Source of the DNA: Marchantia polymorpha subsp. ruderalis
Lineage: Eukaryota; Streptophyta; Marchantiopsida; Marchantiales; Marchantiaceae
Assembly (NCBI GenBank): GCA_037833965.1
Contig: AP031358.1
Location: forward strand, 18,422,001-18,486,000
Reading direction: 5' to 3'
DNA length: 64,000 nt
Shown: positions 1-64,000 of the stretch, in pieces
How the letters are laid out: each line of letters opens with the position of its first letter
Position numbering within the stretch: the first letter of the stretch is position 1
Position numbers and translations under genes: made by a program
Notes under the pieces: model-generated
What the model saw: the letters and a program-made list of their open reading frames with translations, nothing else
Databases searched by the model: none
Told to the model about the DNA's origin: nothing

Positions 1-3000
1 TAACTAAATCGAGTTTCTATTCTACAACATGGTTCAAGTGTTTTTGGTTTGGCCCCTCTGCGACTGATGACAAGCGATTAGTAATCACGTTTACAAGTTT
101 TGTTACCTTCCAGCCGCCATGAGCGAACCCCATTACAATTCTTCTTTACACTACGCCCCGAAGAGAAACTCACATGTTGTCTCAACTATATGAATTGGTT
201 CATAAGACTCAAGACCATGCTGTGAGACAAGGGCATCCACGAAAGAATAGTTCTGGCTCCAGCTCCCCTTAGACGATATTGTCATTCGCCGCCGTCACAT
301 CAAAACAATAGCTATGGTTTGGGCTAGTTTCTTTCTTGACTAGCTTTCTTTTATTACTGAGTTTGAGGATAATCCATAAGAATTGTGAGGTTATTTGCTA
401 GCCCTTTACGACTTTTTATGTTAACTGAAAAGCTAGCCACATTTAATTTACGTGAAAGCTCAAGTAATTTAGCAGTGTAAGATACTACCAAACAGTGCCC
501 TTGTTTAGTAGTATCTTCATCCTACACAGACACTAAAGACTCAGCTCGCCGTTATTAATCACCACCCTTCAAAATTTGATTTCATGCACTATAAGCTTAA
601 AAGTCTACCTCTCACGTCATGAACCTTCCTCTCTAAACTTAAGCAGAGATCTCTCTGAAAATCATCCCCCAAAGGTCAACGTCTTGTGATTTTCACTCCT
701 CAATTTTGCTTTGTATATGATAGATCCAACCTTGGTAAGGCTTTCTTATATAATCAACGCAATTCAGAGATCAAGTTGTTCTGCATTCTTCCAAAATCAC
801 AAGTCAATTTGAAGTCACTTTGACACTTCTATGCATTCTTTAACTGTTTGAAGTACCCAGGAAACCACCCGACTCACTCACATACCCTACCTTTGTGGCT
901 CTTATAAAGGATCTTCCTCTGAGCAATCCAACGGTTCTTGAAATCAGTGATACGACATCTTGGCGTTGTCTTATCAAACATAAGACTGCTCATCATGTGA
1001 TCTCCAATCCTTTTGTGACTGGTTTTTCCAACTTGCAGTGGACAAAGATCTTCACTGCGAAGCATGTTGACTCGCAAAACAACACCGAGCAAAGAAATTC
1101 AAACAAGCTTCAAAGAAACCTTGGCCACTGGAGGTGATTCACAATGACCTATGTGGACCACTTAAAGCCGGCACTAAGTTCAAGTATTTGTTGACTTTTG
1201 TGTGGCACACTAAACAAGATTAAACATTTAAGAAATCTTGCTTTTCAGACAAGAGGGGGGCAAATACCAATCTATTATGTTCAGGAGATACTGTGTTTGA
1301 AAGCGAATGGCTTATGAAAATATGATAAACCTTATTAACTCAACATATTGCATATCTTGTCCAGCACTGTTGCATTGATAAAGAAAATATATCATCAATT
1401 ACCTATGACAAAGCTCTGAGCACCCTCATATATTTGATAATTTTGCACAAGACTTGATAATTCTCTAGCTATGTGTAAAGTGAACATGTACATATTAAAT
1501 CTAAGAAAATGCATTGAAAAATATGAAAATGTATTTTAATTTACTTGAAAATTACTAAGGATTATAGTATATTATTGGATGGATTAAAAAAACAATGTCA
1601 AATTACGTTTAGGTTATGTTTATGTTGACTATGGATCAATCTAGACAAGAATGAATCTTAACATGAATGTTTACATTTGACAGTGAACGCATTAGTTGAA
1701 AATCTATTTTGCAGAAATTCATGGTTTGGTCCTCAATGGAAACTAAGTATATAGCGGCAACAAAGTCAAAAAGAATAATTTGTATGGTAAAATAGGTCTA
1801 TCACAAAGATGAAATTAGATTAGAGAATTAAATTAGATTAATTTGAAGATCAGATGCTTTATTATGGCCTATGAAGAGCTACTACGGAGAAGTCATTTTA
1901 CAAAAATTAAGACAAATTTTTATAACAAATCAAAGAAGATTCTTAAACTTGATGAGAATTATTGCATAACATATTGAAACATAAGCATATATTGACAAGA
2001 TGCAACAACAAAAACTTTATGAAAGAGAAGAAAATGAAGTTAAAGTAGAATTCAGATGAGGAACTTTCATTGAGCAAGCTCACTCAAAAAAGACTTAGAT
2101 TCGATTTTACTCCTCTATCTAATAAAATACTAGCTTTATCTTTAAATTTCGAAGAAAAGAATTGAAAAAATTGGAAAATGGACAAAGTCAACAAGATGTC
2201 AATAAAAGGTGAGTCTGTGACAAAATTGAAAATTATCATTGAAGAGAATCTATCAAGTTTTTATGTGGAATTCATCACAAAATATATACTTGTTATTGCT
2301 TGGAAGAAGTTTCATAATTTTCATCAATAAAAATAACATTTGTTTATTGAAACACTCTACTACAAGATTTATATATATATAACAATGTTCATGTAATAAA
2401 AAATTCATCATGTTAGCTTTGATCATGGGAAAAAACGGTGAAGATAATTGCTTATTACATTTAATCACAGTTAAAAATATAAATTAAAAGAATTGTTGTC
2501 AAACTATGAAAGTTCAATTTCTTTTATATGACATTGAAAGATCATGAATCCAAAATTAATATAATAAAATCAATAGATATTACCAAGGATACTGCATCCA
2601 TCAAATATGAATAGAAAAAGTAAACAAAAAAAATGTAAACAACATGTTCAGAGCTTGTTTCAATAGGTTGATGATAATTAAAGATTCTGATAAAAAATGA
2701 CTGAATTGTTTCAGCAGCAAACAACATCAGGTAAGAGAATGTTGAAACTTCAATAGGTTGATGACAAGAGTTAGAAATTTTAACTATAAACTGGTATTTC
2801 AAAGTTTTATATTATATACTTTTATTTTTAAATTCTCAATTAAATTTATAATAATATGTAATTAAATAATAAATTTAAGTTAAATGTTATTATTATTCTA
2901 TGTCAACAAGGATGATATTAAAAAAAATCAAATACTATTTATTCATGTATGAATGTAAAGCTATAAAGCTTTAAAATAAAATAAAATAGAAAAAAAATTC

Positions 3001-4083
3001 TCACATTAATAACTCAATAAATTTATTTTAAAATTAACTGTAAAAATAAAATATGGATATTTTTATTTATAAGACCTAATCATAAATTTTATATTATTAT
3101 GATACAAAAATCATCACATATGATTAAAAATGTTGATTGTTGTAATTGAATAGATGGAAGATACTAAATGAATATAATAAAAAATAAAAAAATGAATTAG
3201 TTTAATAGATATGTTTCATGATTTCAACAATATTATATATGCATATCATGTCAATAGATAAAAGATAATTAGTATGCATATTGTGCTTGTTTTTAGCATG
3301 TGTTATAAAAATTTCTTAATGTTATCTATTTGAAATCAAACTCAATAAAGAAAATTTAAAGTCGTAGAGATCTAAGAAATTTATTTAATTTTTTCTAAAT
3401 TTTTTTAAACTCGATGTATATAACTTGCATAATGAAAAGTTTGCAACTTTTTTTTTATAAAAGATGTATATGGTCATATACATGTGAAATATATGTATAT
3501 GTAAAAATTGTACATTGTTTGTGCATATATATATATATATACAATTTTTTAAATATTTGTGAAGAAACAAGTCAATATATGTTTTAATGCATACTAATAA
3601 GGTTGATATTATTTATTTCTAGCATGTTAGCTATTGTTACATAAGAAATATCACAAATTTTGTTTGTGACACACAAATAAGGTAATTTAAAACAAAACAT
3701 ATATGATTATGTCAAAAATGCTCACAAAAAAATAAAATGTGTGTTTTTTTTTCTCATGTTTACTTGTATTTTCTGTGTATTATTTTCTAGCATTAATTTT
3801 TAATTTCATAAATCTATTTGAAATATACATTTGATTACTTATATATATTCAAATATTTCATAATATTTCAAATCTAAAGATCTCAAATAGAAATTGAATC
3901 ATTGATGTGTCAAGTTTTATATTTTTCCTATTTTCATAAGAACGCATTCATCATCAGAATTTCATTTATTTAAACTTTTAAGCTTTGAAAAATTTGGATT
4001 TATTTGTGCTTTTATTTGTGTCTTTGTCAATTTGCTTGAGATTGAGCAGAAATAATACCAAAAAATGAAACCATCATTATTAT
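1..4083. repeat. Long direct repeat, left copy
   Basis: This block matches 59914-64000 almost base for base over the whole overlap. The copies differ by scattered substitutions (for example near 312 against 60225, and near 943 against 60856), by an 8-base insertion near 61236, and by the length of a TA run near 3520-3541. Both repeat ends lie outside what can be tested, because the left copy starts at the window edge and the right copy runs off the other edge. Apart from a copia fragment the block is AT-rich and shows no gene. Confidence 0.95.
895..1200 (+). mobile_element. Ty1/copia polyprotein fragment (pre-integrase and integrase start), decayed
   Basis: Two frames together read as the GAG pre-integrase zinc finger followed by the first strand of a copia integrase core. 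A stretch ending in VTGFSNLQ (895-1040) is followed, in another frame, by a DLHCEAC motif, a stop codon, then LAKQHR, and finally VIHNDLCGPLKAGTKF up to about 1170. The CxxC of the zinc-binding region and the HNDLCGPL start of the integrase are diagnostic of copia elements. A frameshift and an in-frame TGA make it dead. No LTRs, reverse transcriptase or RNase H are visible nearby, so it is a fragment. Confidence 0.75.
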
Positions 4084-5440
4084 ATACTTTTTGTTGATAT
4101 TATATTTGATTGATATAATTGATGAGATTATTTTGTATCCTGTTGGTATTTGCAAAATATTGATCTTGTAGAAATCCGTGCATTATTTCTTGCATGATTC
4201 ATGAGGAACTAAGATCACCTTGAATGAACTAACACTAAGTAAAAGTTTAGTCTTGTTGGTTTTACCTTAAATAACCTAGAAGTAGAAGTTAGTCTTTAAT
4301 CATATATGCTAATTAAAGTTATGAGTAAAAAAGCACTACATTAGTTGAATTTTTTATATTGAGAGATCACATCTAGACTTTACATTAACATTTGATTATA
4401 TTTGACTTCTAATTGAAACACATATGTTTGAAGATGAGGAATAATTTGTAAGGAAACATACATATAATTTATAAAAAAAAATTTGTCTTTAAGCCATGGC
4501 TTATATGAATGGCTTATATTAATGAGGATGTTAATTTCATCTTAAGATTTCTAAATTGATCATTTATTATCAAAACTATGCATTCATAGGTATTTTAAAT
4601 CCAATTTTGTGCAAATGTTCACACTAGTATATAATGATTATTAAACACTTAAGATAAAAATAATTATAAAAAAATTAAATCAAATACATTCATAAACTTT
4701 TGATTTTATCAAAAAAATAAATTTAAAAGTAGTATTATGATTGAAATCACAATTTTTGTTTATAACGTTCAGATGATTGATGAGACAATTTTTTTTAATA
4801 ATTAACACCCTTCTCTTCAGTTTAACAAATAACAAAATTATTTAGATTCATCTTGTAGGTTTAAAAATCAAGACATATGATTCTAAATCTTGTTTTATTT
4901 TGGCAATTTTCACAGTCTGAAGCTCTCATAAGATGTTTGTGATCAATAAAAAAATTTGCATTCAACATTTAAAATCGTTTGAATTAAAAAAAAAATGTTT
5001 GAATTTGACATTTGTAAAATTTTTATTTAACATGGCATCGAACAATATTTTATTTACATAACCACCATTTCTTACTAGAAAAATTTAAGTGTTTTTTCAT
5101 ATAGTCTTCTCTACTATTGCTTGTAAATTCAAAAGTCTTTTCTATACCTTTCACACTCAAAAAACTTTGATTGATATCTTCAATAACATCATCACACCAA
5201 AATTAAGTTGAACTTGTAGCATGAAAGTTGGCAAGGACATGGCCAGACCTGTGAGTTTCATGTAAAAGGACAGCTTCATCATTGAGAGACAAAATTACAC
5301 TCATGGTTTTTTGGCCTTTAGATTCTCATCAACTTTGGTATATTTTTGTCTATGCTTGGATATAAATTCATACTTAGCATGTCTGAAAAAGATGTAAATG
5401 AAAAAATTATTATATTAATATTTTAGTTTAATTAGGTAAT
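1201..5440. other. AT-rich intergenic DNA, no gene seen
   Basis: The stretch is very AT-rich, with poly-A/T tracts and a short TA microsatellite near 3520-3541. Open frames are short, low in complexity and lack splice context. Up to 4083 it is shared with the right-hand repeat copy. I see no RNA gene or recognisable domain. Confidence 0.7.
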
Positions 5441-6690
5441 ATATTGTTGAAAATAAAAACACAAAATCCACAAAACACAAAATCACAAGCATATGCGCAT
5501 ATACTCGGTTCGTCACTACGGACGTACAAGAAGAACAAGAAGGTTTTACTGAAAGCTACAAACGTTCGAGGAGAGCTATGGCTTGTGCCCCTGTATAGTG
5601 GGTAGTAGAAACCCTAACAAAAGAAGAAAAAATCTAAAACCTAATTCTAACTAGGGTTAACCTAGCTAGAGTTTGAGTTAATACTAACATATGTGAAGTA
5701 TGTGAACAGAAGACAACATTTTACAGATATTTTACATTCATTGTAGGTTTTATGTGAGTTTCAGATTTAGGGTTCAACTAAAAATCTACACTCTCCTTTA
5801 ACTACTTAAATTTAAATACACTATTATGAAATCCTACATTGAATTTTAGTCAATTGAATCATTTTAACACTATGAGTGCTTTTTTACGATATGTTGGGAA
5901 AGCATTCAATTTCAAGAATCTTGGTTCTATCATGCATGAGAGTTTCTACTCGTAAAGTTTACTCTTTTCAGTTCAGGGAAATTTTTCTTTGTCTACGTAT
6001 TATATCCTCCTGGTTTGCAACACATTTTCACTTGACTTGATGATGATTTGGAGGTCACATAATATACTTAAGCTGTGGTGTTTGAGATGATACGTGAGGT
6101 TGAATGAAGGAAGCATTTGGCGAATTACACTCCTCAAGAGGTGATGACACATTTCTACACTTGGGTTGATAGTGATGGTGAATACTAACTGATGGCAATT
6201 GCTATTACACATAGCACAACTTCAAACTGCCAGTTCATTTCATTCTACAGTAACTTCCAATCAATCGTAACCTTGTTTGTTATCACAGTTCAAATCTTGC
6301 TCTAGAAAGACAATAAGCTTTACGAATGAACAGCGATTGGAGCAACAACAACAAAATATGAGTATGAAATCCTGTCATCTCTTTCTTACTCAACTGTAAG
6401 AATAAGCGTAAGGAATATATGAAGATACGCATCCAACTTTACATGTTTGTTAGAGGTGCACAAAAGGCGGTGACTACGACTATCTTAATATTTAGACTAT
6501 GACTTTCTTTAATGTGTTATCTGACCTACTTTAAACGACATGTTTTCATTACAATAAATTGCATCATAGAAAGCAATAGTTAGTATCATACATCGAATAC
6601 CAGTCATAATTTTCAATATATACAATTGGTCTACTTGTACTTATACATAATATATTATATTTCATGACCAAGGTAACTAAATCACTCTGC
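5441..6690. other. Intergenic DNA; possible LTR-like scrap at 5443-5700
   Basis: From 5443 the sequence begins TGTTGAAAATAAAAAC and shifts to a less AT-rich composition until about 5700, which resembles the start of a plant copia LTR. I could find neither a matching second LTR nor a clean target duplication, so this is only a suspicion. The remainder to 6690 shows nothing I can name. Confidence 0.3.
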
Positions 6691-6692
6691 AT

Positions 6693-7180
6693 ATGAAAAA
6701 CTATTCAACAGCAACTTGCTGTGAATGCAGAGGTTGCTGCGATGGCCTAGTACGAACGATTACACTTCCAAGAGTCAACATTTGCTTTCAAAACGCGGAG
6801 CAAGTTCACATAAAGTTTTCCATTATAATAAAAATATCCCGACATTATGGTACAATGTGTGGAAAGACACACACAATACCTCCAACACTTCCGTCCTTGC
6901 TCCAATTACTTTTACGAAGATTTGAGAATGCATGGGCCACTAAGTCTGTCCTTTTATACTTCGTTCGACAGTCTCTCTGCCAACACGACTTCACTGGAAA
7001 TGTACACTTTGGATGCGCATTTCAACATCAATATCGTAATAAGTCCGGAGCTCTTTGAAAGCATTAAACAAAAGTTCAAGCATGAAAGAGAGGGGGCAAA
7101 ACCCCAACCAACAGCGAATTCAACAGAAAAATGGACCAACAAAAACTTGATCCTCACTCCAAAACCTATGCTCTGAAATC
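6693..7180 (+). pseudogene. Protein-like but frame-broken segment, not recognised
   Basis: Three overlapping open frames on the plus strand (from 6693, 6725 and 6847) become protein-like only if read as one frame-shifted product. One frame gives QQLAVNAEVAAMA then a stop; a later frame gives FYEDLRMHGPLSLSFYTSFD and more. Base composition is more balanced than in the flanks. This suggests a decayed coding exon, but I recognise no family. It lies beyond the 3' end of the STE24 gene on the opposite strand and could be unrelated. Confidence 0.25.
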
Positions 7181-7881
7181 GAATTCAAACCTTACGTTAT
7201 TCCGTCTTCATTTCCAAAACCTTTTGGCCTAGTGCGTTGACTTTTGCATCTGCTCAAGTTCAAAAACACAGTGCGAAATGAAAACATCTAAAGATCTGAA
7301 GATCGAAGGGTCTGACTAAAGAGATTGACAATCCTCGAAAAACACATATCCGCACATTCCAGTTATTCAATTAGCAGATGTCTATCATTAATTTACAGGA
7401 AAAGAATTATGAGATATTATTACAAATTTGAGCAGCAAACTAAGACCTACAACTCACTCACATTGAATTTCAAAGGATTGGGTTGAGAAGGGATCCCCTT
7501 GAGAAGTTGAAAATACAACCATGAAGTACGCATTCTCAATGACAATCGAGCTTCACAGGAGCACATGAATGTGGAACAAGTGCGAAAGTGCAGATTCGTG
7601 TTGACAAGTTCAAGACAAGATCATTGATCACAGCTCTCCCTTGAACAAGAACTGCTGGCCCATCTTACCAATGAGGTAAAGCCACCTACCAAAGTCCCAA
7701 GCAGCCTAAGGTGTGATGTTCTACTCATATGATATACTCTGGTGAAGTCACCAGATCCCTGTCATCCGTGCACAATTCCAAATAATTTTCTCTTGTGTAC
7801 ATATGTCCGCTGGACGATTTCAAATGAAGCTCTAATAGCTGACGCTACAACTCTGGTGCTTCCTCTCCAGACGTGATTCCA

Positions 7882-10220
7882 TCATTCGTCCTTCTTTGTG
7901 TACTTGTCAAGAGCCTGGAGCCGTTCGACAAGCGGTGGATGAGAGTAGTGATATGCTGAGTACCAGGGATTTGTGTTCATTGCTGAAAGGCTTTCCTCCT
8001 GTCACAGTAGTAGTGCAGCATGTTAATATTCAGTACAAAGCTCCTTAAGGATTAGTGGATCTTTATAAGAACTCTTTGCCTGTAGTATTAGAGTTCGTCA
8101 TCTAACCAAACAAAAAGTTTGAATTCAAAACGTACATATCAATACTAACTTTCTCATCTAGAGATGCAAATCCGAAGGATACTCAGAAAAGATAAAACCA
8201 TAAACAGTTTTTGCATTCTTGACCGTACTTGTAACTTGATGAGGCCTCGCAAAGAATCTGCGTAACCAAGCTTCCTTGCGAATGCATCGGCCTGTAAAGA
8301 AACAGAAAGCGAAAACTGAGTTTAACACGAACTAAAACTCATGAGAATTTCGAAGAAAGCGAGAATTGTAATCTACTCATTGTTTGTTTGTCATCTAAAT
8401 TGTGAGCACCATTTGGTAAATATCGACGCAAAATAGTAGCAACAAAAGTATTGAGCTACTTCAACAACACGATTGTACAGCCGACTACGATACTGCGGCA
8501 AAAGTTTGCAATTGATGTATATGGGGATGAAACGGAGAAGGGTGGAAGGGAACGTTAACCTGAAACTCGAATTCCCTGCTGACCAGGTTGAGGCCAAAGC
8601 TAACAAGATGTTGCAAGGGCATGATTGTATGCTGCATGTTTCAAGAAATCGAGACGGCCAGAAACGAGATATAAGACCAGAAAGAAGTTATACCTCTTAC
8701 AAAACAAATTGTTCAACTAAACTTCTACTGTACATCAAAGAGGGCAGTAGATGTGAAAACAAATGTATTTCTTCAAGATTCAAAAAAATGGCAAACTCTC
8801 AAGAAAATTAAGAACTACGGAGCTATGTCAACGAAGGATATTGATGACACAACTCATTTGATCTGGCTGTCACCATTTATCTCGATCAGCTGTTGGTCAA
8901 TATTAAGTACATAACTGAAGAGGAGAGGGAAAGAACCTGGAATAACACGAGGCCAATAAGAACAGGCTGGGTTGAGAAACCAAAACTTCGGAAAAGATCA
9001 GTTGAATTGCGAACTAATGTATAACCGCCGAATTGCAACAGCGTAAGAACCTGTCAAGTTCAAGCTAATCAGTCAAGCTCAATGGTCGATTCAAGTTGTC
9101 ATGTTCTTAATAAGATGAATGCATAACGTACAATCCGGAGCTACAGGTAAATAACACCCTATGTGAACTCAAATCATCCGGTAAGCAACGAGCAAGGTTT
9201 TCGACAGTAGCCGTCTGTCCTAAGCAACCATAAAGTAAGAAAACTTGGAGAACAATTTGTGTATACAAATATGCAAGGCCTGCATGAGTGCTTGGTCTGA
9301 ATTTAAACACTCCAAAAACATGAAATACTGTGATCAGCTGTTGGTAAATACCTGCATGGCTAGAAAGGAATACATGGTATGACTAAGCTGCCAGTGGCCA
9401 AGTTCATGTGCGAGAACTGCTACGACCTCTTCCTCCTTACACTGCAAATTTCGTCATCTGGTCAGCATCGAATCTCTTCACTTTGATGATATAGGCACAA
9501 AGATCGTTGATAGATGCAAAAGCACGATCGTCCGGATTTACGTTACAAACATAGTAACAACATTCCTTCTAGAAAACCAAATGACTTCAGATAAAGCGAT
9601 GGAACATATATTGCTTATTCCAATGAAGCAACAATTCACCAGAAGTACCTGTTGTATAAGTGTATCATAAAGCACAATGCGCTTGCTGTTGAAAAAACCA
9701 TACATGTATGCCTGCAAAACCGTATCATCTTAGACCTTAAATATCAACGAAGCATGAGGCAGAAGAACATCCATGTATGATCTGAGCACTAATCCACGAA
9801 TGTGTATCAACTTACATTGCTATGGCTAGATCTTGTGGATCCGTCAATGACAAACAGCTTCTTCAAGGGAAACTTTAGTAATGACGCCAGCTTTTCGATT
9901 TTTGCCCTCAGCTCTCCTTCGGGCAGCTGTGCAGATATGCCCAGCAGGACCCATATGTTAGCGATGCGCACCGCATTGCACCGTGGGAGTAACATGATTC
10001 ACAGCTTCAGGCAGTTCCAAGGTAAATGGCTGCTGACAACATATGTCTTCCAGACAAACATTGACAGGCAACAATAAACGCTTGAACCCCGATTTGAAAT
10101 ACTTACTGGAGTGAACTTGTTAAACAGTCGGGCAATGAGAACGGGATAAATAGCCATCATCCCGAGTGACAAAACCAGCATGAATCCCCACAAATAAAGA
10201 GCAAGGTATGGACCTCCTTT
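7882..10220 (-). CDS. STE24: CAAX prenyl protease STE24 (FACE1/ZMPSTE24 family), C-terminal part, 5'-truncated
   Basis: Eight exons, all in phase 0 with GT-AG borders, read on the minus strand: 10220-10107, 9926-9816, 9711-9649, 9441-9352, 9050-8937, 8631-8560, 8291-8229, 7998-7882 (stop TGA). Joined they give 247 residues without a stop. STE24 is a multi-spanning ER/inner nuclear membrane zinc protease that cleaves prenylated CAAX proteins. The zinc motif HELGH (visible residues 108-112) and the downstream glutamate of FEFQAD, the third zinc ligand in this family, are present, as are STRSSHSN and HYSHPPLVERL. Plant STE24 is about 420 residues; roughly the first 175, including the N-terminal membrane spans, are missing. 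The first visible exon has a proper acceptor (ctgcag), but upstream sequence is an F-box/kelch pseudogene and I found no earlier exons as far as 17.6 kb. It is therefore probably a truncated, non-functional copy, despite intact exons. Confidence 0.9.
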
Positions 10221-10453
10221 CTGCAGACATTGGAAAACGCAGAGGACATATTAGCAAGGCACATGCAGTCATACGTTCTCGATTATGACTCGATAGACCC
10301 ATCTAACTCTCTACTACCCTCCGGAATTACCATGCTTCCGCCCATTCCTGCGCAACGACCACCTCCCACGACACCCCTTCTTCTTCATCAATCGAGGTCC
10401 GAACTGCGTCTTCCCAAGCACCTACCGCCATCGCGAATCATTGGTCCCAGCTC

Positions 10454-11565
10454 TTACTTCAGAGAAAACGACCCACCACGAGTGCCATCCCGCATAATAC
10501 CACCTCTCGCGACTCCGATGATGCTCCATCTCTCACTGCCTTCCGCCTTCGGACTGTATGCATGAATCTGTGGTAAAAACAGGCCGACCCCTCGCGCACC
10601 GCCGATCACGAACAACTCGTCGCCCACGGCTTTGAAGCCCAGGCCCCAACCATTGGTGTTCTCGGCCCGATGAGGAACCTTCTCCAGGAGTTGCCACTGG
10701 TTCTTCTCCTTGTCGTAGGACATCAACATGTTCTCGATGATGTTGATGCCATACAGCTGATTGTTCAGGACGGCGATCAAAGGTGGCGCGACTTGGGTGC
10801 TCGGGACGAACTTCTTGGGCCACATGTCCTCAATTAGATTCCAGGTTTTCATCGCCGGGTCATACACCTCTCCCGAATTGAGTATGATGGACTGTTGTTG
10901 ACTGCCAATGACGTGGAACTTGCCGTCCATCACAAATCCCGAGCAGCACTTCCTCTCCGTGTTCATGTCAGGCAGCATGAGTCGGTTTCGGAGTTGTACC
11001 TCTCGACCGACTTCAGAAGACTCCTTCGACTCCTACCTCCGGCGAAGTAGGCAAATTGTCCGAAGCTGGCCGAGCCGAATAGACACCGATCAGTATGCAT
11101 TTTCGGAGTCGTCGACCACGCACTCCTGATGGTGTCGAATCTCCACACTACGTATCCATCTCCGCCTTGCCCTAGGACCATCAAGTTCAGCCCGGCCACC
11201 ATGCTCTCCTTGTCGCACGAGTGAAACATGAAATCGCTAGGGCACGGTGGTATCACCACCCAATCGTTCACGGTGGGTCGATACGCCCGCCATTTCTTAT
11301 CGACATCCGTTACTCCTAAAATAATCACCCAATCTTCGCGAACGGATTGCAGCCTTCGAGCCTTGTACAGCTCCGGGTGCAGCAGATACGCCTTCCACTT
11401 CTTGCACACCAGAGCCATGTCGTATACCTTCGAACGCGGAATCCTAGTCAAACACAGTTGCCCCAGCTCGTCGTGAATACTAGGGAAGTAATCTCATATC
11501 CTCGCACGTCTTGCTGATCTTGCTCAAGGTCGCAGGGTTTGACAGCCCCCATGTCCGGGCACTGG
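10454..11565 (-). pseudogene. F-box/kelch-repeat protein (SKIP11-like), frameshifted
   Basis: Reading the minus strand, an N-terminal piece ending in CEDMRLLP runs into SIHDELGQLCLTRIPRSKVY, the F-box, then kelch motifs such as WRAYRPTVNDW, MHTDRCLFGSASFGQFAYFAGG and NGWGLGFKAVGDELFVIGG. This order and the motifs match the plant SKIP11-type F-box/kelch group, substrate adaptors of SCF ubiquitin ligases, which are usually intronless and 400-470 residues. Two frameshifts break it: near 11481, where removing one base joins the N-terminus to the F-box, and near 10970, where a short deletion joins the two kelch frames. The C-terminal tail (last 20 residues before 10454) also looks altered. It lies on the same strand as the truncated STE24 and ends about 230 bases before its first visible exon. 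The intact kelch spacing suggests fairly recent death or, less likely, sequence errors. Confidence 0.8.
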
Positions 11566-12220
11566 TGATTCCGCAGAGCTAGCTCGCTCGATAATCCATC
11601 GGCGACCACGGCGTTGTCTTCCACGCCGGCGAAACAATTTTTCGGCTCGCTGCTCTGCAATCTCTTGAGGGCTGCGATCACGCACGGCCATTCCCACCGA
11701 GCCCCGCTTGCGAGAAGCCGGCTCCGCGCGCATGGACAGCGACGACGCGGTGGCAGTCTACGGCAGTCCATTCCGCCCTGCCCCCATGGCTCCATTCTCC
11801 ACCCTGTGCGTTCTAACAGAGCGCCTCCGAGGCCGTCTCTGGTCCGGCTCCTGGCTCGTATGAACCAGCTGCGGTTCCAGCGCCCTCGCCCTTCATCAAA
11901 AAAATATTTTCGATTTCTTGTACCAACCTAGCTATTAACATTAAATTATAACTCAAACATACTTGTTTTTATTTTACACTATTTTTCCCTCTACTACTAA
12001 CATCAAATCCCTCTTCGTATAACTAATCAAAGTGAGTCGTCATGTTAGACTCACAGTTATGTTTTTCACGTTTATTTTGACCTTGTTGTGGATGATATAG
12101 AGAAGGTTACAGATTTCTTATTCCATGTGCAATTTCTTTTGACACCTTGATAACAAGTTGGATTGGCCTTCACATTAAATACTTAGGATTCATTTCGATT
12201 AATCCATTGAACCTCCTATC
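11566..12220. other. GC-rich flank of the F-box pseudogene, then AT-rich spacer
   Basis: 11566-11930 is GC-rich, with long but mutually conflicting frames on both strands. On the minus strand it probably represents the decayed 5' part or leader of the F-box/kelch gene, since one frame reads GITSARTWGLSNPATLSKIS into it before meeting a stop at about 11582. 11930-12220 returns to AT-rich sequence with no feature. Confidence 0.4.
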
Positions 12221-12261
12221 CCTTGACACTCGAAAGAAAAAGATGCACAGGGGAAGATTTC

Positions 12262-13744
12262 CTACACAGTCACGAGCACAAACCTACTGCCATTCATCTC
12301 TTTCATTGGAAGAAATATAAGCAAGATTCAGTGTACTTTGAGAAGCAGTTGGAGCAATCTTTGGGACCATTTTTTCACGTCATGCAGTGGGTAAGATCCA
12401 GTTCAATAACTTTCTTATGAGTACATGGCAAATTAACTTAGTTTTAAAATGAGGAGAGGTTTTCATACTAACATGATATTTGGGAAGTATGATATAATGA
12501 TTTTGATGCGAAAAGAGTGATAGTTGGAAACCGTAATTCAGAAGTTAATGTCACCTCCATGTCACGGGGACACGTGGTATATGTCGTAAATAACAGTTTT
12601 GATACTCGGTTTGTGGCCGCAAAGTTTTCTCAGAATTAATTCTTGCGAAAAATATCGCTTGTATTATTTTTGTATTTCGATGAGTTACGCTTCCAGCACA
12701 TTTGTAATTATAATTATCAAAGAAGATTGTAAAAACTTATGATTTATACCTAAACAATTTTTACGGATTTTACATTTTTTTTCAGAACAAGCTTTCTTAC
12801 ACAAAACGAAATTCTCCATAGTAGTACATTATACAAATTAAATGCAAATATTTGATTTTAAATTTTCAGTTCTCATTCATGCACATTAATTTGAATGTTA
12901 ACATATTTTTTGTAATATTCACACTTGTTAAATATATAAATTTTTAGCTTGAGATTTTATGGTCATGAAATGCTTAATTTTTTATTAATCGAATTAGCTT
13001 GTACAAATTACAAAACAATTACATTGTTTTGCAATGATAGTGAACAGTTCGATTTTCTAGAAACGGTGGGCGCTGTATGAGAAACTGCTACTCTCATTGA
13101 CCCCTGATAGGAAGAAGCGCTCAACCTATTCCTTGCTTCTGGACGTGTGTGCGAGATGCTGTACTGTTGTGCCTGCAAAAGTCTGCAGGTTCTCGCAAAT
13201 GATGAACGGATTCAATTCGATTTCTAGATGTGATCCACGAAAAGACTTCCAGGGCCGATCAGTTACTGTGTCACAGAATAAAGTTCAACATGTGATATAC
13301 TCCATGACACAGTGACGCCGGCGTCATGTAATTTCCGCACAGTTCAAATCAGCAGCGGTTTATGAAGATCCGTGGGAACGAGTCAGGACAAAGCACTTAT
13401 ACAGTCAAACCATTTCTGGTACGTTTTGCAAGTACCTGTTTCCAATTTTTAAAACGAGAGGAAAACGTTGCTGCAATTTGTAGTTTAAGACTATTTTTGC
13501 GAGAGCCACAGATCTCTATGCTTTCAATTTCAGGAGCTAAAAGGAGGCAATATTTTCCACCTTCCCGAATTTCGATTTTGCTAACGTCAACATGAAATGT
13601 GACCGTGGTTTTACTGGTGAGAACAACATCTTCATCAGGGTATACTACTCAACGACATCCACCTCCCAAATCCGCACTATATACGAAGAGCTCACAATTG
13701 GCTGCAAACCTCTTTCTCATTGTACGAGGTTTGCAGCTAATTAA
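12262..13744 (+). other. Exon-like segments of an unrecognised plus-strand gene, probably decayed
   Basis: Several protein-like pieces are bounded by plausible splice sites. 12262-12390 gives KPTAIHLFHWKKYKQDSVYF and ends at a gtaag donor. About 13062 gives KRWALYEKLLLSLTPDRKKR after a tctag acceptor. 13353-13418 gives AVYEDPWERVRTKHLYSQTI before gtacg. 13534 onward, after ttcag, gives ELKGGNIFHLPEF and, one frame later, NVNMKCDRGFTGENN to a TAA at 13742-13744. The frame change inside the last piece (near 13575) argues for a broken gene. I cannot assign a family. Confidence 0.35.
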
Positions 13745-14132
13745 GATTGTGAGGATAATATCCACAGTAATGATTGCCTTTTGTATTATGCAGTTCGCAT
13801 TGAGTACTTATACCGAGAGTGCAAGCGCTTCCATTTCTAGGAACAGTTTGCAAGCTTAGTCTTGATTTGCACCTGCACGAAGCACTCTCTGTACATGCAA
13901 GAGCTCAGAAGTTGGAACTATGTCATCTTTTCTGTGAGTATAATTGGATCTGGTTATGTGTGAGGAGTCTCTTCCCTTACTACATGCATCTCAACCGTTT
14001 TGTTTACTTATGCTTATTCTTGGACTACTTCTTCAGACTGATCCCTGTCTAAGCTACTAACCAGATTGTTGTGATTGATTTCAGGCTGTCTCTTTTGGAA
14101 ACGGTGCACCATCTTTCACCAAATATTTGAAC

Positions 14133-14171
14133 TCCTTTCCATTTCCATATGTAATATGGAAATGGAAAGGA
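14133..14171. repeat. Perfect 18-bp hairpin with 3-base loop
   Basis: An 18-base arm starting TCCTTTCCATTTCC at 14133 is followed by GTA (14151-14153) and its exact reverse complement to 14171. Nothing codes across it. It could form a tight stem in RNA or DNA. Confidence 0.9.
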
Positions 14172-14486
14172 TCTCAATTAATCATTGCTAAGAGATATCG
14201 AATCTCTTCCACAGACTCTTGCAAATCTACTTCGCCAGATTTGTACAGTTTAACCTGCATTTGTAGGTTGTAAAATCCATTACCTAACTCTCCTTTTCCT
14301 TGTCATCGACATGAGTATTAGCAAAAGTATTCGTTCGCTGGAAAATAACATTGAGTGAAATTCTGTCGAGGCTGAAATCATAGCGTTGATCTTTACTTGA
14401 TTCTTTGCAGTGGTTCGAGTTGATCCAGCGATTCGGTTGACAGTCTGAAATGTAAACTTGTTCTAATTAAAGGACGACCATGAATC

Positions 14487-14566
14487 CATCTAGATTACAA
14501 AGTGTATTATCATATCGACTGTAATAATACAATCTATATGATAATACACTTTTTGTAAGCTAGATG
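14487..14566. repeat. 80-bp foldback (MITE- or miRNA-precursor-like)
   Basis: The outer arms start CATCTAG at 14487 and end CTAGATG at 14566. Arms of 29 and 31 bases pair with one mismatch and a two-base bulge around a 20-base loop (14516-14535); the inner 17 bases of each arm pair perfectly. It is too short for a coding transposon, and I see no clear target duplication. Confidence 0.85.
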
Positions 14567-17500
14567 TTTAGTGTCTCATTGCGCTTGTGTTGTTTAGTGA
14601 TTGCAGAACTCTCTGTGTGTAGTGTGGAGTGTCATGTGGACAAGGATCTCTCCAGAAAGGCGTTTTGCGATGTTCATGAGTTCTCACCATACGTGTTAAT
14701 AATCAACAAATCATTCATGTTGAACACAGGTCAATAAAAACAGTTGAAATATTTTTCGATCACATTTTTGGAAATGACGAGTATTTCAGTATTGAAGTGT
14801 TTCTATCTTCATATTCAAGAAGAGATGTTATTGAGATGGATCACGTTAAAGTTATTCATCGTCAAGGTTTCTTACTCCACCCTAGACTATCTTAAACATT
14901 AATATTCCGTTCCAAATGTTATCCGCTCTTTTATCCCGGGCAATCATTCATTGTTAAGGTTTCATTATCAATAAGGAAATTTCACATCTTTGCTATCAAT
15001 GTATATATCTATTTTTTTTCCGATACCTTTTTTTTACACTCAGCATCATTAGTCGTAGTTTTTCTTTCCAAATTCACTGAAAATGCAGGTTTGCCATCAG
15101 ATTTTTTGTCATTCAGAAGAGTACCATAGTTATCTGTGTTTTTCTCCTTCATGATAGGTTTGGTTGTTGCAATTGTGCATTTCCTATCTCCTTCCGTTGT
15201 TACCACACCAGCATTCTTCTCTGACACACAGCTGAACTCATCTTCCGATTGAGATTCTGGTGATGATCATGGACGATGTGACGTGAGCCACAATGATCGA
15301 CTTCCTGCGCCTAGGAAATGACGGGCTTCTTTGTTCGAGCATGAGCCTATAATTGACTCAGATCTTTCAAGACCTCGTAAGACTATTAACAATTGTGGTA
15401 ACGACATTTGTGCTCTACGTTAAGAGTATTTGTAACTGAACGTCCACAAGCAGTCGAATTGCAAGAGCTTTCCTGCTAAGAAACTAACAAATATACACGT
15501 GACAGTTCTGAGCATGCTAGCGATTAAAAATGTGCAAAGATCACGGCCAGCACAAGCATGTAATCGGGTTGTAGCACGAAGAATACGAAGTGAATACGGA
15601 CAAAACGAAAGGAGTTTTATATTTGCATAATGGTCTGAACATATGCTTGTCCATTGCACAATAGGATTCTAACCTCTTCTAAATCCTGACATGTCAAAAT
15701 TCCACAACGAAAGCCTTTATACATGCACTTCTCTCACACCCATGCATGCCCATCTTTTTCTAAACTCACGTATTTCACCTGATACGTATGGCAGTTCAGT
15801 CCATGGTCAATGATGTTCTACTACGAGTTCTTGTAATTGCTTGTAATTATTCTTGTAACGAATCCGGGTTAGTAAAAGCATTGCGGCTCTTTGTTGAAAA
15901 GTGACTTCTCACCGTGTACACTTCATGGACCACAATAGGTAACTTACCTCACTTCGGCGAAGAATTTTAGAAAAATTAGAAGGAAGGAGTAAGTAACTAC
16001 GCCCATTCATTTTAACTGTGATATCATTTTGGGACCTGAGAAATTGAGCTCTTGCATGATGAAGATGGGAGCCATGGTAAATCTGACTAACTTAACTTAG
16101 GGAACAATTTCTTTTTTTCATTGAAGTGGAAACCAAGCACAACAGATCATAACTATCAGTGACCCTTCGGAGGGATCTATCGAGTAAAATGGATTATATT
16201 GGGTCCCATCAAGCATTCAGCATTCTGATGGGTCCCATCAAGTAAAATTCTCCTCATTTTCCAGACGGTTGCATTTTTCCGTGTGGCCAGTTTGTGCATG
16301 GCCTTCATGCCTCCACGTAATTTCCTGAAATAGATCAAATTCTTCTAATTCTAGAATAATGCAAGTATGAATAAGGTAAATGTGTTGATCTATTGGAATG
16401 TTTAGTGTATCAATGACATGTTGTCACAAAATTATTTTTTATCAAAATTAATCATACATATCGAATTTTCAATGGAATTATGTAATTATTATCATTTTTA
16501 TTTTTGAATTAGTATGAATGAAGAGTTAGAATATAAATTTTCAAGAAAAATTGAAGCTGAATTGGTTTAAGTTATTTTGGAAAAACACACGACATTCTTG
16601 AAAATAATGAATCGTTTATGTATTCACTTTTCTATGATGATAAGGTTAAAAGTCATGATATACATCTTCTTCTCTAAAAATATTATTTTGATATCTATTA
16701 AAATTTAAGTGAATTAGACATTAAACAATGTCTTCAAACAGTTTAAAAATGTTTTCAGAAGAAACCTGGCTATGTTTTATATTTTTTATCATATGCACAT
16801 CTTATGATTAGTATCTATCATGAAAGATTGGAATTAAGAGAGTATCCAAAGATATTAAAAAAATAGCTCTAGGTCAAAGTTATAGATAATTAATTAATAT
16901 GTGTATTTGTAAATAAATTCAAATTTTTTTTTATTTTAAAATGTTTTGGATCTCAACAACATGATAGTTAGAATTTTATAGAAAATTCATTTCTAATGAA
17001 AAAAATATGATTTTTAAGAACTTGAGGGATACAAAGAAATAAAATTTTAAAAATATTTCAATTTCAAATATCTGGTTTTTCTAATGATTAGGAACTAATT
17101 TTTTAAACTAATTATTTACTGGTGATGACTATTTGATTGTCAAAAAATTACATTAGGTATTTTATATTTCACGGCATCCATGTGATTAAAAGCTCATTCC
17201 CATATTAATTGTACATCAAGTTGTCCTGATTGAGGTTAAAAATAATTCAAAAAACGATTTATTCTTTTCCATCAAGTTATCTCATAAACTTGTGATTTTT
17301 CCCCAAAAATATCATTATTTGTATAACTTAGTTTGAATATTTAAAATCAATGAATTTTAATATGTTCTTCATGCGTTTGTAGTGATTTTTATGATGGTTC
17401 ATTCATTTTCTTGCGTTAATGATTATTCAATTTCATCAACGTAAAACAATATCAATTTGAAAATTTTTTTATTGCTTCATTGCATGTGATTTCATTAACA

Positions 17501-17612
17501 GAATATTTGTTGATTAAATTAAACATTTCAATTTTATCAACTGAATAATTTATCGTCATATCTTTACAAATTTCATATTTTAAATCTTGTTTTAACTTCA
17601 CTCTTGTTCATG
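14567..17612. other. Intergenic DNA, no convincing gene
   Basis: The region moves from mixed composition (to about 16300) into AT-rich sequence. A lysine/glutamate-rich minus-strand frame at 15009-15227 and another at 15420-15659 lack domain or splice support. A short repeated phrase GGGTCCCATCAAG occurs twice near 16200-16240. I see no RNA gene. Confidence 0.5.
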
Positions 17613-17617
17613 GAAAA
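17613..17617. repeat. Target-site duplication, left (GAAAA)
   Basis: GAAAA directly precedes the TGTAATAACC terminus and is repeated at 22901-22905, directly after the element's terminal CCACA. Confidence 0.7.
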
Positions 17618-17710
17618 TGTAATAACCCACTAAAGGCTAAAACTGCAATATAGTGGTAGAAAGGTCGAACCCACAGGGACAGAGGAACACACAGGTTACA
17701 AAGTGTCACG

Positions 17711-18300
17711 TTTAACAGACTATTGAGGAGTTTGAATTCTCAGGCGACTGTCACTCCAAGAAATACTGCAAGTGTCCACTCGGAGCGCACTCGGAGGTCG
17801 CACAGTGCAGCGTAACACACACACACACACCTGAAACTACAGAAACACAACCCAGAGATTCGTTAGGACCTCTACTCAAGATTTCGGGGAGAAGGTCTCT
17901 CAAGAGTACACTCAGCGAAGCTGCGGGTAGTGACTCCCAACTCCGGCTTTTACAACCCTTCCACTAGCTTTCTGCTAGCGTAGGGAACCCGGTTTGGACT
18001 GCCTACTTCGGATCGAAGTCACTCATACGCGGTGAACAACACTCTCAACTCACAAAACGCGCAGAGAACACAGGTCCGCACGGAAGGACTCACTGAGAAA
18101 CGTTCCAATAACACACCATAACAGTCTATTGAAGAGTTTGAATTCTTAGGCACTTGTCATTCCCAGAAATACTACAGGGGTTACCCTGAAGGCACCTGCT
18201 GCAGCGTAACCTGAATTTACAACCAAGGCCTACACGAAGTAGCAAAACTTCACTTTGGCATTCAGGGGAAAAATCCCGAAGGAGTACAATCAGGAACAGT
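17711..18300. repeat. Diverged internal duplication within the element
   Basis: A module starting AACAGACTATTGAGGAGTTT at 17711 recurs in altered form at 18120 (AACAGTCTATTGAAGAGTTT), about 409 bases later, and stays recognisable through GCAGCGTAAC. A CA microsatellite (about 17814-17830) sits inside the first copy. Confidence 0.65.
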
Positions 18301-18624
18301 CACTCGAAAGTGTAGGGGCGAAACTTTTCAAGTATCTAACTCGTAACTGGCTCTAAGCATCGGACATCACCCGCGGGTGTAGATTCAAACTACTCAAGTC
18401 TCTAACCAATGTACTAGCTCTGAACATTCGGCCGAAGGCCTTCAGCTATACAATGCGGATCGCTAAGGTGTAGCTCCTCGTGCGTGGTGACAGTGCTAAG
18501 GACACAAACACGCAGAGAAAATGAGTTTCTGATCTGCACTTCCGAAACTGGAAAAATCCCAAGGCAAGACGCCTTGAACTACTTTATACCTTCCAAGTCC
18601 TAACTAACACTACACTGCACTACG

Positions 18625-19405
18625 CTACACGCCGGCACGGAACCACGCTACACTACACTCCGCGGAACCTGTGCTTCGCCTCCTGCGCGACGGACTGCCG
18701 CGCACTAACTCCCTACCCTGCCAGTCTTCAGCTCGACTGCGCAGTCCCAAACGCTGCAACACCGCGGAAACCTCCGTCTCAAGGGTGGACATGGTGTCTC
18801 GCGCCTTCGATAGAAAAGAGTCCAACTTCTTCGCTACCCGCCGCCGACTCCGACTGTCACCTGCCAACAACCCAGCTGCACGAAGCTCTAACTCACGCAC
18901 TGTGAGTTTCTCCTGCGCCGCCACTTCCCAGTGGGCGTAGCCCTTGAGACAGTGGGCGACTCGCCTCGCCATCTCTTCCTTCGTGCGATCTGCCTCTCGC
19001 CTGCGATCGTCTTCAATTACTACCAACTGCGATTCGGCCTCCGCACGCTGAGCTCTCAATTCTCCGCACTCCGACTGCAGCCTGCGGATTAAATCCTCAT
19101 CCGCCTGTTGTGCGAGCTGACACTCCTCCAACAACCGCGTCTGTCGCACGAGCTCCTCTAACAGAACCTGATTCTGAGTCTTCTTAGAAATCAGTGCTTC
19201 TGTGGTCTTCACCAGATCCTTGGTGAGCTCGTCTAGTCTCTCCTTCTTCACCTTGTCGTAGTGAGTGTGCGTCTTCCGCACGAGATTGTACTGTCCTCAC
19301 AAGCAGTCATACTGCTCCCGCAGCTCTTTAAGTTCCCGGTCCACCCGAGCTAGCAGCTTGCTGGTGTGGACTTTAGTGCGAGTTCGCCTGCGCACTAACT
19401 CGACG
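18625..19405 (-). pseudogene. Coiled-coil protein of the mobile element (gag-like?), one in-frame stop
   Basis: The frame is open for 218 residues from 19281 to 18625 and continues upstream past a single TGA near 19295 to about 19405. The product is strongly charged with heptad-like leucines (for example LLEELVRQTRLLEECQLAQQ and LRAQRAEAESQLVVIEDDRR), so a long coiled coil is likely, followed by a basic serine/arginine tail. It lies in the same orientation as the other ORFs of the element. Long coiled coils occur in structural proteins of some retroelements, but no nucleocapsid zinc knuckle is visible, so gag identity is only inferred. Confidence 0.5.
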
Positions 19406-19766
19406 TAGGACCCAACTGGCGAAAAATCCCGACACTTTCCCGATCCCGACACAATCCCGATCCCGACACTGATTCTGTGGATCCTCCTTCGTCATCATCC
19501 GAAGGAAGGATTTCGGTCGCCATTGATTGCGTTGGCGACTGGCCCGAGTGGGGCTGCGTGGGGGCTGCGGGTTCTGCCGCCGATGGCGCTCCTGCAGCTT
19601 CGCTGCTCCCTGCTAAAATGTCCAAGGCGGTGGGTGAATGTGGCCGTGCCACAACCCCATCATCCGCCTGGCGTGCGTCGATCGTCACTCCTTCGCCGCC
19701 GGCGTCCGCTGCCGAAGGTGATCGAGCGAAATGTGTCTGCATGGGGTGCAATTGTGCATCGCGCAC
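19395..19766 (-). pseudogene. Low-complexity acidic/alanine-rich linker ORF of the element
   Basis: A 123-residue frame rich in Ala, Ser, Pro and acidic residues (DDDEGGSTESVSGSG) ends where the coiled-coil frame begins, one frame away. It probably formed the disordered linker between the upstream gag-like region and the coiled coil, now separated by frameshifts. I recognise no family. Confidence 0.35.
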
Positions 19767-19844
19767 TCATCTGTCCTGCGGACAGACAATCCGCTCCTCC
19801 GTTAGGTCCTGCTCCCTCAATCGGTCCTAGGCGAGGGATGCGTC

Positions 19845-22690
19845 TGGCCTACGCGTAGGAGCAATTCCCGGCGCATTATCCGCCGCAGGCGCAGCGCCGA
19901 AGGAGTCTACCGCCGAAGGCGATAGAGCCGAAGGCCGCCCGCCCGATGTACCTTGGCCCGAAGGCCCTTCCGCCGAAGGCGCATCTTCCGGCGGATTCCC
20001 TGCCGAAGGTGCGACTTCCGCACGCTGCCTGCTTGTAACTCGGTGGCGCGAAGGCCTTGGCCCGAAGGCCCTGGCGCAAATCCCGGCGCGTTGTACGCCG
20101 GAGGGCCTTGCCCCAAAGGCCCTTGACCCGAAGGCGGATCTTCCGCCGGCTCCTTCCTCTTACTACGTTGTACCGGGGGTGAATCCTGCCTACTCGTAGG
20201 CGGCCACCTGTGCGTAGGCGAACTTTCTCTGCCTACGCGTAGGCAGAGGTCCACGTCTGCAAGAGGTCGCCTGTGCGTAGGCGGCACACTCGTCCGCACC
20301 GCACGTAGTAACTCCTGACCCGAATGCCGTCTCTCGTCCGCCGGAGGCGTAGCGTGGTCCACCGCTCCTGAGGACGTCCACGCACTCCCGTCCTTCTCCG
20401 GGGACGCACTTCCCTTCTCCGTGGCGATCGTCGCCGTGTCCGCGATGCTGGCTGGTAACACAAGCCTGCGCGCCTTCTACTTCGGCCTGCTGCACACTTC
20501 GTGCAGTGGCCGCTGCCTTATGGGAGCAGTGGGTTCTCGATGTTGCTCCTCCTCCGGTTCCTCTCTCCATCTTCGTTTCCGCGGCACTCTTGCTGCGGGC
20601 GTGTTTCTTCCCTCGTCCCGCTGAGTCGGTGGAGTAGAAGTTGGCGAATCCTCTGCGTCGGTGTCGACTTCGTTATCCCGCACATACTTCCCGGGATGGT
20701 CGACGGACAATGGCGGAAAACGAGCAAGCTCCGCCGTGGTCAAACAATTCCTCTGTCGATAAAAGTTTATCAAGAAATGGGAGAGGTGATTGAGAGTTCC
20801 TCCTTTCTTCTCATATGCGTGCTGTCGCATCACCCTATGTAGGATGCGCGCCTAGTGAACTGGAGCTCCGGCTAATGTGAGCTCCACAAACGACACCTGC
20901 CACAACGTGATGTACGAAGTGCGGTGCGGCTACAACAATTGCAGCAGCGCCGCCGCTACAGTCCTGCGGAAACGATCTTTGTAGTCGCGGGTCTTGTACC
21001 CGTTCTTGGAAGACCTCCCCCGCTTGAACAATTCCACGAATTGCGCTTCGTCCTGCTTCGACACCTTGACGCTCTCACTATCAAACAGGAGGTACCCGTC
21101 GTTGCCGGCACACCTCCCCAATGCCTGTGCCCAATTGTGGACGGTCCACCTATCTACATGCAGACGCAATCCGCGCGTAGGTTGTCGCTCCGCGTCTAGC
21201 CATTCGCGCACCATGTCTACACACACGTAATTCCACCCCCACAGCAAGAAATCAAGTTTTCTTGCAATCAGCCGTTCCTCAAAAGCCCGCAACCCGTTCT
21301 GTGGAAGCCGGAGTGGCATCATCCGCAGCCTGTTCAACCTCGACATTGCGTTCTTGAAATCAACTGGCGCAGCAACTCTCTCTCTGCTCTACTCGAGCTT
21401 CTTGCTCGCGCTTCTGCCTCCTCTGCAAACTCTAATTTCTCTCAATTCCAAATCGCGCGCACTCAATTCTCTCTCAGCCACCGAGTAATTCTCCGCGCGG
21501 CGATGTCTAGAGTGTCTAACAGCTAGCAGGTGGACGCGCGCAGCTCGCACTAGAAAGTGAAATCGCAAATTTAAGAATGATGCGTTCTCCGTCTCCTTGT
21601 TGAAGGTCATGGTCGGCTCTCGGTCGTGAAGGTCGGATCACTTGATGGCCGCGCCGGCTCCGCGCTATAACGGCCTCCTCTCTCACGCGCGCCTTCACGC
21701 TCCGCCGACGCCGACTTAACTCACACGCTCGAATTGGCAATTTGAACTCCGCTAGCGTACTACGCCGCGGACATGGGTGCGCAGCGCCGAAGGCGGATTT
21801 CTCGCCGGCGCGCCACATTTGTTCGTACTTAACTTTGGCCAGTCCCGCTCCGCCGAAGGCGATCGTCCGCGCATAGGACAAAAATCAAACTCCCTTCTGC
21901 GTAGGCGGAATCCCCGGCGGAATCTCCGCCGGCGCAGAACTTCATCTGCCTATGCGTAGGCGCTCGCCTACGCGTAGGCGAATTCCGTCCTCGTATCAGA
22001 CGTTCGTCCGCGAAGGTCCTTCGCCGTAGGCGCAGCGCCGAAGGCGGCTGTGCCGAAGGCGTTGACTGCGGTCAACGGACTCCGTCTAGTCTGTCCATTT
22101 CTCTCGCCTCTCTGTCGGCGCTCTTGTCACCGTAAACCTGACCAGCCGAAGGCGCACTCGTCCGTCCCGTCTGTACAGTCCGTACGGTCCGTACGGATTT
22201 TACTACTCCGTAAAATTTGGTTCCTCGCCCATCCGCGATGCGCTGGCGCCGAAGGCGCCGTACAATTTCCAACCCCGAAGCCGCATTTCTAGGGCCGAAG
22301 GCGGGCTTCCCGCCGACGCCGAAGCGCCTGTGCGTAGGCGGCCTTCGCGTCCGCCTGTGCATAGGTGTCATTCCTCCCCGCCTACGAGTAGACAACATTC
22401 GCGGCGGACATCCCGCCGTCGTTAAACCCTATTTCGCCTACGCGTAGGCGGACTTCCCTCGTCCGCGCATAGGACAAACTTTCCTCGCCTACGAGTAGGC
22501 GAGAATCTGCGTATCTTGCGACCTTCATAACTCCCGGAGTCCTCCTCCGTTCGTGGCGTTCTTGGGCTCGTTAGAATCAGCGCGTTGAGCTCTTTCCAAC
22601 GAGACCCTAACCAAGTCGAGGCGTTTGGGAATTGATCAGATTCTGAAGGATTTCTCTAGCGCCGAAGGCGGATTTCGCGCCTTGTGCCGA
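19845..22690. repeat. Dispersed short palindromes: GCCGAAGGC and CGCCTACGCGTAGGCG families
   Basis: GCCGAAGGC (a GCC/GGC stem on a GAA loop) occurs exactly at 19912, 19927, 19972, 21786, 21852, 22037, 22052, 22145, 22248, 22294 and 22661, with more one-base variants. A second palindrome, CCTACGCGTAGG, occurs at 19848, 20232, 21967 and 22437, at two sites as the full 16-base CGCCTACGCGTAGGCG (21965, 22435), plus variants with TACTCGTA, TACGAGTA and TATGCGTA centres. Spacing is irregular, so this is neither a satellite nor a CRISPR array. Confidence 0.85.
19907..21610 (-). pseudogene. Gag-like element ORF interrupted by four in-frame TAG codons
   Basis: One reading frame stays protein-like from 21610 down to 19907, broken by TAG at 21389, 20930, 20852 and 20477 and ended by TAG at 19907. 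In order it gives REIRVCRGGRSASKKLE, then VAAPVDFKNAMSRLNRLRMM, a compact domain with WTVHNWAQALGRCAGNDGYL and SSKNGYKTRDYKDRFRRTVA, then HRTSYITLWQVSFVELTLAG, ARILHRVMRQHAYEKKGG and FLINFYRQRNCLTTAELARF. A basic, proline-rich disordered tail ends in the palindrome-rich region. The conserved-looking block across three stops shows these were once one protein. I believe it belongs to an uncharacterised repetitive plant element family, but I cannot name it. Confidence 0.55.
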
Positions 22691-22900
22691 AGGGGGACTC
22701 CTTCAGAGCCCGTGTTTAGGGCGGCGCCTGTTCCAGACATTGCACCCAACTCCTGGATTCTACGAGATCTTTCGAGATTCTCCAAGATCCTCCAGTTTCA
22801 CTCTATTTTGATACACCAATGGCTATTTACACTGCTGCCGCGGTGCAGTTTTTCAAAAATGTTTTAAATCCCTCAAAAATACCAAAAGTGGGGTACCACA

Positions 22901-22905
22901 GAAAA
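22901..22905. repeat. Target-site duplication, right (GAAAA)
   Basis: GAAAA follows the terminal CCACA of the element and matches 17613-17617. Confidence 0.7.
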
Positions 22906-25900
22906 CATGTATTTGGAAATTCAAATTTTTTTATAAATGATTTTCCTTCTTTCCACATATCATTATTTTTTTTATTTGAAGTTTTTTTTTGTAAAAGTCA
23001 AAAATCTCTCTAACATTCTAGGTCCTGAAATCAAAACGTGTCATTGTCACATAATGTATGAAGAAGGAGCCAATTGCATGGAATAAAATCTCATTTCAAT
23101 TTGCAACAAATTGAAATATATGGAAATTGAATAAATTTATATTTATATTTGTGATCAAAATTTCATTCTCTCTAGTTTGATTATAATACAGAAATCTTAT
23201 TAACTATGTTGTGCTGCTCTATATATTCCTTTATCATCACAATATTTAAATGTTTCATATCAGCTTTGATTGCGCTTAAAATCTCATTTGTATCAAACCA
23301 TGTCTTCATGACTTCACTCACAAGAATACAACGTAAATATGACAAAAATCTAACGCCCAAAAAAATCACAAAAGTTACAATTTAATGATGATAAAATACC
23401 TCTATAGATTTTTCATCATAATTTTTCATACAAAATTGTCTAAACACTCTCTTCTATGAGTAATTCGTTGAAACTTTCATATACATGTTGAATCAAATCT
23501 AAGCAGATGATTCACAATATAAATGTGTGTATCATTCAATGTAAATAGTGGAATTTGAAATCTTTGCTAACTATAAGTTGATAATATTAGTAATGTAATA
23601 GATTTTATCATATAGGTCATGACTTATACAATGCAATACATGTACAATAGAATATAAATATATTTTAGATGAAAAAAAAGTGAAGATTATATAAAGATTA
23701 TCATTCAAACCTTTTATTTTTAGTTTTTATACATCATCTTCATACTTGTTATTTAATATTTTATTTTAAAGTACAAATTTTTTTTATGTGCAAATCAATA
23801 ACCTTCATGTAGTATATACGTCATGAAGGTCATGTAAACTCTAAAACACATCATTTGTTTTTTGAAATATTATGAGAGATCACTTACACTCAAAGAAGTA
23901 ACAAAATAACTTTTTTCCATGTTATCCATTATAAATAAAAGAAATAAACTTAATAAAAAGATAATACACAAAATTTGGTCGAAAAAATATGAATTCTATT
24001 TTTCTCATATATATATCTATATACATATTTATACAAGGAGAAAAATCTTCACACAATCATCAATTCCATTTGTTTTGGATCAATGGGATGGAAATTTATG
24101 AATAAGTAAACACAAAGATTGCATATGTGATATATTTATCTAAGACATTCATTCCTCACCATATTCCTTCTTTATTGATCCATTCGAGCAAGTTGATGTA
24201 TTCTGAGGACTGAGCGGCACATGCGTCGTCATCTTGGTGGACAAAGCATGTTCCGTTTTTTTGCTGCTTTGAATATTGGCACAGTAGTCTATAACTTCTA
24301 GCTTCAGAAGAAACCTAACAGCTGTGTGGAAGTTTCCTGAAGATACCAGTACTCCAGGCTCTCCACTGCTGGTGTGATTGTTCTTCTAGCTCATCTGTCA
24401 AGCATGTGAGCGCATGCACAGTTCTAGTTCCAGAGTCTGGAGGTCTTTCCACTTCAAAAACTTTAACTCGAGTTTCGTCTTTGCTGAGAACACCCTTGCT
24501 TGCTTATCGCGTCATTTAGAACCAGCATGATCTTGGCTAAGGATAAGGTCAATCGTCTGAAGAAGTTACATTTTGGAACTTGCTTCGAAATGAAGATAAC
24601 CTGTGTTGTACACAGGACTTGAAAAATACTTCATATGCTATATGTAAGCTGACAATGATTTAGAACAAGACATTATTCATTATAAGTGAAAGTATTACGT
24701 TTCTCATAATATTTCTTTCTGGCTTCAGAGATTTTGAGTGTAAGATTCTTCAGATGTTTCAATTGCTTTTGATCTTTGGCGCCTTGATTCTTGGATTTTT
24801 TATTTAGAGCCATCATCAAACTTGATGCAACTTAAGAATATTTCAATATTACAATTTGACTAATGATATAAAATGGTAGATGTTTACGACTAAGATATTC
24901 AAGTTGGGACAAAAAGGTAATCAGAGCCCCTTCAGTAATTTTTTTGAGGTGTAAATAAAAACTCAAAACTCTGGATGCATTTTGGTCAGAATTTTTTAGA
25001 CCTGGTCAGAATTCATTTGAAAGTTTTTTTTTTACATGATGTTATTTGATTATTTTGTGGTGTAGTCTAACAGTTGTCATCGCTCAATGTTCTTGGATTT
25101 TACAAATATACATTGATGAACTTGTAGGAAAAGTTCACCGAAGTATTGTTTTTGTTAGCAATAATTGCATTCAAATCAAATTCCACTTGATTCAAATTGA
25201 ATTCAAGTGTAAAAAAAATCTGCATTGTTTAAATGCAATTTTAAATTTTTTTCTCTAAAAGAAGTTGATAGAGAATCAAACCAAAAAATGAAAAAACTAC
25301 AATCAACATAAAATTATGCGGTTCATCATTTCAAGCTACATAATCTAGATCTGTAGTTGTATGATTCTATTAGTGTTAGATTCAATTACAGAATTAACCA
25401 TTACTATCTTACTCAAAATTAAGTTTAGCTAGTTTGTAAAACTTTAACTTGCCACTCAGTTAAACTTAAACTTAGTCTAAATAATCAAAATTTAACTATT
25501 TAGAAAAAAACACATCGACTTCAGATATCAATGCAGAAGATTGAGCTAGTAATACTTCAAATAAGAAGGTTGAGCTAATTAAGATTGATGGCTATTCAAT
25601 TCAACTAATGCGTTCAACAAATTAATCTTTTATAGAGTTTTGAAACACATCGTGTTATTTTGAAGGTTTTGCATGAGAAGAACAAGTAAGTTTTATTGGC
25701 AATTTTGTTATCTTTATATATATACTCTATTTGGCATTGATTTAATTCTGATTAGTGATAGTTTTAAAACTATCTATATTAGATTTGTTTATGAAATATT
25801 ATGAATCAATTATAGGTTTTTCATCAATTAATGGTTCGACCCCGACCCAAGAAAAGTCATAATTAATGTAGATTAAGATCCCGCGATATGAGTTGAACAA

Positions 25901-28430
25901 AATAAATCTAAACTAAAATAAATTTTTAGTTTGGTTTAATCTAATTTTTCAAAGCTTTTAAATTGTCACAATATAAAAGATAGTTTGCAAAACCTCCCAA
26001 CAACACAACTTAGGATTGTTTTTTATAAATGTTTTTGTATTTTTGTGGACTATGTACATGGAAACACAAAATGATGAACCATTTATGTCTGCTATATCCA
26101 TGTGTGTATGTCCAATATGGCCGTGCGTTTGCGTGATTGTGACGATGTTTTGTAAGTTTCAACTTTTAGAATTAAAACATAAAAGACGGAATGATGAAAA
26201 AATTTACTCCATCTTGAATAACAACATACTTTTTTCCACAAAATATTTTCATGAGGTTAGTGATAGCATTGATGAAAAATAAGAATAATAGAGTTTAATC
26301 TAATTATTCAGCTAATGTAGGAGATTCATTGACAAAGATTGTGAAATAAGTCAAAATAGATTTAAAAAATGTTGAAAGAACATAATTTTTCTAGTTTGAT
26401 ATGATGTCTTCCCATAAATATTTTGAATGAAGCAATATTCATTCAAGAAGATTGAAAAATGTGATAAAAATAATTGGGTGAAAGGATTTAGGGTTTAGAT
26501 GGAAATAGAAAAAGAAATATATATAGATAAAAATAGATACCAGATTCGAATCAAAAAATTATGAAATTATGTGTTAAACTTATACTTTTATATAGCTAAC
26601 AAATTATCAAATTCTGTGTTAGAAATTATGATTGGTGAAGCAATTCATGCTTAAAATGTGTATATTTTGAAAATTATATGAAATATGATTGAACACAATT
26701 AGTCTAATATTTTAAATGAATTTTCATGATCTTCATCTAAGAGTCAAATGTATCATAATCTGTAGATTTTATCCAAAAATGCATTGATCTTCAAAAATGT
26801 TATATTATTTCAAAAATGTTATATTATTAAAAAAATTTAAATTTTTTTTTTAAAAATGAGTCATCTAATTGCACTTTACTAGACATCATCCACGTACATC
26901 ATGAAAGCATGCATAAAGTACCTTGTTTAGAATCAGCAAACAATGCACACTAAAAAATCACAAATATTCAACATCTTGTACAATCATCTGGATCCTTAAG
27001 AAAACACTCTACCACCATTAATTCAATCGAATAGAAACTATATCTTATGACGGTATCAATATTAATTCAGTAGAATATTTTTCAAAACTGAAATTTTAAA
27101 AGATTAAAATTTTTACATAATTTTCAATGTATCCAAATTTAATTATATATTTGTTCTATTCTCAAATAAGAGGACATTTCAAAAAATGGATCTTCAAGTT
27201 TAGTTTATAAATTAAACTTGATAGAGCAGAATAAAACATCACATATTGCATTGTTCTTATCTTTATTCAGAAGAGAAAATGAAAATCCTTATATTGATTT
27301 TTGACTTAGGGTTAGTAGGACTTTTGTTATAGATTTTAGTGTAAAGTTTTTGAATTCTTACATTTTACAAATTCACATATTTCAGTTTCATATTTTTTTA
27401 ATAGTTAATTATTCTAGTGAAAATTATTCCTATAAGAAATTAGCCCTTATATATGTTGATTTTCCCACCATGTATTCATATATAATCAAAAAATATATAA
27501 TTTATATTTTCATATTTAGACATATGATTAGATTACACGAAAAGTTTCTTAACTTCTGTTCAACTATGTCAAGCAGGATTGAGTTTGGAATTAATAGGTG
27601 TTGAAAATAGTTATGCTAAATATATTCAAATCAGATTAATGATAGAGAACATAAATTGAAACCTAAAGTGTCTTTTTGACCTACTGTTAATCATATTTTA
27701 ACAACTAAAGTAAACATGGGCAAGGTAATAAGAAATGATTCACTCAAACTCCAAAAATATACATTACAGTAAGCAATTGCTTACTTTAAAACGATCCCTA
27801 GTGAAATGAATGTAAAATAAGTGATCAATTTGATAACTTTTAACATTGCATTATATTTTAGAAATCTCTTTTTCTGTGACTGTTAGCTTTTTAAACTGTG
27901 GTTTGTAGTTTAATGCTTAAAATTTGCCTCAATTATTGCATACACTTCACAAAAAACTCACGTTCATAATCTCAGATTTATAAATATTTACTGGGTACCA
28001 GGACATGAGAACCCTGGACCAAGAAATTATACCTAGTATGAATATATACTATAGAACATTTTGCATTATATATTCTTGAATCCAAGTTTTATTCAGGCAA
28101 TATTCTGCATTTGACACAATTAGACAAGCTTTCCTCGATTAAGTTGATACATTATCATGTGATTTCATGAACAATTTAAAAATTATAGATGGAGATGAAG
28201 AAAATTGATTTGAAATCACATTTCAGATATCTGAAGCAAGGGCTGAACTCAAGAAAAAGAGGAGCTGTCTGATTATAAAGATTAAGAAATTTTTGCACAA
28301 ACTCTTATTCCATGTTAACCTTAAAAGGTGACGTTAGAAATATGACATTTAATTAAATTATGAACCTAACTCCTCAACTTTGTGGAAGTTGTTATAGGGG
28401 CCATCGGTACGATTTCAACAATGTAGAGGT
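22906..28430. other. AT-rich intergenic DNA, no gene seen
   Basis: This is mostly AT-rich, with short low-complexity frames. 24180-24620 has more balanced composition and may be a gene relic, but no frame or splice pattern is convincing. The phrase GGTTCGACCCCGACC near 25834 resembles a tRNA B box, but no cloverleaf surrounds it. Confidence 0.6.
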
Positions 28431-28653
28431 TAGACAAAGATCATGTGATCCATCTGCCACATTGGGCGACTATCAATTGCTTTCTGAGAATATGAGCAGA
28501 CTTTGATAATTCTCAGCCTTACTTTTTTGTCAGTCTCATGTCAGGAACTCATCGTTGACTGTAACCTGAAGTACATCAACAGATGGAGTTCGTCAGCAAG
28601 AAATACATTATATATTGGCGCAATTACTGTGTGCTGTATTGACCTGCATTCAC

Positions 28654-28744
28654 CTTTCATGGTCTGATAAACACGTTCCTTGAGGAATGCGGCGGCCTTC
28701 GCACCACCATGGCCACTACTCGTGGCTTCCACATACACCGTATC
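28654..28744 (-). pseudogene. PP2C protein phosphatase exon fragment
   Basis: After a ccgcag acceptor the minus strand reads through SGHGGAKAAAFLKERVYQTM to a gtgaatg donor. This matches the PP2C segment in which DGHGG binds metal, followed by an AAxFLKE helix. Here the metal-binding aspartate is replaced by serine, the preceding strand is out of register, and no other PP2C exons are visible, so it is a dead fragment. Confidence 0.45.
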
Positions 28745-29089
28745 CTGCGGATATGAAGGACCTTAAGCAGAAACTACAAGAAACAGAGCGACATCGAGAG
28801 AAATGTTACGGCTAGTGCAGAACAACGTTGGTGACATTACAGAAGACAATTTAAAATGTAAAAGCAGCCCAGCATAGGCTCAAGGACATGAAGCGCGATA
28901 TCAAGTCACGCTATGGCCTTTGACAACTGAGAGGGATCAGTCCCTGTACACCGAGTAATCAAGCAGTCGTGGGCGCCCAGCCACAGCTCCTGAATGCCAT
29001 GATTTTGAGCACATTGTTGTGCACACGATTTAGTTCGTGATTTATTTGATTCTTCATGCTTGAAATTTGTTCGAAATCTGCTTTGCTGG

Positions 29090-29255
29090 CAACGTCGTGC
29101 AAGTCTGCAGAAACGGCAGCATACCGTATGCTGCCGTTTCTGCAGCATACCTGTTTCTGGTGGCGAGATTGGTGATGCGGCGAGGTTTGAACTGGTGAAC
29201 AGCCTGCCATCAATTGAGCTGGTGATTTCTGTTTGCATGTACATTCATTATGACT
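29090..29255. repeat. Remnant of the downstream flank of a TORNADO1-like unit
   Basis: Outside an inserted foldback, this matches 47100-47180 (TCTGCAGAAACGGCAGCA, then TTTCTGGTGGCG, then GATTGGTGATGC). It lies just left of the first full unit, as the tail of a preceding unit would. Confidence 0.55.
29105..29145. repeat. Perfect 19-bp palindrome with 3-base loop
   Basis: The arm CTGCAGAAACGGCAGCATA is followed by CCG and its exact inverse. The related copy at about 47108 has only one arm, so the second arm was added here. Confidence 0.9.
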
Positions 29256-29344
29256 TTATGTAGTGTTGTGAAATAAATCACCAGTTAATGGAACACTTGA
29301 AAGAAAAACATCTAAATTTTTTTTCAACGAGGACAAAATCAAGC

Positions 29345-31762
29345 AGGATATATATGAATGTGCTTTTAATCACATAAATAACGTGAAATAACCCTAAACA
29401 AATAACCTAACGTTAATTTTTTGACGTAATCAGCAGTAACAATAATTACTTTATAATTAAATTTAAATCATCTGAAATTTCTTTTGAGAGATTGCTCTCA
29501 ATGTTTAAAAACAACAAATAATTAAAACAAAAAATATCAATTTCACTTTAAATATTTGTATCATTTGAGTTCTGAAACATCATAATTTTTCTTTGGAAAT
29601 GAATTTCAAATAAAAAATTAATTACCATGTAGTTTAGATCCAGAATTATTTTAAAAAAAAATACGTATTGATTATTTATATATAACTTTGATTGAGAATT
29701 AATTTTTTATGTCCATAGATATTATCCTAATCCAAATTTTTCATAATGTATACTAAATACATTATGAAAAATTACAAGATTCAAATATGAAATAAAAATT
29801 AAAACATAGCTAAATTTCTTTTCAAGAATTGTTCAAATTTTCAATTTTCTTTTAAACATTTTAATCGATTTTAGATCAAAATACTTAAGCACAAAACGTT
29901 TAGTGCACAGAATTTATTTGATGAAATCTAAGCTATCATAGAAAATTTGAATATATAAATGATATACTAATTGCAAGCATCTTTATTGATTTGTTTTTTA
30001 AAAAAAAAACCTTCACACTATGCAACTTCAAATTTCTGACTCAATAATTTGAATCGAAAGACTATTTTGTCTCTTAATCAAACTATCTGCAATGCAATCA
30101 GAAATTTACTATTCAGATTTATACTGCAACATGCTCTCAATCTCACTTAAATCCCAAAATCCAAAATTTTCATGTGTAAAAAAAATCAAAAATTTAAATT
30201 CTCTAATATTTATTTGAAAATTTATATTTTACTATTTTATTTAGATTAATTAAAAAATTATTCTCATTACAATCATATAATTTAAATGCAAAAAAATATT
30301 AAAATGTATGATTAACTATCCAAAGAAGTATTATTTGGCAACATATCATTCATTCACATAATCAACATATTTAGCTCATTCATATTTCCATTGTTTTACA
30401 ATTAGAAAATTGAATCCATTGCAGGAGGATTACGTTGAGATCGTGAAGGCCATGCTTAAAGCGTAAAGACCAGGCTGTCATCTTAGCAGCACGAATTCAT
30501 CATGCGATCTCTGTATTCACGATCATTCATTTTGGCTTTGCAAACTCACCAAAAAAATACAAAGACCTCCAAACTGTGCATGCATTCACATACTTGACAG
30601 CTGGGGTAGAAGAACAATCATAGCAGCAGTTGATAACCTCGAGTACTGGTATCCTCTGTATACAGTTGTTCGATATCATAGTTAGTAAAATCCCAAAAGG
30701 CTTCTCAGTCTTTTCTGAACCTAGAAGTTATTTACAATAATGTGCACAACTGTTCTGGGTCAAAAGTAAGAAAAATCGTAACATGCTAATTACAGCTGAC
30801 TACGCATGTGCCACTCAGCTGTCAGAATAGGTCCACTTGCTCCAACAGATGGAACATGCCAGATAAATGAATTAATAAAGACGAAAGTTCTAATGGAAAT
30901 TGTTAATGTGACGTCATCGAGAGTATCATCACACTGACGCATTCACCCACGTTTCCTCTCCGCTTGCACAACAAAGTCAAGATCTACTCTGACCTTGTAA
31001 CACCATGTTCCAATCACAGAGTATGAAAGAACACGATTTTTGTGTTCAAATGTTGTCATTGCCGTGATCGCTCACACGATTCAATGAGAAGATCTGATTG
31101 AAGATGAGGCATGCTTTTTCCCCACGCTAGCCATCGTAGTGTCTGTCTTCCCGTTGGTCTTGATGCAGCTAGATTCGCAGTCTCCCAGTACAACTGTACA
31201 TTCAGTTTTTCCACAACCCAGAGTTCATCGCATCTGAGAGATCTGCAATATCATGCATTCTATGACATTTTGCTTTCACATCGCGCCATCTTTGCTGAGA
31301 ATTTGATTTCAGGTACTTTTGCAGAGCTATCATCTTGTCCACTCACTTCGATCACTAGTGCACATCGAGCCTTGATAGACGTGAAGTCCTTTTTGCCACA
31401 CGGTCTACGATTTAGCTTGGTACTAGAATCCTGGTATTCTGTGTCAATTTTGATTCCCATCGCTTGTCCCGAGCTCCAGCATCCTCCTACTTCCACTTTG
31501 CACAATCTCCCTGAGTTGGCGTTGATTGCTCCAGATCTCGGAGTGATATTTCTGTTGCTACTTGTGCGCAGTGCAAGAGAATTCATGCCCAGCACGTTCA
31601 TGTGACACTACGAAGGGAAGATCAGTTTTCTTCGGGAGAGCCGGGCTTTCGGATTGAAGAGAGGGCCTCCTGTACGCGTTGAAGGAGAGAGCAGGAGAGA
31701 AAGGAAGGGGCAGGTGCGTCCATCGTCTGTCACGCTGCTGCACTTGCGACTCGACTTGTGAA
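29345..31762. repeat. Upstream block of TORNADO1-like gene a (copy of 50190-52567)
   Basis: This block is colinear with 50190-52567, starting near ATGAATGTG and running through AT-rich DNA (to about 30420), then mixed-composition sequence up to the start codon. It should hold the promoter and 5' leader. Open frames in it (for example 31111-31605, plus) are broken by indels in the other copy, so they are not conserved genes. I see no obvious TATA box placement that I would trust. Confidence 0.85.
30909..30916. promoter_or_regulatory. TGACGTCA palindrome upstream of gene a
   Basis: A perfect TGACGTCA, the core bound by plant TGA/bZIP factors, lies about 850 bases before the start codon and is kept at 51732-51739 before gene b. 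Its function is inferred from the motif only. Confidence 0.35.
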
Positions 31763-34700
31763 ATGGACTCCGCACGAGAGGAACCGGAGCTTCCCTCCGC
31801 CATCCAGGACCTTGTCCAGCGTCTGGAAGGACAAGGCAGGCCTATAACGCAGCTTCCCTATTTAAGCGGGCCAAAATTTCGGGAGTTCTTTCCGGAGCGT
31901 GCATCACTTTCGACAATGACAGGGTGGCGAAGCCAAGTGCGCCTTCGAGTGCTGGAGGCAATCGGCAACTGCAACACCTTTGAGAGTCTGAACGTGGGAG
32001 ACATTTGTGATGACGATATATCGAGGTTGACGGCCAGCGAGTGGGAGATCGTTTTCAGAGGTTTCAGGTCAAGCACCGTTCTACAACGGATAAGTGTTGA
32101 TTGGTTAAGGGCTTCAGATGATGCGGAAATGGAGAGCTGGTGTTTAGAGCTGGGGAGATTTCTGAATTCTTCTAGAGTATCAAAATTAGAACACTGCCAG
32201 TGCAGATGGAGTGCTAGATGTTGGTCGAATCTCGCCTCAGGACTGCGAGGACCTTCCGATTCTAAACTCCAGTCTTTGAAGTTATGGAACGCGTGGGAGG
32301 ACGAGAGTGCGGTGAAGCATGTGGCTGAGATGATCAACAGTGCTCCTCTATTAGAAACGTTGTGTTTAAAGCGCTTTCAGAAGGACATGGAGGACGAGAA
32401 CGTTGGAATCCTGTCCCAGGCGTTGGTCCAGAGCTCGTCGTTGAAGGAATTGAAGTTAATGAACGTGAAGTGGGGAGGGCCCTTGTTGCTGAAAGCATTG
32501 GCCGGAGACGATCGCAACCGATCCATTGAACGTCTTCGGCTGTGGGGTATGGATGAACCCGGAGACTGTTTAAGGGAAGTTCTTATTTCCAACCCATCAT
32601 TGAAGAAAGTGGAGTTGCGCGACGTGGAGATGAGTCCTGAGGAATGTCACCAGCTCGGCGAAGTCATACGTGACAATGCTATAGCCACAACTATATATGT
32701 TAGCTTTTATGGTGATGACGACTGGAAGTCAATGGAAGCTCTTGCTAGTTCTGCTAGCTCCGATGTCAATGACCCCACACTGGAGCTTGACATAGGGATT
32801 TGGGGGAAGGAGGAAGATAAGATGAAGTTGTCATTAAACCTATTAGGTAGGGTGCTGCGCGGTGAAATCAAATCTCTCAAATCTCTGATTATACGGCAGA
32901 GTGATAAACCAATTATCACTTTCAGTATCCTCCCGATGAATGGGAAAACTGGAGAAACCTCAGTCCCGAAGAGACTGGAATTATCTGTTCGAAGCGAAGA
33001 TATTTCGAAGGGAGAATGGGAGGAGCTGCTTCGGTGCATGCGAGGGAACCACCTCACTCACTTGGATTTGTCTTTCTCCGAACTCGACGAGGAGGCGTTC
33101 AGGGACGTGATGGGAGTACTGCAAGTGAACTTGGCTCTCCAGGAAATAGACGTCTCACAAACATCGTGGGCAAAGGACGGAAAGGCGGCGCAGATTCAAC
33201 AGGCCCTGCAGCAAAACAAGGAGCGGGCTGTCTACATGTCCGTGTTCCGAGAAGCCAACTTAACATTCGGAGATGCAAAAGCTGGCCGACTCTTCTTATG
33301 CGGCTCTCCTCGAGCAGGTAAGATGCGCTGTAAATTCTCAGTTTTTTTCTGAATGTAGGCCAACTAGCAATCTATGGTTTAACTTTTCTAAAACTAAGAT
33401 TGGCACTACAAATGTTATTTTGATCTTTATATAATGATGCGTGTATACAAATAGTAATGGAAAGAAAAATAAAATCAAATGTGTAAATCACTAATTATGT
33501 AACTTCAATCATTTTGGTGATTTATACTTTTTTCAGTCGAATTTATTTTCACATATTAAAATAATATCATGTCATATTGTATCTCAAGAATATCAATTCA
33601 AAGCATTTCTGAAGATATCGGTAATAACAAGTTGTGGATTTTGTGATGTGACGTCCAGGAAAAACTCAACTGCGTAAAACCTTGATGAGGATAAATCATA
33701 GCTGGCTACACAGAAGCAGTCCATTGTTGAAATGGGAGGCATTGTGGAGGACCAAAGGAATTGAAGTGGAGTTTTTGCAAGACAATGACAAAATGCAAAT
33801 CTCAGTTTGGGATCTTGCAGGACAATGGATTTTCCGTACCCTTCAAACTGTACTTTTCCCTCAAACCAACAATTTCTGTGTTTTTCTTTTTGTGTATAGC
33901 CCTTTTTGTGAAAAAACATCCTCAATCAAACCAGAATCTTGTTTCAAAACTGAGTTGGAGGAGTGGTTGAGTTTTATTACATCTAGCACTAAGATCACAG
34001 GACGTGATCTTCCCCAAGTTATTGTAGTGATTTCTCACAAGGATAAACCCATATCCAGCTCTTTGAGTTGGGCTCATCCCATAGTGGAAGAATTGACTAA
34101 AAGATTCGCAAACTTTGTGGATCTTCGTCCTATTCAAGAGTGTTTTCATGTGGATGCTCGGAAGAAGAAGCAAGTTAGTTCTCTTAACAGATACATTTTT
34201 GAGAATTTCCACAAGTTGTTGAGAGAGAAATCCCCACAAGTTCCCGAATTGTGTTTACAACTCACGTCTCTCTTGGTTACAAACACCAAGAAGAACAAAA
34301 GTTTTCCTTTGTGGCCATCCAAAAAGTTTTATGATTTTTGTGTTTCCCATTTGAAAAAGTTCATTCCATCATCTTCTGCTCACTCTATTGAACATTCAAG
34401 GATAATAGAATCTATCATATCCTATTTGAATGATGTTGGATCCATCATTTACATCCCCAACCTTGATCACATCATTGTCGATCCCAACTGGCTCACTAAT
34501 ACCTTCTTGGGTGAGCTGATAGCTCTGGGTCAAAACTTTCAAGCTCAAGAGCCAGAGTCTTCTTATAGAATGAGCTCATACGCAAGCAAGGACGGATTTG
34601 TGAGCGAGATTGTCTTTGCTGGACTGATAGAGAAGTTTTTGGGAAAGCAACCACGCTTTCAAAATGTGGATAGAAAGGTGCTTGAAAACATTCTCATCAA

Positions 34701-36566
34701 TTTAGATTTGTGTTTCAAGCTGGAAGATAATTCTGAGTATTTCATTCCTTCCTTCATCCCTGAGCATGCAAGCAAGGAGGAACAGAATGATCAAGAAGGG
34801 GTGCACGCGATGAAGTGGAAAAATAGGAGTGAGACTTCGAAGTTTGTCGGCATTCGGATTCAATGCCAAGATGAAACAACAATGTCACTGACTGCTGCTT
34901 TTTTTCCACGCTTTCAGGTGAGGTTCAATCATGATTTCATAAACACAGTAAAAGCGTTGCAATTAGCATTTGATGAAGAGAATGTATCCTTTTCATTTAT
35001 TGTGACGAATTCTTAGAATGTCTCACTAGAGATTTACCAAATTTTCTATGATTGTAGATGTTCATGAGACGCAAGTTGATATCCAAGATGGGTGTTTCCG
35101 AGGAGAATGTGACTTGCTCTCGACATTATCTGCAACTTTTCCATGACGGGCATCGGATATATATCGAGCACGTCCAGGGTGAAAAGTCTCACAAATTTGT
35201 AGATGTTCTGATGTTATGCTCTAGTCGGAAGTCAAAGGAGGAGGCTATTACATACGTGAGGAAGCATATCGTCCAGGAGTTGATATCATTTTGCGCATCA
35301 CCAAAAGGCTGTCCCGGGGTGGCATTAGTGCTAGGTGTGATCCAAACTTTTTGCGTGGAGATGTTGATTCCAAGTCATCTCAGAAAAGCAATTCTGATCG
35401 AGAAGCTGAAATCTGACTTCATTCGTAGCATCAATGACAAACTTGAGGAAATGCCCTTGGAAAGATCACACTTGATAGAGAAAGAAAAGTTGTTGCACTT
35501 GATGAAGGAGAAAGAGTTGTTCCACTATGAGCATTGTTGGGCTCCGATTGGAATGGATACGGGCGGAATATCCGAACTAGCAAGGGATTTGTTATGGGAG
35601 AGCGATGTGGAAGCAGTTGTGAATGAGATTTGCCTGAATCAAATTCAACAATTGGAGTCATTGCAGAAAGCTATAGTTAGCGTGGACACTGATTTGGCTC
35701 AGTGTTATCCTGAAGCTGAAAACATGGTTAGCGACTCGAATCTCCCACAAATGAAAGACCTCAAACCACTCACATCCAGGTCCTTGAGTCGGGCCAGCAC
35801 AAGTGTGGAGAGTCCTTCGACCCAACTTATTGTGTTAAAGATTGAGGAGCTGGGAGAAAAGATAGTACAAAAGCTTGATGGTTTGGATGAGAGGTTAAGA
35901 TCAATGCAGAGCTCAATGGGACAAATACTCTCTGTGCAACAAGAGCTGCAATCAACTTTCAGTGTCTTCATGTCTAAGGTGGACAGGATCATTGGCTATT
36001 CGCAAGCGTTTCAGCAGGTAAAAACGCCCAAACGACCCTATGTTACGGACGATGTGGGAGAATTCTATAAGTTGAGTGCAACTCTGCATGTCGGGAGAAT
36101 TGTTCGATTACACTTGATGTGTGAGTCGGTGACTGGGTTTCACACTGTCGAAGATCAAGAAGGGTTGAAGATACGATTGGATTCGGAGAAGTGGGGGTGG
36201 ATTCGGAAAACTATTGAAATTTCATACAAAGTCATATATTATGCTGCAAAGGCTGCACTGACTAAGTTCTGCGAGTTGGGCGATGCGATTCCGGCCTGGG
36301 CAGATTTGGAATCAGATATTGTTAAACTAGATGTTAGCAGTGAAGATCGCAAGGCAGTTCTTACAGGTGGGGAAAGCCAGGAGCTGCAAGAAGCATGGTT
36401 GAGGATTAAGCAAATTCTTGCGCCTGAGCTTCAAAATCGCTATTCCAAAATCTTCAAGTTGTATCAGGTGAAGTACGTGAGTTTAGAAAAAGGTGGGCAT
36501 GCATGGGTATGCGAGAAGTGCATGAATAAAGGCCTTCGTAGTGGAAGTTTGACAGTGGAAGTTTGA
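31763..36566 (+). CDS. TRN1-like: TORNADO1-like LRR-Roc-COR (ROCO family) protein, copy a
   Basis: Three exons, 31763-33317, 33659-34917 and 35058-36566, with GT-AG introns, join to 1440 residues. The start is the ATG of MDSAREEPEL, shared with copy b; the open frame before it is not conserved. Residues up to about 505 form ribonuclease-inhibitor-type LRRs. The Roc GTPase follows: P-loop GSPRAGKT (514-521), switch DLAGQ (570-574) and SHKDK (644-648) at the guanine-specificity position. COR includes IIVDPNWLTNTFLGEL (near 790) and ends at FFPRFQ, the exon 2/3 junction. Exon 3 carries the TRN1-type C-terminal region (FVDVLMLCSS, FHYEHCWAPIG, LARDLL), a coiled coil (about 1190-1260) and a terminal HAWVCEKCMNKG. 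Arabidopsis TORNADO1, a patterning protein of about 1380 residues, has the same order. An intron splits the P-loop codons. All parts are intact, so it is probably functional; whether it does TRN1's job is open. Confidence 0.92.
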
Positions 36567-38650
36567 CATATTAGAATTTAGAAGAGGTTAGAATGCCACT
36601 ATGCAATTGGCAAGCATATGTTTAGACCCTCATGCAATATACAACTCTGCAAATTATTCTTTGCAGCTTTCACAAGGAAATAGTCTCCTATAATTTTTGC
36701 CATATGTCAATCTCACAGTTATGTTTCTGAAGAAGATCAGTGTTTGGCTAAACTATGAAGATGACTTTTTGAGGGTAGAGTGTTCATATTGTCTCGTTTC
36801 AAGTCTCACTATGATGAAAACCCTTCCGTTGACACGTGAGAGTGGTCATGTTGAACTTCCACACATATTCGTGACTGATTCTTATGTCCCACGATGAAGG
36901 TCCGACAAATGTATGATGGACCGGAACTAGAAACTAATAAGTGTTATCATTTTCAAGTAGTATCCGTGTTTAAACAAGAGAGCAATATAGGCTGAAGAGA
37001 ATCCTTTTGCAAGAATTCATGCACAATATCCAATCTGTGAAGCTCAGAAATTTGTAGCTCATGTGAATCTTCTTCTGTCACTTCTTTGTATGATCAGAAG
37101 TTTTCACAAGATTTCTTAGGAGGCCTAACTCCAGTTCGAATGCATCTTACCGGTAAAACAAAACCTGTGCACAGATTTCTCTCCTGTGATATATTGTTGA
37201 GGTGTTATCAGAGTTTTTCATTCGGTATTCTTTGTGCGACATCGTGATAACATGCTTTTTCATAGCGGGATTCTCAGCGCATTTTAAATCGCCAGCACGC
37301 TCAGAACTGTCACGTGTGTGTTTTTGCATTCGACGTTTGGTCGAATAATGTTTTTGCCATTTTTTTATAAATGTGGTACTTTCGAAGCACAAATGCTTTT
37401 GCAATTGGACTGCGTGTGGACGTTGAGTTAAGGAGAATCTTTACAGCATAAATTCTCTAAGTATGCACGACCTCGTGCAGCAGAGCATGCAGAATGGTGA
37501 TCAAAGATGACATAGTCAGTCTGTCATCTTAGCTGTCTGTTATCCGACTCTGTCATCTTTGATCACCATTGCCATCTCCGTCTATGTTCTGAACACAATC
37601 ATTATTTTCTATGGAGCATCTGCGTCTGTACGCAGTTCGAGGAATATTGCCGAAGTTTTGAGTTCGACTCACTCAACCAGGTTTTAACCTCTGACCCTTA
37701 CTAGAACTCTAATTTACAATCTTATGTGATTCACCCAAAGCCTCAGTTCATCATTTACAAACACTTGGGCGAAGAATTTCCATTTGATGCCGACCGTTCA
37801 CATTTTGCCTGCTCCGGGTTACAGTCAATCTACAGCTGATGCTGTGCGTTGTTTGCAAGACGCGGACAAACCTCTCAGTGGAATTTCCTTCAAAACCCCT
37901 CTATGATTCGCTAGTTCCAGAACCAAGGACATTTGTAGGAATTTTCAATTATTCTTAAGCTTGATTACTTCCGTAGTCTGTTGTTCTCAAACTAAAGTGT
38001 ATCCCCATAATTATAACCATCCGATACAATGAGTTGTTTTTTCCATATAACACGTCCAATTGATCCATGAAGAGATGGTTCTTACCATATACTGGAGCTC
38101 TGTTCGGGGCATTAACCCAAGGAAAGTATGAAAGTCTGATACCAAAAAGATACATGTTATAAGAGTGAAATTCTTAGAAATCTTACTATCTGCAGTCAAT
38201 CTCAATAGTTACAGAAAGTGACATAATACAATGTACATATAATACTGGAAAATAGCAATCTTACGACATCATGGTTTCTCTGGTTCCACAAAGTCCAATC
38301 AAACCTTCACTACCAAGGGAGCTCTCGCGGCAGGAACGAGAAGAACTGTCAATCACGATGCACGATGAGGGCATTCTCTTACACACAATGAGCCGCCGAT
38401 TTCTTCCATCTCCACTCGATGCGAGGTAGTGGAGGATCGATCTTTCAACTCTACGCGATAAACGCGAAGCAGATCTGATGGTCATCGAACCTCTCTCACA
38501 CTCGCACACCACTCACTCATCGGTCGCGTCAGAAGCCGTCCAGGAATCTCCCACTCGCACACTGGCAGCCCATCTGCGGGCACTGGGCTGCTTCTCGACC
38601 ATCCCCGCGTCCGTGACCCTCTAAATTACATTATTTTGCCATTATAACTC
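36567..38650. repeat. Downstream block of TORNADO1-like gene a
   Basis: 36567-37440 is colinear with 57805-58670. From about 37190 it also matches 46170-46370, and 37513-38650 matches 47180-48450. It holds the 3' region of gene a. A piece reading HPKPQFIIYKHLGEEFPFDA (near 37733) looks protein-like in both copies but meets stops, so a decayed gene may be embedded. No intact gene is visible. Confidence 0.75.
37493..37570. repeat. 20-bp perfect inverted repeat around a 38-base loop
   Basis: AATGGTGATCAAAGATGACA at 37493-37512 is the exact inverse of 37551-37570. The homologous site at 47180-47245 has only the right arm, so the left arm is an addition. Confidence 0.9.
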
Positions 38651-40348
38651 GTCACCCGGTTAGGTTTAAATAATTCTACGTGGCTAAAACTGAATATTTG
38701 TCAAGGCGCCAAGTAAATGGAAAAATATTTCAAGTTCATTCAATATTCACCAAACCAACATTTGTTCCTGTTCATTAAGCACACAAAAGAGATTCAGTTT
38801 GGTTGATTCCACTCTTTATGTTTTGATGTCACTTTTCATAAATATTACACAACCCTAATGACGGGCCGAAGATTATACCACGATGTACTATTGTTAAGAT
38901 TATCGTATATGTATATGTGGGTTTACAACTTGTATTATTATTTTTATGTAGAATTGAGTTGGAGCGTGGTTCAAGATTGGGGAGTTCTAAACTCAATATC
39001 GTTGCTCAGAATGACACTGAGAGAAGATATAACAAATTAAGCGAATATATAGTACCTGGCGTACGAGAAAAATCATGTGCAAGTGATCCATCTAAATGGA
39101 TACTGCATTCTGAACACAAAAATATGACCAATTGTCCAGATTAAATGACCAGAGAATTGTACCAGTCCACAATCAAATCTACATTCCCATTGACAAATTT
39201 CCTAACGAGAGATCCATCTGACATTGGGCAGAAGGTGAAGAACAAACACATCGACTGTTCGAGAGAATGTCCATCTGAAATTTAAGCTAACACAGGAGAG
39301 ATATGAGGTGAACTAAAACGTGCATACATGACGTAAATCATAAGGCAAGTGATGAAGTAAATAACCTGTGAAAGCCAACGATTAGAGCGAGAACCTACAC
39401 AAAATATTGCATGTGAACATGTCCACATCAGTTTCAGTATTTCTAGAATAATCTTACTTACTTGAATCCCTTATCTAAATAAGGACAGCTTTCATAACAT
39501 ATAGAACCAATAGAAACAGTTAGGCCTGACACAATTATAGAAGAGAATCACACACTGACTGGAAAAGAAAATCGCGTTTGCAACATTCAGTTTTTGCTCT
39601 TTTTCTCATCTCAGCTGCAATCATTCAACATCATCTTCGAAACTGCACAGAGGATGAACAAGGAAAGAAACGGATCCCAATAAGATCGTGTGAATGTCGC
39701 TCTCTCTTTTGAGCAAAAATAATTGGGGTATGAGGATGAATGTGGTGTGAAAATCACAGCCACGGACTAAAGAATAATCGGCATCAAGCATACCTTCACC
39801 GTAGAACTCACAACTCATTTTTCGTTTACAGCCCCGCTAACAAACCATTCCAGGTCGACTGCCTCCTCACTAGACCTCGACAACCGGGACAAAGTCGATA
39901 AAACTGTGGTAGATCCATTTCCAACGTTAGGCATCTTCAAGACGGCCTGGAATGCTGGATGATTGTCGTCGCAGCAAAGCTTCCGCTCAGTCGATCTCGG
40001 TGACAGTCTTGTTCCTAATAATATCCTTGAGTTGCATTGAAAGGACCCCTCTTAGCTATATCAGCGTTGACGACCTAAATCTAAACCGAAGGTAGCATAT
40101 AGAAGCAATTGAGTCCTAACACAGAAGATATATGCTCCGTTCATTTTCGCTGGACAGTAGCCATCTGAGCTCAAAGTGAACGCAACGATGAGGTGCATGA
40201 GACAATTGTAAATTGTACAATTTAAGGACGGAGCATTACGCTATACCACCCCTACTTAAAGCGACAGAAAAAGCATCTGGCGCCCGCTTGACCTCTTACG
40301 GCCTCTGCAGTGTAGGAAAAATGATCAGCTCCTTTGAGGTTGTTTCCA
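38651..40348. other. 3' flank of the DUF707 gene, no other gene seen
   Basis: The sequence is of mixed composition. The part nearest 40348 probably contains the DUF707 3' untranslated region. Short frames at 38858-39144 (plus) and 39621-39818 (minus) have no domain or splice support. Confidence 0.5.
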
Positions 40349-43300
40349 TTACCCTGTCCTATTCGGTCCTCTGGCTTTATTTCTCGAGGCTTTCTTGGCT
40401 TGCTTTGCCGACGGATCAACAGGAGCAAATCTGCGCCAACAAGAAATAATTGGATTAGATCTCCCGTAAGGATGTTGTTGAACAATTACTTTTAGCAATT
40501 ACTATCATATCATGCTTTCATTTCTAGCCGATAATATGTGGAGGACAAATATAAATCACCTTCCATCTGGCTTGGTTTCAACAGCGTAATGGTTTTCTTC
40601 GGACGGAAGCTCTACTTTGAATGGATCCATCCATTCTGGATCGCTTGCAGCTGCTCTTCTCCATCGTCGTGAGAACGCTTGCAACTCAACATTAGATCTA
40701 TTTCTAATCTGCAGGCCAGAATTGACAATCGAATGCCTCCATCAGAGATGTCCGTACAAGACATCAAAACAATACAGAACGAGGAACAGAAGTCAGAAAG
40801 TCAAAACTGACCTCTCCTCGAGTGTCCACAGCGTCGGGATCCTGTAAAACAACAAGAGCGGGGAGTATGAAATATTAGCGCCACTCGAGAGGAACCATCT
40901 CATGCATGGTTTACAAAGGCATTAGCTCAAAGGACAACCCCCTCCGGAACATGGTTCGCCTGCGGAAGATATTCCAACATGCTGAAGTGGCCTTTAAGAT
41001 CACTGGTTTTGTCTGGCTTACGTAGTACATTTCTTGGCTTGTGTGCACTCATTCTCTAGTCCATAAGTTCTCCTCGGCATAGACAGTCCTGTACCTTCAG
41101 GCTTCCTGAACAAACGGTCCTGTCTGTAGCTCCTTGGGAGACAGAAGCTCAGGAGATCTAAGAGTAAAGCGGAATCTTCTCAGGTTTGCAGGTACTCAGA
41201 CAGTACTGCCATTTATGCAATGTGGTCTAAAACCAAACTCGAGATGCGTTCGATTTCTAGTTAGTAGTCAATGTATATACTAAGATATGGAGTAAAAGTC
41301 CCTGACCTTGCTTTCTCAGTCATACTCCTTGCTCCATAAAATACCTCGATCCCTCTACTCAGGACACACTAGAGATCTGACCCATAGGGATGTAGGCACT
41401 TGGTTCGACCCCGGTTTTCTCTTGTGGTATTACTAGCCAATCTCAGAGGTCAGGAGAAAAGGTTACACCAGTCTTAGACTTCAAATACTCCAACCTCGTC
41501 GTATCTTTGAGAATGAGACAAATAGCGGCAAGATGCTTGCTAGCAAATTCAGCTCATTTCACAAACCACCTCCGGTTGGTTCGATTTACTTCTTCGAAGT
41601 ATCTGATATGAAACCTTCTGGGATAATTCCTTTCTTTGCTCTGGATCTTCATTCGGTACAACATAGGAATGTCAAGATACGACGCTCACTATATCATCTT
41701 TACTCATCATTCCATGTCACTAACAGGGATCGAACTTAACGTAAAACGGAGAATCACATTGAGAAGACCTCCACACAGGCTGGCACATGGTGACCAACAA
41801 CAACGAATACATCGGGATATATTCGTTGTATATCAATGTGTGTTTCATAATGAAGTGTCCTCAAAATAGTCTCTCCCTTTCATCACTGGATCAATAAATA
41901 GCAGATGGAAGCACTTGAGGATCAAGGTCATTTCGAGGCCCTCTCAATCAACCGTTATCTCGTTTTACTCAAGAAACGAGATCATTGTCTTCCTTACATA
42001 AGGCATATGGAGTGCTGAATAGAAAACATTGTCAAGATCACGATTGAAGATTACAGACCGCCTGAATCAAAATGCATGTTCTTGTGGGGCTGCTACTTGC
42101 ACACTTTGTATCAAACTGCTGACTAAGTTCCGACCCATTCTTAGAGAAAGTCCAATAAATAAAATCTAAACCTGAATTTAAATAAAATCTTCTGAGCGAA
42201 AGGTTCTCAGGCCCAGGAAAAAGGAAAGTCTCGACCGCAGACATGTAGAAACATACCAGGAGGCTAGCGTCAAGCACGTTAGCAGTCCTCAGATTTGTTT
42301 GACTCTCTGCAGTCTGTCACAGATTCCAAGTTGAGTGCGCTACAGGTTTAGATTACCTTGGGCAAAAAGTAGGGCTTGTCACTTAAAGTCGAAATCCTAG
42401 TCAGACCGATCACTGAATCGTTCTAACTTCCATACTCTTGAAACTGCAATCATCAAAAAGTTACTGGAGCAAAGCGTGATTTCCATCGCCGACAAAAAAT
42501 TGCACAAGAACTTCATCCTCACAAGCATACCTTGTCATGAGGTTGACCTCCCAAGGAGGGAATGCCTTCGTGAACAATATATTCACTGTCGATGATACCC
42601 ACTTTCTCACTGCGAACTCCCTTAAAAATGAAAATAAAGATTATGAGTGCCATTATGGAGACCTGTGATATAGTTCTAAAATCATTTCACGACTAGATAG
42701 CAAATTAATCATGATCGCTACTCGATCACTCACATCTCTATTCGAGAAGATAGAATGCCACTTCTTGCAGAGTTTACCAAAAACCCACACCCATCATATA
42801 TATTTAAAAAAAGCAGTTGATACCAAGGGGTTCAGAGATGTACCTGGGCACAGTAACCAAGCTTGTAGTCTAGACCCCAGGCATGAACTAAGTCATTCTG
42901 CTCAGCAAAAAGTGAAGTCAAATTCAGGCCACGGAAAGGAGCTGCGCGAAAAATAAACTGAACCCGAACAGCAACCATAGTCTAAACCAGATGTAAAGAG
43001 TTCAGAGATTGAATTGGAATACACATGAGAAATATTCAACAGACGATATATGAGAGCTAGTGTGCTTTGAGGACGAAGTGGTATATTCGATTTTAACAAA
43101 ATAGGTGACTGGCAACAGTTCATGGTTTTCCCTTAAGCAGGTTGGACAAATCTCCACACCGCTCTTGATGATAACAAAGAACTAGTATTTTTATCACCGT
43201 GTCGTTGCAGTCAGCCTCTTATGATCAACAACCGGTAGGTTTCTTCCAAAGTTCACAAGTAGGTTTGTCTTCAGCTCCAGCATAAAAAGGGCTGCTTCAA

Positions 43301-45777
43301 TTTACATACTCTAACATCGTTGTCTCAACTTCATGATTAATGAAGACTCCAATGCAGAGCTAAACAAACCTGAATCATGTACCAAGTGCACCTCCACGCA
43401 GCCCGAGAAAACACTGGAGCCATCATATTAACCCAGAAATATCAGTCAGAAAAGTCCAGATTTCCATAAGACCAGGATTTTTTTCAGAAGATCTTTTCCC
43501 GAACCAGGCCTGATCTCACGGAAGATGATAGACAATGTCATGCTTTTGATACTAATCTCCACTTACCCTATACACGGAGGACCGGTGCTATTGGCGTTAC
43601 ATGAGTTCCATCCAGTTCCTGTTATCAAGCGTCTGCATTTACATTCAGATGATCAGAAACGTTCATGTATCATAAATGAAGAAACATACTCAACGAGAAA
43701 TGTCCTCAGGTTCAAACCTGACAGGAGCAATATGCATATACATATAAATACAAAGCAACAGACAGGCCGCTAATACTCAGGGTCTAAAGAAGAGCAATGA
43801 TCTTTGATAGAATAGATCATGTTAGCATCTGTACCCTGCTATCAGAGATCAGACTAGTTGACAAATAAGAATTTGCTCTTGCCTGTGAACTCTCTCTGTG
43901 GGTTGGCGTACAGTTAAAATGTGGTGAACCTCTGAAGAGCTTGAAGCGAGGGCAGGCTGAGAAATCTCAAGTCCTTCATCTTCCATGATGTTTAGATATC
44001 TGTCGCCGATGACAAGAACTTTGTTTAGGCCCGAGGTTGCACAAGGATGATATCTCTTGTACTGCAAACTTTTAAGTACAAACCTTAACCAGCTGAAATG
44101 TAGAACGAGAGCATACACCAGTTAAGTTCATGAATTTCTTGATTTATGAATCAACAGTTGTACTTCAGGGTGGTTACTTAGAAGCTTAATCACTTCCTTA
44201 CAAAGATAACACTGCAAATGGGCTAACAACGTTCCAACCGGTAAAACAAGCAAAACAAGACGATGTTACAGTATTTTCATACCTGTCAGCGTGGAAAACT
44301 TCCACCCCGAGATCTTCGTCCCAGAGGAATATATAATTGTACCTCGCGACGATGTCCGGGTGCAGAAACCGCTTGGCATACCACCTACCCAGAGATGTGC
44401 TCAAATTGATTATTTAAAAATTGGTTGTTTTGGAATTAAGTACGTAGACGAATCAACAACCAAGTGACGTCCCAACCACTCTATTGTAGTCTATTAAGTT
44501 GGCTATCGATTAAAATAAATGAGACCTCCTGGTGTTGAGCCAGAGCCTAAATACATACAGGTATCACGTAGCTCAAAATTCTGCAGAAAAAAAATTACCC
44601 CTTGGCCATGCAGAACATGTCAGAGTTGGATGAGACAGCTTTGGATATTTATGAATAACATGATTCCGAACAGAAAGGAACCTTCTCTAAGTGCTTCCCT
44701 ATTAGAACAAAGACGATCCAACCGAAACAAGAAAATCCACTTATGACGAGATCGGTTCCGTGAGACCAGAATTTCACTATCAAATAGAGCTCCATTCAAT
44801 CTACAAGCGTTTGACTCCTGGTTACGAAAGGCAAAAAAATGTGCTCACCATTTTGTCTGATTGGCAGCCATTACATGAATTGCTTGAGGAGTCCACTCCA
44901 TATCCATCCACGCGTCTACTTGTCCATCGTAGTGGAAGAGCATGATCGTAAAATTGTCTGCGGGGAACTGTTAGAGAGCTAGTGAGATCTACATAGGCAT
45001 CATGGATAATGTACAAGATGAAAATGGTATCCACACCGTAAGTCTGGACAAGATTGATATTTTTCAAAATTACATGCAGAAAGCTGCGATTACGAAAACA
45101 TTCCTTTACAGAATGTTCATTTTGATTGTTGGTTATCTTTATCACAACCATCTGTATCCAGATTTGGATTTGATAAAGATAAACCACTTCACCAGAATTC
45201 AAATGTTTTAACTACTTATCGAATACGTATAATCTGAAAATGCACCTTCTGGATAATTTTATCCACATTGCTTTTCTGCTTGATACCAACAGCCATAGCA
45301 AGAAGGTTTTGAGACATGGCTGCATCCTGCACACAAAACAACGACCTTCAAGAGTTCATCAGTTTTTTTGAGGGATGTACTGCTCATTTGCTCCTGTCTA
45401 GATCAATAAAAGCTCCATATTGTGATAATTTCTGTAGAACACATAAGAATTGACCCATATGCACCAACAACGAAATAATGAGAAGCGCTGAGCCAGAAAA
45501 AAGCGTCTGACAAATTAGAAAGCGGTTTGACTGAGCAGTTTAATTGAACAAACAATTGAGTTAGACAGTAGAAAAACAACAGTAGATCTGATGAAGCGAA
45601 TCTACCACAGTGAGGAGATCACGTTCTTACGTTTTCGGAAACCTTCCATAAGTGTCTACGTTCAAGGTCTGAAGTAGCCTCCACTATTCCACTTGGCAAG
45701 GTTTCAGTACCCTCTCGCTTTCCAGGTTTCGGACATTCGTTCGGACGTTCTTTGACTGGTGAAGCTTGCGCTTGTAC
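40349..45777 (-). CDS. DUF707 (lysine-ketoglutarate reductase trans-splicing-related) membrane protein, 5' end not found
   Basis: Twelve exons on the minus strand: 45777-45631, 45326-45246, 44967-44849, 44384-44283, 43999-43883, 43632-43567, 43436-43370, 42897-42844, 42620-42531, 40841-40812, 40708-40560, 40430-40349 (stop TAA). Phases agree throughout, giving 367 residues. Family hallmarks occur in order: TLPSGIVEATSD, LLAMAVGIKQK, MLFHYDG, YAKRFLHPDIVARYNYIFLW, DEDLGVEVFHADRY, GLEISQPAL, MMAPVFSRAAWRC, NDLVHAWGLDYKLGYCAQ and EYIVHEGIPSLGG. The family is plant-wide and its enzymatic role is unsettled; members usually start with a membrane anchor, which would lie in an unrecognised exon beyond 45.8 kb. 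Two oddities occur. The intron after 43883 uses a GC donor (CACAG/gcaag). The exon starting at 43436 is preceded by TT instead of AG, with no nearby substitute, so correct splicing is doubtful. Confidence 0.88.
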
Positions 45778-46169
45778 CTGCAAGCAGATAATCTTCATCA
45801 TGCGTTTGGGTAGAAGTCCTAATGTTAAGTCAGATCTTCCGGACGAGAAACAAAGGACTTCCTGAAAATTAATGTGCTCATAGGTAACTCAGAAAGACGC
45901 GAAACTGCCCGCTACTCAAATTAGAAATAAGGTGCAAAAAACCGAAGCTCAAGGTACAAACTGGGTTCATCAGATGAAGCTCCTCTCATCCACCACACCT
46001 TGCAGAACCTACTGAATAGCAAGGTTCTATTGTGACAAAAACAGGATAAACACGGTTGAGTCCCATAGTGTTCCGAAATCAAATGATCAGAGGGTGCAGC
46101 ACTGGCTTATAAAAGTGTCGCTTTATATTCTAACTGAGGTAAGTCTTACGTTTCCGGCAAGGACTGGGC
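45778..46169. other. Region upstream of the DUF707 exons
   Basis: The missing first exon(s) of the minus-strand DUF707 gene should lie here or further right, but no frame shows a start codon followed by a convincing membrane anchor and a matching donor. Confidence 0.35.
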
Positions 46170-48450
46170 GATTATTAGAGATTTTCGTTTGGTATTCTTG
46201 GTGCGACATCGTGATAACATGCTGTTTCATAGCGGGGTTCTCAGCGCATTTTAAATCGCCAGCACGCTCAGAACTGTCACGTGTATAAATGTGGTACTAT
46301 CGAAGCACGAATGCTTTTGCAATTCGACTGCGTGTGGACGTTGAGTTCAAGAGAATCTTTACGTGGAGCATAAATTGTGGATGTGTTATGAGAGTTTTCC
46401 CTTCCGTATTCTTCACGCTACAAATAACATGCTTCACGCTATTCCGTATTCTTCACGCTACCTGGTAACATGCTTGTGCTGGCAGTGATCTCAGCACATT
46501 TCAAATCACTAGCACGGTCAGAACTGTCACGTGTATAATGAATATGGTGGCACCAAATCTCTTGCTATTGGACTGTGCGTGGACTTTTAGCTACAGAGAC
46601 TCTTCACGTCTAGAACAAAACTCGCTCACCCAAATAGTCTTCCGATATCAGAGACAATAACGATCATAGTCATGGCGATGAGATGAAAGGAGAAAAATAT
46701 CAATAATCTATTTCATACGGTCAATCCACATAATTTATACCTTTTTAAAATAGGCCAGAAAGCTTCCTTCCAATACTTCACATCAACCTCAATCAACTTG
46801 AGCTAGATCCAGAGCTTCACTGCAATGTACAATTAGTTTGCCGAACCAGATCTCGGATGTCTTCATGCTCCGACGTCACGTCATGCAGTGTTCAAGATGC
46901 GCAGGCGTGGACTTTCCTAATCTGTACTTTAAAACACGAGTCGGGCATTGCAGCGGCAGTCCCTTGAAGAGATGAACCCCGCCGCGCGGACGACTTTGTC
47001 AAATGTTGGTCCTGTGATTGAGGTTGAGGATGATGCAGAGTTTGTGAAACTTTGCTTTCTTATACTCGAAAATTATTCTAATTATCGGCGGGCCTGGCAA
47101 CTTCGCACAGGTCTGCAGAAACGGCAGCAGACGCGTTTCTGGTGGCGGGATTGGTGATGCTATGAGCTTTTATCTGGTGAATAGTCAGTCTGTCACCTTA
47201 GCTGTCTGTTATCCGACTCTGTCATCTTTGATCACCACTGCCATCTCCGTCTACGTTCTGAACACAATCATTATTTTCTATGGAGCATCTGCGTCTGTCC
47301 GCAGTTCGAGGAATATTGCGGAAGATTTGAGTTCGACTCACTCAAACAGGTTTTAACCTGTGACCCTTACTATAACTCTAATTTACAATCTTATGTGGTT
47401 CATCCAAAGCCTCAGTTCATCATTTACAAAGACTTGGGTGAATAATTTCCATTTTATGCCGACCGTCCACATTTTGCCTGCTCCGGGTTACAGGCAATCT
47501 ACAGCTGATGCTGCGCGTTGTTTGCCAGACGCTGACAAACCACTCAGTGAAGGTTTCCTTCAAGAAAGACATTTGCAGCCTCTCCGTCATATTGATGGAA
47601 TTTTGCATCGGAAATCGCTGCCACCGCAGTTTCTCGAAAACAGCAATCTTACTACATCATGGTGTCTCTGGTCTCAGAAAGGGCAATCAAAGCTCACTCA
47701 CAGGGAAGAGAAAACAGCAATCTTACTACATCATGGTGTCTCTGGTCTCAGAAAGGGCAATCAAAGCTCACTCACAGGGAAGAGCGAAGCTTCAGGGTAG
47801 AGCATGAAAGACATTTGCAGCAGGAGATGAGAGTTTTACAGCTGCCACAAGTCTTCCATTGTCAGCGTGCTTCAGTATTCTCAGGTCTTCGGTCACATGG
47901 GTCCTGACACGGCCTTGAATTTGTCCTGAGAAACTGCGCATAAATGACCAGAGATTTGCAAAACACACAGAGACTGAAGAGGTGCAGCCTCTCCGTGATA
48001 TTGATGGAATTATGCATCGGAAATCGCTGCCACCGCAGTTTCTCGAAAACAGCAATCTTACGACATAATGGTGTCTCTGGTTTCAGAAAGGGCAATCAAA
48101 CCTTCGCTACCAAGGGAGCTCTCGCAGCAGGACCGAGAGGAATTGTCAATCACAAACAGTGAGGGGTATGCACAATGAGGCCCTTCTGTTCCACAGAAGC
48201 CACCGATTTCTTCCATTTCCATTCGCCGCGAGTTAATGGAGGATCGATCTTTCAACTCTACGCGATAAACGCGAAGCAGATATGAACCTCTCGCACACTC
48301 GCACACCATTCACTCATCGGTGGCGTCAGAAGCCGTCCAGGAATCTCCCACTCGCACATTGGCAGCCCATCTGCGGGCACTGGGCTGCTTCTCGACCATC
48401 CCCTGGTGCGTGAGTTCGTCAGGCGAAGCCTGTAATCTACATTATTTTGG
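46170..48450. repeat. Orphan downstream block of a lost TORNADO1-like unit
   Basis: 46170-46370 matches the flank of gene a at 37190-37440. 46380-47050 matches the flank of gene b at 58470-59100. 47180-48450 matches 37513-38650. No TORNADO1-like coding sequence precedes it. Frames such as 46948-47157 and 47162-47356 (the latter with a hydrophobic stretch) are not intact in the related copies. Confidence 0.75.
47636..47784. repeat. Two tandem copies of a 74-bp unit
   Basis: The unit starting GAAAACAGCAATCTTACTAC at 47636 repeats at 47710. A diverged third copy lies at about 48046 with its own left flank (47574-47635 recurs at 47987-48045), and a fourth relative is at 38245. Long frames across this area are products of the duplication. 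Confidence 0.9.
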
Positions 48451-49619
48451 CATTATAGCTGCGGGAACAGTTAGAATCCAATAATAATACATGAATAGAA
48501 CAGAGTATCTGTTAAGCGTGAAGTAACATATCTACCATCTTTCTGCTTGTGAGTTAAGAAATAGAGTTAATGAAAATAACACATAGACAATTCATGTGTT
48601 TATTTGCCGTCCCATCAATCCAAAACTAATGTAATGCATAGTGAAATAAGATTTCATCTCATTGGTTTAAGAGTCAATGAGTATTTCTTTGTGTTCATGA
48701 TCTAACAGATTTCATTGAGATTGATGGAGCTGACTTGAAATGTGTGTTAAGTGAATTAGCTGGTGCAGTCACAACTATGTTGATTTTTTAATATTTGGGA
48801 GTATGATATGTTTCATGTTTGACACCTCTTTTGAACAAAATGTCTAGTAGGCAATAGTAATGTACTCGTACCAATTAACCAGGTGGACTTTTGTGACAAT
48901 GTGAATTGCAGTTATAAGACTGAAAAAGTATAATTATAGCTCGGGATGTCCTTATCTTAAACCCAATAATATCAAATTATGTTATGGATAAGATCTCTGC
49001 TTAGTTTAAGAGTGATCTAAGCTCCAATTGGAAGCTGTTGCTCTACAATTGTATTTATGATAATATGTGCCTGTTATGTTTCACGTGCATGAGCAAGATA
49101 GATTAGGTGGCCTTCCCTGTAGAGTAGCAGACAAATTAGGTGGATTAACTTGTACATTCAATATACATCTTGTGCATAAATCATTCCGAATAACACTTTC
49201 TCGGGTGATTCATTGACTCCACATTACCCCATGCAGAGTAATAAGAAATTATGGTTAGATTGCAGCAATCTTGAGCGTTCAATGGACGAGGCTATTGCTT
49301 TTGTCACGGACATGATCAACGAAATTGTCGTTTGCACAGTTGTAAATAGAATTATAAACAAGAACAATGATGGACTTAACCATGTTAAATTTTTTTCTTA
49401 ATTGGATTGAAGAATCACTATTATCTAGCATTTAGCATCAGAATTATTTCTGAAGTCATGTATACCGCACAGTTTCCCTTGATTTGCAAGCAACTTGGAA
49501 AAAATGTTTCTTGAGAGGTTTGACGTTGAGCTCAGCAAGTATCATGCTGGTTCTATCAACTTCTATAAAACGCGATAAACAAGCAAGAGTGCTCGTAGCT
49601 TGGACGAAATTCGATATTA
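48451..49619. other. Intergenic spacer, no gene seen
   Basis: Moderately AT-rich unique sequence between two decayed unit pieces. Short frames such as 49213-49401 have no support. Confidence 0.6.
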
Positions 49620-50190
49620 ATTTCATGTTTGAGGTGTAGAGGACTCGAGACTCTGGAAACTAGAACTGTGCATGAGCTCACATGCTTGACAGTTGAGCTA
49701 GAAGAAAAATCATATCAGCAATCGAGAACCTCGATTGTGCTTCTACTCTGTTCAAAGTTATTCGAGATTATGTTTAGTAAACTTCCAGATAGCTTACCAG
49801 TTTGTTCCGAACCTACAAGTATGTAAAGTTATAAAGACTCCTGTACCGATATTTAAAGAAAAGAGAAAGCACAAGAGGCATTGTCAACCAGGCCTACAGC
49901 GCATGTGCCACTGAGTTGTCAGAATCATCCACTTTCTTGCATAGATTAAAATAGAAGATGAACTTTGACATGTTTGTTGTCAGGTGATGACATGGAGTGT
50001 ATCATCACACTGATGCATTCAGTGTATCCTGTTGGTTGAAAGTCAAGATCTACTTGACTTTCTAACACCATTGTCCAATCGCAGAGTAGGGAGGAGCAGG
50101 CTTTTTGAGATAGAATATTGTCGCTCCCTTGATCCTCACACTTTTCAATGACGAGATCCGATTGAAGATGTGCATGCTCTTTCCCCACTT
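49620..50190. repeat. Diverged upstream fragment of a lost TORNADO1-like unit
   Basis: It is recognisably related to 30560-31115 and 51385-51945 (shared phrases such as ACTTGACAG, CTCGA, TCAAGATCTACT and GATTGAAGATG), but much more diverged than those two are from each other. It stops at TTTCCCCAC, where the full upstream block of gene b begins. Confidence 0.65.
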
Positions 50191-50499
50191 TTAGATATGA
50201 ATGTGATTTTAATCAAATAAATAATGTGAAATACAAATAACCTAACGTTATTTGTTTGACAATCAAATAAACCATCATCACCACTAACAATAATGACTTT
50301 GCTTGCAAAAGTTTCTTGAAAGATTGCTCTCAATGTTTAGAAACAACAAATAATTCAAACAAAAATATCAATTTCACTTTTAATGTTTGTATCATTTGAG
50401 TTCTAAAACATCATGATTTTTCTTTCGAAATGAATTTCGACTAAAATATTAATTACCATGTAGTTTACATCCAGAAATACTTTTTTACAAAAAAAATTA

Positions 50500-50504
<5 letters not shown>

Positions 50505-50535
<31 letters not shown>
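50505..50535. repeat. TA microsatellite
   Basis: An uninterrupted TA run of about 31 bases. The equivalent site near 29677 in the other block has only a short TATATA, so it expanded (or contracted) after duplication. Confidence 0.95.
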
Positions 50536-50538
<3 letters not shown>

Positions 50539-51731
50539 ATTGAGAACTAATTTATGATGTCCATATATATTATCCTAATCCAAATTTTCATTAATTACAC
50601 TAAATATAAGATAAAAATATGAATTAAAACATAGATATATTTCTTTTCAAGAATTGTTCATATTTTTCAATTTTTTTTTCAACATTTTAATCAATTATAG
50701 ATCAAAACAATTAAGCACAAAACGTTTAGTGAACAAAATGTATATGATGAAATTTAAGCTATCATATAAAATTTGAATATATATATGATATACTAATTGC
50801 AAGCATCTTTATTGATGTGTTTTTCAAAAAAAAAAACCTTCACACTATGCAACTTCAAATTTCTGAGTCAATAATTTGAATTTGAAAGATTAATTTGTCT
50901 TTTAAATGAAACTTTCTGCAATGCAATCAGAAATGTACTATTCGGATTTATACTGAAAAATGCTCTCATTCTCACTCACATCCCTAAATCCAAAATCTTC
51001 ATGTATAAAAAAAAGAAAAAAATATAAATTCTCTAATATTTATTTGAAAATTTATATTTTATTATTTTATTTAAATTAATAAAAAATTGTTTTCATTATA
51101 ATAATATAATTTAAATGCACGAAAATATTGAAATGTATGATTAACTATCTAAAAAAGCAATATTTGGCAACATATCATTCATTCACAAAATCAACATATT
51201 TAGCTTATTCATATTTGCATTGTTTTACAATTAGAAAATTGGATCCATTGCAGGAGGGATACGTTGAAATCGTGAAGGCCATGCTTAAAGTGACCAGGCT
51301 GTCATCTTAGCAGCACGAATTCATCATGCGATCTCTGTATTCACAGTCATTCATTTTGGCTTTGCAAACTCACCAAAAAAAAAGACCTCCAAACTTCTGC
51401 ATGCATTCACATACTTGACACAGCTGGGGTAGAAGAACAATCGTACCAGCAGTTGATAACCTCGAGTACTGGTATCCTCTGTACACAGTTCTTCGATACC
51501 ATAGTTAGTAAAATCCCAAAAAGCTTGTCAGTTTTTTCTGATACTAAAAGTTATTTACAATTATCTACACAACTGTTCTGGGTCAAAAGTAAGAAAAAAC
51601 TCAACATGCTTATTACAGCTGACTACTCATGTGCCACTCAGCTGTCAGAATAGGTCCACTTGCTCGAACTGATCGAACATGCCAGATAAATGGATTAATA
51701 AAGAAGAAAGTTGTAATGGAAGTTGTCAACG

Positions 51732-51739
51732 TGACGTCA
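51732..51739. promoter_or_regulatory. TGACGTCA palindrome upstream of gene b
   Basis: Same motif and relative place as 30909-30916 before gene a; a possible TGA/bZIP binding site. Confidence 0.35.
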
Positions 51740-52567
51740 TAGAGAATATTATCACACTGACGCATTCACCCACGTTTCCTCTCCGCTTGCACAACAAAGT
51801 CAAGATCTACTCTGACCTTCTAACACCATGTTCCAATCACAGAGTATGAAAGAACACGATTTTTGTGTTCCAATGTTGTCATTGCCTTGATCGCTCAGAA
51901 GATTCAATGAGAAGATCTGATTGAAGAGGATGCATACTTTTTCCCCATGCTAGCCATCGTAGTGTCTGTCTTCCCGTTGGTATTGATGCAGCTAGATTCG
52001 CAGTCTCCCAGTACAACTGTAGATTCAGTTTTTCCACAACCCAGAGTTCGTCACATCTGAGAAATCTATGACATTTTGCTTTCCCATCGCGCCATCTTTG
52101 CTGAGAACTTGATTTCAGGTACTTTTGCAGAGCTATAATCTTGTCCACTCACTTCGATCACTAGTGCACATCGAACCCTGATAGACGTGAAGTCTTTTTT
52201 GCCACACGGGTCTACGATTTAGCTTGGTACTAGAATCCTGGTCTTCTCTGTCAATTTTGATTCCCATTTCTTGTCCTCCTGCTTCCACTTTGTACAATCT
52301 CCCTGCATTCGTGGTGATTGCTCATGATCCGCGTATCGGCAGATCTCAGAGTGATATTTTTGTTGCTACTTGTGCGCAGTGCAAGAGAATTTATGCCCAG
52401 CAGGCTCACGCAGACGAATTGTGACACTACGAAGGGAAGATCAGTTTTCTTCGGGAGAGCCGGGCTTTCGGATTGAAGAGAGGGCCTCCTGTACGCGCTG
52501 AAGGAGAGAGCAGGAGAGAAAGGAAGGGGCAGGTGCGTCCATCGTCAGTCACGCTCCTGAACGGGAA

Positions 52568-55500
52568 ATGGACTCCGCACACGAGGAACCGGAGCTTCCC
52601 TCCGCCATCCAGGACCTTCTACAGCGACTGGAAGGACAACGCGAGCCTTTAACGGAGCTTCCCAATTTAAGCTGGCGCGCTCCGGAGTTCTTTCCGGAGC
52701 GTGCATCACTTTCGACAATGACAGGGTGGCGAAGCCAAGTGCGCCATCGAGTGCTGGAGGCAATCGGCAACTGCAACACCTTTGAGAGTCTGAACGTGGG
52801 AGACATTTGTGGGAGAGATATATCGAGGTTGACGGCAAGCGAGTGGGAGATCGTTTTCAGAGGTTTCTGGTCAAGCACCGTTCTAAATGGAATATACCTT
52901 TATGATTTGAAATGGAGTTCAGATGCGGAAGTGGAGACCTTGTGCTTAGAGCTGGGGAGAATTCTGAATTCCTCTAGCGTACCAACATTAGTGCTGAGTG
53001 ATTGCAGATTGAGTGCCAGATGTTGGTCGAATCTCGCCTCAGGACTGCGAGGACATTCCGATTCTAAACTCCAGTCTTTGATTGTATGGGACGCGTCGGA
53101 GGACGAGAGTGCGGTGAAGCATGTGGCTGAGATGATCAACAGTGCTCCTCTATTAGAAACGTTGGAATTAGAGGACTTTCGGGAGGACATGGAGGACGAG
53201 AACGTTGGAATCCTGTCCCAGGCGTTGATCCAGAGCTCGTCGTTGAAGGTATTGGTCCTGAGAGGCCAGGTGAAGTGGGGAGGGCCCTTGTTGCTGAAAG
53301 CATTGGCCGGAGACAATCGCAACCGATCCATTGAACGTCTTCGGCTATCGTCTATAAAGGGAGTAGGAGACAATCGCAACCGATCCATTGAACGTCTTCG
53401 GCTATCGTCTATAAAGGGAGTAGGAGACTGTTTAAGGGAAATTCTTATTTCCAACCGATCATTGAAGAAAGTGGAGTTGTCCGACTTGCAGATGAGTCCT
53501 GAGGAATGGCACCAGCTCGGCGAAGTCATACGTGACAATGCTATAGCGACAACTATACTTGTTTGGTTTCGATTGGGGAATGATGACTGGAAGTCAATAG
53601 AAGCTCTTGCTCGTTCTGCTAGCTCCGAAGTCAACGACCCCACACTGGAGCTTGTACTCCATCAGGGAGTGAAAGATGATCTGATGTTATCATTAAACCT
53701 ATTAGGGAGGGTGCTGCGCGGTGAAATCAAATCTTTAAAATCTCTGAGTGTGTTGAGGAAGGGTGGAAAAATCTTCACTTTCAGTATCCTCCCGATGAAT
53801 GGGAAAACTGGAGAAACCTCAGTCCAGAATAGACTAGAATTATCTGTTCGAAGCGAATATCTTTCAAAGGGAGTATGGGAGGAGCTGCTTCGGTGCATGC
53901 GAGGGAACCACCTCACTCACTTGGATTTGTGTCACTCCAGACTCGACCAGGAGGCGTTCAGGGACGTGATGGGAGTACTGCAAGTGAACTCGGCTCTCAT
54001 CAAGGACCCCACACTGGAGCTTGACCTCCAAGCACGGAGTGAAGATGAAGTGATGTTATCATTAAACCTGTTAGGGAGGGTGCTGCGCGGTGAAATCCAA
54101 TCTCTAAAATCTTTGAGTGTGTTGAGGCATGGTGGAAAAATCTTCACTTTCAGTATCCTCCCGATGAATGGGAAAACTGGAGAAACCTCAGTCAAGAAGA
54201 GATTGGAATTATCTGTTCGAAGTGAAGATCTTTCGAAGGGAGTATGGGAGGAGCTGCTTCGGTGCATGCGAGGGAACCACCTCACTCACTTGGATTTGTC
54301 TGACTCCGAACTCGACGAGGAGGCGTTCAGGGACGTGATGGGGGTCCTGCAGGTGAACTTGGCTCTCCAGGAAATCGACGTCTCACGAACATCGTGGGCA
54401 ACGGACGGAAAGGCGGCGCTGATTCAAGACGCCCTGCAGCAGAACAAGGAGCGGGCCATCTACATGTCCGTGTTCCGAGAAGCCAACTTAACATTCGGAG
54501 ATGCAAACGCTGGCCGACTCTTCTTATGCGGCTCTCCTCGAGCAGGTAAGATGAACTGTAAATTCTCAGTTTTTTCCTGAATGTAGGCCAACTAGCAATC
54601 TATGGTTTAACTTTTCTAAAACTAAGATTGGCACTACAAATGTTATTTTGATCTATATATAATGATGCGTTTATACAAATAGTAACAGAAAGAAAAAAAA
54701 AATCAAATCTGTAAATCACTAATTATGTAACTTCAATCATTTTGGTGATTTATAATTTTTTCAGTCGAATTTATTTTCACATATTAAAATAATATCATGT
54801 CATATTGTATCTCAAGAATATTAATTCAAAGCATTTGTGAAGATATCATTAATAACAAATTCTGTATTTTGTGATTTGACGTCCAGGAAAAACTCAATTG
54901 CGTAAAACTTTGATGAGGATAAATCATAGCTGGCTACACGGAAGCAATATGTTCAGTAGATGGGAGGTATTGTGGAGGACCAAAGGGATTGAAGTGGAGT
55001 TTTTGCCAAAAAATGACGAAATGCAAATCTCAGTTTGGGATCTTGCAGGACAATGGATTTTTCGTACCCTTCAAACTGTACTTTTCCCTCAAACCAGCAA
55101 TTTCTGTGTTTTTCTTTTTGTGTATAGCCCCTTCTGTGAGGAAAAATCTTCAAAGAAACCAGACGCTTGTTTTGAAACTGAGTTGGAGGATTGGTTGAGT
55201 TTCTTCACATCTAGCATTAGGGTCACTGGACGTGACCTTCCCCAAGTTTTTGTTGTCATTTCACACAAGGACAAAGCCATATATAGCTCTGTGAGTTGGG
55301 CTCAGTCAATAGTTGAAAAACTCACCCAAAGATTCGCAAATTATGTGGATCTCCGCCCTATTCAAGAGTGTTTTCATGTGGATGCTAGGAAGAAGAAGCA
55401 AGTTAGCTCTCTTAACAGACACATTTTTGAGAATTTCCACAAGTTGTTGAGTGAGAAATCCCCACAGGTTCCCAAATTGTGTTTACAACTCACCTCTCTC

Positions 55501-57804
55501 TTGGTTACAAACACCAAGAAGAACAAAAGTTTTCCTTTGTGGTCATCCAAAAAGTTTTATGATTTTTGTGTTTCCGATTTGAAAAAATTTATTCCATCTT
55601 CTTCTGCTCACTCTGTTGAACATTCAAGGATAATGCAATCTATCATATCCTATTTGAATGATGTTGGATCCATCATTTACATCCCCAACCTTGATTACAT
55701 TATTGTCGATCCCAACTGGCTCACTAATACCTTCTTGGGTGAGCTAATAGCTCTGGGTCAAAAATTTCAAGCTCAAGAGCCAGAGTCTTGTTATAGAATG
55801 AGCTCATACGCAAGCAAGGACGGATTTGTGAGTGAGAGTGTCTTTGTTCGGTTGATAGAAAAGTTTCTGGGAAATCAATCACATGGACAGAGAGGTGTGA
55901 ATAGAGAGGAGCTTGAAAACATACTTGTCAATTTAGATTTGTGTTTCAAGCTCAAAGATACTTCTCAGTATTTCATTCCTTCCTTCATCCCGGAGCATGC
56001 AAGCAAGGAAGAACAGAAGCATGAAGAAGGGGCACATGTGGACTCAATGTTTTGGGATAATATGAGTGAGACTTCACAGTTTGTCGGCATTCGGATTCAG
56101 TGCCAAGATGAAATAACAATGTCCCTGACTGCTGCTTTTTTTCCACGCTTCCAGGTGAGGTTCAATCATGAATTCATAAACTCAGTGAAAACATTGTATG
56201 TGCCCAGTTCTAATTGTAATTAGCGTATGATGAAGCAAATGTTTTCTTTTCATCAATTGTGACAAATTATTTGAATGTCTCACTAGAGATTTACCAAATT
56301 TCTATGATTGTAGATGTTCATGAGACGCAAGTTGATATCCGAGGAGATGGGTGGTTTTGAGGAGAATGTTATCTGCTCTCGACATTATTTGCGACTTTTC
56401 CTTGACGGGCATCAAATATATATCGAGCACATTCAGAGTGAAAAGTCCCACAAATACATAGATGTTCTGATGTTATGCTCCAGTCAGAAGTCAAAGGAGG
56501 CAGCTATTACATATGTGAGGAAGCATATCGTCCAAGAGTTGATATCATTTTGCGCATCATCAAAAGGCTGTCCAGGGGTGGCGTTAGTGCTCGGTGTGAT
56601 CCAGACTTTTTGCGTGGAGAGGCTGATTCCGAGTCGTCTTAGAAAAGTCATTCTGATCGAGACCCTGAAATCGGACTTCATTCGTAGCATCAATGGCAAA
56701 CTTGAGGAAATGCCGTTGGAAAAGTCGTACTTGATGGAGAAGGAAGAGTTGTTTCACTATGAGCACTGTTGGCCTCCGATTGGGAAAGACACCGGCCGAA
56801 TATCTGAACTAGCAAGGGATTTGTTGTGGGAGAGCGATGTGGAAGCAGTTGTGAATGAGATTCACCAGAATCGAATTCAACAATTGGAGTCATTGGAAGA
56901 AGGTATAATTAGCGTGGATAATGGTTTGGCTCAATGTTATCCTGAAGCTGAAAAGATGGTTAGCGGCTCCGATGCCCCCCAAATGAAAGACCTCAAAACA
57001 CTCTCATCCAGGTTCTTGAGTAGATCCAGCACAAGTGTGGAGAATCGTTCGACTCGACTAATTTTGTTTGGGATTGAGCAACTAAAAGGAGAGGTTCAGG
57101 GTTTGCATAGAAAGGTTGATGATTTGCATGATGCTATGCAAAGAGTGGACAGGAAAATGGAACACATACTCTCTGTGCACCAAGAACTGCAGTCAAAGTT
57201 GAGTGTCTTCATGTCTAAGGTGGACAGGAGCATTGGCTATTCGCAAGTGTTTCAGCAGGGGAAAACGCCCAAACGACCTTACGTTACGGATGATGTGGGA
57301 CATTTCCATAGGTTGAGTGCAGGTCTGCATGTCGGGAAAATTGTTCGACTTCACTTGATGTGTGAGTCGATGACTGGGTTTCACACTGTCAAAGATCAAG
57401 AAGGGTTGAAGTTACGATTGGATTTGGAGAAGTGGGAGTGGATTCGGAGAACTATTGAAATTTCATACAAAGTCATATATTATGGCGCAAAGGCTGCACT
57501 GACTAAGTTCTGCGGGTTGGGCGAAGCGATTCCGGCCTGGGCAGATTTGGAATCGGATATTGTTAAACTGGATGATATTAGCAGTGAAGATCGCAGGGCA
57601 GTTCTAACAGGTGGGGATAGCAAGGAGCTGCAAGAAGCATGGTTGAGGATTCAGCAAATTCTTGCGCCTGAGCTTGAAAATTGCTATTCCAAAATCTTCA
57701 AGTTGTATCAGGTGAAGTACGTGAGTTTAAAAAAAGGTGGGCATGCATGGGTGTGCGAGGAGTGCATGAATAAAGGCCTGCGTTGTGGAATTTTGACATG
57801 TTAG
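52568..57804 (+). CDS. TRN1-like: TORNADO1-like LRR-Roc-COR (ROCO family) protein, copy b, with expanded LRRs
   Basis: Exons 52568-54545, 54887-56154 and 56314-57804 use the same three splice positions and phases as copy a and join to 1578 residues. The start ATG (MDSAHEEPEL) follows a non-conserved leader. The extra length is mostly in the LRR region: a 57-bp tandem duplication (19 residues, RNRSIERLRLSS twice) and a 369-bp one (123 residues). The Roc P-loop GSPRAGKT (655-662), DLAGQ (711-715) and SHKDK are kept, as are the COR motif IVDPNWLTNTFLGEL, the coiled coil and the C-terminal HAWVCEECMNKG. LRR beta-strand residues differ strongly from copy a, whereas the framework, introns and GTPase core are close. 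All frames are open, so both copies appear functional. As in copy a, COR is followed by the TRN1-specific C-terminal region and there is no kinase domain, unlike LRRK proteins. Confidence 0.92.
53309..53422 (+). repeat. In-frame 57-bp tandem duplication in gene b LRRs
   Basis: The 57-base unit starting GGAGACAATCGCAACCGATC at 53309 is repeated exactly from 53366. Copy a has one unit. Confidence 0.95.
53636..54365 (+). repeat. In-frame 369-bp tandem duplication in gene b LRRs
   Basis: A unit beginning GACCCCACACTGGAGCTTG at 53636 recurs at 54005, 369 bases (123 codons) later. Within it, LNLLGRVLRGEI, FTFSILPMNGKTGETS and LLRCMRGNHLTHLDL are the same in both copies, while beta-strand residues differ. 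Copy a has one unit. Confidence 0.95.
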
Positions 57805-59100
57805 GATTTAGAAGAGGTTAGAATGCCACTATGCAATTGACAAGCATATGTTTAGACCCATATGCAATATACAACTCTGCAAATTGTTCCTTGCAGTTTT
57901 CACAAGAAGAAATCTTCTATAATCTTTGTCATCATGTCAATCGCACAGTTATTGTTTTTGAAGAAGATCAGTGTTCCGCTTAACTATCAAGATGAGTTTT
58001 TGAGGGTAGAGCGATCATTTTGTCTTGTTCCAAGTCTCATGTGATGAAAACCCTCCCCTTGACATGTGAGGGTGGTCACGTTGAACTTCCACACAAACTC
58101 CTGACTGATTCTCTTGTCCCACGATGAAGGTCCAACAAATGTATGATGGACCGAAACTGAAAATTAAGATGTGTTATCATTTTCAAGTAGTGTCCGTGTT
58201 TAAACCAGAGAGCAATAGAGTCTAAAGAGAATGCTTTTCCTAGAATTCATGCACAATATCCGATCTGTGAAGCTCAATAATTCGTAGCTCATGTGAATCT
58301 ACTCCTGGCGCTTTTTTGTATGACCGGAAGATTTAACAAGATTCCTTAGGTGGCCTGAATCCAGTTCGAATGCATCTTGTGAAAAGAATTTGTGCTCAAA
58401 TCTCTCTCCTATGATGTTGAAGCTCGCGTGTGCTAATCCAGAATTGCCCACCATTTGTAAAGTTGTTGATGAGAGTTTTTTGCTCCGTATTCATCGCGCT
58501 ACAATCTGATAACATGCTTGTGCTGGCCGTGATCTCAGCACATTTTAAATCGCTAGCACTGTGAGAACTGTCACATGTACAAATATGGTAGTTTGGTAAC
58601 ACAAAATCTCTTGCTATTGGACTGCGCACGGACGTTCAGTTACAGAGACTCTTCACTATAGAACACAAATATAGTTAACGCAGATGTAAGTAGATTTCGA
58701 GATCAGAGACAAGAACTATTATGGTAATTGGTCATTGCGATGAACGGAAAAGTGTATCACTAATCTATTCAATACCATAGGAAATTATACATCTCTGAAT
58801 AGGCCAGAAATCTGTCTTCCAATTACTCCACATCAACCTTAATCAAGTTAGGTGGAGGGAGCAATTCCCACAGCTTCACTGCGGTGTAAAATAATTGTGT
58901 CTCAAATGTCTGTATGCTCTGATGTCATGCAGTGTTAAAGATGTGCAGGCATGGACTTTTCGAACCTGGCCTTTGAAACACGCGCTGGGCATTGCAGAGG
59001 CAGTCTCTTGAAAATACAAGTCGGGCCGCGCAGACCTCTTGGGTCAAAGGTTCGGTCTGTGATTTGAGAGCAGCTGCTGCATATTTAGATTGTTTGTGAG
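57805..59100. repeat. Downstream block of TORNADO1-like gene b
   Basis: 57805-58670 is colinear with 36567-37440, and 58470-59100 with 46380-47050. It contains the 3' region of gene b; no other gene is visible. Confidence 0.75.
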
Positions 59101-59913
59101 AAAGAAGATCAAGAAATAAGACTCTGAATCTCTTCTTAGACACGTGACTGCATCTAGCTACCCTTGTAGCGCTTCATCTGTTGTTTAAAATTTACTCTAA
59201 TTTGGGTTGATGAAAGAATTTTATAAAATAATCAAAACAATATGTCTGCTTTCTTTTCTTTTCATATGTTTTCAGGAGTTACAGTGATTTAGAAAGTGTC
59301 GAATTTTATGAGGAAGGAAGCTAATTCAGATGGGATTGATCTCAAGTTGCAGTGCGCTTCACTTCTTACATGTTCTTACGCTCTCTCACATCACACATTT
59401 TGGGACATTGCCACATAGTCTTGCAAGCCTATGACTTTGTGAAGTTTGTGATGGATGATATCATAAAACCTTCGGGATCCCCGTGTCTGGCAAATTGTCT
59501 GGAAAATGAGGTTCATGGACAAGTCGAGATTGTGGCTATCATCATCAAGTTCCGGTTTCAAACTGGTGGCGCACCGCCAACTATTTTTGCATATCAGTCA
59601 CTGTGAATACTAGTGCATGAAGTAAAAACGAGTCAGCAGTCCAAGCGTTGTCCTGGTTAGTACACTTCCCACAAACATTTGGCAAGTCCAGCATCTTCAC
59701 GTTTTTTTGAGTAACCTTGTTGTGAGACAGATTAGTAAATAAAACACATTCATGACAGCGATTAGATTAGATTTACTAATTATATGTTGTGTTATATGCT
59801 TAAAAGAAAGACGTCATCTAGTCCGGTCATTCTAGACCCAGTACTGTTGTGTACTTGGTTTGTAATCTACGAGCCAATACAGATGCTGTGATTATATGTG
59901 GCGCTTTTTTCAG
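59101..59913. other. Spacer before the right repeat copy, no gene seen
   Basis: Mixed-composition sequence with one 84-residue plus frame (59352-59606) that has no recognisable domain. It ends with TTTTTTCAG directly before the right copy of the long repeat. Confidence 0.5.
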
Positions 59914-62900
59914 TAACTAAATCGAGTTTCTATTCTACAACATGGTTCAAGTGTTTTTGGTTTGGCCCCTCTGCGACTGATGACAAGCGATTAGTAATCA
60001 CGTTTACAAGTTTTGTTACCTTCCAGCCGCCATGAGCGAACCCCATTACAATTCTTCTTTACACTACGCCCCGAAGAGAAACTCACATGTTGTCTCAACT
60101 ATATGAATTGGTTCATAAGACTCAAGACCATGCTGTGAGACAAGGGCATCCACGAAAGAATAGTTCTGGCTCCAGCTCCCCTTAGACGATATTGTCATTC
60201 GCCGCCGTCACATCAAAACAATAGCTATGGTTTGGGCTAGTGTCTTTCTTGACTAGCTTTCTTTTATTACTGAGTTTGAGGATAATCCATAAGAATTGTG
60301 AGGTTATTTGCTAGCCCTTTACGACTTTTTATGTTAACTGAAAAGCTAGCCACATTTAATTTACGTGAAAGCTCAAGTAATTTAGCAGTGTAAGATACTA
60401 CCAAACAGTGCCCTTGTTTAGTAGTATCTTCATCCTACACAGACACTAAAGACTCAGCTCGCCGTTATTAATCACCACCCTTCAAAATTTGATTTCATGC
60501 ACTATAAGCTTAAAAGTCTACCTCTCACGTCATGAACCTTCCTCTCTAAACTTAAGCAGAGATCTCTCTGAAAATCATCCCCCAAAGGTCAACGTCTTGT
60601 GATTTTCACTCCTCAATTTTGCTTTGTATATGATAGATCCAACCTTGGTAAGGCTTTCTTATATAATCAACGCAATTCACAGATCAAGTTGTTCTGCATT
60701 CTTCCAAAATCACAAGTCAATTTGAAGTCACTTTGACACTTCTATGCATTCTTTAACTGTTTGAAGTACCCAGGAAACCACCCGACTCACTCACATACCC
60801 TACCTTTGTGGCTCTTATAAAGGATCTTCCTCTGAGCAATCCAACGGTTCTTGAAATCAGTGATACGACATCTTGGCGTTGTCTAATCAAACATAAGACT
60901 GCTCATCATGTGATCTCCAATCCTTTTGTGACTGGTTTTTCCAACTTGCAGTGGACAAAGATCTTCACTGCGAAGCATGTTGACTCGCAAAACAACACCG
61001 AGCAAAGAAATTCAAACAAGCTTCAAAGAAACCTTGGCCACTGGAGGTGATTCACAATGACCTATGTGGACCACTTAAAGCCGGCACTAAGTTCAAGTAT
61101 TTGTTGACTTTTGTGTGGCACACTAAACAAGATTAAACATTTAAGAAATCTTGCTTTTCAGACAAGAGGGGGGCAAATACCAATCTATTATGTTCAGGAG
61201 ATACTGTGTTTGAAAGCGAATGGCTTATGAAAATATGAAAATATGATAAACCTTATTAACTCAACATATTGCATATCTTGTCCAGCACTGTTGCATTGAT
61301 AAAGAAAATATATCATCAATTACCTATGACAAAGCTCTGAGCACCCTCATATATTTGATAATTTTGCACAAGACTTGATAATTCTCTAGCTATGTGTAAA
61401 GTGAACATGTACATATTAAATCTAAGAAAATGCATTGAAAAATATGAAAATGTATTTTAATTTACTTGAAAATTACTAAGGATTATAGTATATTATTGGA
61501 TGGATTAAAAAAACAATGTCAAATTACGTTTAGGTTATGTTTATGTTGACTATGGATCAATCTAGACAAGAATGAATCTTAACATGAATGTTTACATTTG
61601 ACAGTGAACGCATTAGTTGAAAATCTATTTTGCAGAAATTCATGGTTTGGTCCTCAATGGAAACTAAGTATATAGCGGCAACAGAGTCAAAAAGAATAAT
61701 TTGTATGGTAAAATAGGTCTATCACAAAGATGAAATTAGATTAGAGAATTAAATTAGATTAATTTGAAGATCAGATGCTTTATTATGGCCTATGAAGAGC
61801 TACTACGGAGAAGTCATTTTACAAAAATTAAGACAAATTTTTATAACAAATCAAAGAAGATTCTTAAACTTGATGAGAATTATTGCATAACATATTGAAA
61901 CATAAGCATATATTGACAAGATGCAACAACAAAAATTTTATGAAAGAGAAGAAAATGAAGTTAAAGTAGAATTCAGATGAGGAACTTTCATTGAGCAAGC
62001 TCACTCAAAAAAGACTTAGATTCGATTTTACTCCTCTATCTAATAAAATACTAGCTTTATCTTTAAATTTCGAAGAAAAGAATTGAAAAAATTGGAAAAT
62101 GGACAAAGTCAACAAGATGTCAATAAAAGGTGAGTCTGTGACAAAATTGAAAATTATCATTGAAGAGAATCTATCAAGTTTTTATGTGGAATTCATCACA
62201 AAATATATACTTGTTATTGCTTGGAAGAAGTTTCATAATTTTCATCAATAAAAATAACATTTGTTTATTGAAACACTCTACTACAAGATTTATATATATA
62301 ACAATGTTCATGTAATAAAAAATTCATCATGTTAGCTTTGATCATGGGAAAAAACGGTGAAGATAATTGCTTATTACATTTAATCACAGTTAAAAATATA
62401 AATTAAAAGAATTGTTGTCAAACTATGAAAGTTCAATTTCTTTTATATGACATTGAAAGATCATGAATCCAAAATTAATATAATAAAATCAATAGATATT
62501 ACCAAGGATACTGCATCCATCAAATATGAATAGAAAAAGTAAACAAAAAAAATGTAAACAACATGTTCAGAGCTTGTTTCAATAGGTTGATGATAATTAA
62601 AGATTCTGATAAAAAATGACTGAATTGTTTCAGCAGCAAACAACATCAGGTAAGAGAATGTTGAAACTTCAATAGGTTGATGACAAGAGTTAGAAATTTT
62701 AACTATAAACTGGTATTTCAAAGTTTTATATTATATACTTTTATTTTTTAATTATCAATTAAATTTATAATAATATGTAATTAAATAATAAATTTAAGTT
62801 AAATGTTATTATTATTCTATGTCAACAAGGATGATATTAAAAAAAATCAAATACTATTTATTCATGTATGAATGTAAAGCTATAAAGCTTTAAAATAAAG

Positions 62901-64000
62901 TGAAATAGAAAAAAAATTCTCACATTAATAACTCAATAAATTTATTGTAAAATTAACTGTATAATTAAAATATGGATATTTTTATTTATAAGACCTAATC
63001 ATAAATTTTATATTATTATGATACAAAAATCATCACATATGATTAAAAATGTTGATTGTTGTAATTGAATAGATGGAAGATACTAAATGAATATAATAAA
63101 AAATAAAAAAATGAATTAGTTTAATAGATATGTTTCATGATTTCAACAATATTATATATGCATATCATGTCAATAGATAAAAGATAATTAGTATGCATAT
63201 TGTGCTTGTTTTTAGCATGTGTTATAAAAATTTCTTAATGTTATCTATTTGAAATCAAACTCAATAAAGAAAATTTAAAGTCGTAGAGATCTAAGAAATT
63301 TATTTAATTTTTTCTAAATTTTTTTAAACTCGATGTATATAACTTGCATAATGAAAAGTTTGCAACTTTTTTTTTATAAAAGATGTATATGGTCATATAC
63401 ATGTGAAATATATGTATATGTAAAAATTGTACATTGTTTGTGCATATATATATATATACAATTTTTTAAATATTTGTGAAGAAACAAGTCAATATATGTT
63501 TTAATGCATACTAATAAGGTTGATATTATTTATTTCTAGCATGTTAGCTATTGTTACATAACAAATATCACAAATTTTGTTTGTGACACACAAATAAGGT
63601 AATTTAAAACAAAACATATATGATTATGTCAAAAATGCTCACAAAAAAATAAAATGTGTGTTTTTTTTTCTCATGTTTACTTGTATTTTCTGTGTATTAT
63701 TTTCTAGCATTGATTTTTAATTTCATAAATCTATTTGAAATATACATTTGATTACTTATATATATTCAAATATTTCATAATATTTCAAATCTAAAGATCT
63801 CAAATAGAAATTGAATCATTGATGTGTCAAGTTTTATATTTTTCCTATTTTCATAAGAACGCATTCATCATCAGAATTTCATTTATTTAAACTTTTAAGC
63901 TTTGAAAAATTTGGATTTATTTGTGCTTTTATTTGTGTCTTTGTCAATTTGCTTGAGATTGAGCAGAAATAATACCAAAAAATGAAACCATCATTATTAT
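59914..64000. repeat. Long direct repeat, right copy
   Basis: Near-identical to 1-4083 in the same orientation; it runs to the window end. Differences are scattered single bases and a few short indels, consistent with two real copies rather than a duplicated read. Confidence 0.95.
60808..61113 (+). mobile_element. Ty1/copia fragment, right copy
   Basis: Same decayed pre-integrase/integrase fragment as at 895-1200, with the same frameshift and in-frame TGA. The fragment was therefore already dead before the long repeat duplicated. Confidence 0.75.

What the first reader, a model, noticed from the sequence alone, without database searches (positions are those of the whole stretch)
31763..57804. 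Tandem TORNADO1-like ROCO genes whose LRR beta-strand surface has diverged while the scaffold stayed fixed
Seen: aligning the two proteins, changes in the LRR part cluster at xxLxLxx positions, for example LKLWNAWEDE against LIVWDASEDE, LCLKRFQKD against LELEDFRED, and LKLMNV against LVLRGQV. The intervening helices (DESAVKHVAEMINSAPLLET, ENVGILSQAL) are unchanged. Intron 1 differs at only about 18 of 341 bases by eye. Known: this pattern is typical of ligand-binding LRRs under diversifying selection in plant immune receptors, whereas Arabidopsis TORNADO1 is a conserved developmental gene. Inference: this lineage may have turned the LRR-Roc-COR design into a variable recognition receptor family, which I do not know to be described.
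Basis: partly seen in the sequence, partly recalled or inferred. Interest (0 to 1): 0.78.

Follow-up and report, generated by a model that had tools for sequence, protein, structure and literature searches.

The report
Liverwort GTPase genes with hypervariable surfaces
The liverwort Marchantia carries a large family of GTPase genes whose predicted binding surface changes very fast, partly by swapping pieces between copies, while the rest stays constrained, which is how recognition receptors evolve.

Summary
A (31763-36566) and B (52568-57804) are intact three-exon LRR-Roc-COR genes, most likely from Marchantia polymorpha chromosome 8. At least 99 Roc-COR exons of the family were scored in this genome (99 of 308 candidates scored; 91 without a stop). 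Over 15 disjoint pairs of copies pN/pS is 1.67 at exposed xxLxLxx residues (CI 1.30-2.15), 0.30 at buried leucines, 0.92 elsewhere in exon 1. Site models in two clades on different chromosomes put about 13% of exon-1 codons at omega 7-8, and the signal stays with separate trees per repeat; Roc-COR shows none. Strand segments and whole LRR exons are exchanged between copies. The surface excess recurs in M. paleacea and Riccia fluitans but not in an apparently single-copy relative or angiosperm TORNADO1. The genes are not close to TORNADO1. Closest published precedent: brown-algal LRR-ROCO genes (PMC11378527). Best reading: a cytosolic NLR-like recognition repertoire on a Roc GTPase switch. Ligand, immunity and expression are untested. 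My literature searches, limited to open-licence papers, found no description in land plants.

The parts
31763..33317 (+). Gene A exon 1: N-terminal segment, 14 marked LRR strands, start of the P-loop
33659..34917 (+). Gene A exon 2: Roc and COR-A
   Evidence: Pfam scores below the curated cut-off
35058..36566 (+). Gene A exon 3: rest of COR region, coiled segment, C-terminal region ending in GGHAWVC
   Evidence: (poor model)
52568..54545 (+). Gene B exon 1: LRR exon, longer than in A through internal repeat duplications
53672..54340 (+). Internal duplication in B: two copies 369 nt apart of a stretch single in A (32813-33112)
54887..56154 (+). Gene B exon 2: Roc and COR-A
56314..57804 (+). Gene B exon 3: C-terminal part
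15692..15785 (-). Isolated fragment of the 3' end of a related gene, 91% identical to A over 94 nt

Best explanation
A and B belong to a large, fast-evolving family of probably cytosolic LRR-Roc-COR GTPases that most likely work as recognition receptors in the manner of NLR proteins: the concave face of a ribonuclease-inhibitor-type LRR horseshoe binds variable partners, and binding is passed to the conserved Roc-COR switch and C-terminus. Shown here: open frames, constraint on Roc-COR and on the LRR core, diversifying selection on the LRR surface in two clades, exchange of strand segments and of whole LRR exons between copies. Inferred: that the surface binds ligands, that these are microbial molecules, and that GTP switching carries the signal.
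For: Exposed pN/pS 1.67 (CI 1.30-2.15) against 0.30 at buried leucines over 15 disjoint pairs covering the 30 distinct copies; by register x3 1.35, x5 2.73, x6 2.31, leucines 0.14 and 0.39. M8 beats M7 by 2dlnL 410 and 443; 57 and 42 codons at P>0.95, of which 32 of 69 and 18 of 68 exposed ones and 3 of 219 helix residues in each clade; with block trees 238 and 293; 23 sites shared by the two clades. Exon 2: M8 p 0.19 and 0.22, no sites. Frames: 40 of 40 exon 1 open, 91 of 99 Roc-COR exons without a stop. AF2 model of A exon 1, pLDDT 86.4, nearest to ribonuclease inhibitor and NLRP chains by E-value, TM-scores only 0.3-0.6. Same surface excess in M. paleacea (0.64 against 0.16) and R. fluitans (0.46 against 0.15), not in the single-copy group (0.19 against 0.31). 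Exchange. No hydrophobic N-terminus.
Against: No expression, ligand or phenotype data. Exposed omega is 1.00 in pair L036/L041 and 0.41 in L027/L028, and in 4 of 15 pairs it does not exceed omega of the rest of exon 1 (the rest includes the variable loops and the N-terminal patch). Silent divergence is also somewhat higher at exposed codons (median ratio 1.4-2.2 by dS bin), although fourfold sites give 0.065 against 0.052, p 0.13. Site models are sensitive to recombination, which is present. Some loci are the same in the two laboratory accessions: exon 1-2 protein of L041 is identical to P0083, 4g13541 has no LRR difference, A is nearly unchanged. Exon 3 also shows a weak M8 signal (p 0.003 and 0.0002).
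Confidence: 0.68

Rival explanations
1. Same diversifying surface, but the partners are molecules of other liverworts (self against non-self at fertilisation or thallus contact) or of genomic parasites, not microbial molecules.
For: Surfaces of same-numbered genes differ strongly between two accessions in 7 of 10 comparisons, which would also fit a compatibility system; nothing measured here points to microbes.
Against: A compatibility system usually needs few loci, here at least 99 Roc-COR exons on eight contigs; published relatives are discussed as immune candidates (PMC11378527). All indirect.
Confidence: 0.2
2. Relaxed constraint in a swollen, decaying gene family.
For: Six of 40 read loci have a shortened exon 2 or 3 frame; 8 of 99 Roc-COR exons hold stops; rest of exon 1 has pN/pS 0.92.
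Against: Relaxation gives omega near 1 everywhere; here exposed sites are above 1, buried leucines 0.30, exon 2 and 3 omega 0.35 and 0.48 for A-B, with no pair above 1 among 293 and 346.
Confidence: 0.04
3. A mutator or programmed templated process acts on the LRR exon, as in antibody gene conversion, so that part of the pattern is mutational.
For: Two codons after xxLxL vary almost freely between identical flanks; 129 of 397 compared x5/x6 codons differ at two or three bases; islands of divergence lie inside near-identical genes (L036/L041: 43 differences in 600 bases, about 0.3% elsewhere); only 29 of 214 divergent strand blocks have a near-exact match in a distant sampled copy.
Against: Codon positions 1 and 2 change more than 3 (0.39, 0.35, 0.24) and transitions are 0.39 both there and in helices; fourfold sites not significantly raised; only 40 loci read, so donors are under-sampled.
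Confidence: 0.06

Closest known systems
Brown-algal LRR-ROC-COR (ROCO) candidate immune receptors (PMC11378527; Zambounis et al. 2012 known here only through that paper and PMC4104024)
   Same: LRR-Roc-COR architecture, enlarged family, positive selection on the concave LRR face, shuffling of LRR units; immune role proposed, not shown
   Different: There each LRR is its own 72-nt exon and shuffling is of exons; here the LRR lies in one exon, of ribonuclease-inhibitor type with repeats of about 28 residues, and exchange is of short tracts or the whole exon. There 9-47 genes per species, here at least 99 Roc-COR exons.
Angiosperm TORNADO1
   Same: LRR-Roc-COR protein of about 1400 aa; homologous to the wider liverwort group (P0131 finds it at E about 1e-61, 27%)
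   Different: Distant branch; no surface excess (0.35 against 0.33); COR-B recognised by Pfam in TORNADO1 P0192, not in A or B
Liverwort single-copy-like group: MPTK1_5g17320 (P0131) and Riccia P0174, P0175
   Same: Same architecture and length; relative of the expanded family
   Different: Surface more conserved than the rest of the LRR (0.19 against 0.31)
Plant and animal NLR receptors
   Same: Variable LRR on a nucleotide-binding switch, tandem arrays, exchange between copies (recalled); LRR fold matches NLRP chains
   Different: Roc GTPase with COR instead of NB-ARC or NACHT; LRR is N-terminal instead of C-terminal

Membership tests
ROCO (Roc-COR) proteins | Roc domain with GTP-binding motifs | tested here: met
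   Roc found in A and B, E 5.8e-5 and 5.3e-4, below the curated cut-off but above it in relatives P0012, P0013, P0131, P0141; P-loop pattern 58 of 60, DLAGQ 57 of 60, HKDK 47 of 60 relatives
ROCO (Roc-COR) proteins | COR domain after Roc | tested here: met
   COR-A at E 4.5e-7 and 6.7e-7 in A and B, below the curated cut-off
ROCO (Roc-COR) proteins | GTP binding and hydrolysis | not testable with these tools
   needs purified protein
TORNADO1 orthologues | Groups with TORNADO1 within plant ROCO proteins | tested here: not met
   Separate clades with full support; no TORNADO1. The Marchantia genome could not be searched with TORNADO1, so a true orthologue was not placed
TORNADO1 orthologues | Conserved LRR surface | tested here: not met
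Brown-algal type LRR-ROCO receptors | One LRR per exon with exon shuffling | tested here: not met
   LRR in one exon in A, B and the 40 loci read
Brown-algal type LRR-ROCO receptors | Positive selection on concave LRR residues | tested here: met
NLR receptors | NB-ARC or NACHT domain | tested here: not met
   no such Pfam match in A or B
Innate immune receptors (function) | Ligand recognition that triggers defence | not testable with these tools
   no expression, ligand or phenotype data

The most novel reading that the evidence does not exclude
Marchantia and Riccia possess a second large intracellular recognition system beside NLRs, built on Roc-COR GTPases, in which the LRR exon works as an exchangeable cartridge: strand-sized segments and whole exons move between at least a hundred tandem and dispersed copies, so that genes with identical signalling halves carry different binding faces.
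Probability: 0.4. Interest if true: 0.88.

Novelty: new variant of a known kind. Interest (0 to 1): 0.76.

Why it matters
[quoted passage not shown] A liverwort genome with at least 99 Roc-COR exons under strong surface diversification does not fit either. If the genes are receptors, the LRR-Roc-COR design was recruited for recognition separately in brown algae and in liverworts. Marchantia is a tractable haploid plant, so whether any ROCO protein is a variable immune receptor becomes directly testable.

Tried and rejected
Relaxed selection or pseudogenes: rejected by constraint on Roc-COR and buried leucines and by open frames. Frame break at intron 2 of B: my first reading ran past a CAG|GTGAGG donor present in both genes; with it both frames are intact. 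Local hypermutation: not preferred but not excluded. Fold of exon 3: mean pLDDT 54, not used. Search of viral contigs: nothing. Own-genome search with TORNADO1: no answer in five tries. Marchantia pangenome paper, DOI recalled: not held. PMC12890914, matched passages only: LRR and NLR mentioned, Roc not. First reading of P0083 as an independent donor of the L041 island was wrong: P0083 matches L041 over all of exons 1 and 2, so it is that gene's counterpart in the other accession; P0046 remains as a different gene.

Weak points: the site models are my own numpy code with coarse optimisation (5-6 beta categories, FastTree trees), not PAML. The exposed set was taken from the xxLxLxx motif before the AF2 model came back, but after I had seen the consensus and the entropy profile. 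One register (LELDIGI) was judged by eye.
Full report
WHAT IS THERE. The window is contig 9, 18,422,001-18,486,000, of a 241-Mb genome. That contig is 24,208,359 bases long, the length listed for proteins named MPTK2_8g..., so this is most likely chromosome 8 of accession Tak-2 of Marchantia polymorpha subsp. ruderalis (inference). Gene A: exons 31763-33317, 33659-34917, 35058-36566, 1440 aa. Gene B: exons 52568-54545, 54887-56154, 56314-57804, 1578 aa. Both have GT-AG introns and no internal stop. B's LRR exon is longer through a 19-aa tandem duplication and a duplication with a 369-nt period. Order of domains: LRR, Roc, COR-A, C-terminal region. Pfam hits to Roc and COR-A are below the curated cut-offs in A and B, and Roc is above it in relatives. 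P-loop and DLAGQ are intact. No hydrophobic N-terminus; the most hydrophobic 19-mer of A averages 1.9 and starts at residue 1024. A cytosolic protein is likely (inference).

FAMILY. Exon 1 of B gave 126 matches in its own genome, with 67 of 502 candidates scored. Exon 2 of B gave 99 matches, with 99 of 308 candidates scored; 91 of 99 have no stop. They lie on contigs 2 to 9, with 15 at contig 9, 18.41-18.84 Mb, and an array at contig 5, 16.8-18.25 Mb. I read 40 loci of the 67. In 40 of 40, exon 1 is open to the P-loop and a GT donor. 29 of 40 pass all three exons by script. Of the other 11, six have a shortened exon 2 or 3 frame (L033, L042, L044, L045, L047, L048) and five were left unresolved by my motif patterns. 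Ten near-identical copies were merged, leaving 30. Protein searches, with capped lists, showed relatives in M. paleacea, Riccia fluitans and R. sorocarpa.

SURFACE DIVERSIFICATION. Fourteen xxLxLxx motifs were marked on A (70 exposed residues, 28 buried). The AF2 model of A exon 1 (pLDDT 86.4) has strands at these places; its best matches in the PDB by E-value are ribonuclease inhibitor and NLRP chains, at modest TM-scores. A-B: exposed dN 0.394, dS 0.202; buried 0.108, 0.363; rest 0.099, 0.104. Exons 2 and 3: omega 0.35 and 0.48. Fifteen disjoint closest pairs over the 30 copies: exposed pN/pS 1.67 (CI 1.30-2.15), buried 0.30 (0.14-0.56), rest 0.92 (0.79-1.05). By register: 0.60, 1.15, L 0.14, 1.35, L 0.39, 2.73, 2.31. 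Exposed omega is above 1 in 13 of 15 pairs, 1.00 in L036/L041 and 0.41 in L027/L028; exposed dN exceeds dN of the rest in 14 of 15; exposed omega exceeds that of the rest in 11 of 15. Site models: chromosome 8 clade, 10 copies, 2dlnL 410, 57 sites at P>0.95, of them 32 of 69 exposed; chromosome 4 (contig 5) clade, 12 copies, 443, 42 sites, 18 of 68 exposed (contig-to-chromosome naming is inferred from protein names). With separate trees for 16 blocks: 238 and 293, 46 and 33 sites; shared by both clades 23 (single tree) and 18 (block trees). Exon 2: p 0.19 and 0.22, no sites. Exon 3: p 0.003 and 0.0002, 1 and 4 sites. A second selected patch lies around residues 30-46, before the first repeat. 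At strands 4 and 7 one or two codons vary almost freely between identical flanks.

HOW VARIETY ARISES. Differences between close copies come in islands. L011 (the fetched B) and L013 differ at 48 of 1977 bases, 43 of them in five tracts; at each tract one or both versions occur in another sampled copy, and in four of five in a copy other than L014, which matches L013 over 515 bases. L036 and L041 differ by about 0.3% over 6.5 kb except for 43 differences in 600 bases over strands 1-4. At one of these islands L041 shares an identical run of 96 residues with P0046, a gene whose exon 2 is otherwise distant (15 of 415 shared 8-mers). L030 and L031 have no difference in exons 2 and 3, yet exon 1 differs at 134 of 1557 bases and the 5' flank differs too, with the boundary near the end of exon 1: a 3' half is shared by genes with different LRR exons. 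In both clades neighbouring sites are more compatible than permuted ones (0 of 1000 permutations as low). 205 of 417 strand peptides recur in another copy, against 367 of 417 helix 8-mers. Against a pure shuffling account: of 407 strand blocks, 214 differ from the nearest copy by 4 or more bases, and only 29 of these have a near-exact match in a distant sampled copy. Point changes under selection, or donors not read, must supply the rest. Silent divergence is raised at exposed codons in the pairwise counts, but strict fourfold sites near strands are not significantly raised (47 of 723 against 77 of 1478, p 0.13).

ACCESSIONS. Ten Tak-1/Tak-2 pairs were compared. In seven same-numbered pairs exposed residues differ by 41-55%, other LRR residues by 9-14%, Roc-COR by 1-5%, and the C-terminal part by 1-2% in five and by 9% and 20% in two. 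4g13541 shows no LRR difference; 2g21700 differs evenly (exposed 25%, Roc-COR 28%); the tenth (P0005/P0001) is not a same-numbered pair. The choice is biased to divergent pairs, because the database merges proteins above 90% identity. Within the chromosome 8 group, paralogues can be as similar in exons 2-3 as same-numbered pairs, so I do not claim allelism. Against general hypervariability between accessions: A is nearly unchanged in P0001, and L041's exon 1-2 protein is identical in P0083.

CONTROLS AND REPLICATES (fraction of residues differing, exposed / other LRR): M. polymorpha 0.63/0.32 (4 proteins), M. paleacea 0.64/0.16 (3), R. fluitans cluster 0.46/0.15 (8), single-copy-like group 0.19/0.31 (3), angiosperm TORNADO1 0.35/0.33 (7), R. 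sorocarpa 0.89/0.70 (5, very divergent, little information). In a tree of 31 Roc-COR rows the Marchantia expansion, the Riccia cluster and the single-copy-like group are separate supported clades, and TORNADO1 is far away; the program warns of long branches that meet. The Marchantia and Riccia expansions look independent (inference).

LITERATURE. PMC11378527 (abstract, sections 10, 11 and 14, matched passages) reports 111 ROCO genes in four brown algae, 9-47 per species, one LRR per exon, and positively selected sites on the concave face; Marchantia is not named in its text. PMC4104024 (passages) says that only flowering plants have ROCO genes. Searches that combined Marchantia or liverwort with ROCO, TRN1/LRR, C-terminal of Roc, COR domain and TORNADO1 listed no paper on this family (one search showed 10 of 307). 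Only open-licence PMC papers are held, so this is not proof of absence.

VERDICT. What is shown is a diversifying LRR surface on a conserved GTPase chassis, with exchange between copies. That it is a receptor, and for what, is inference.

Noticed in passing
window 1-4083 and 59913-63999: Two stretches of about 4.1 kb, 99.4% identical, partly very AT-rich (GC 0.21): probably the flank of a segmental duplication, since the gene upstream of the window (L009) matches the 3' half of B at 96.7%.
   Followed up: partly
L014-L017 (contig 9, 18.56-18.63 Mb): Four copies at an exact spacing of 21,765 bases, exon 1 at 99.95-100% identity: very recent amplification, or an assembly matter.
   Followed up: no
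L040, L043-L045, upstream of the start codon: The open frame runs upstream into further LRR-like sequence to the edge of the fetched stretch: longer LRR domains or fused neighbours.
   Followed up: no
window 10457-11493, minus strand: Kelch-repeat gene in overlapping frames.
   Followed up: no
window 18000-22000: GC-rich stretch (0.56-0.59) with many overlapping frames; two tested frames have no Pfam match.
   Followed up: no
L027 and L028 (contig 9, about 5 Mb): A pair of copies without surface diversification (exposed omega 0.41), perhaps with a different role.
   Followed up: no
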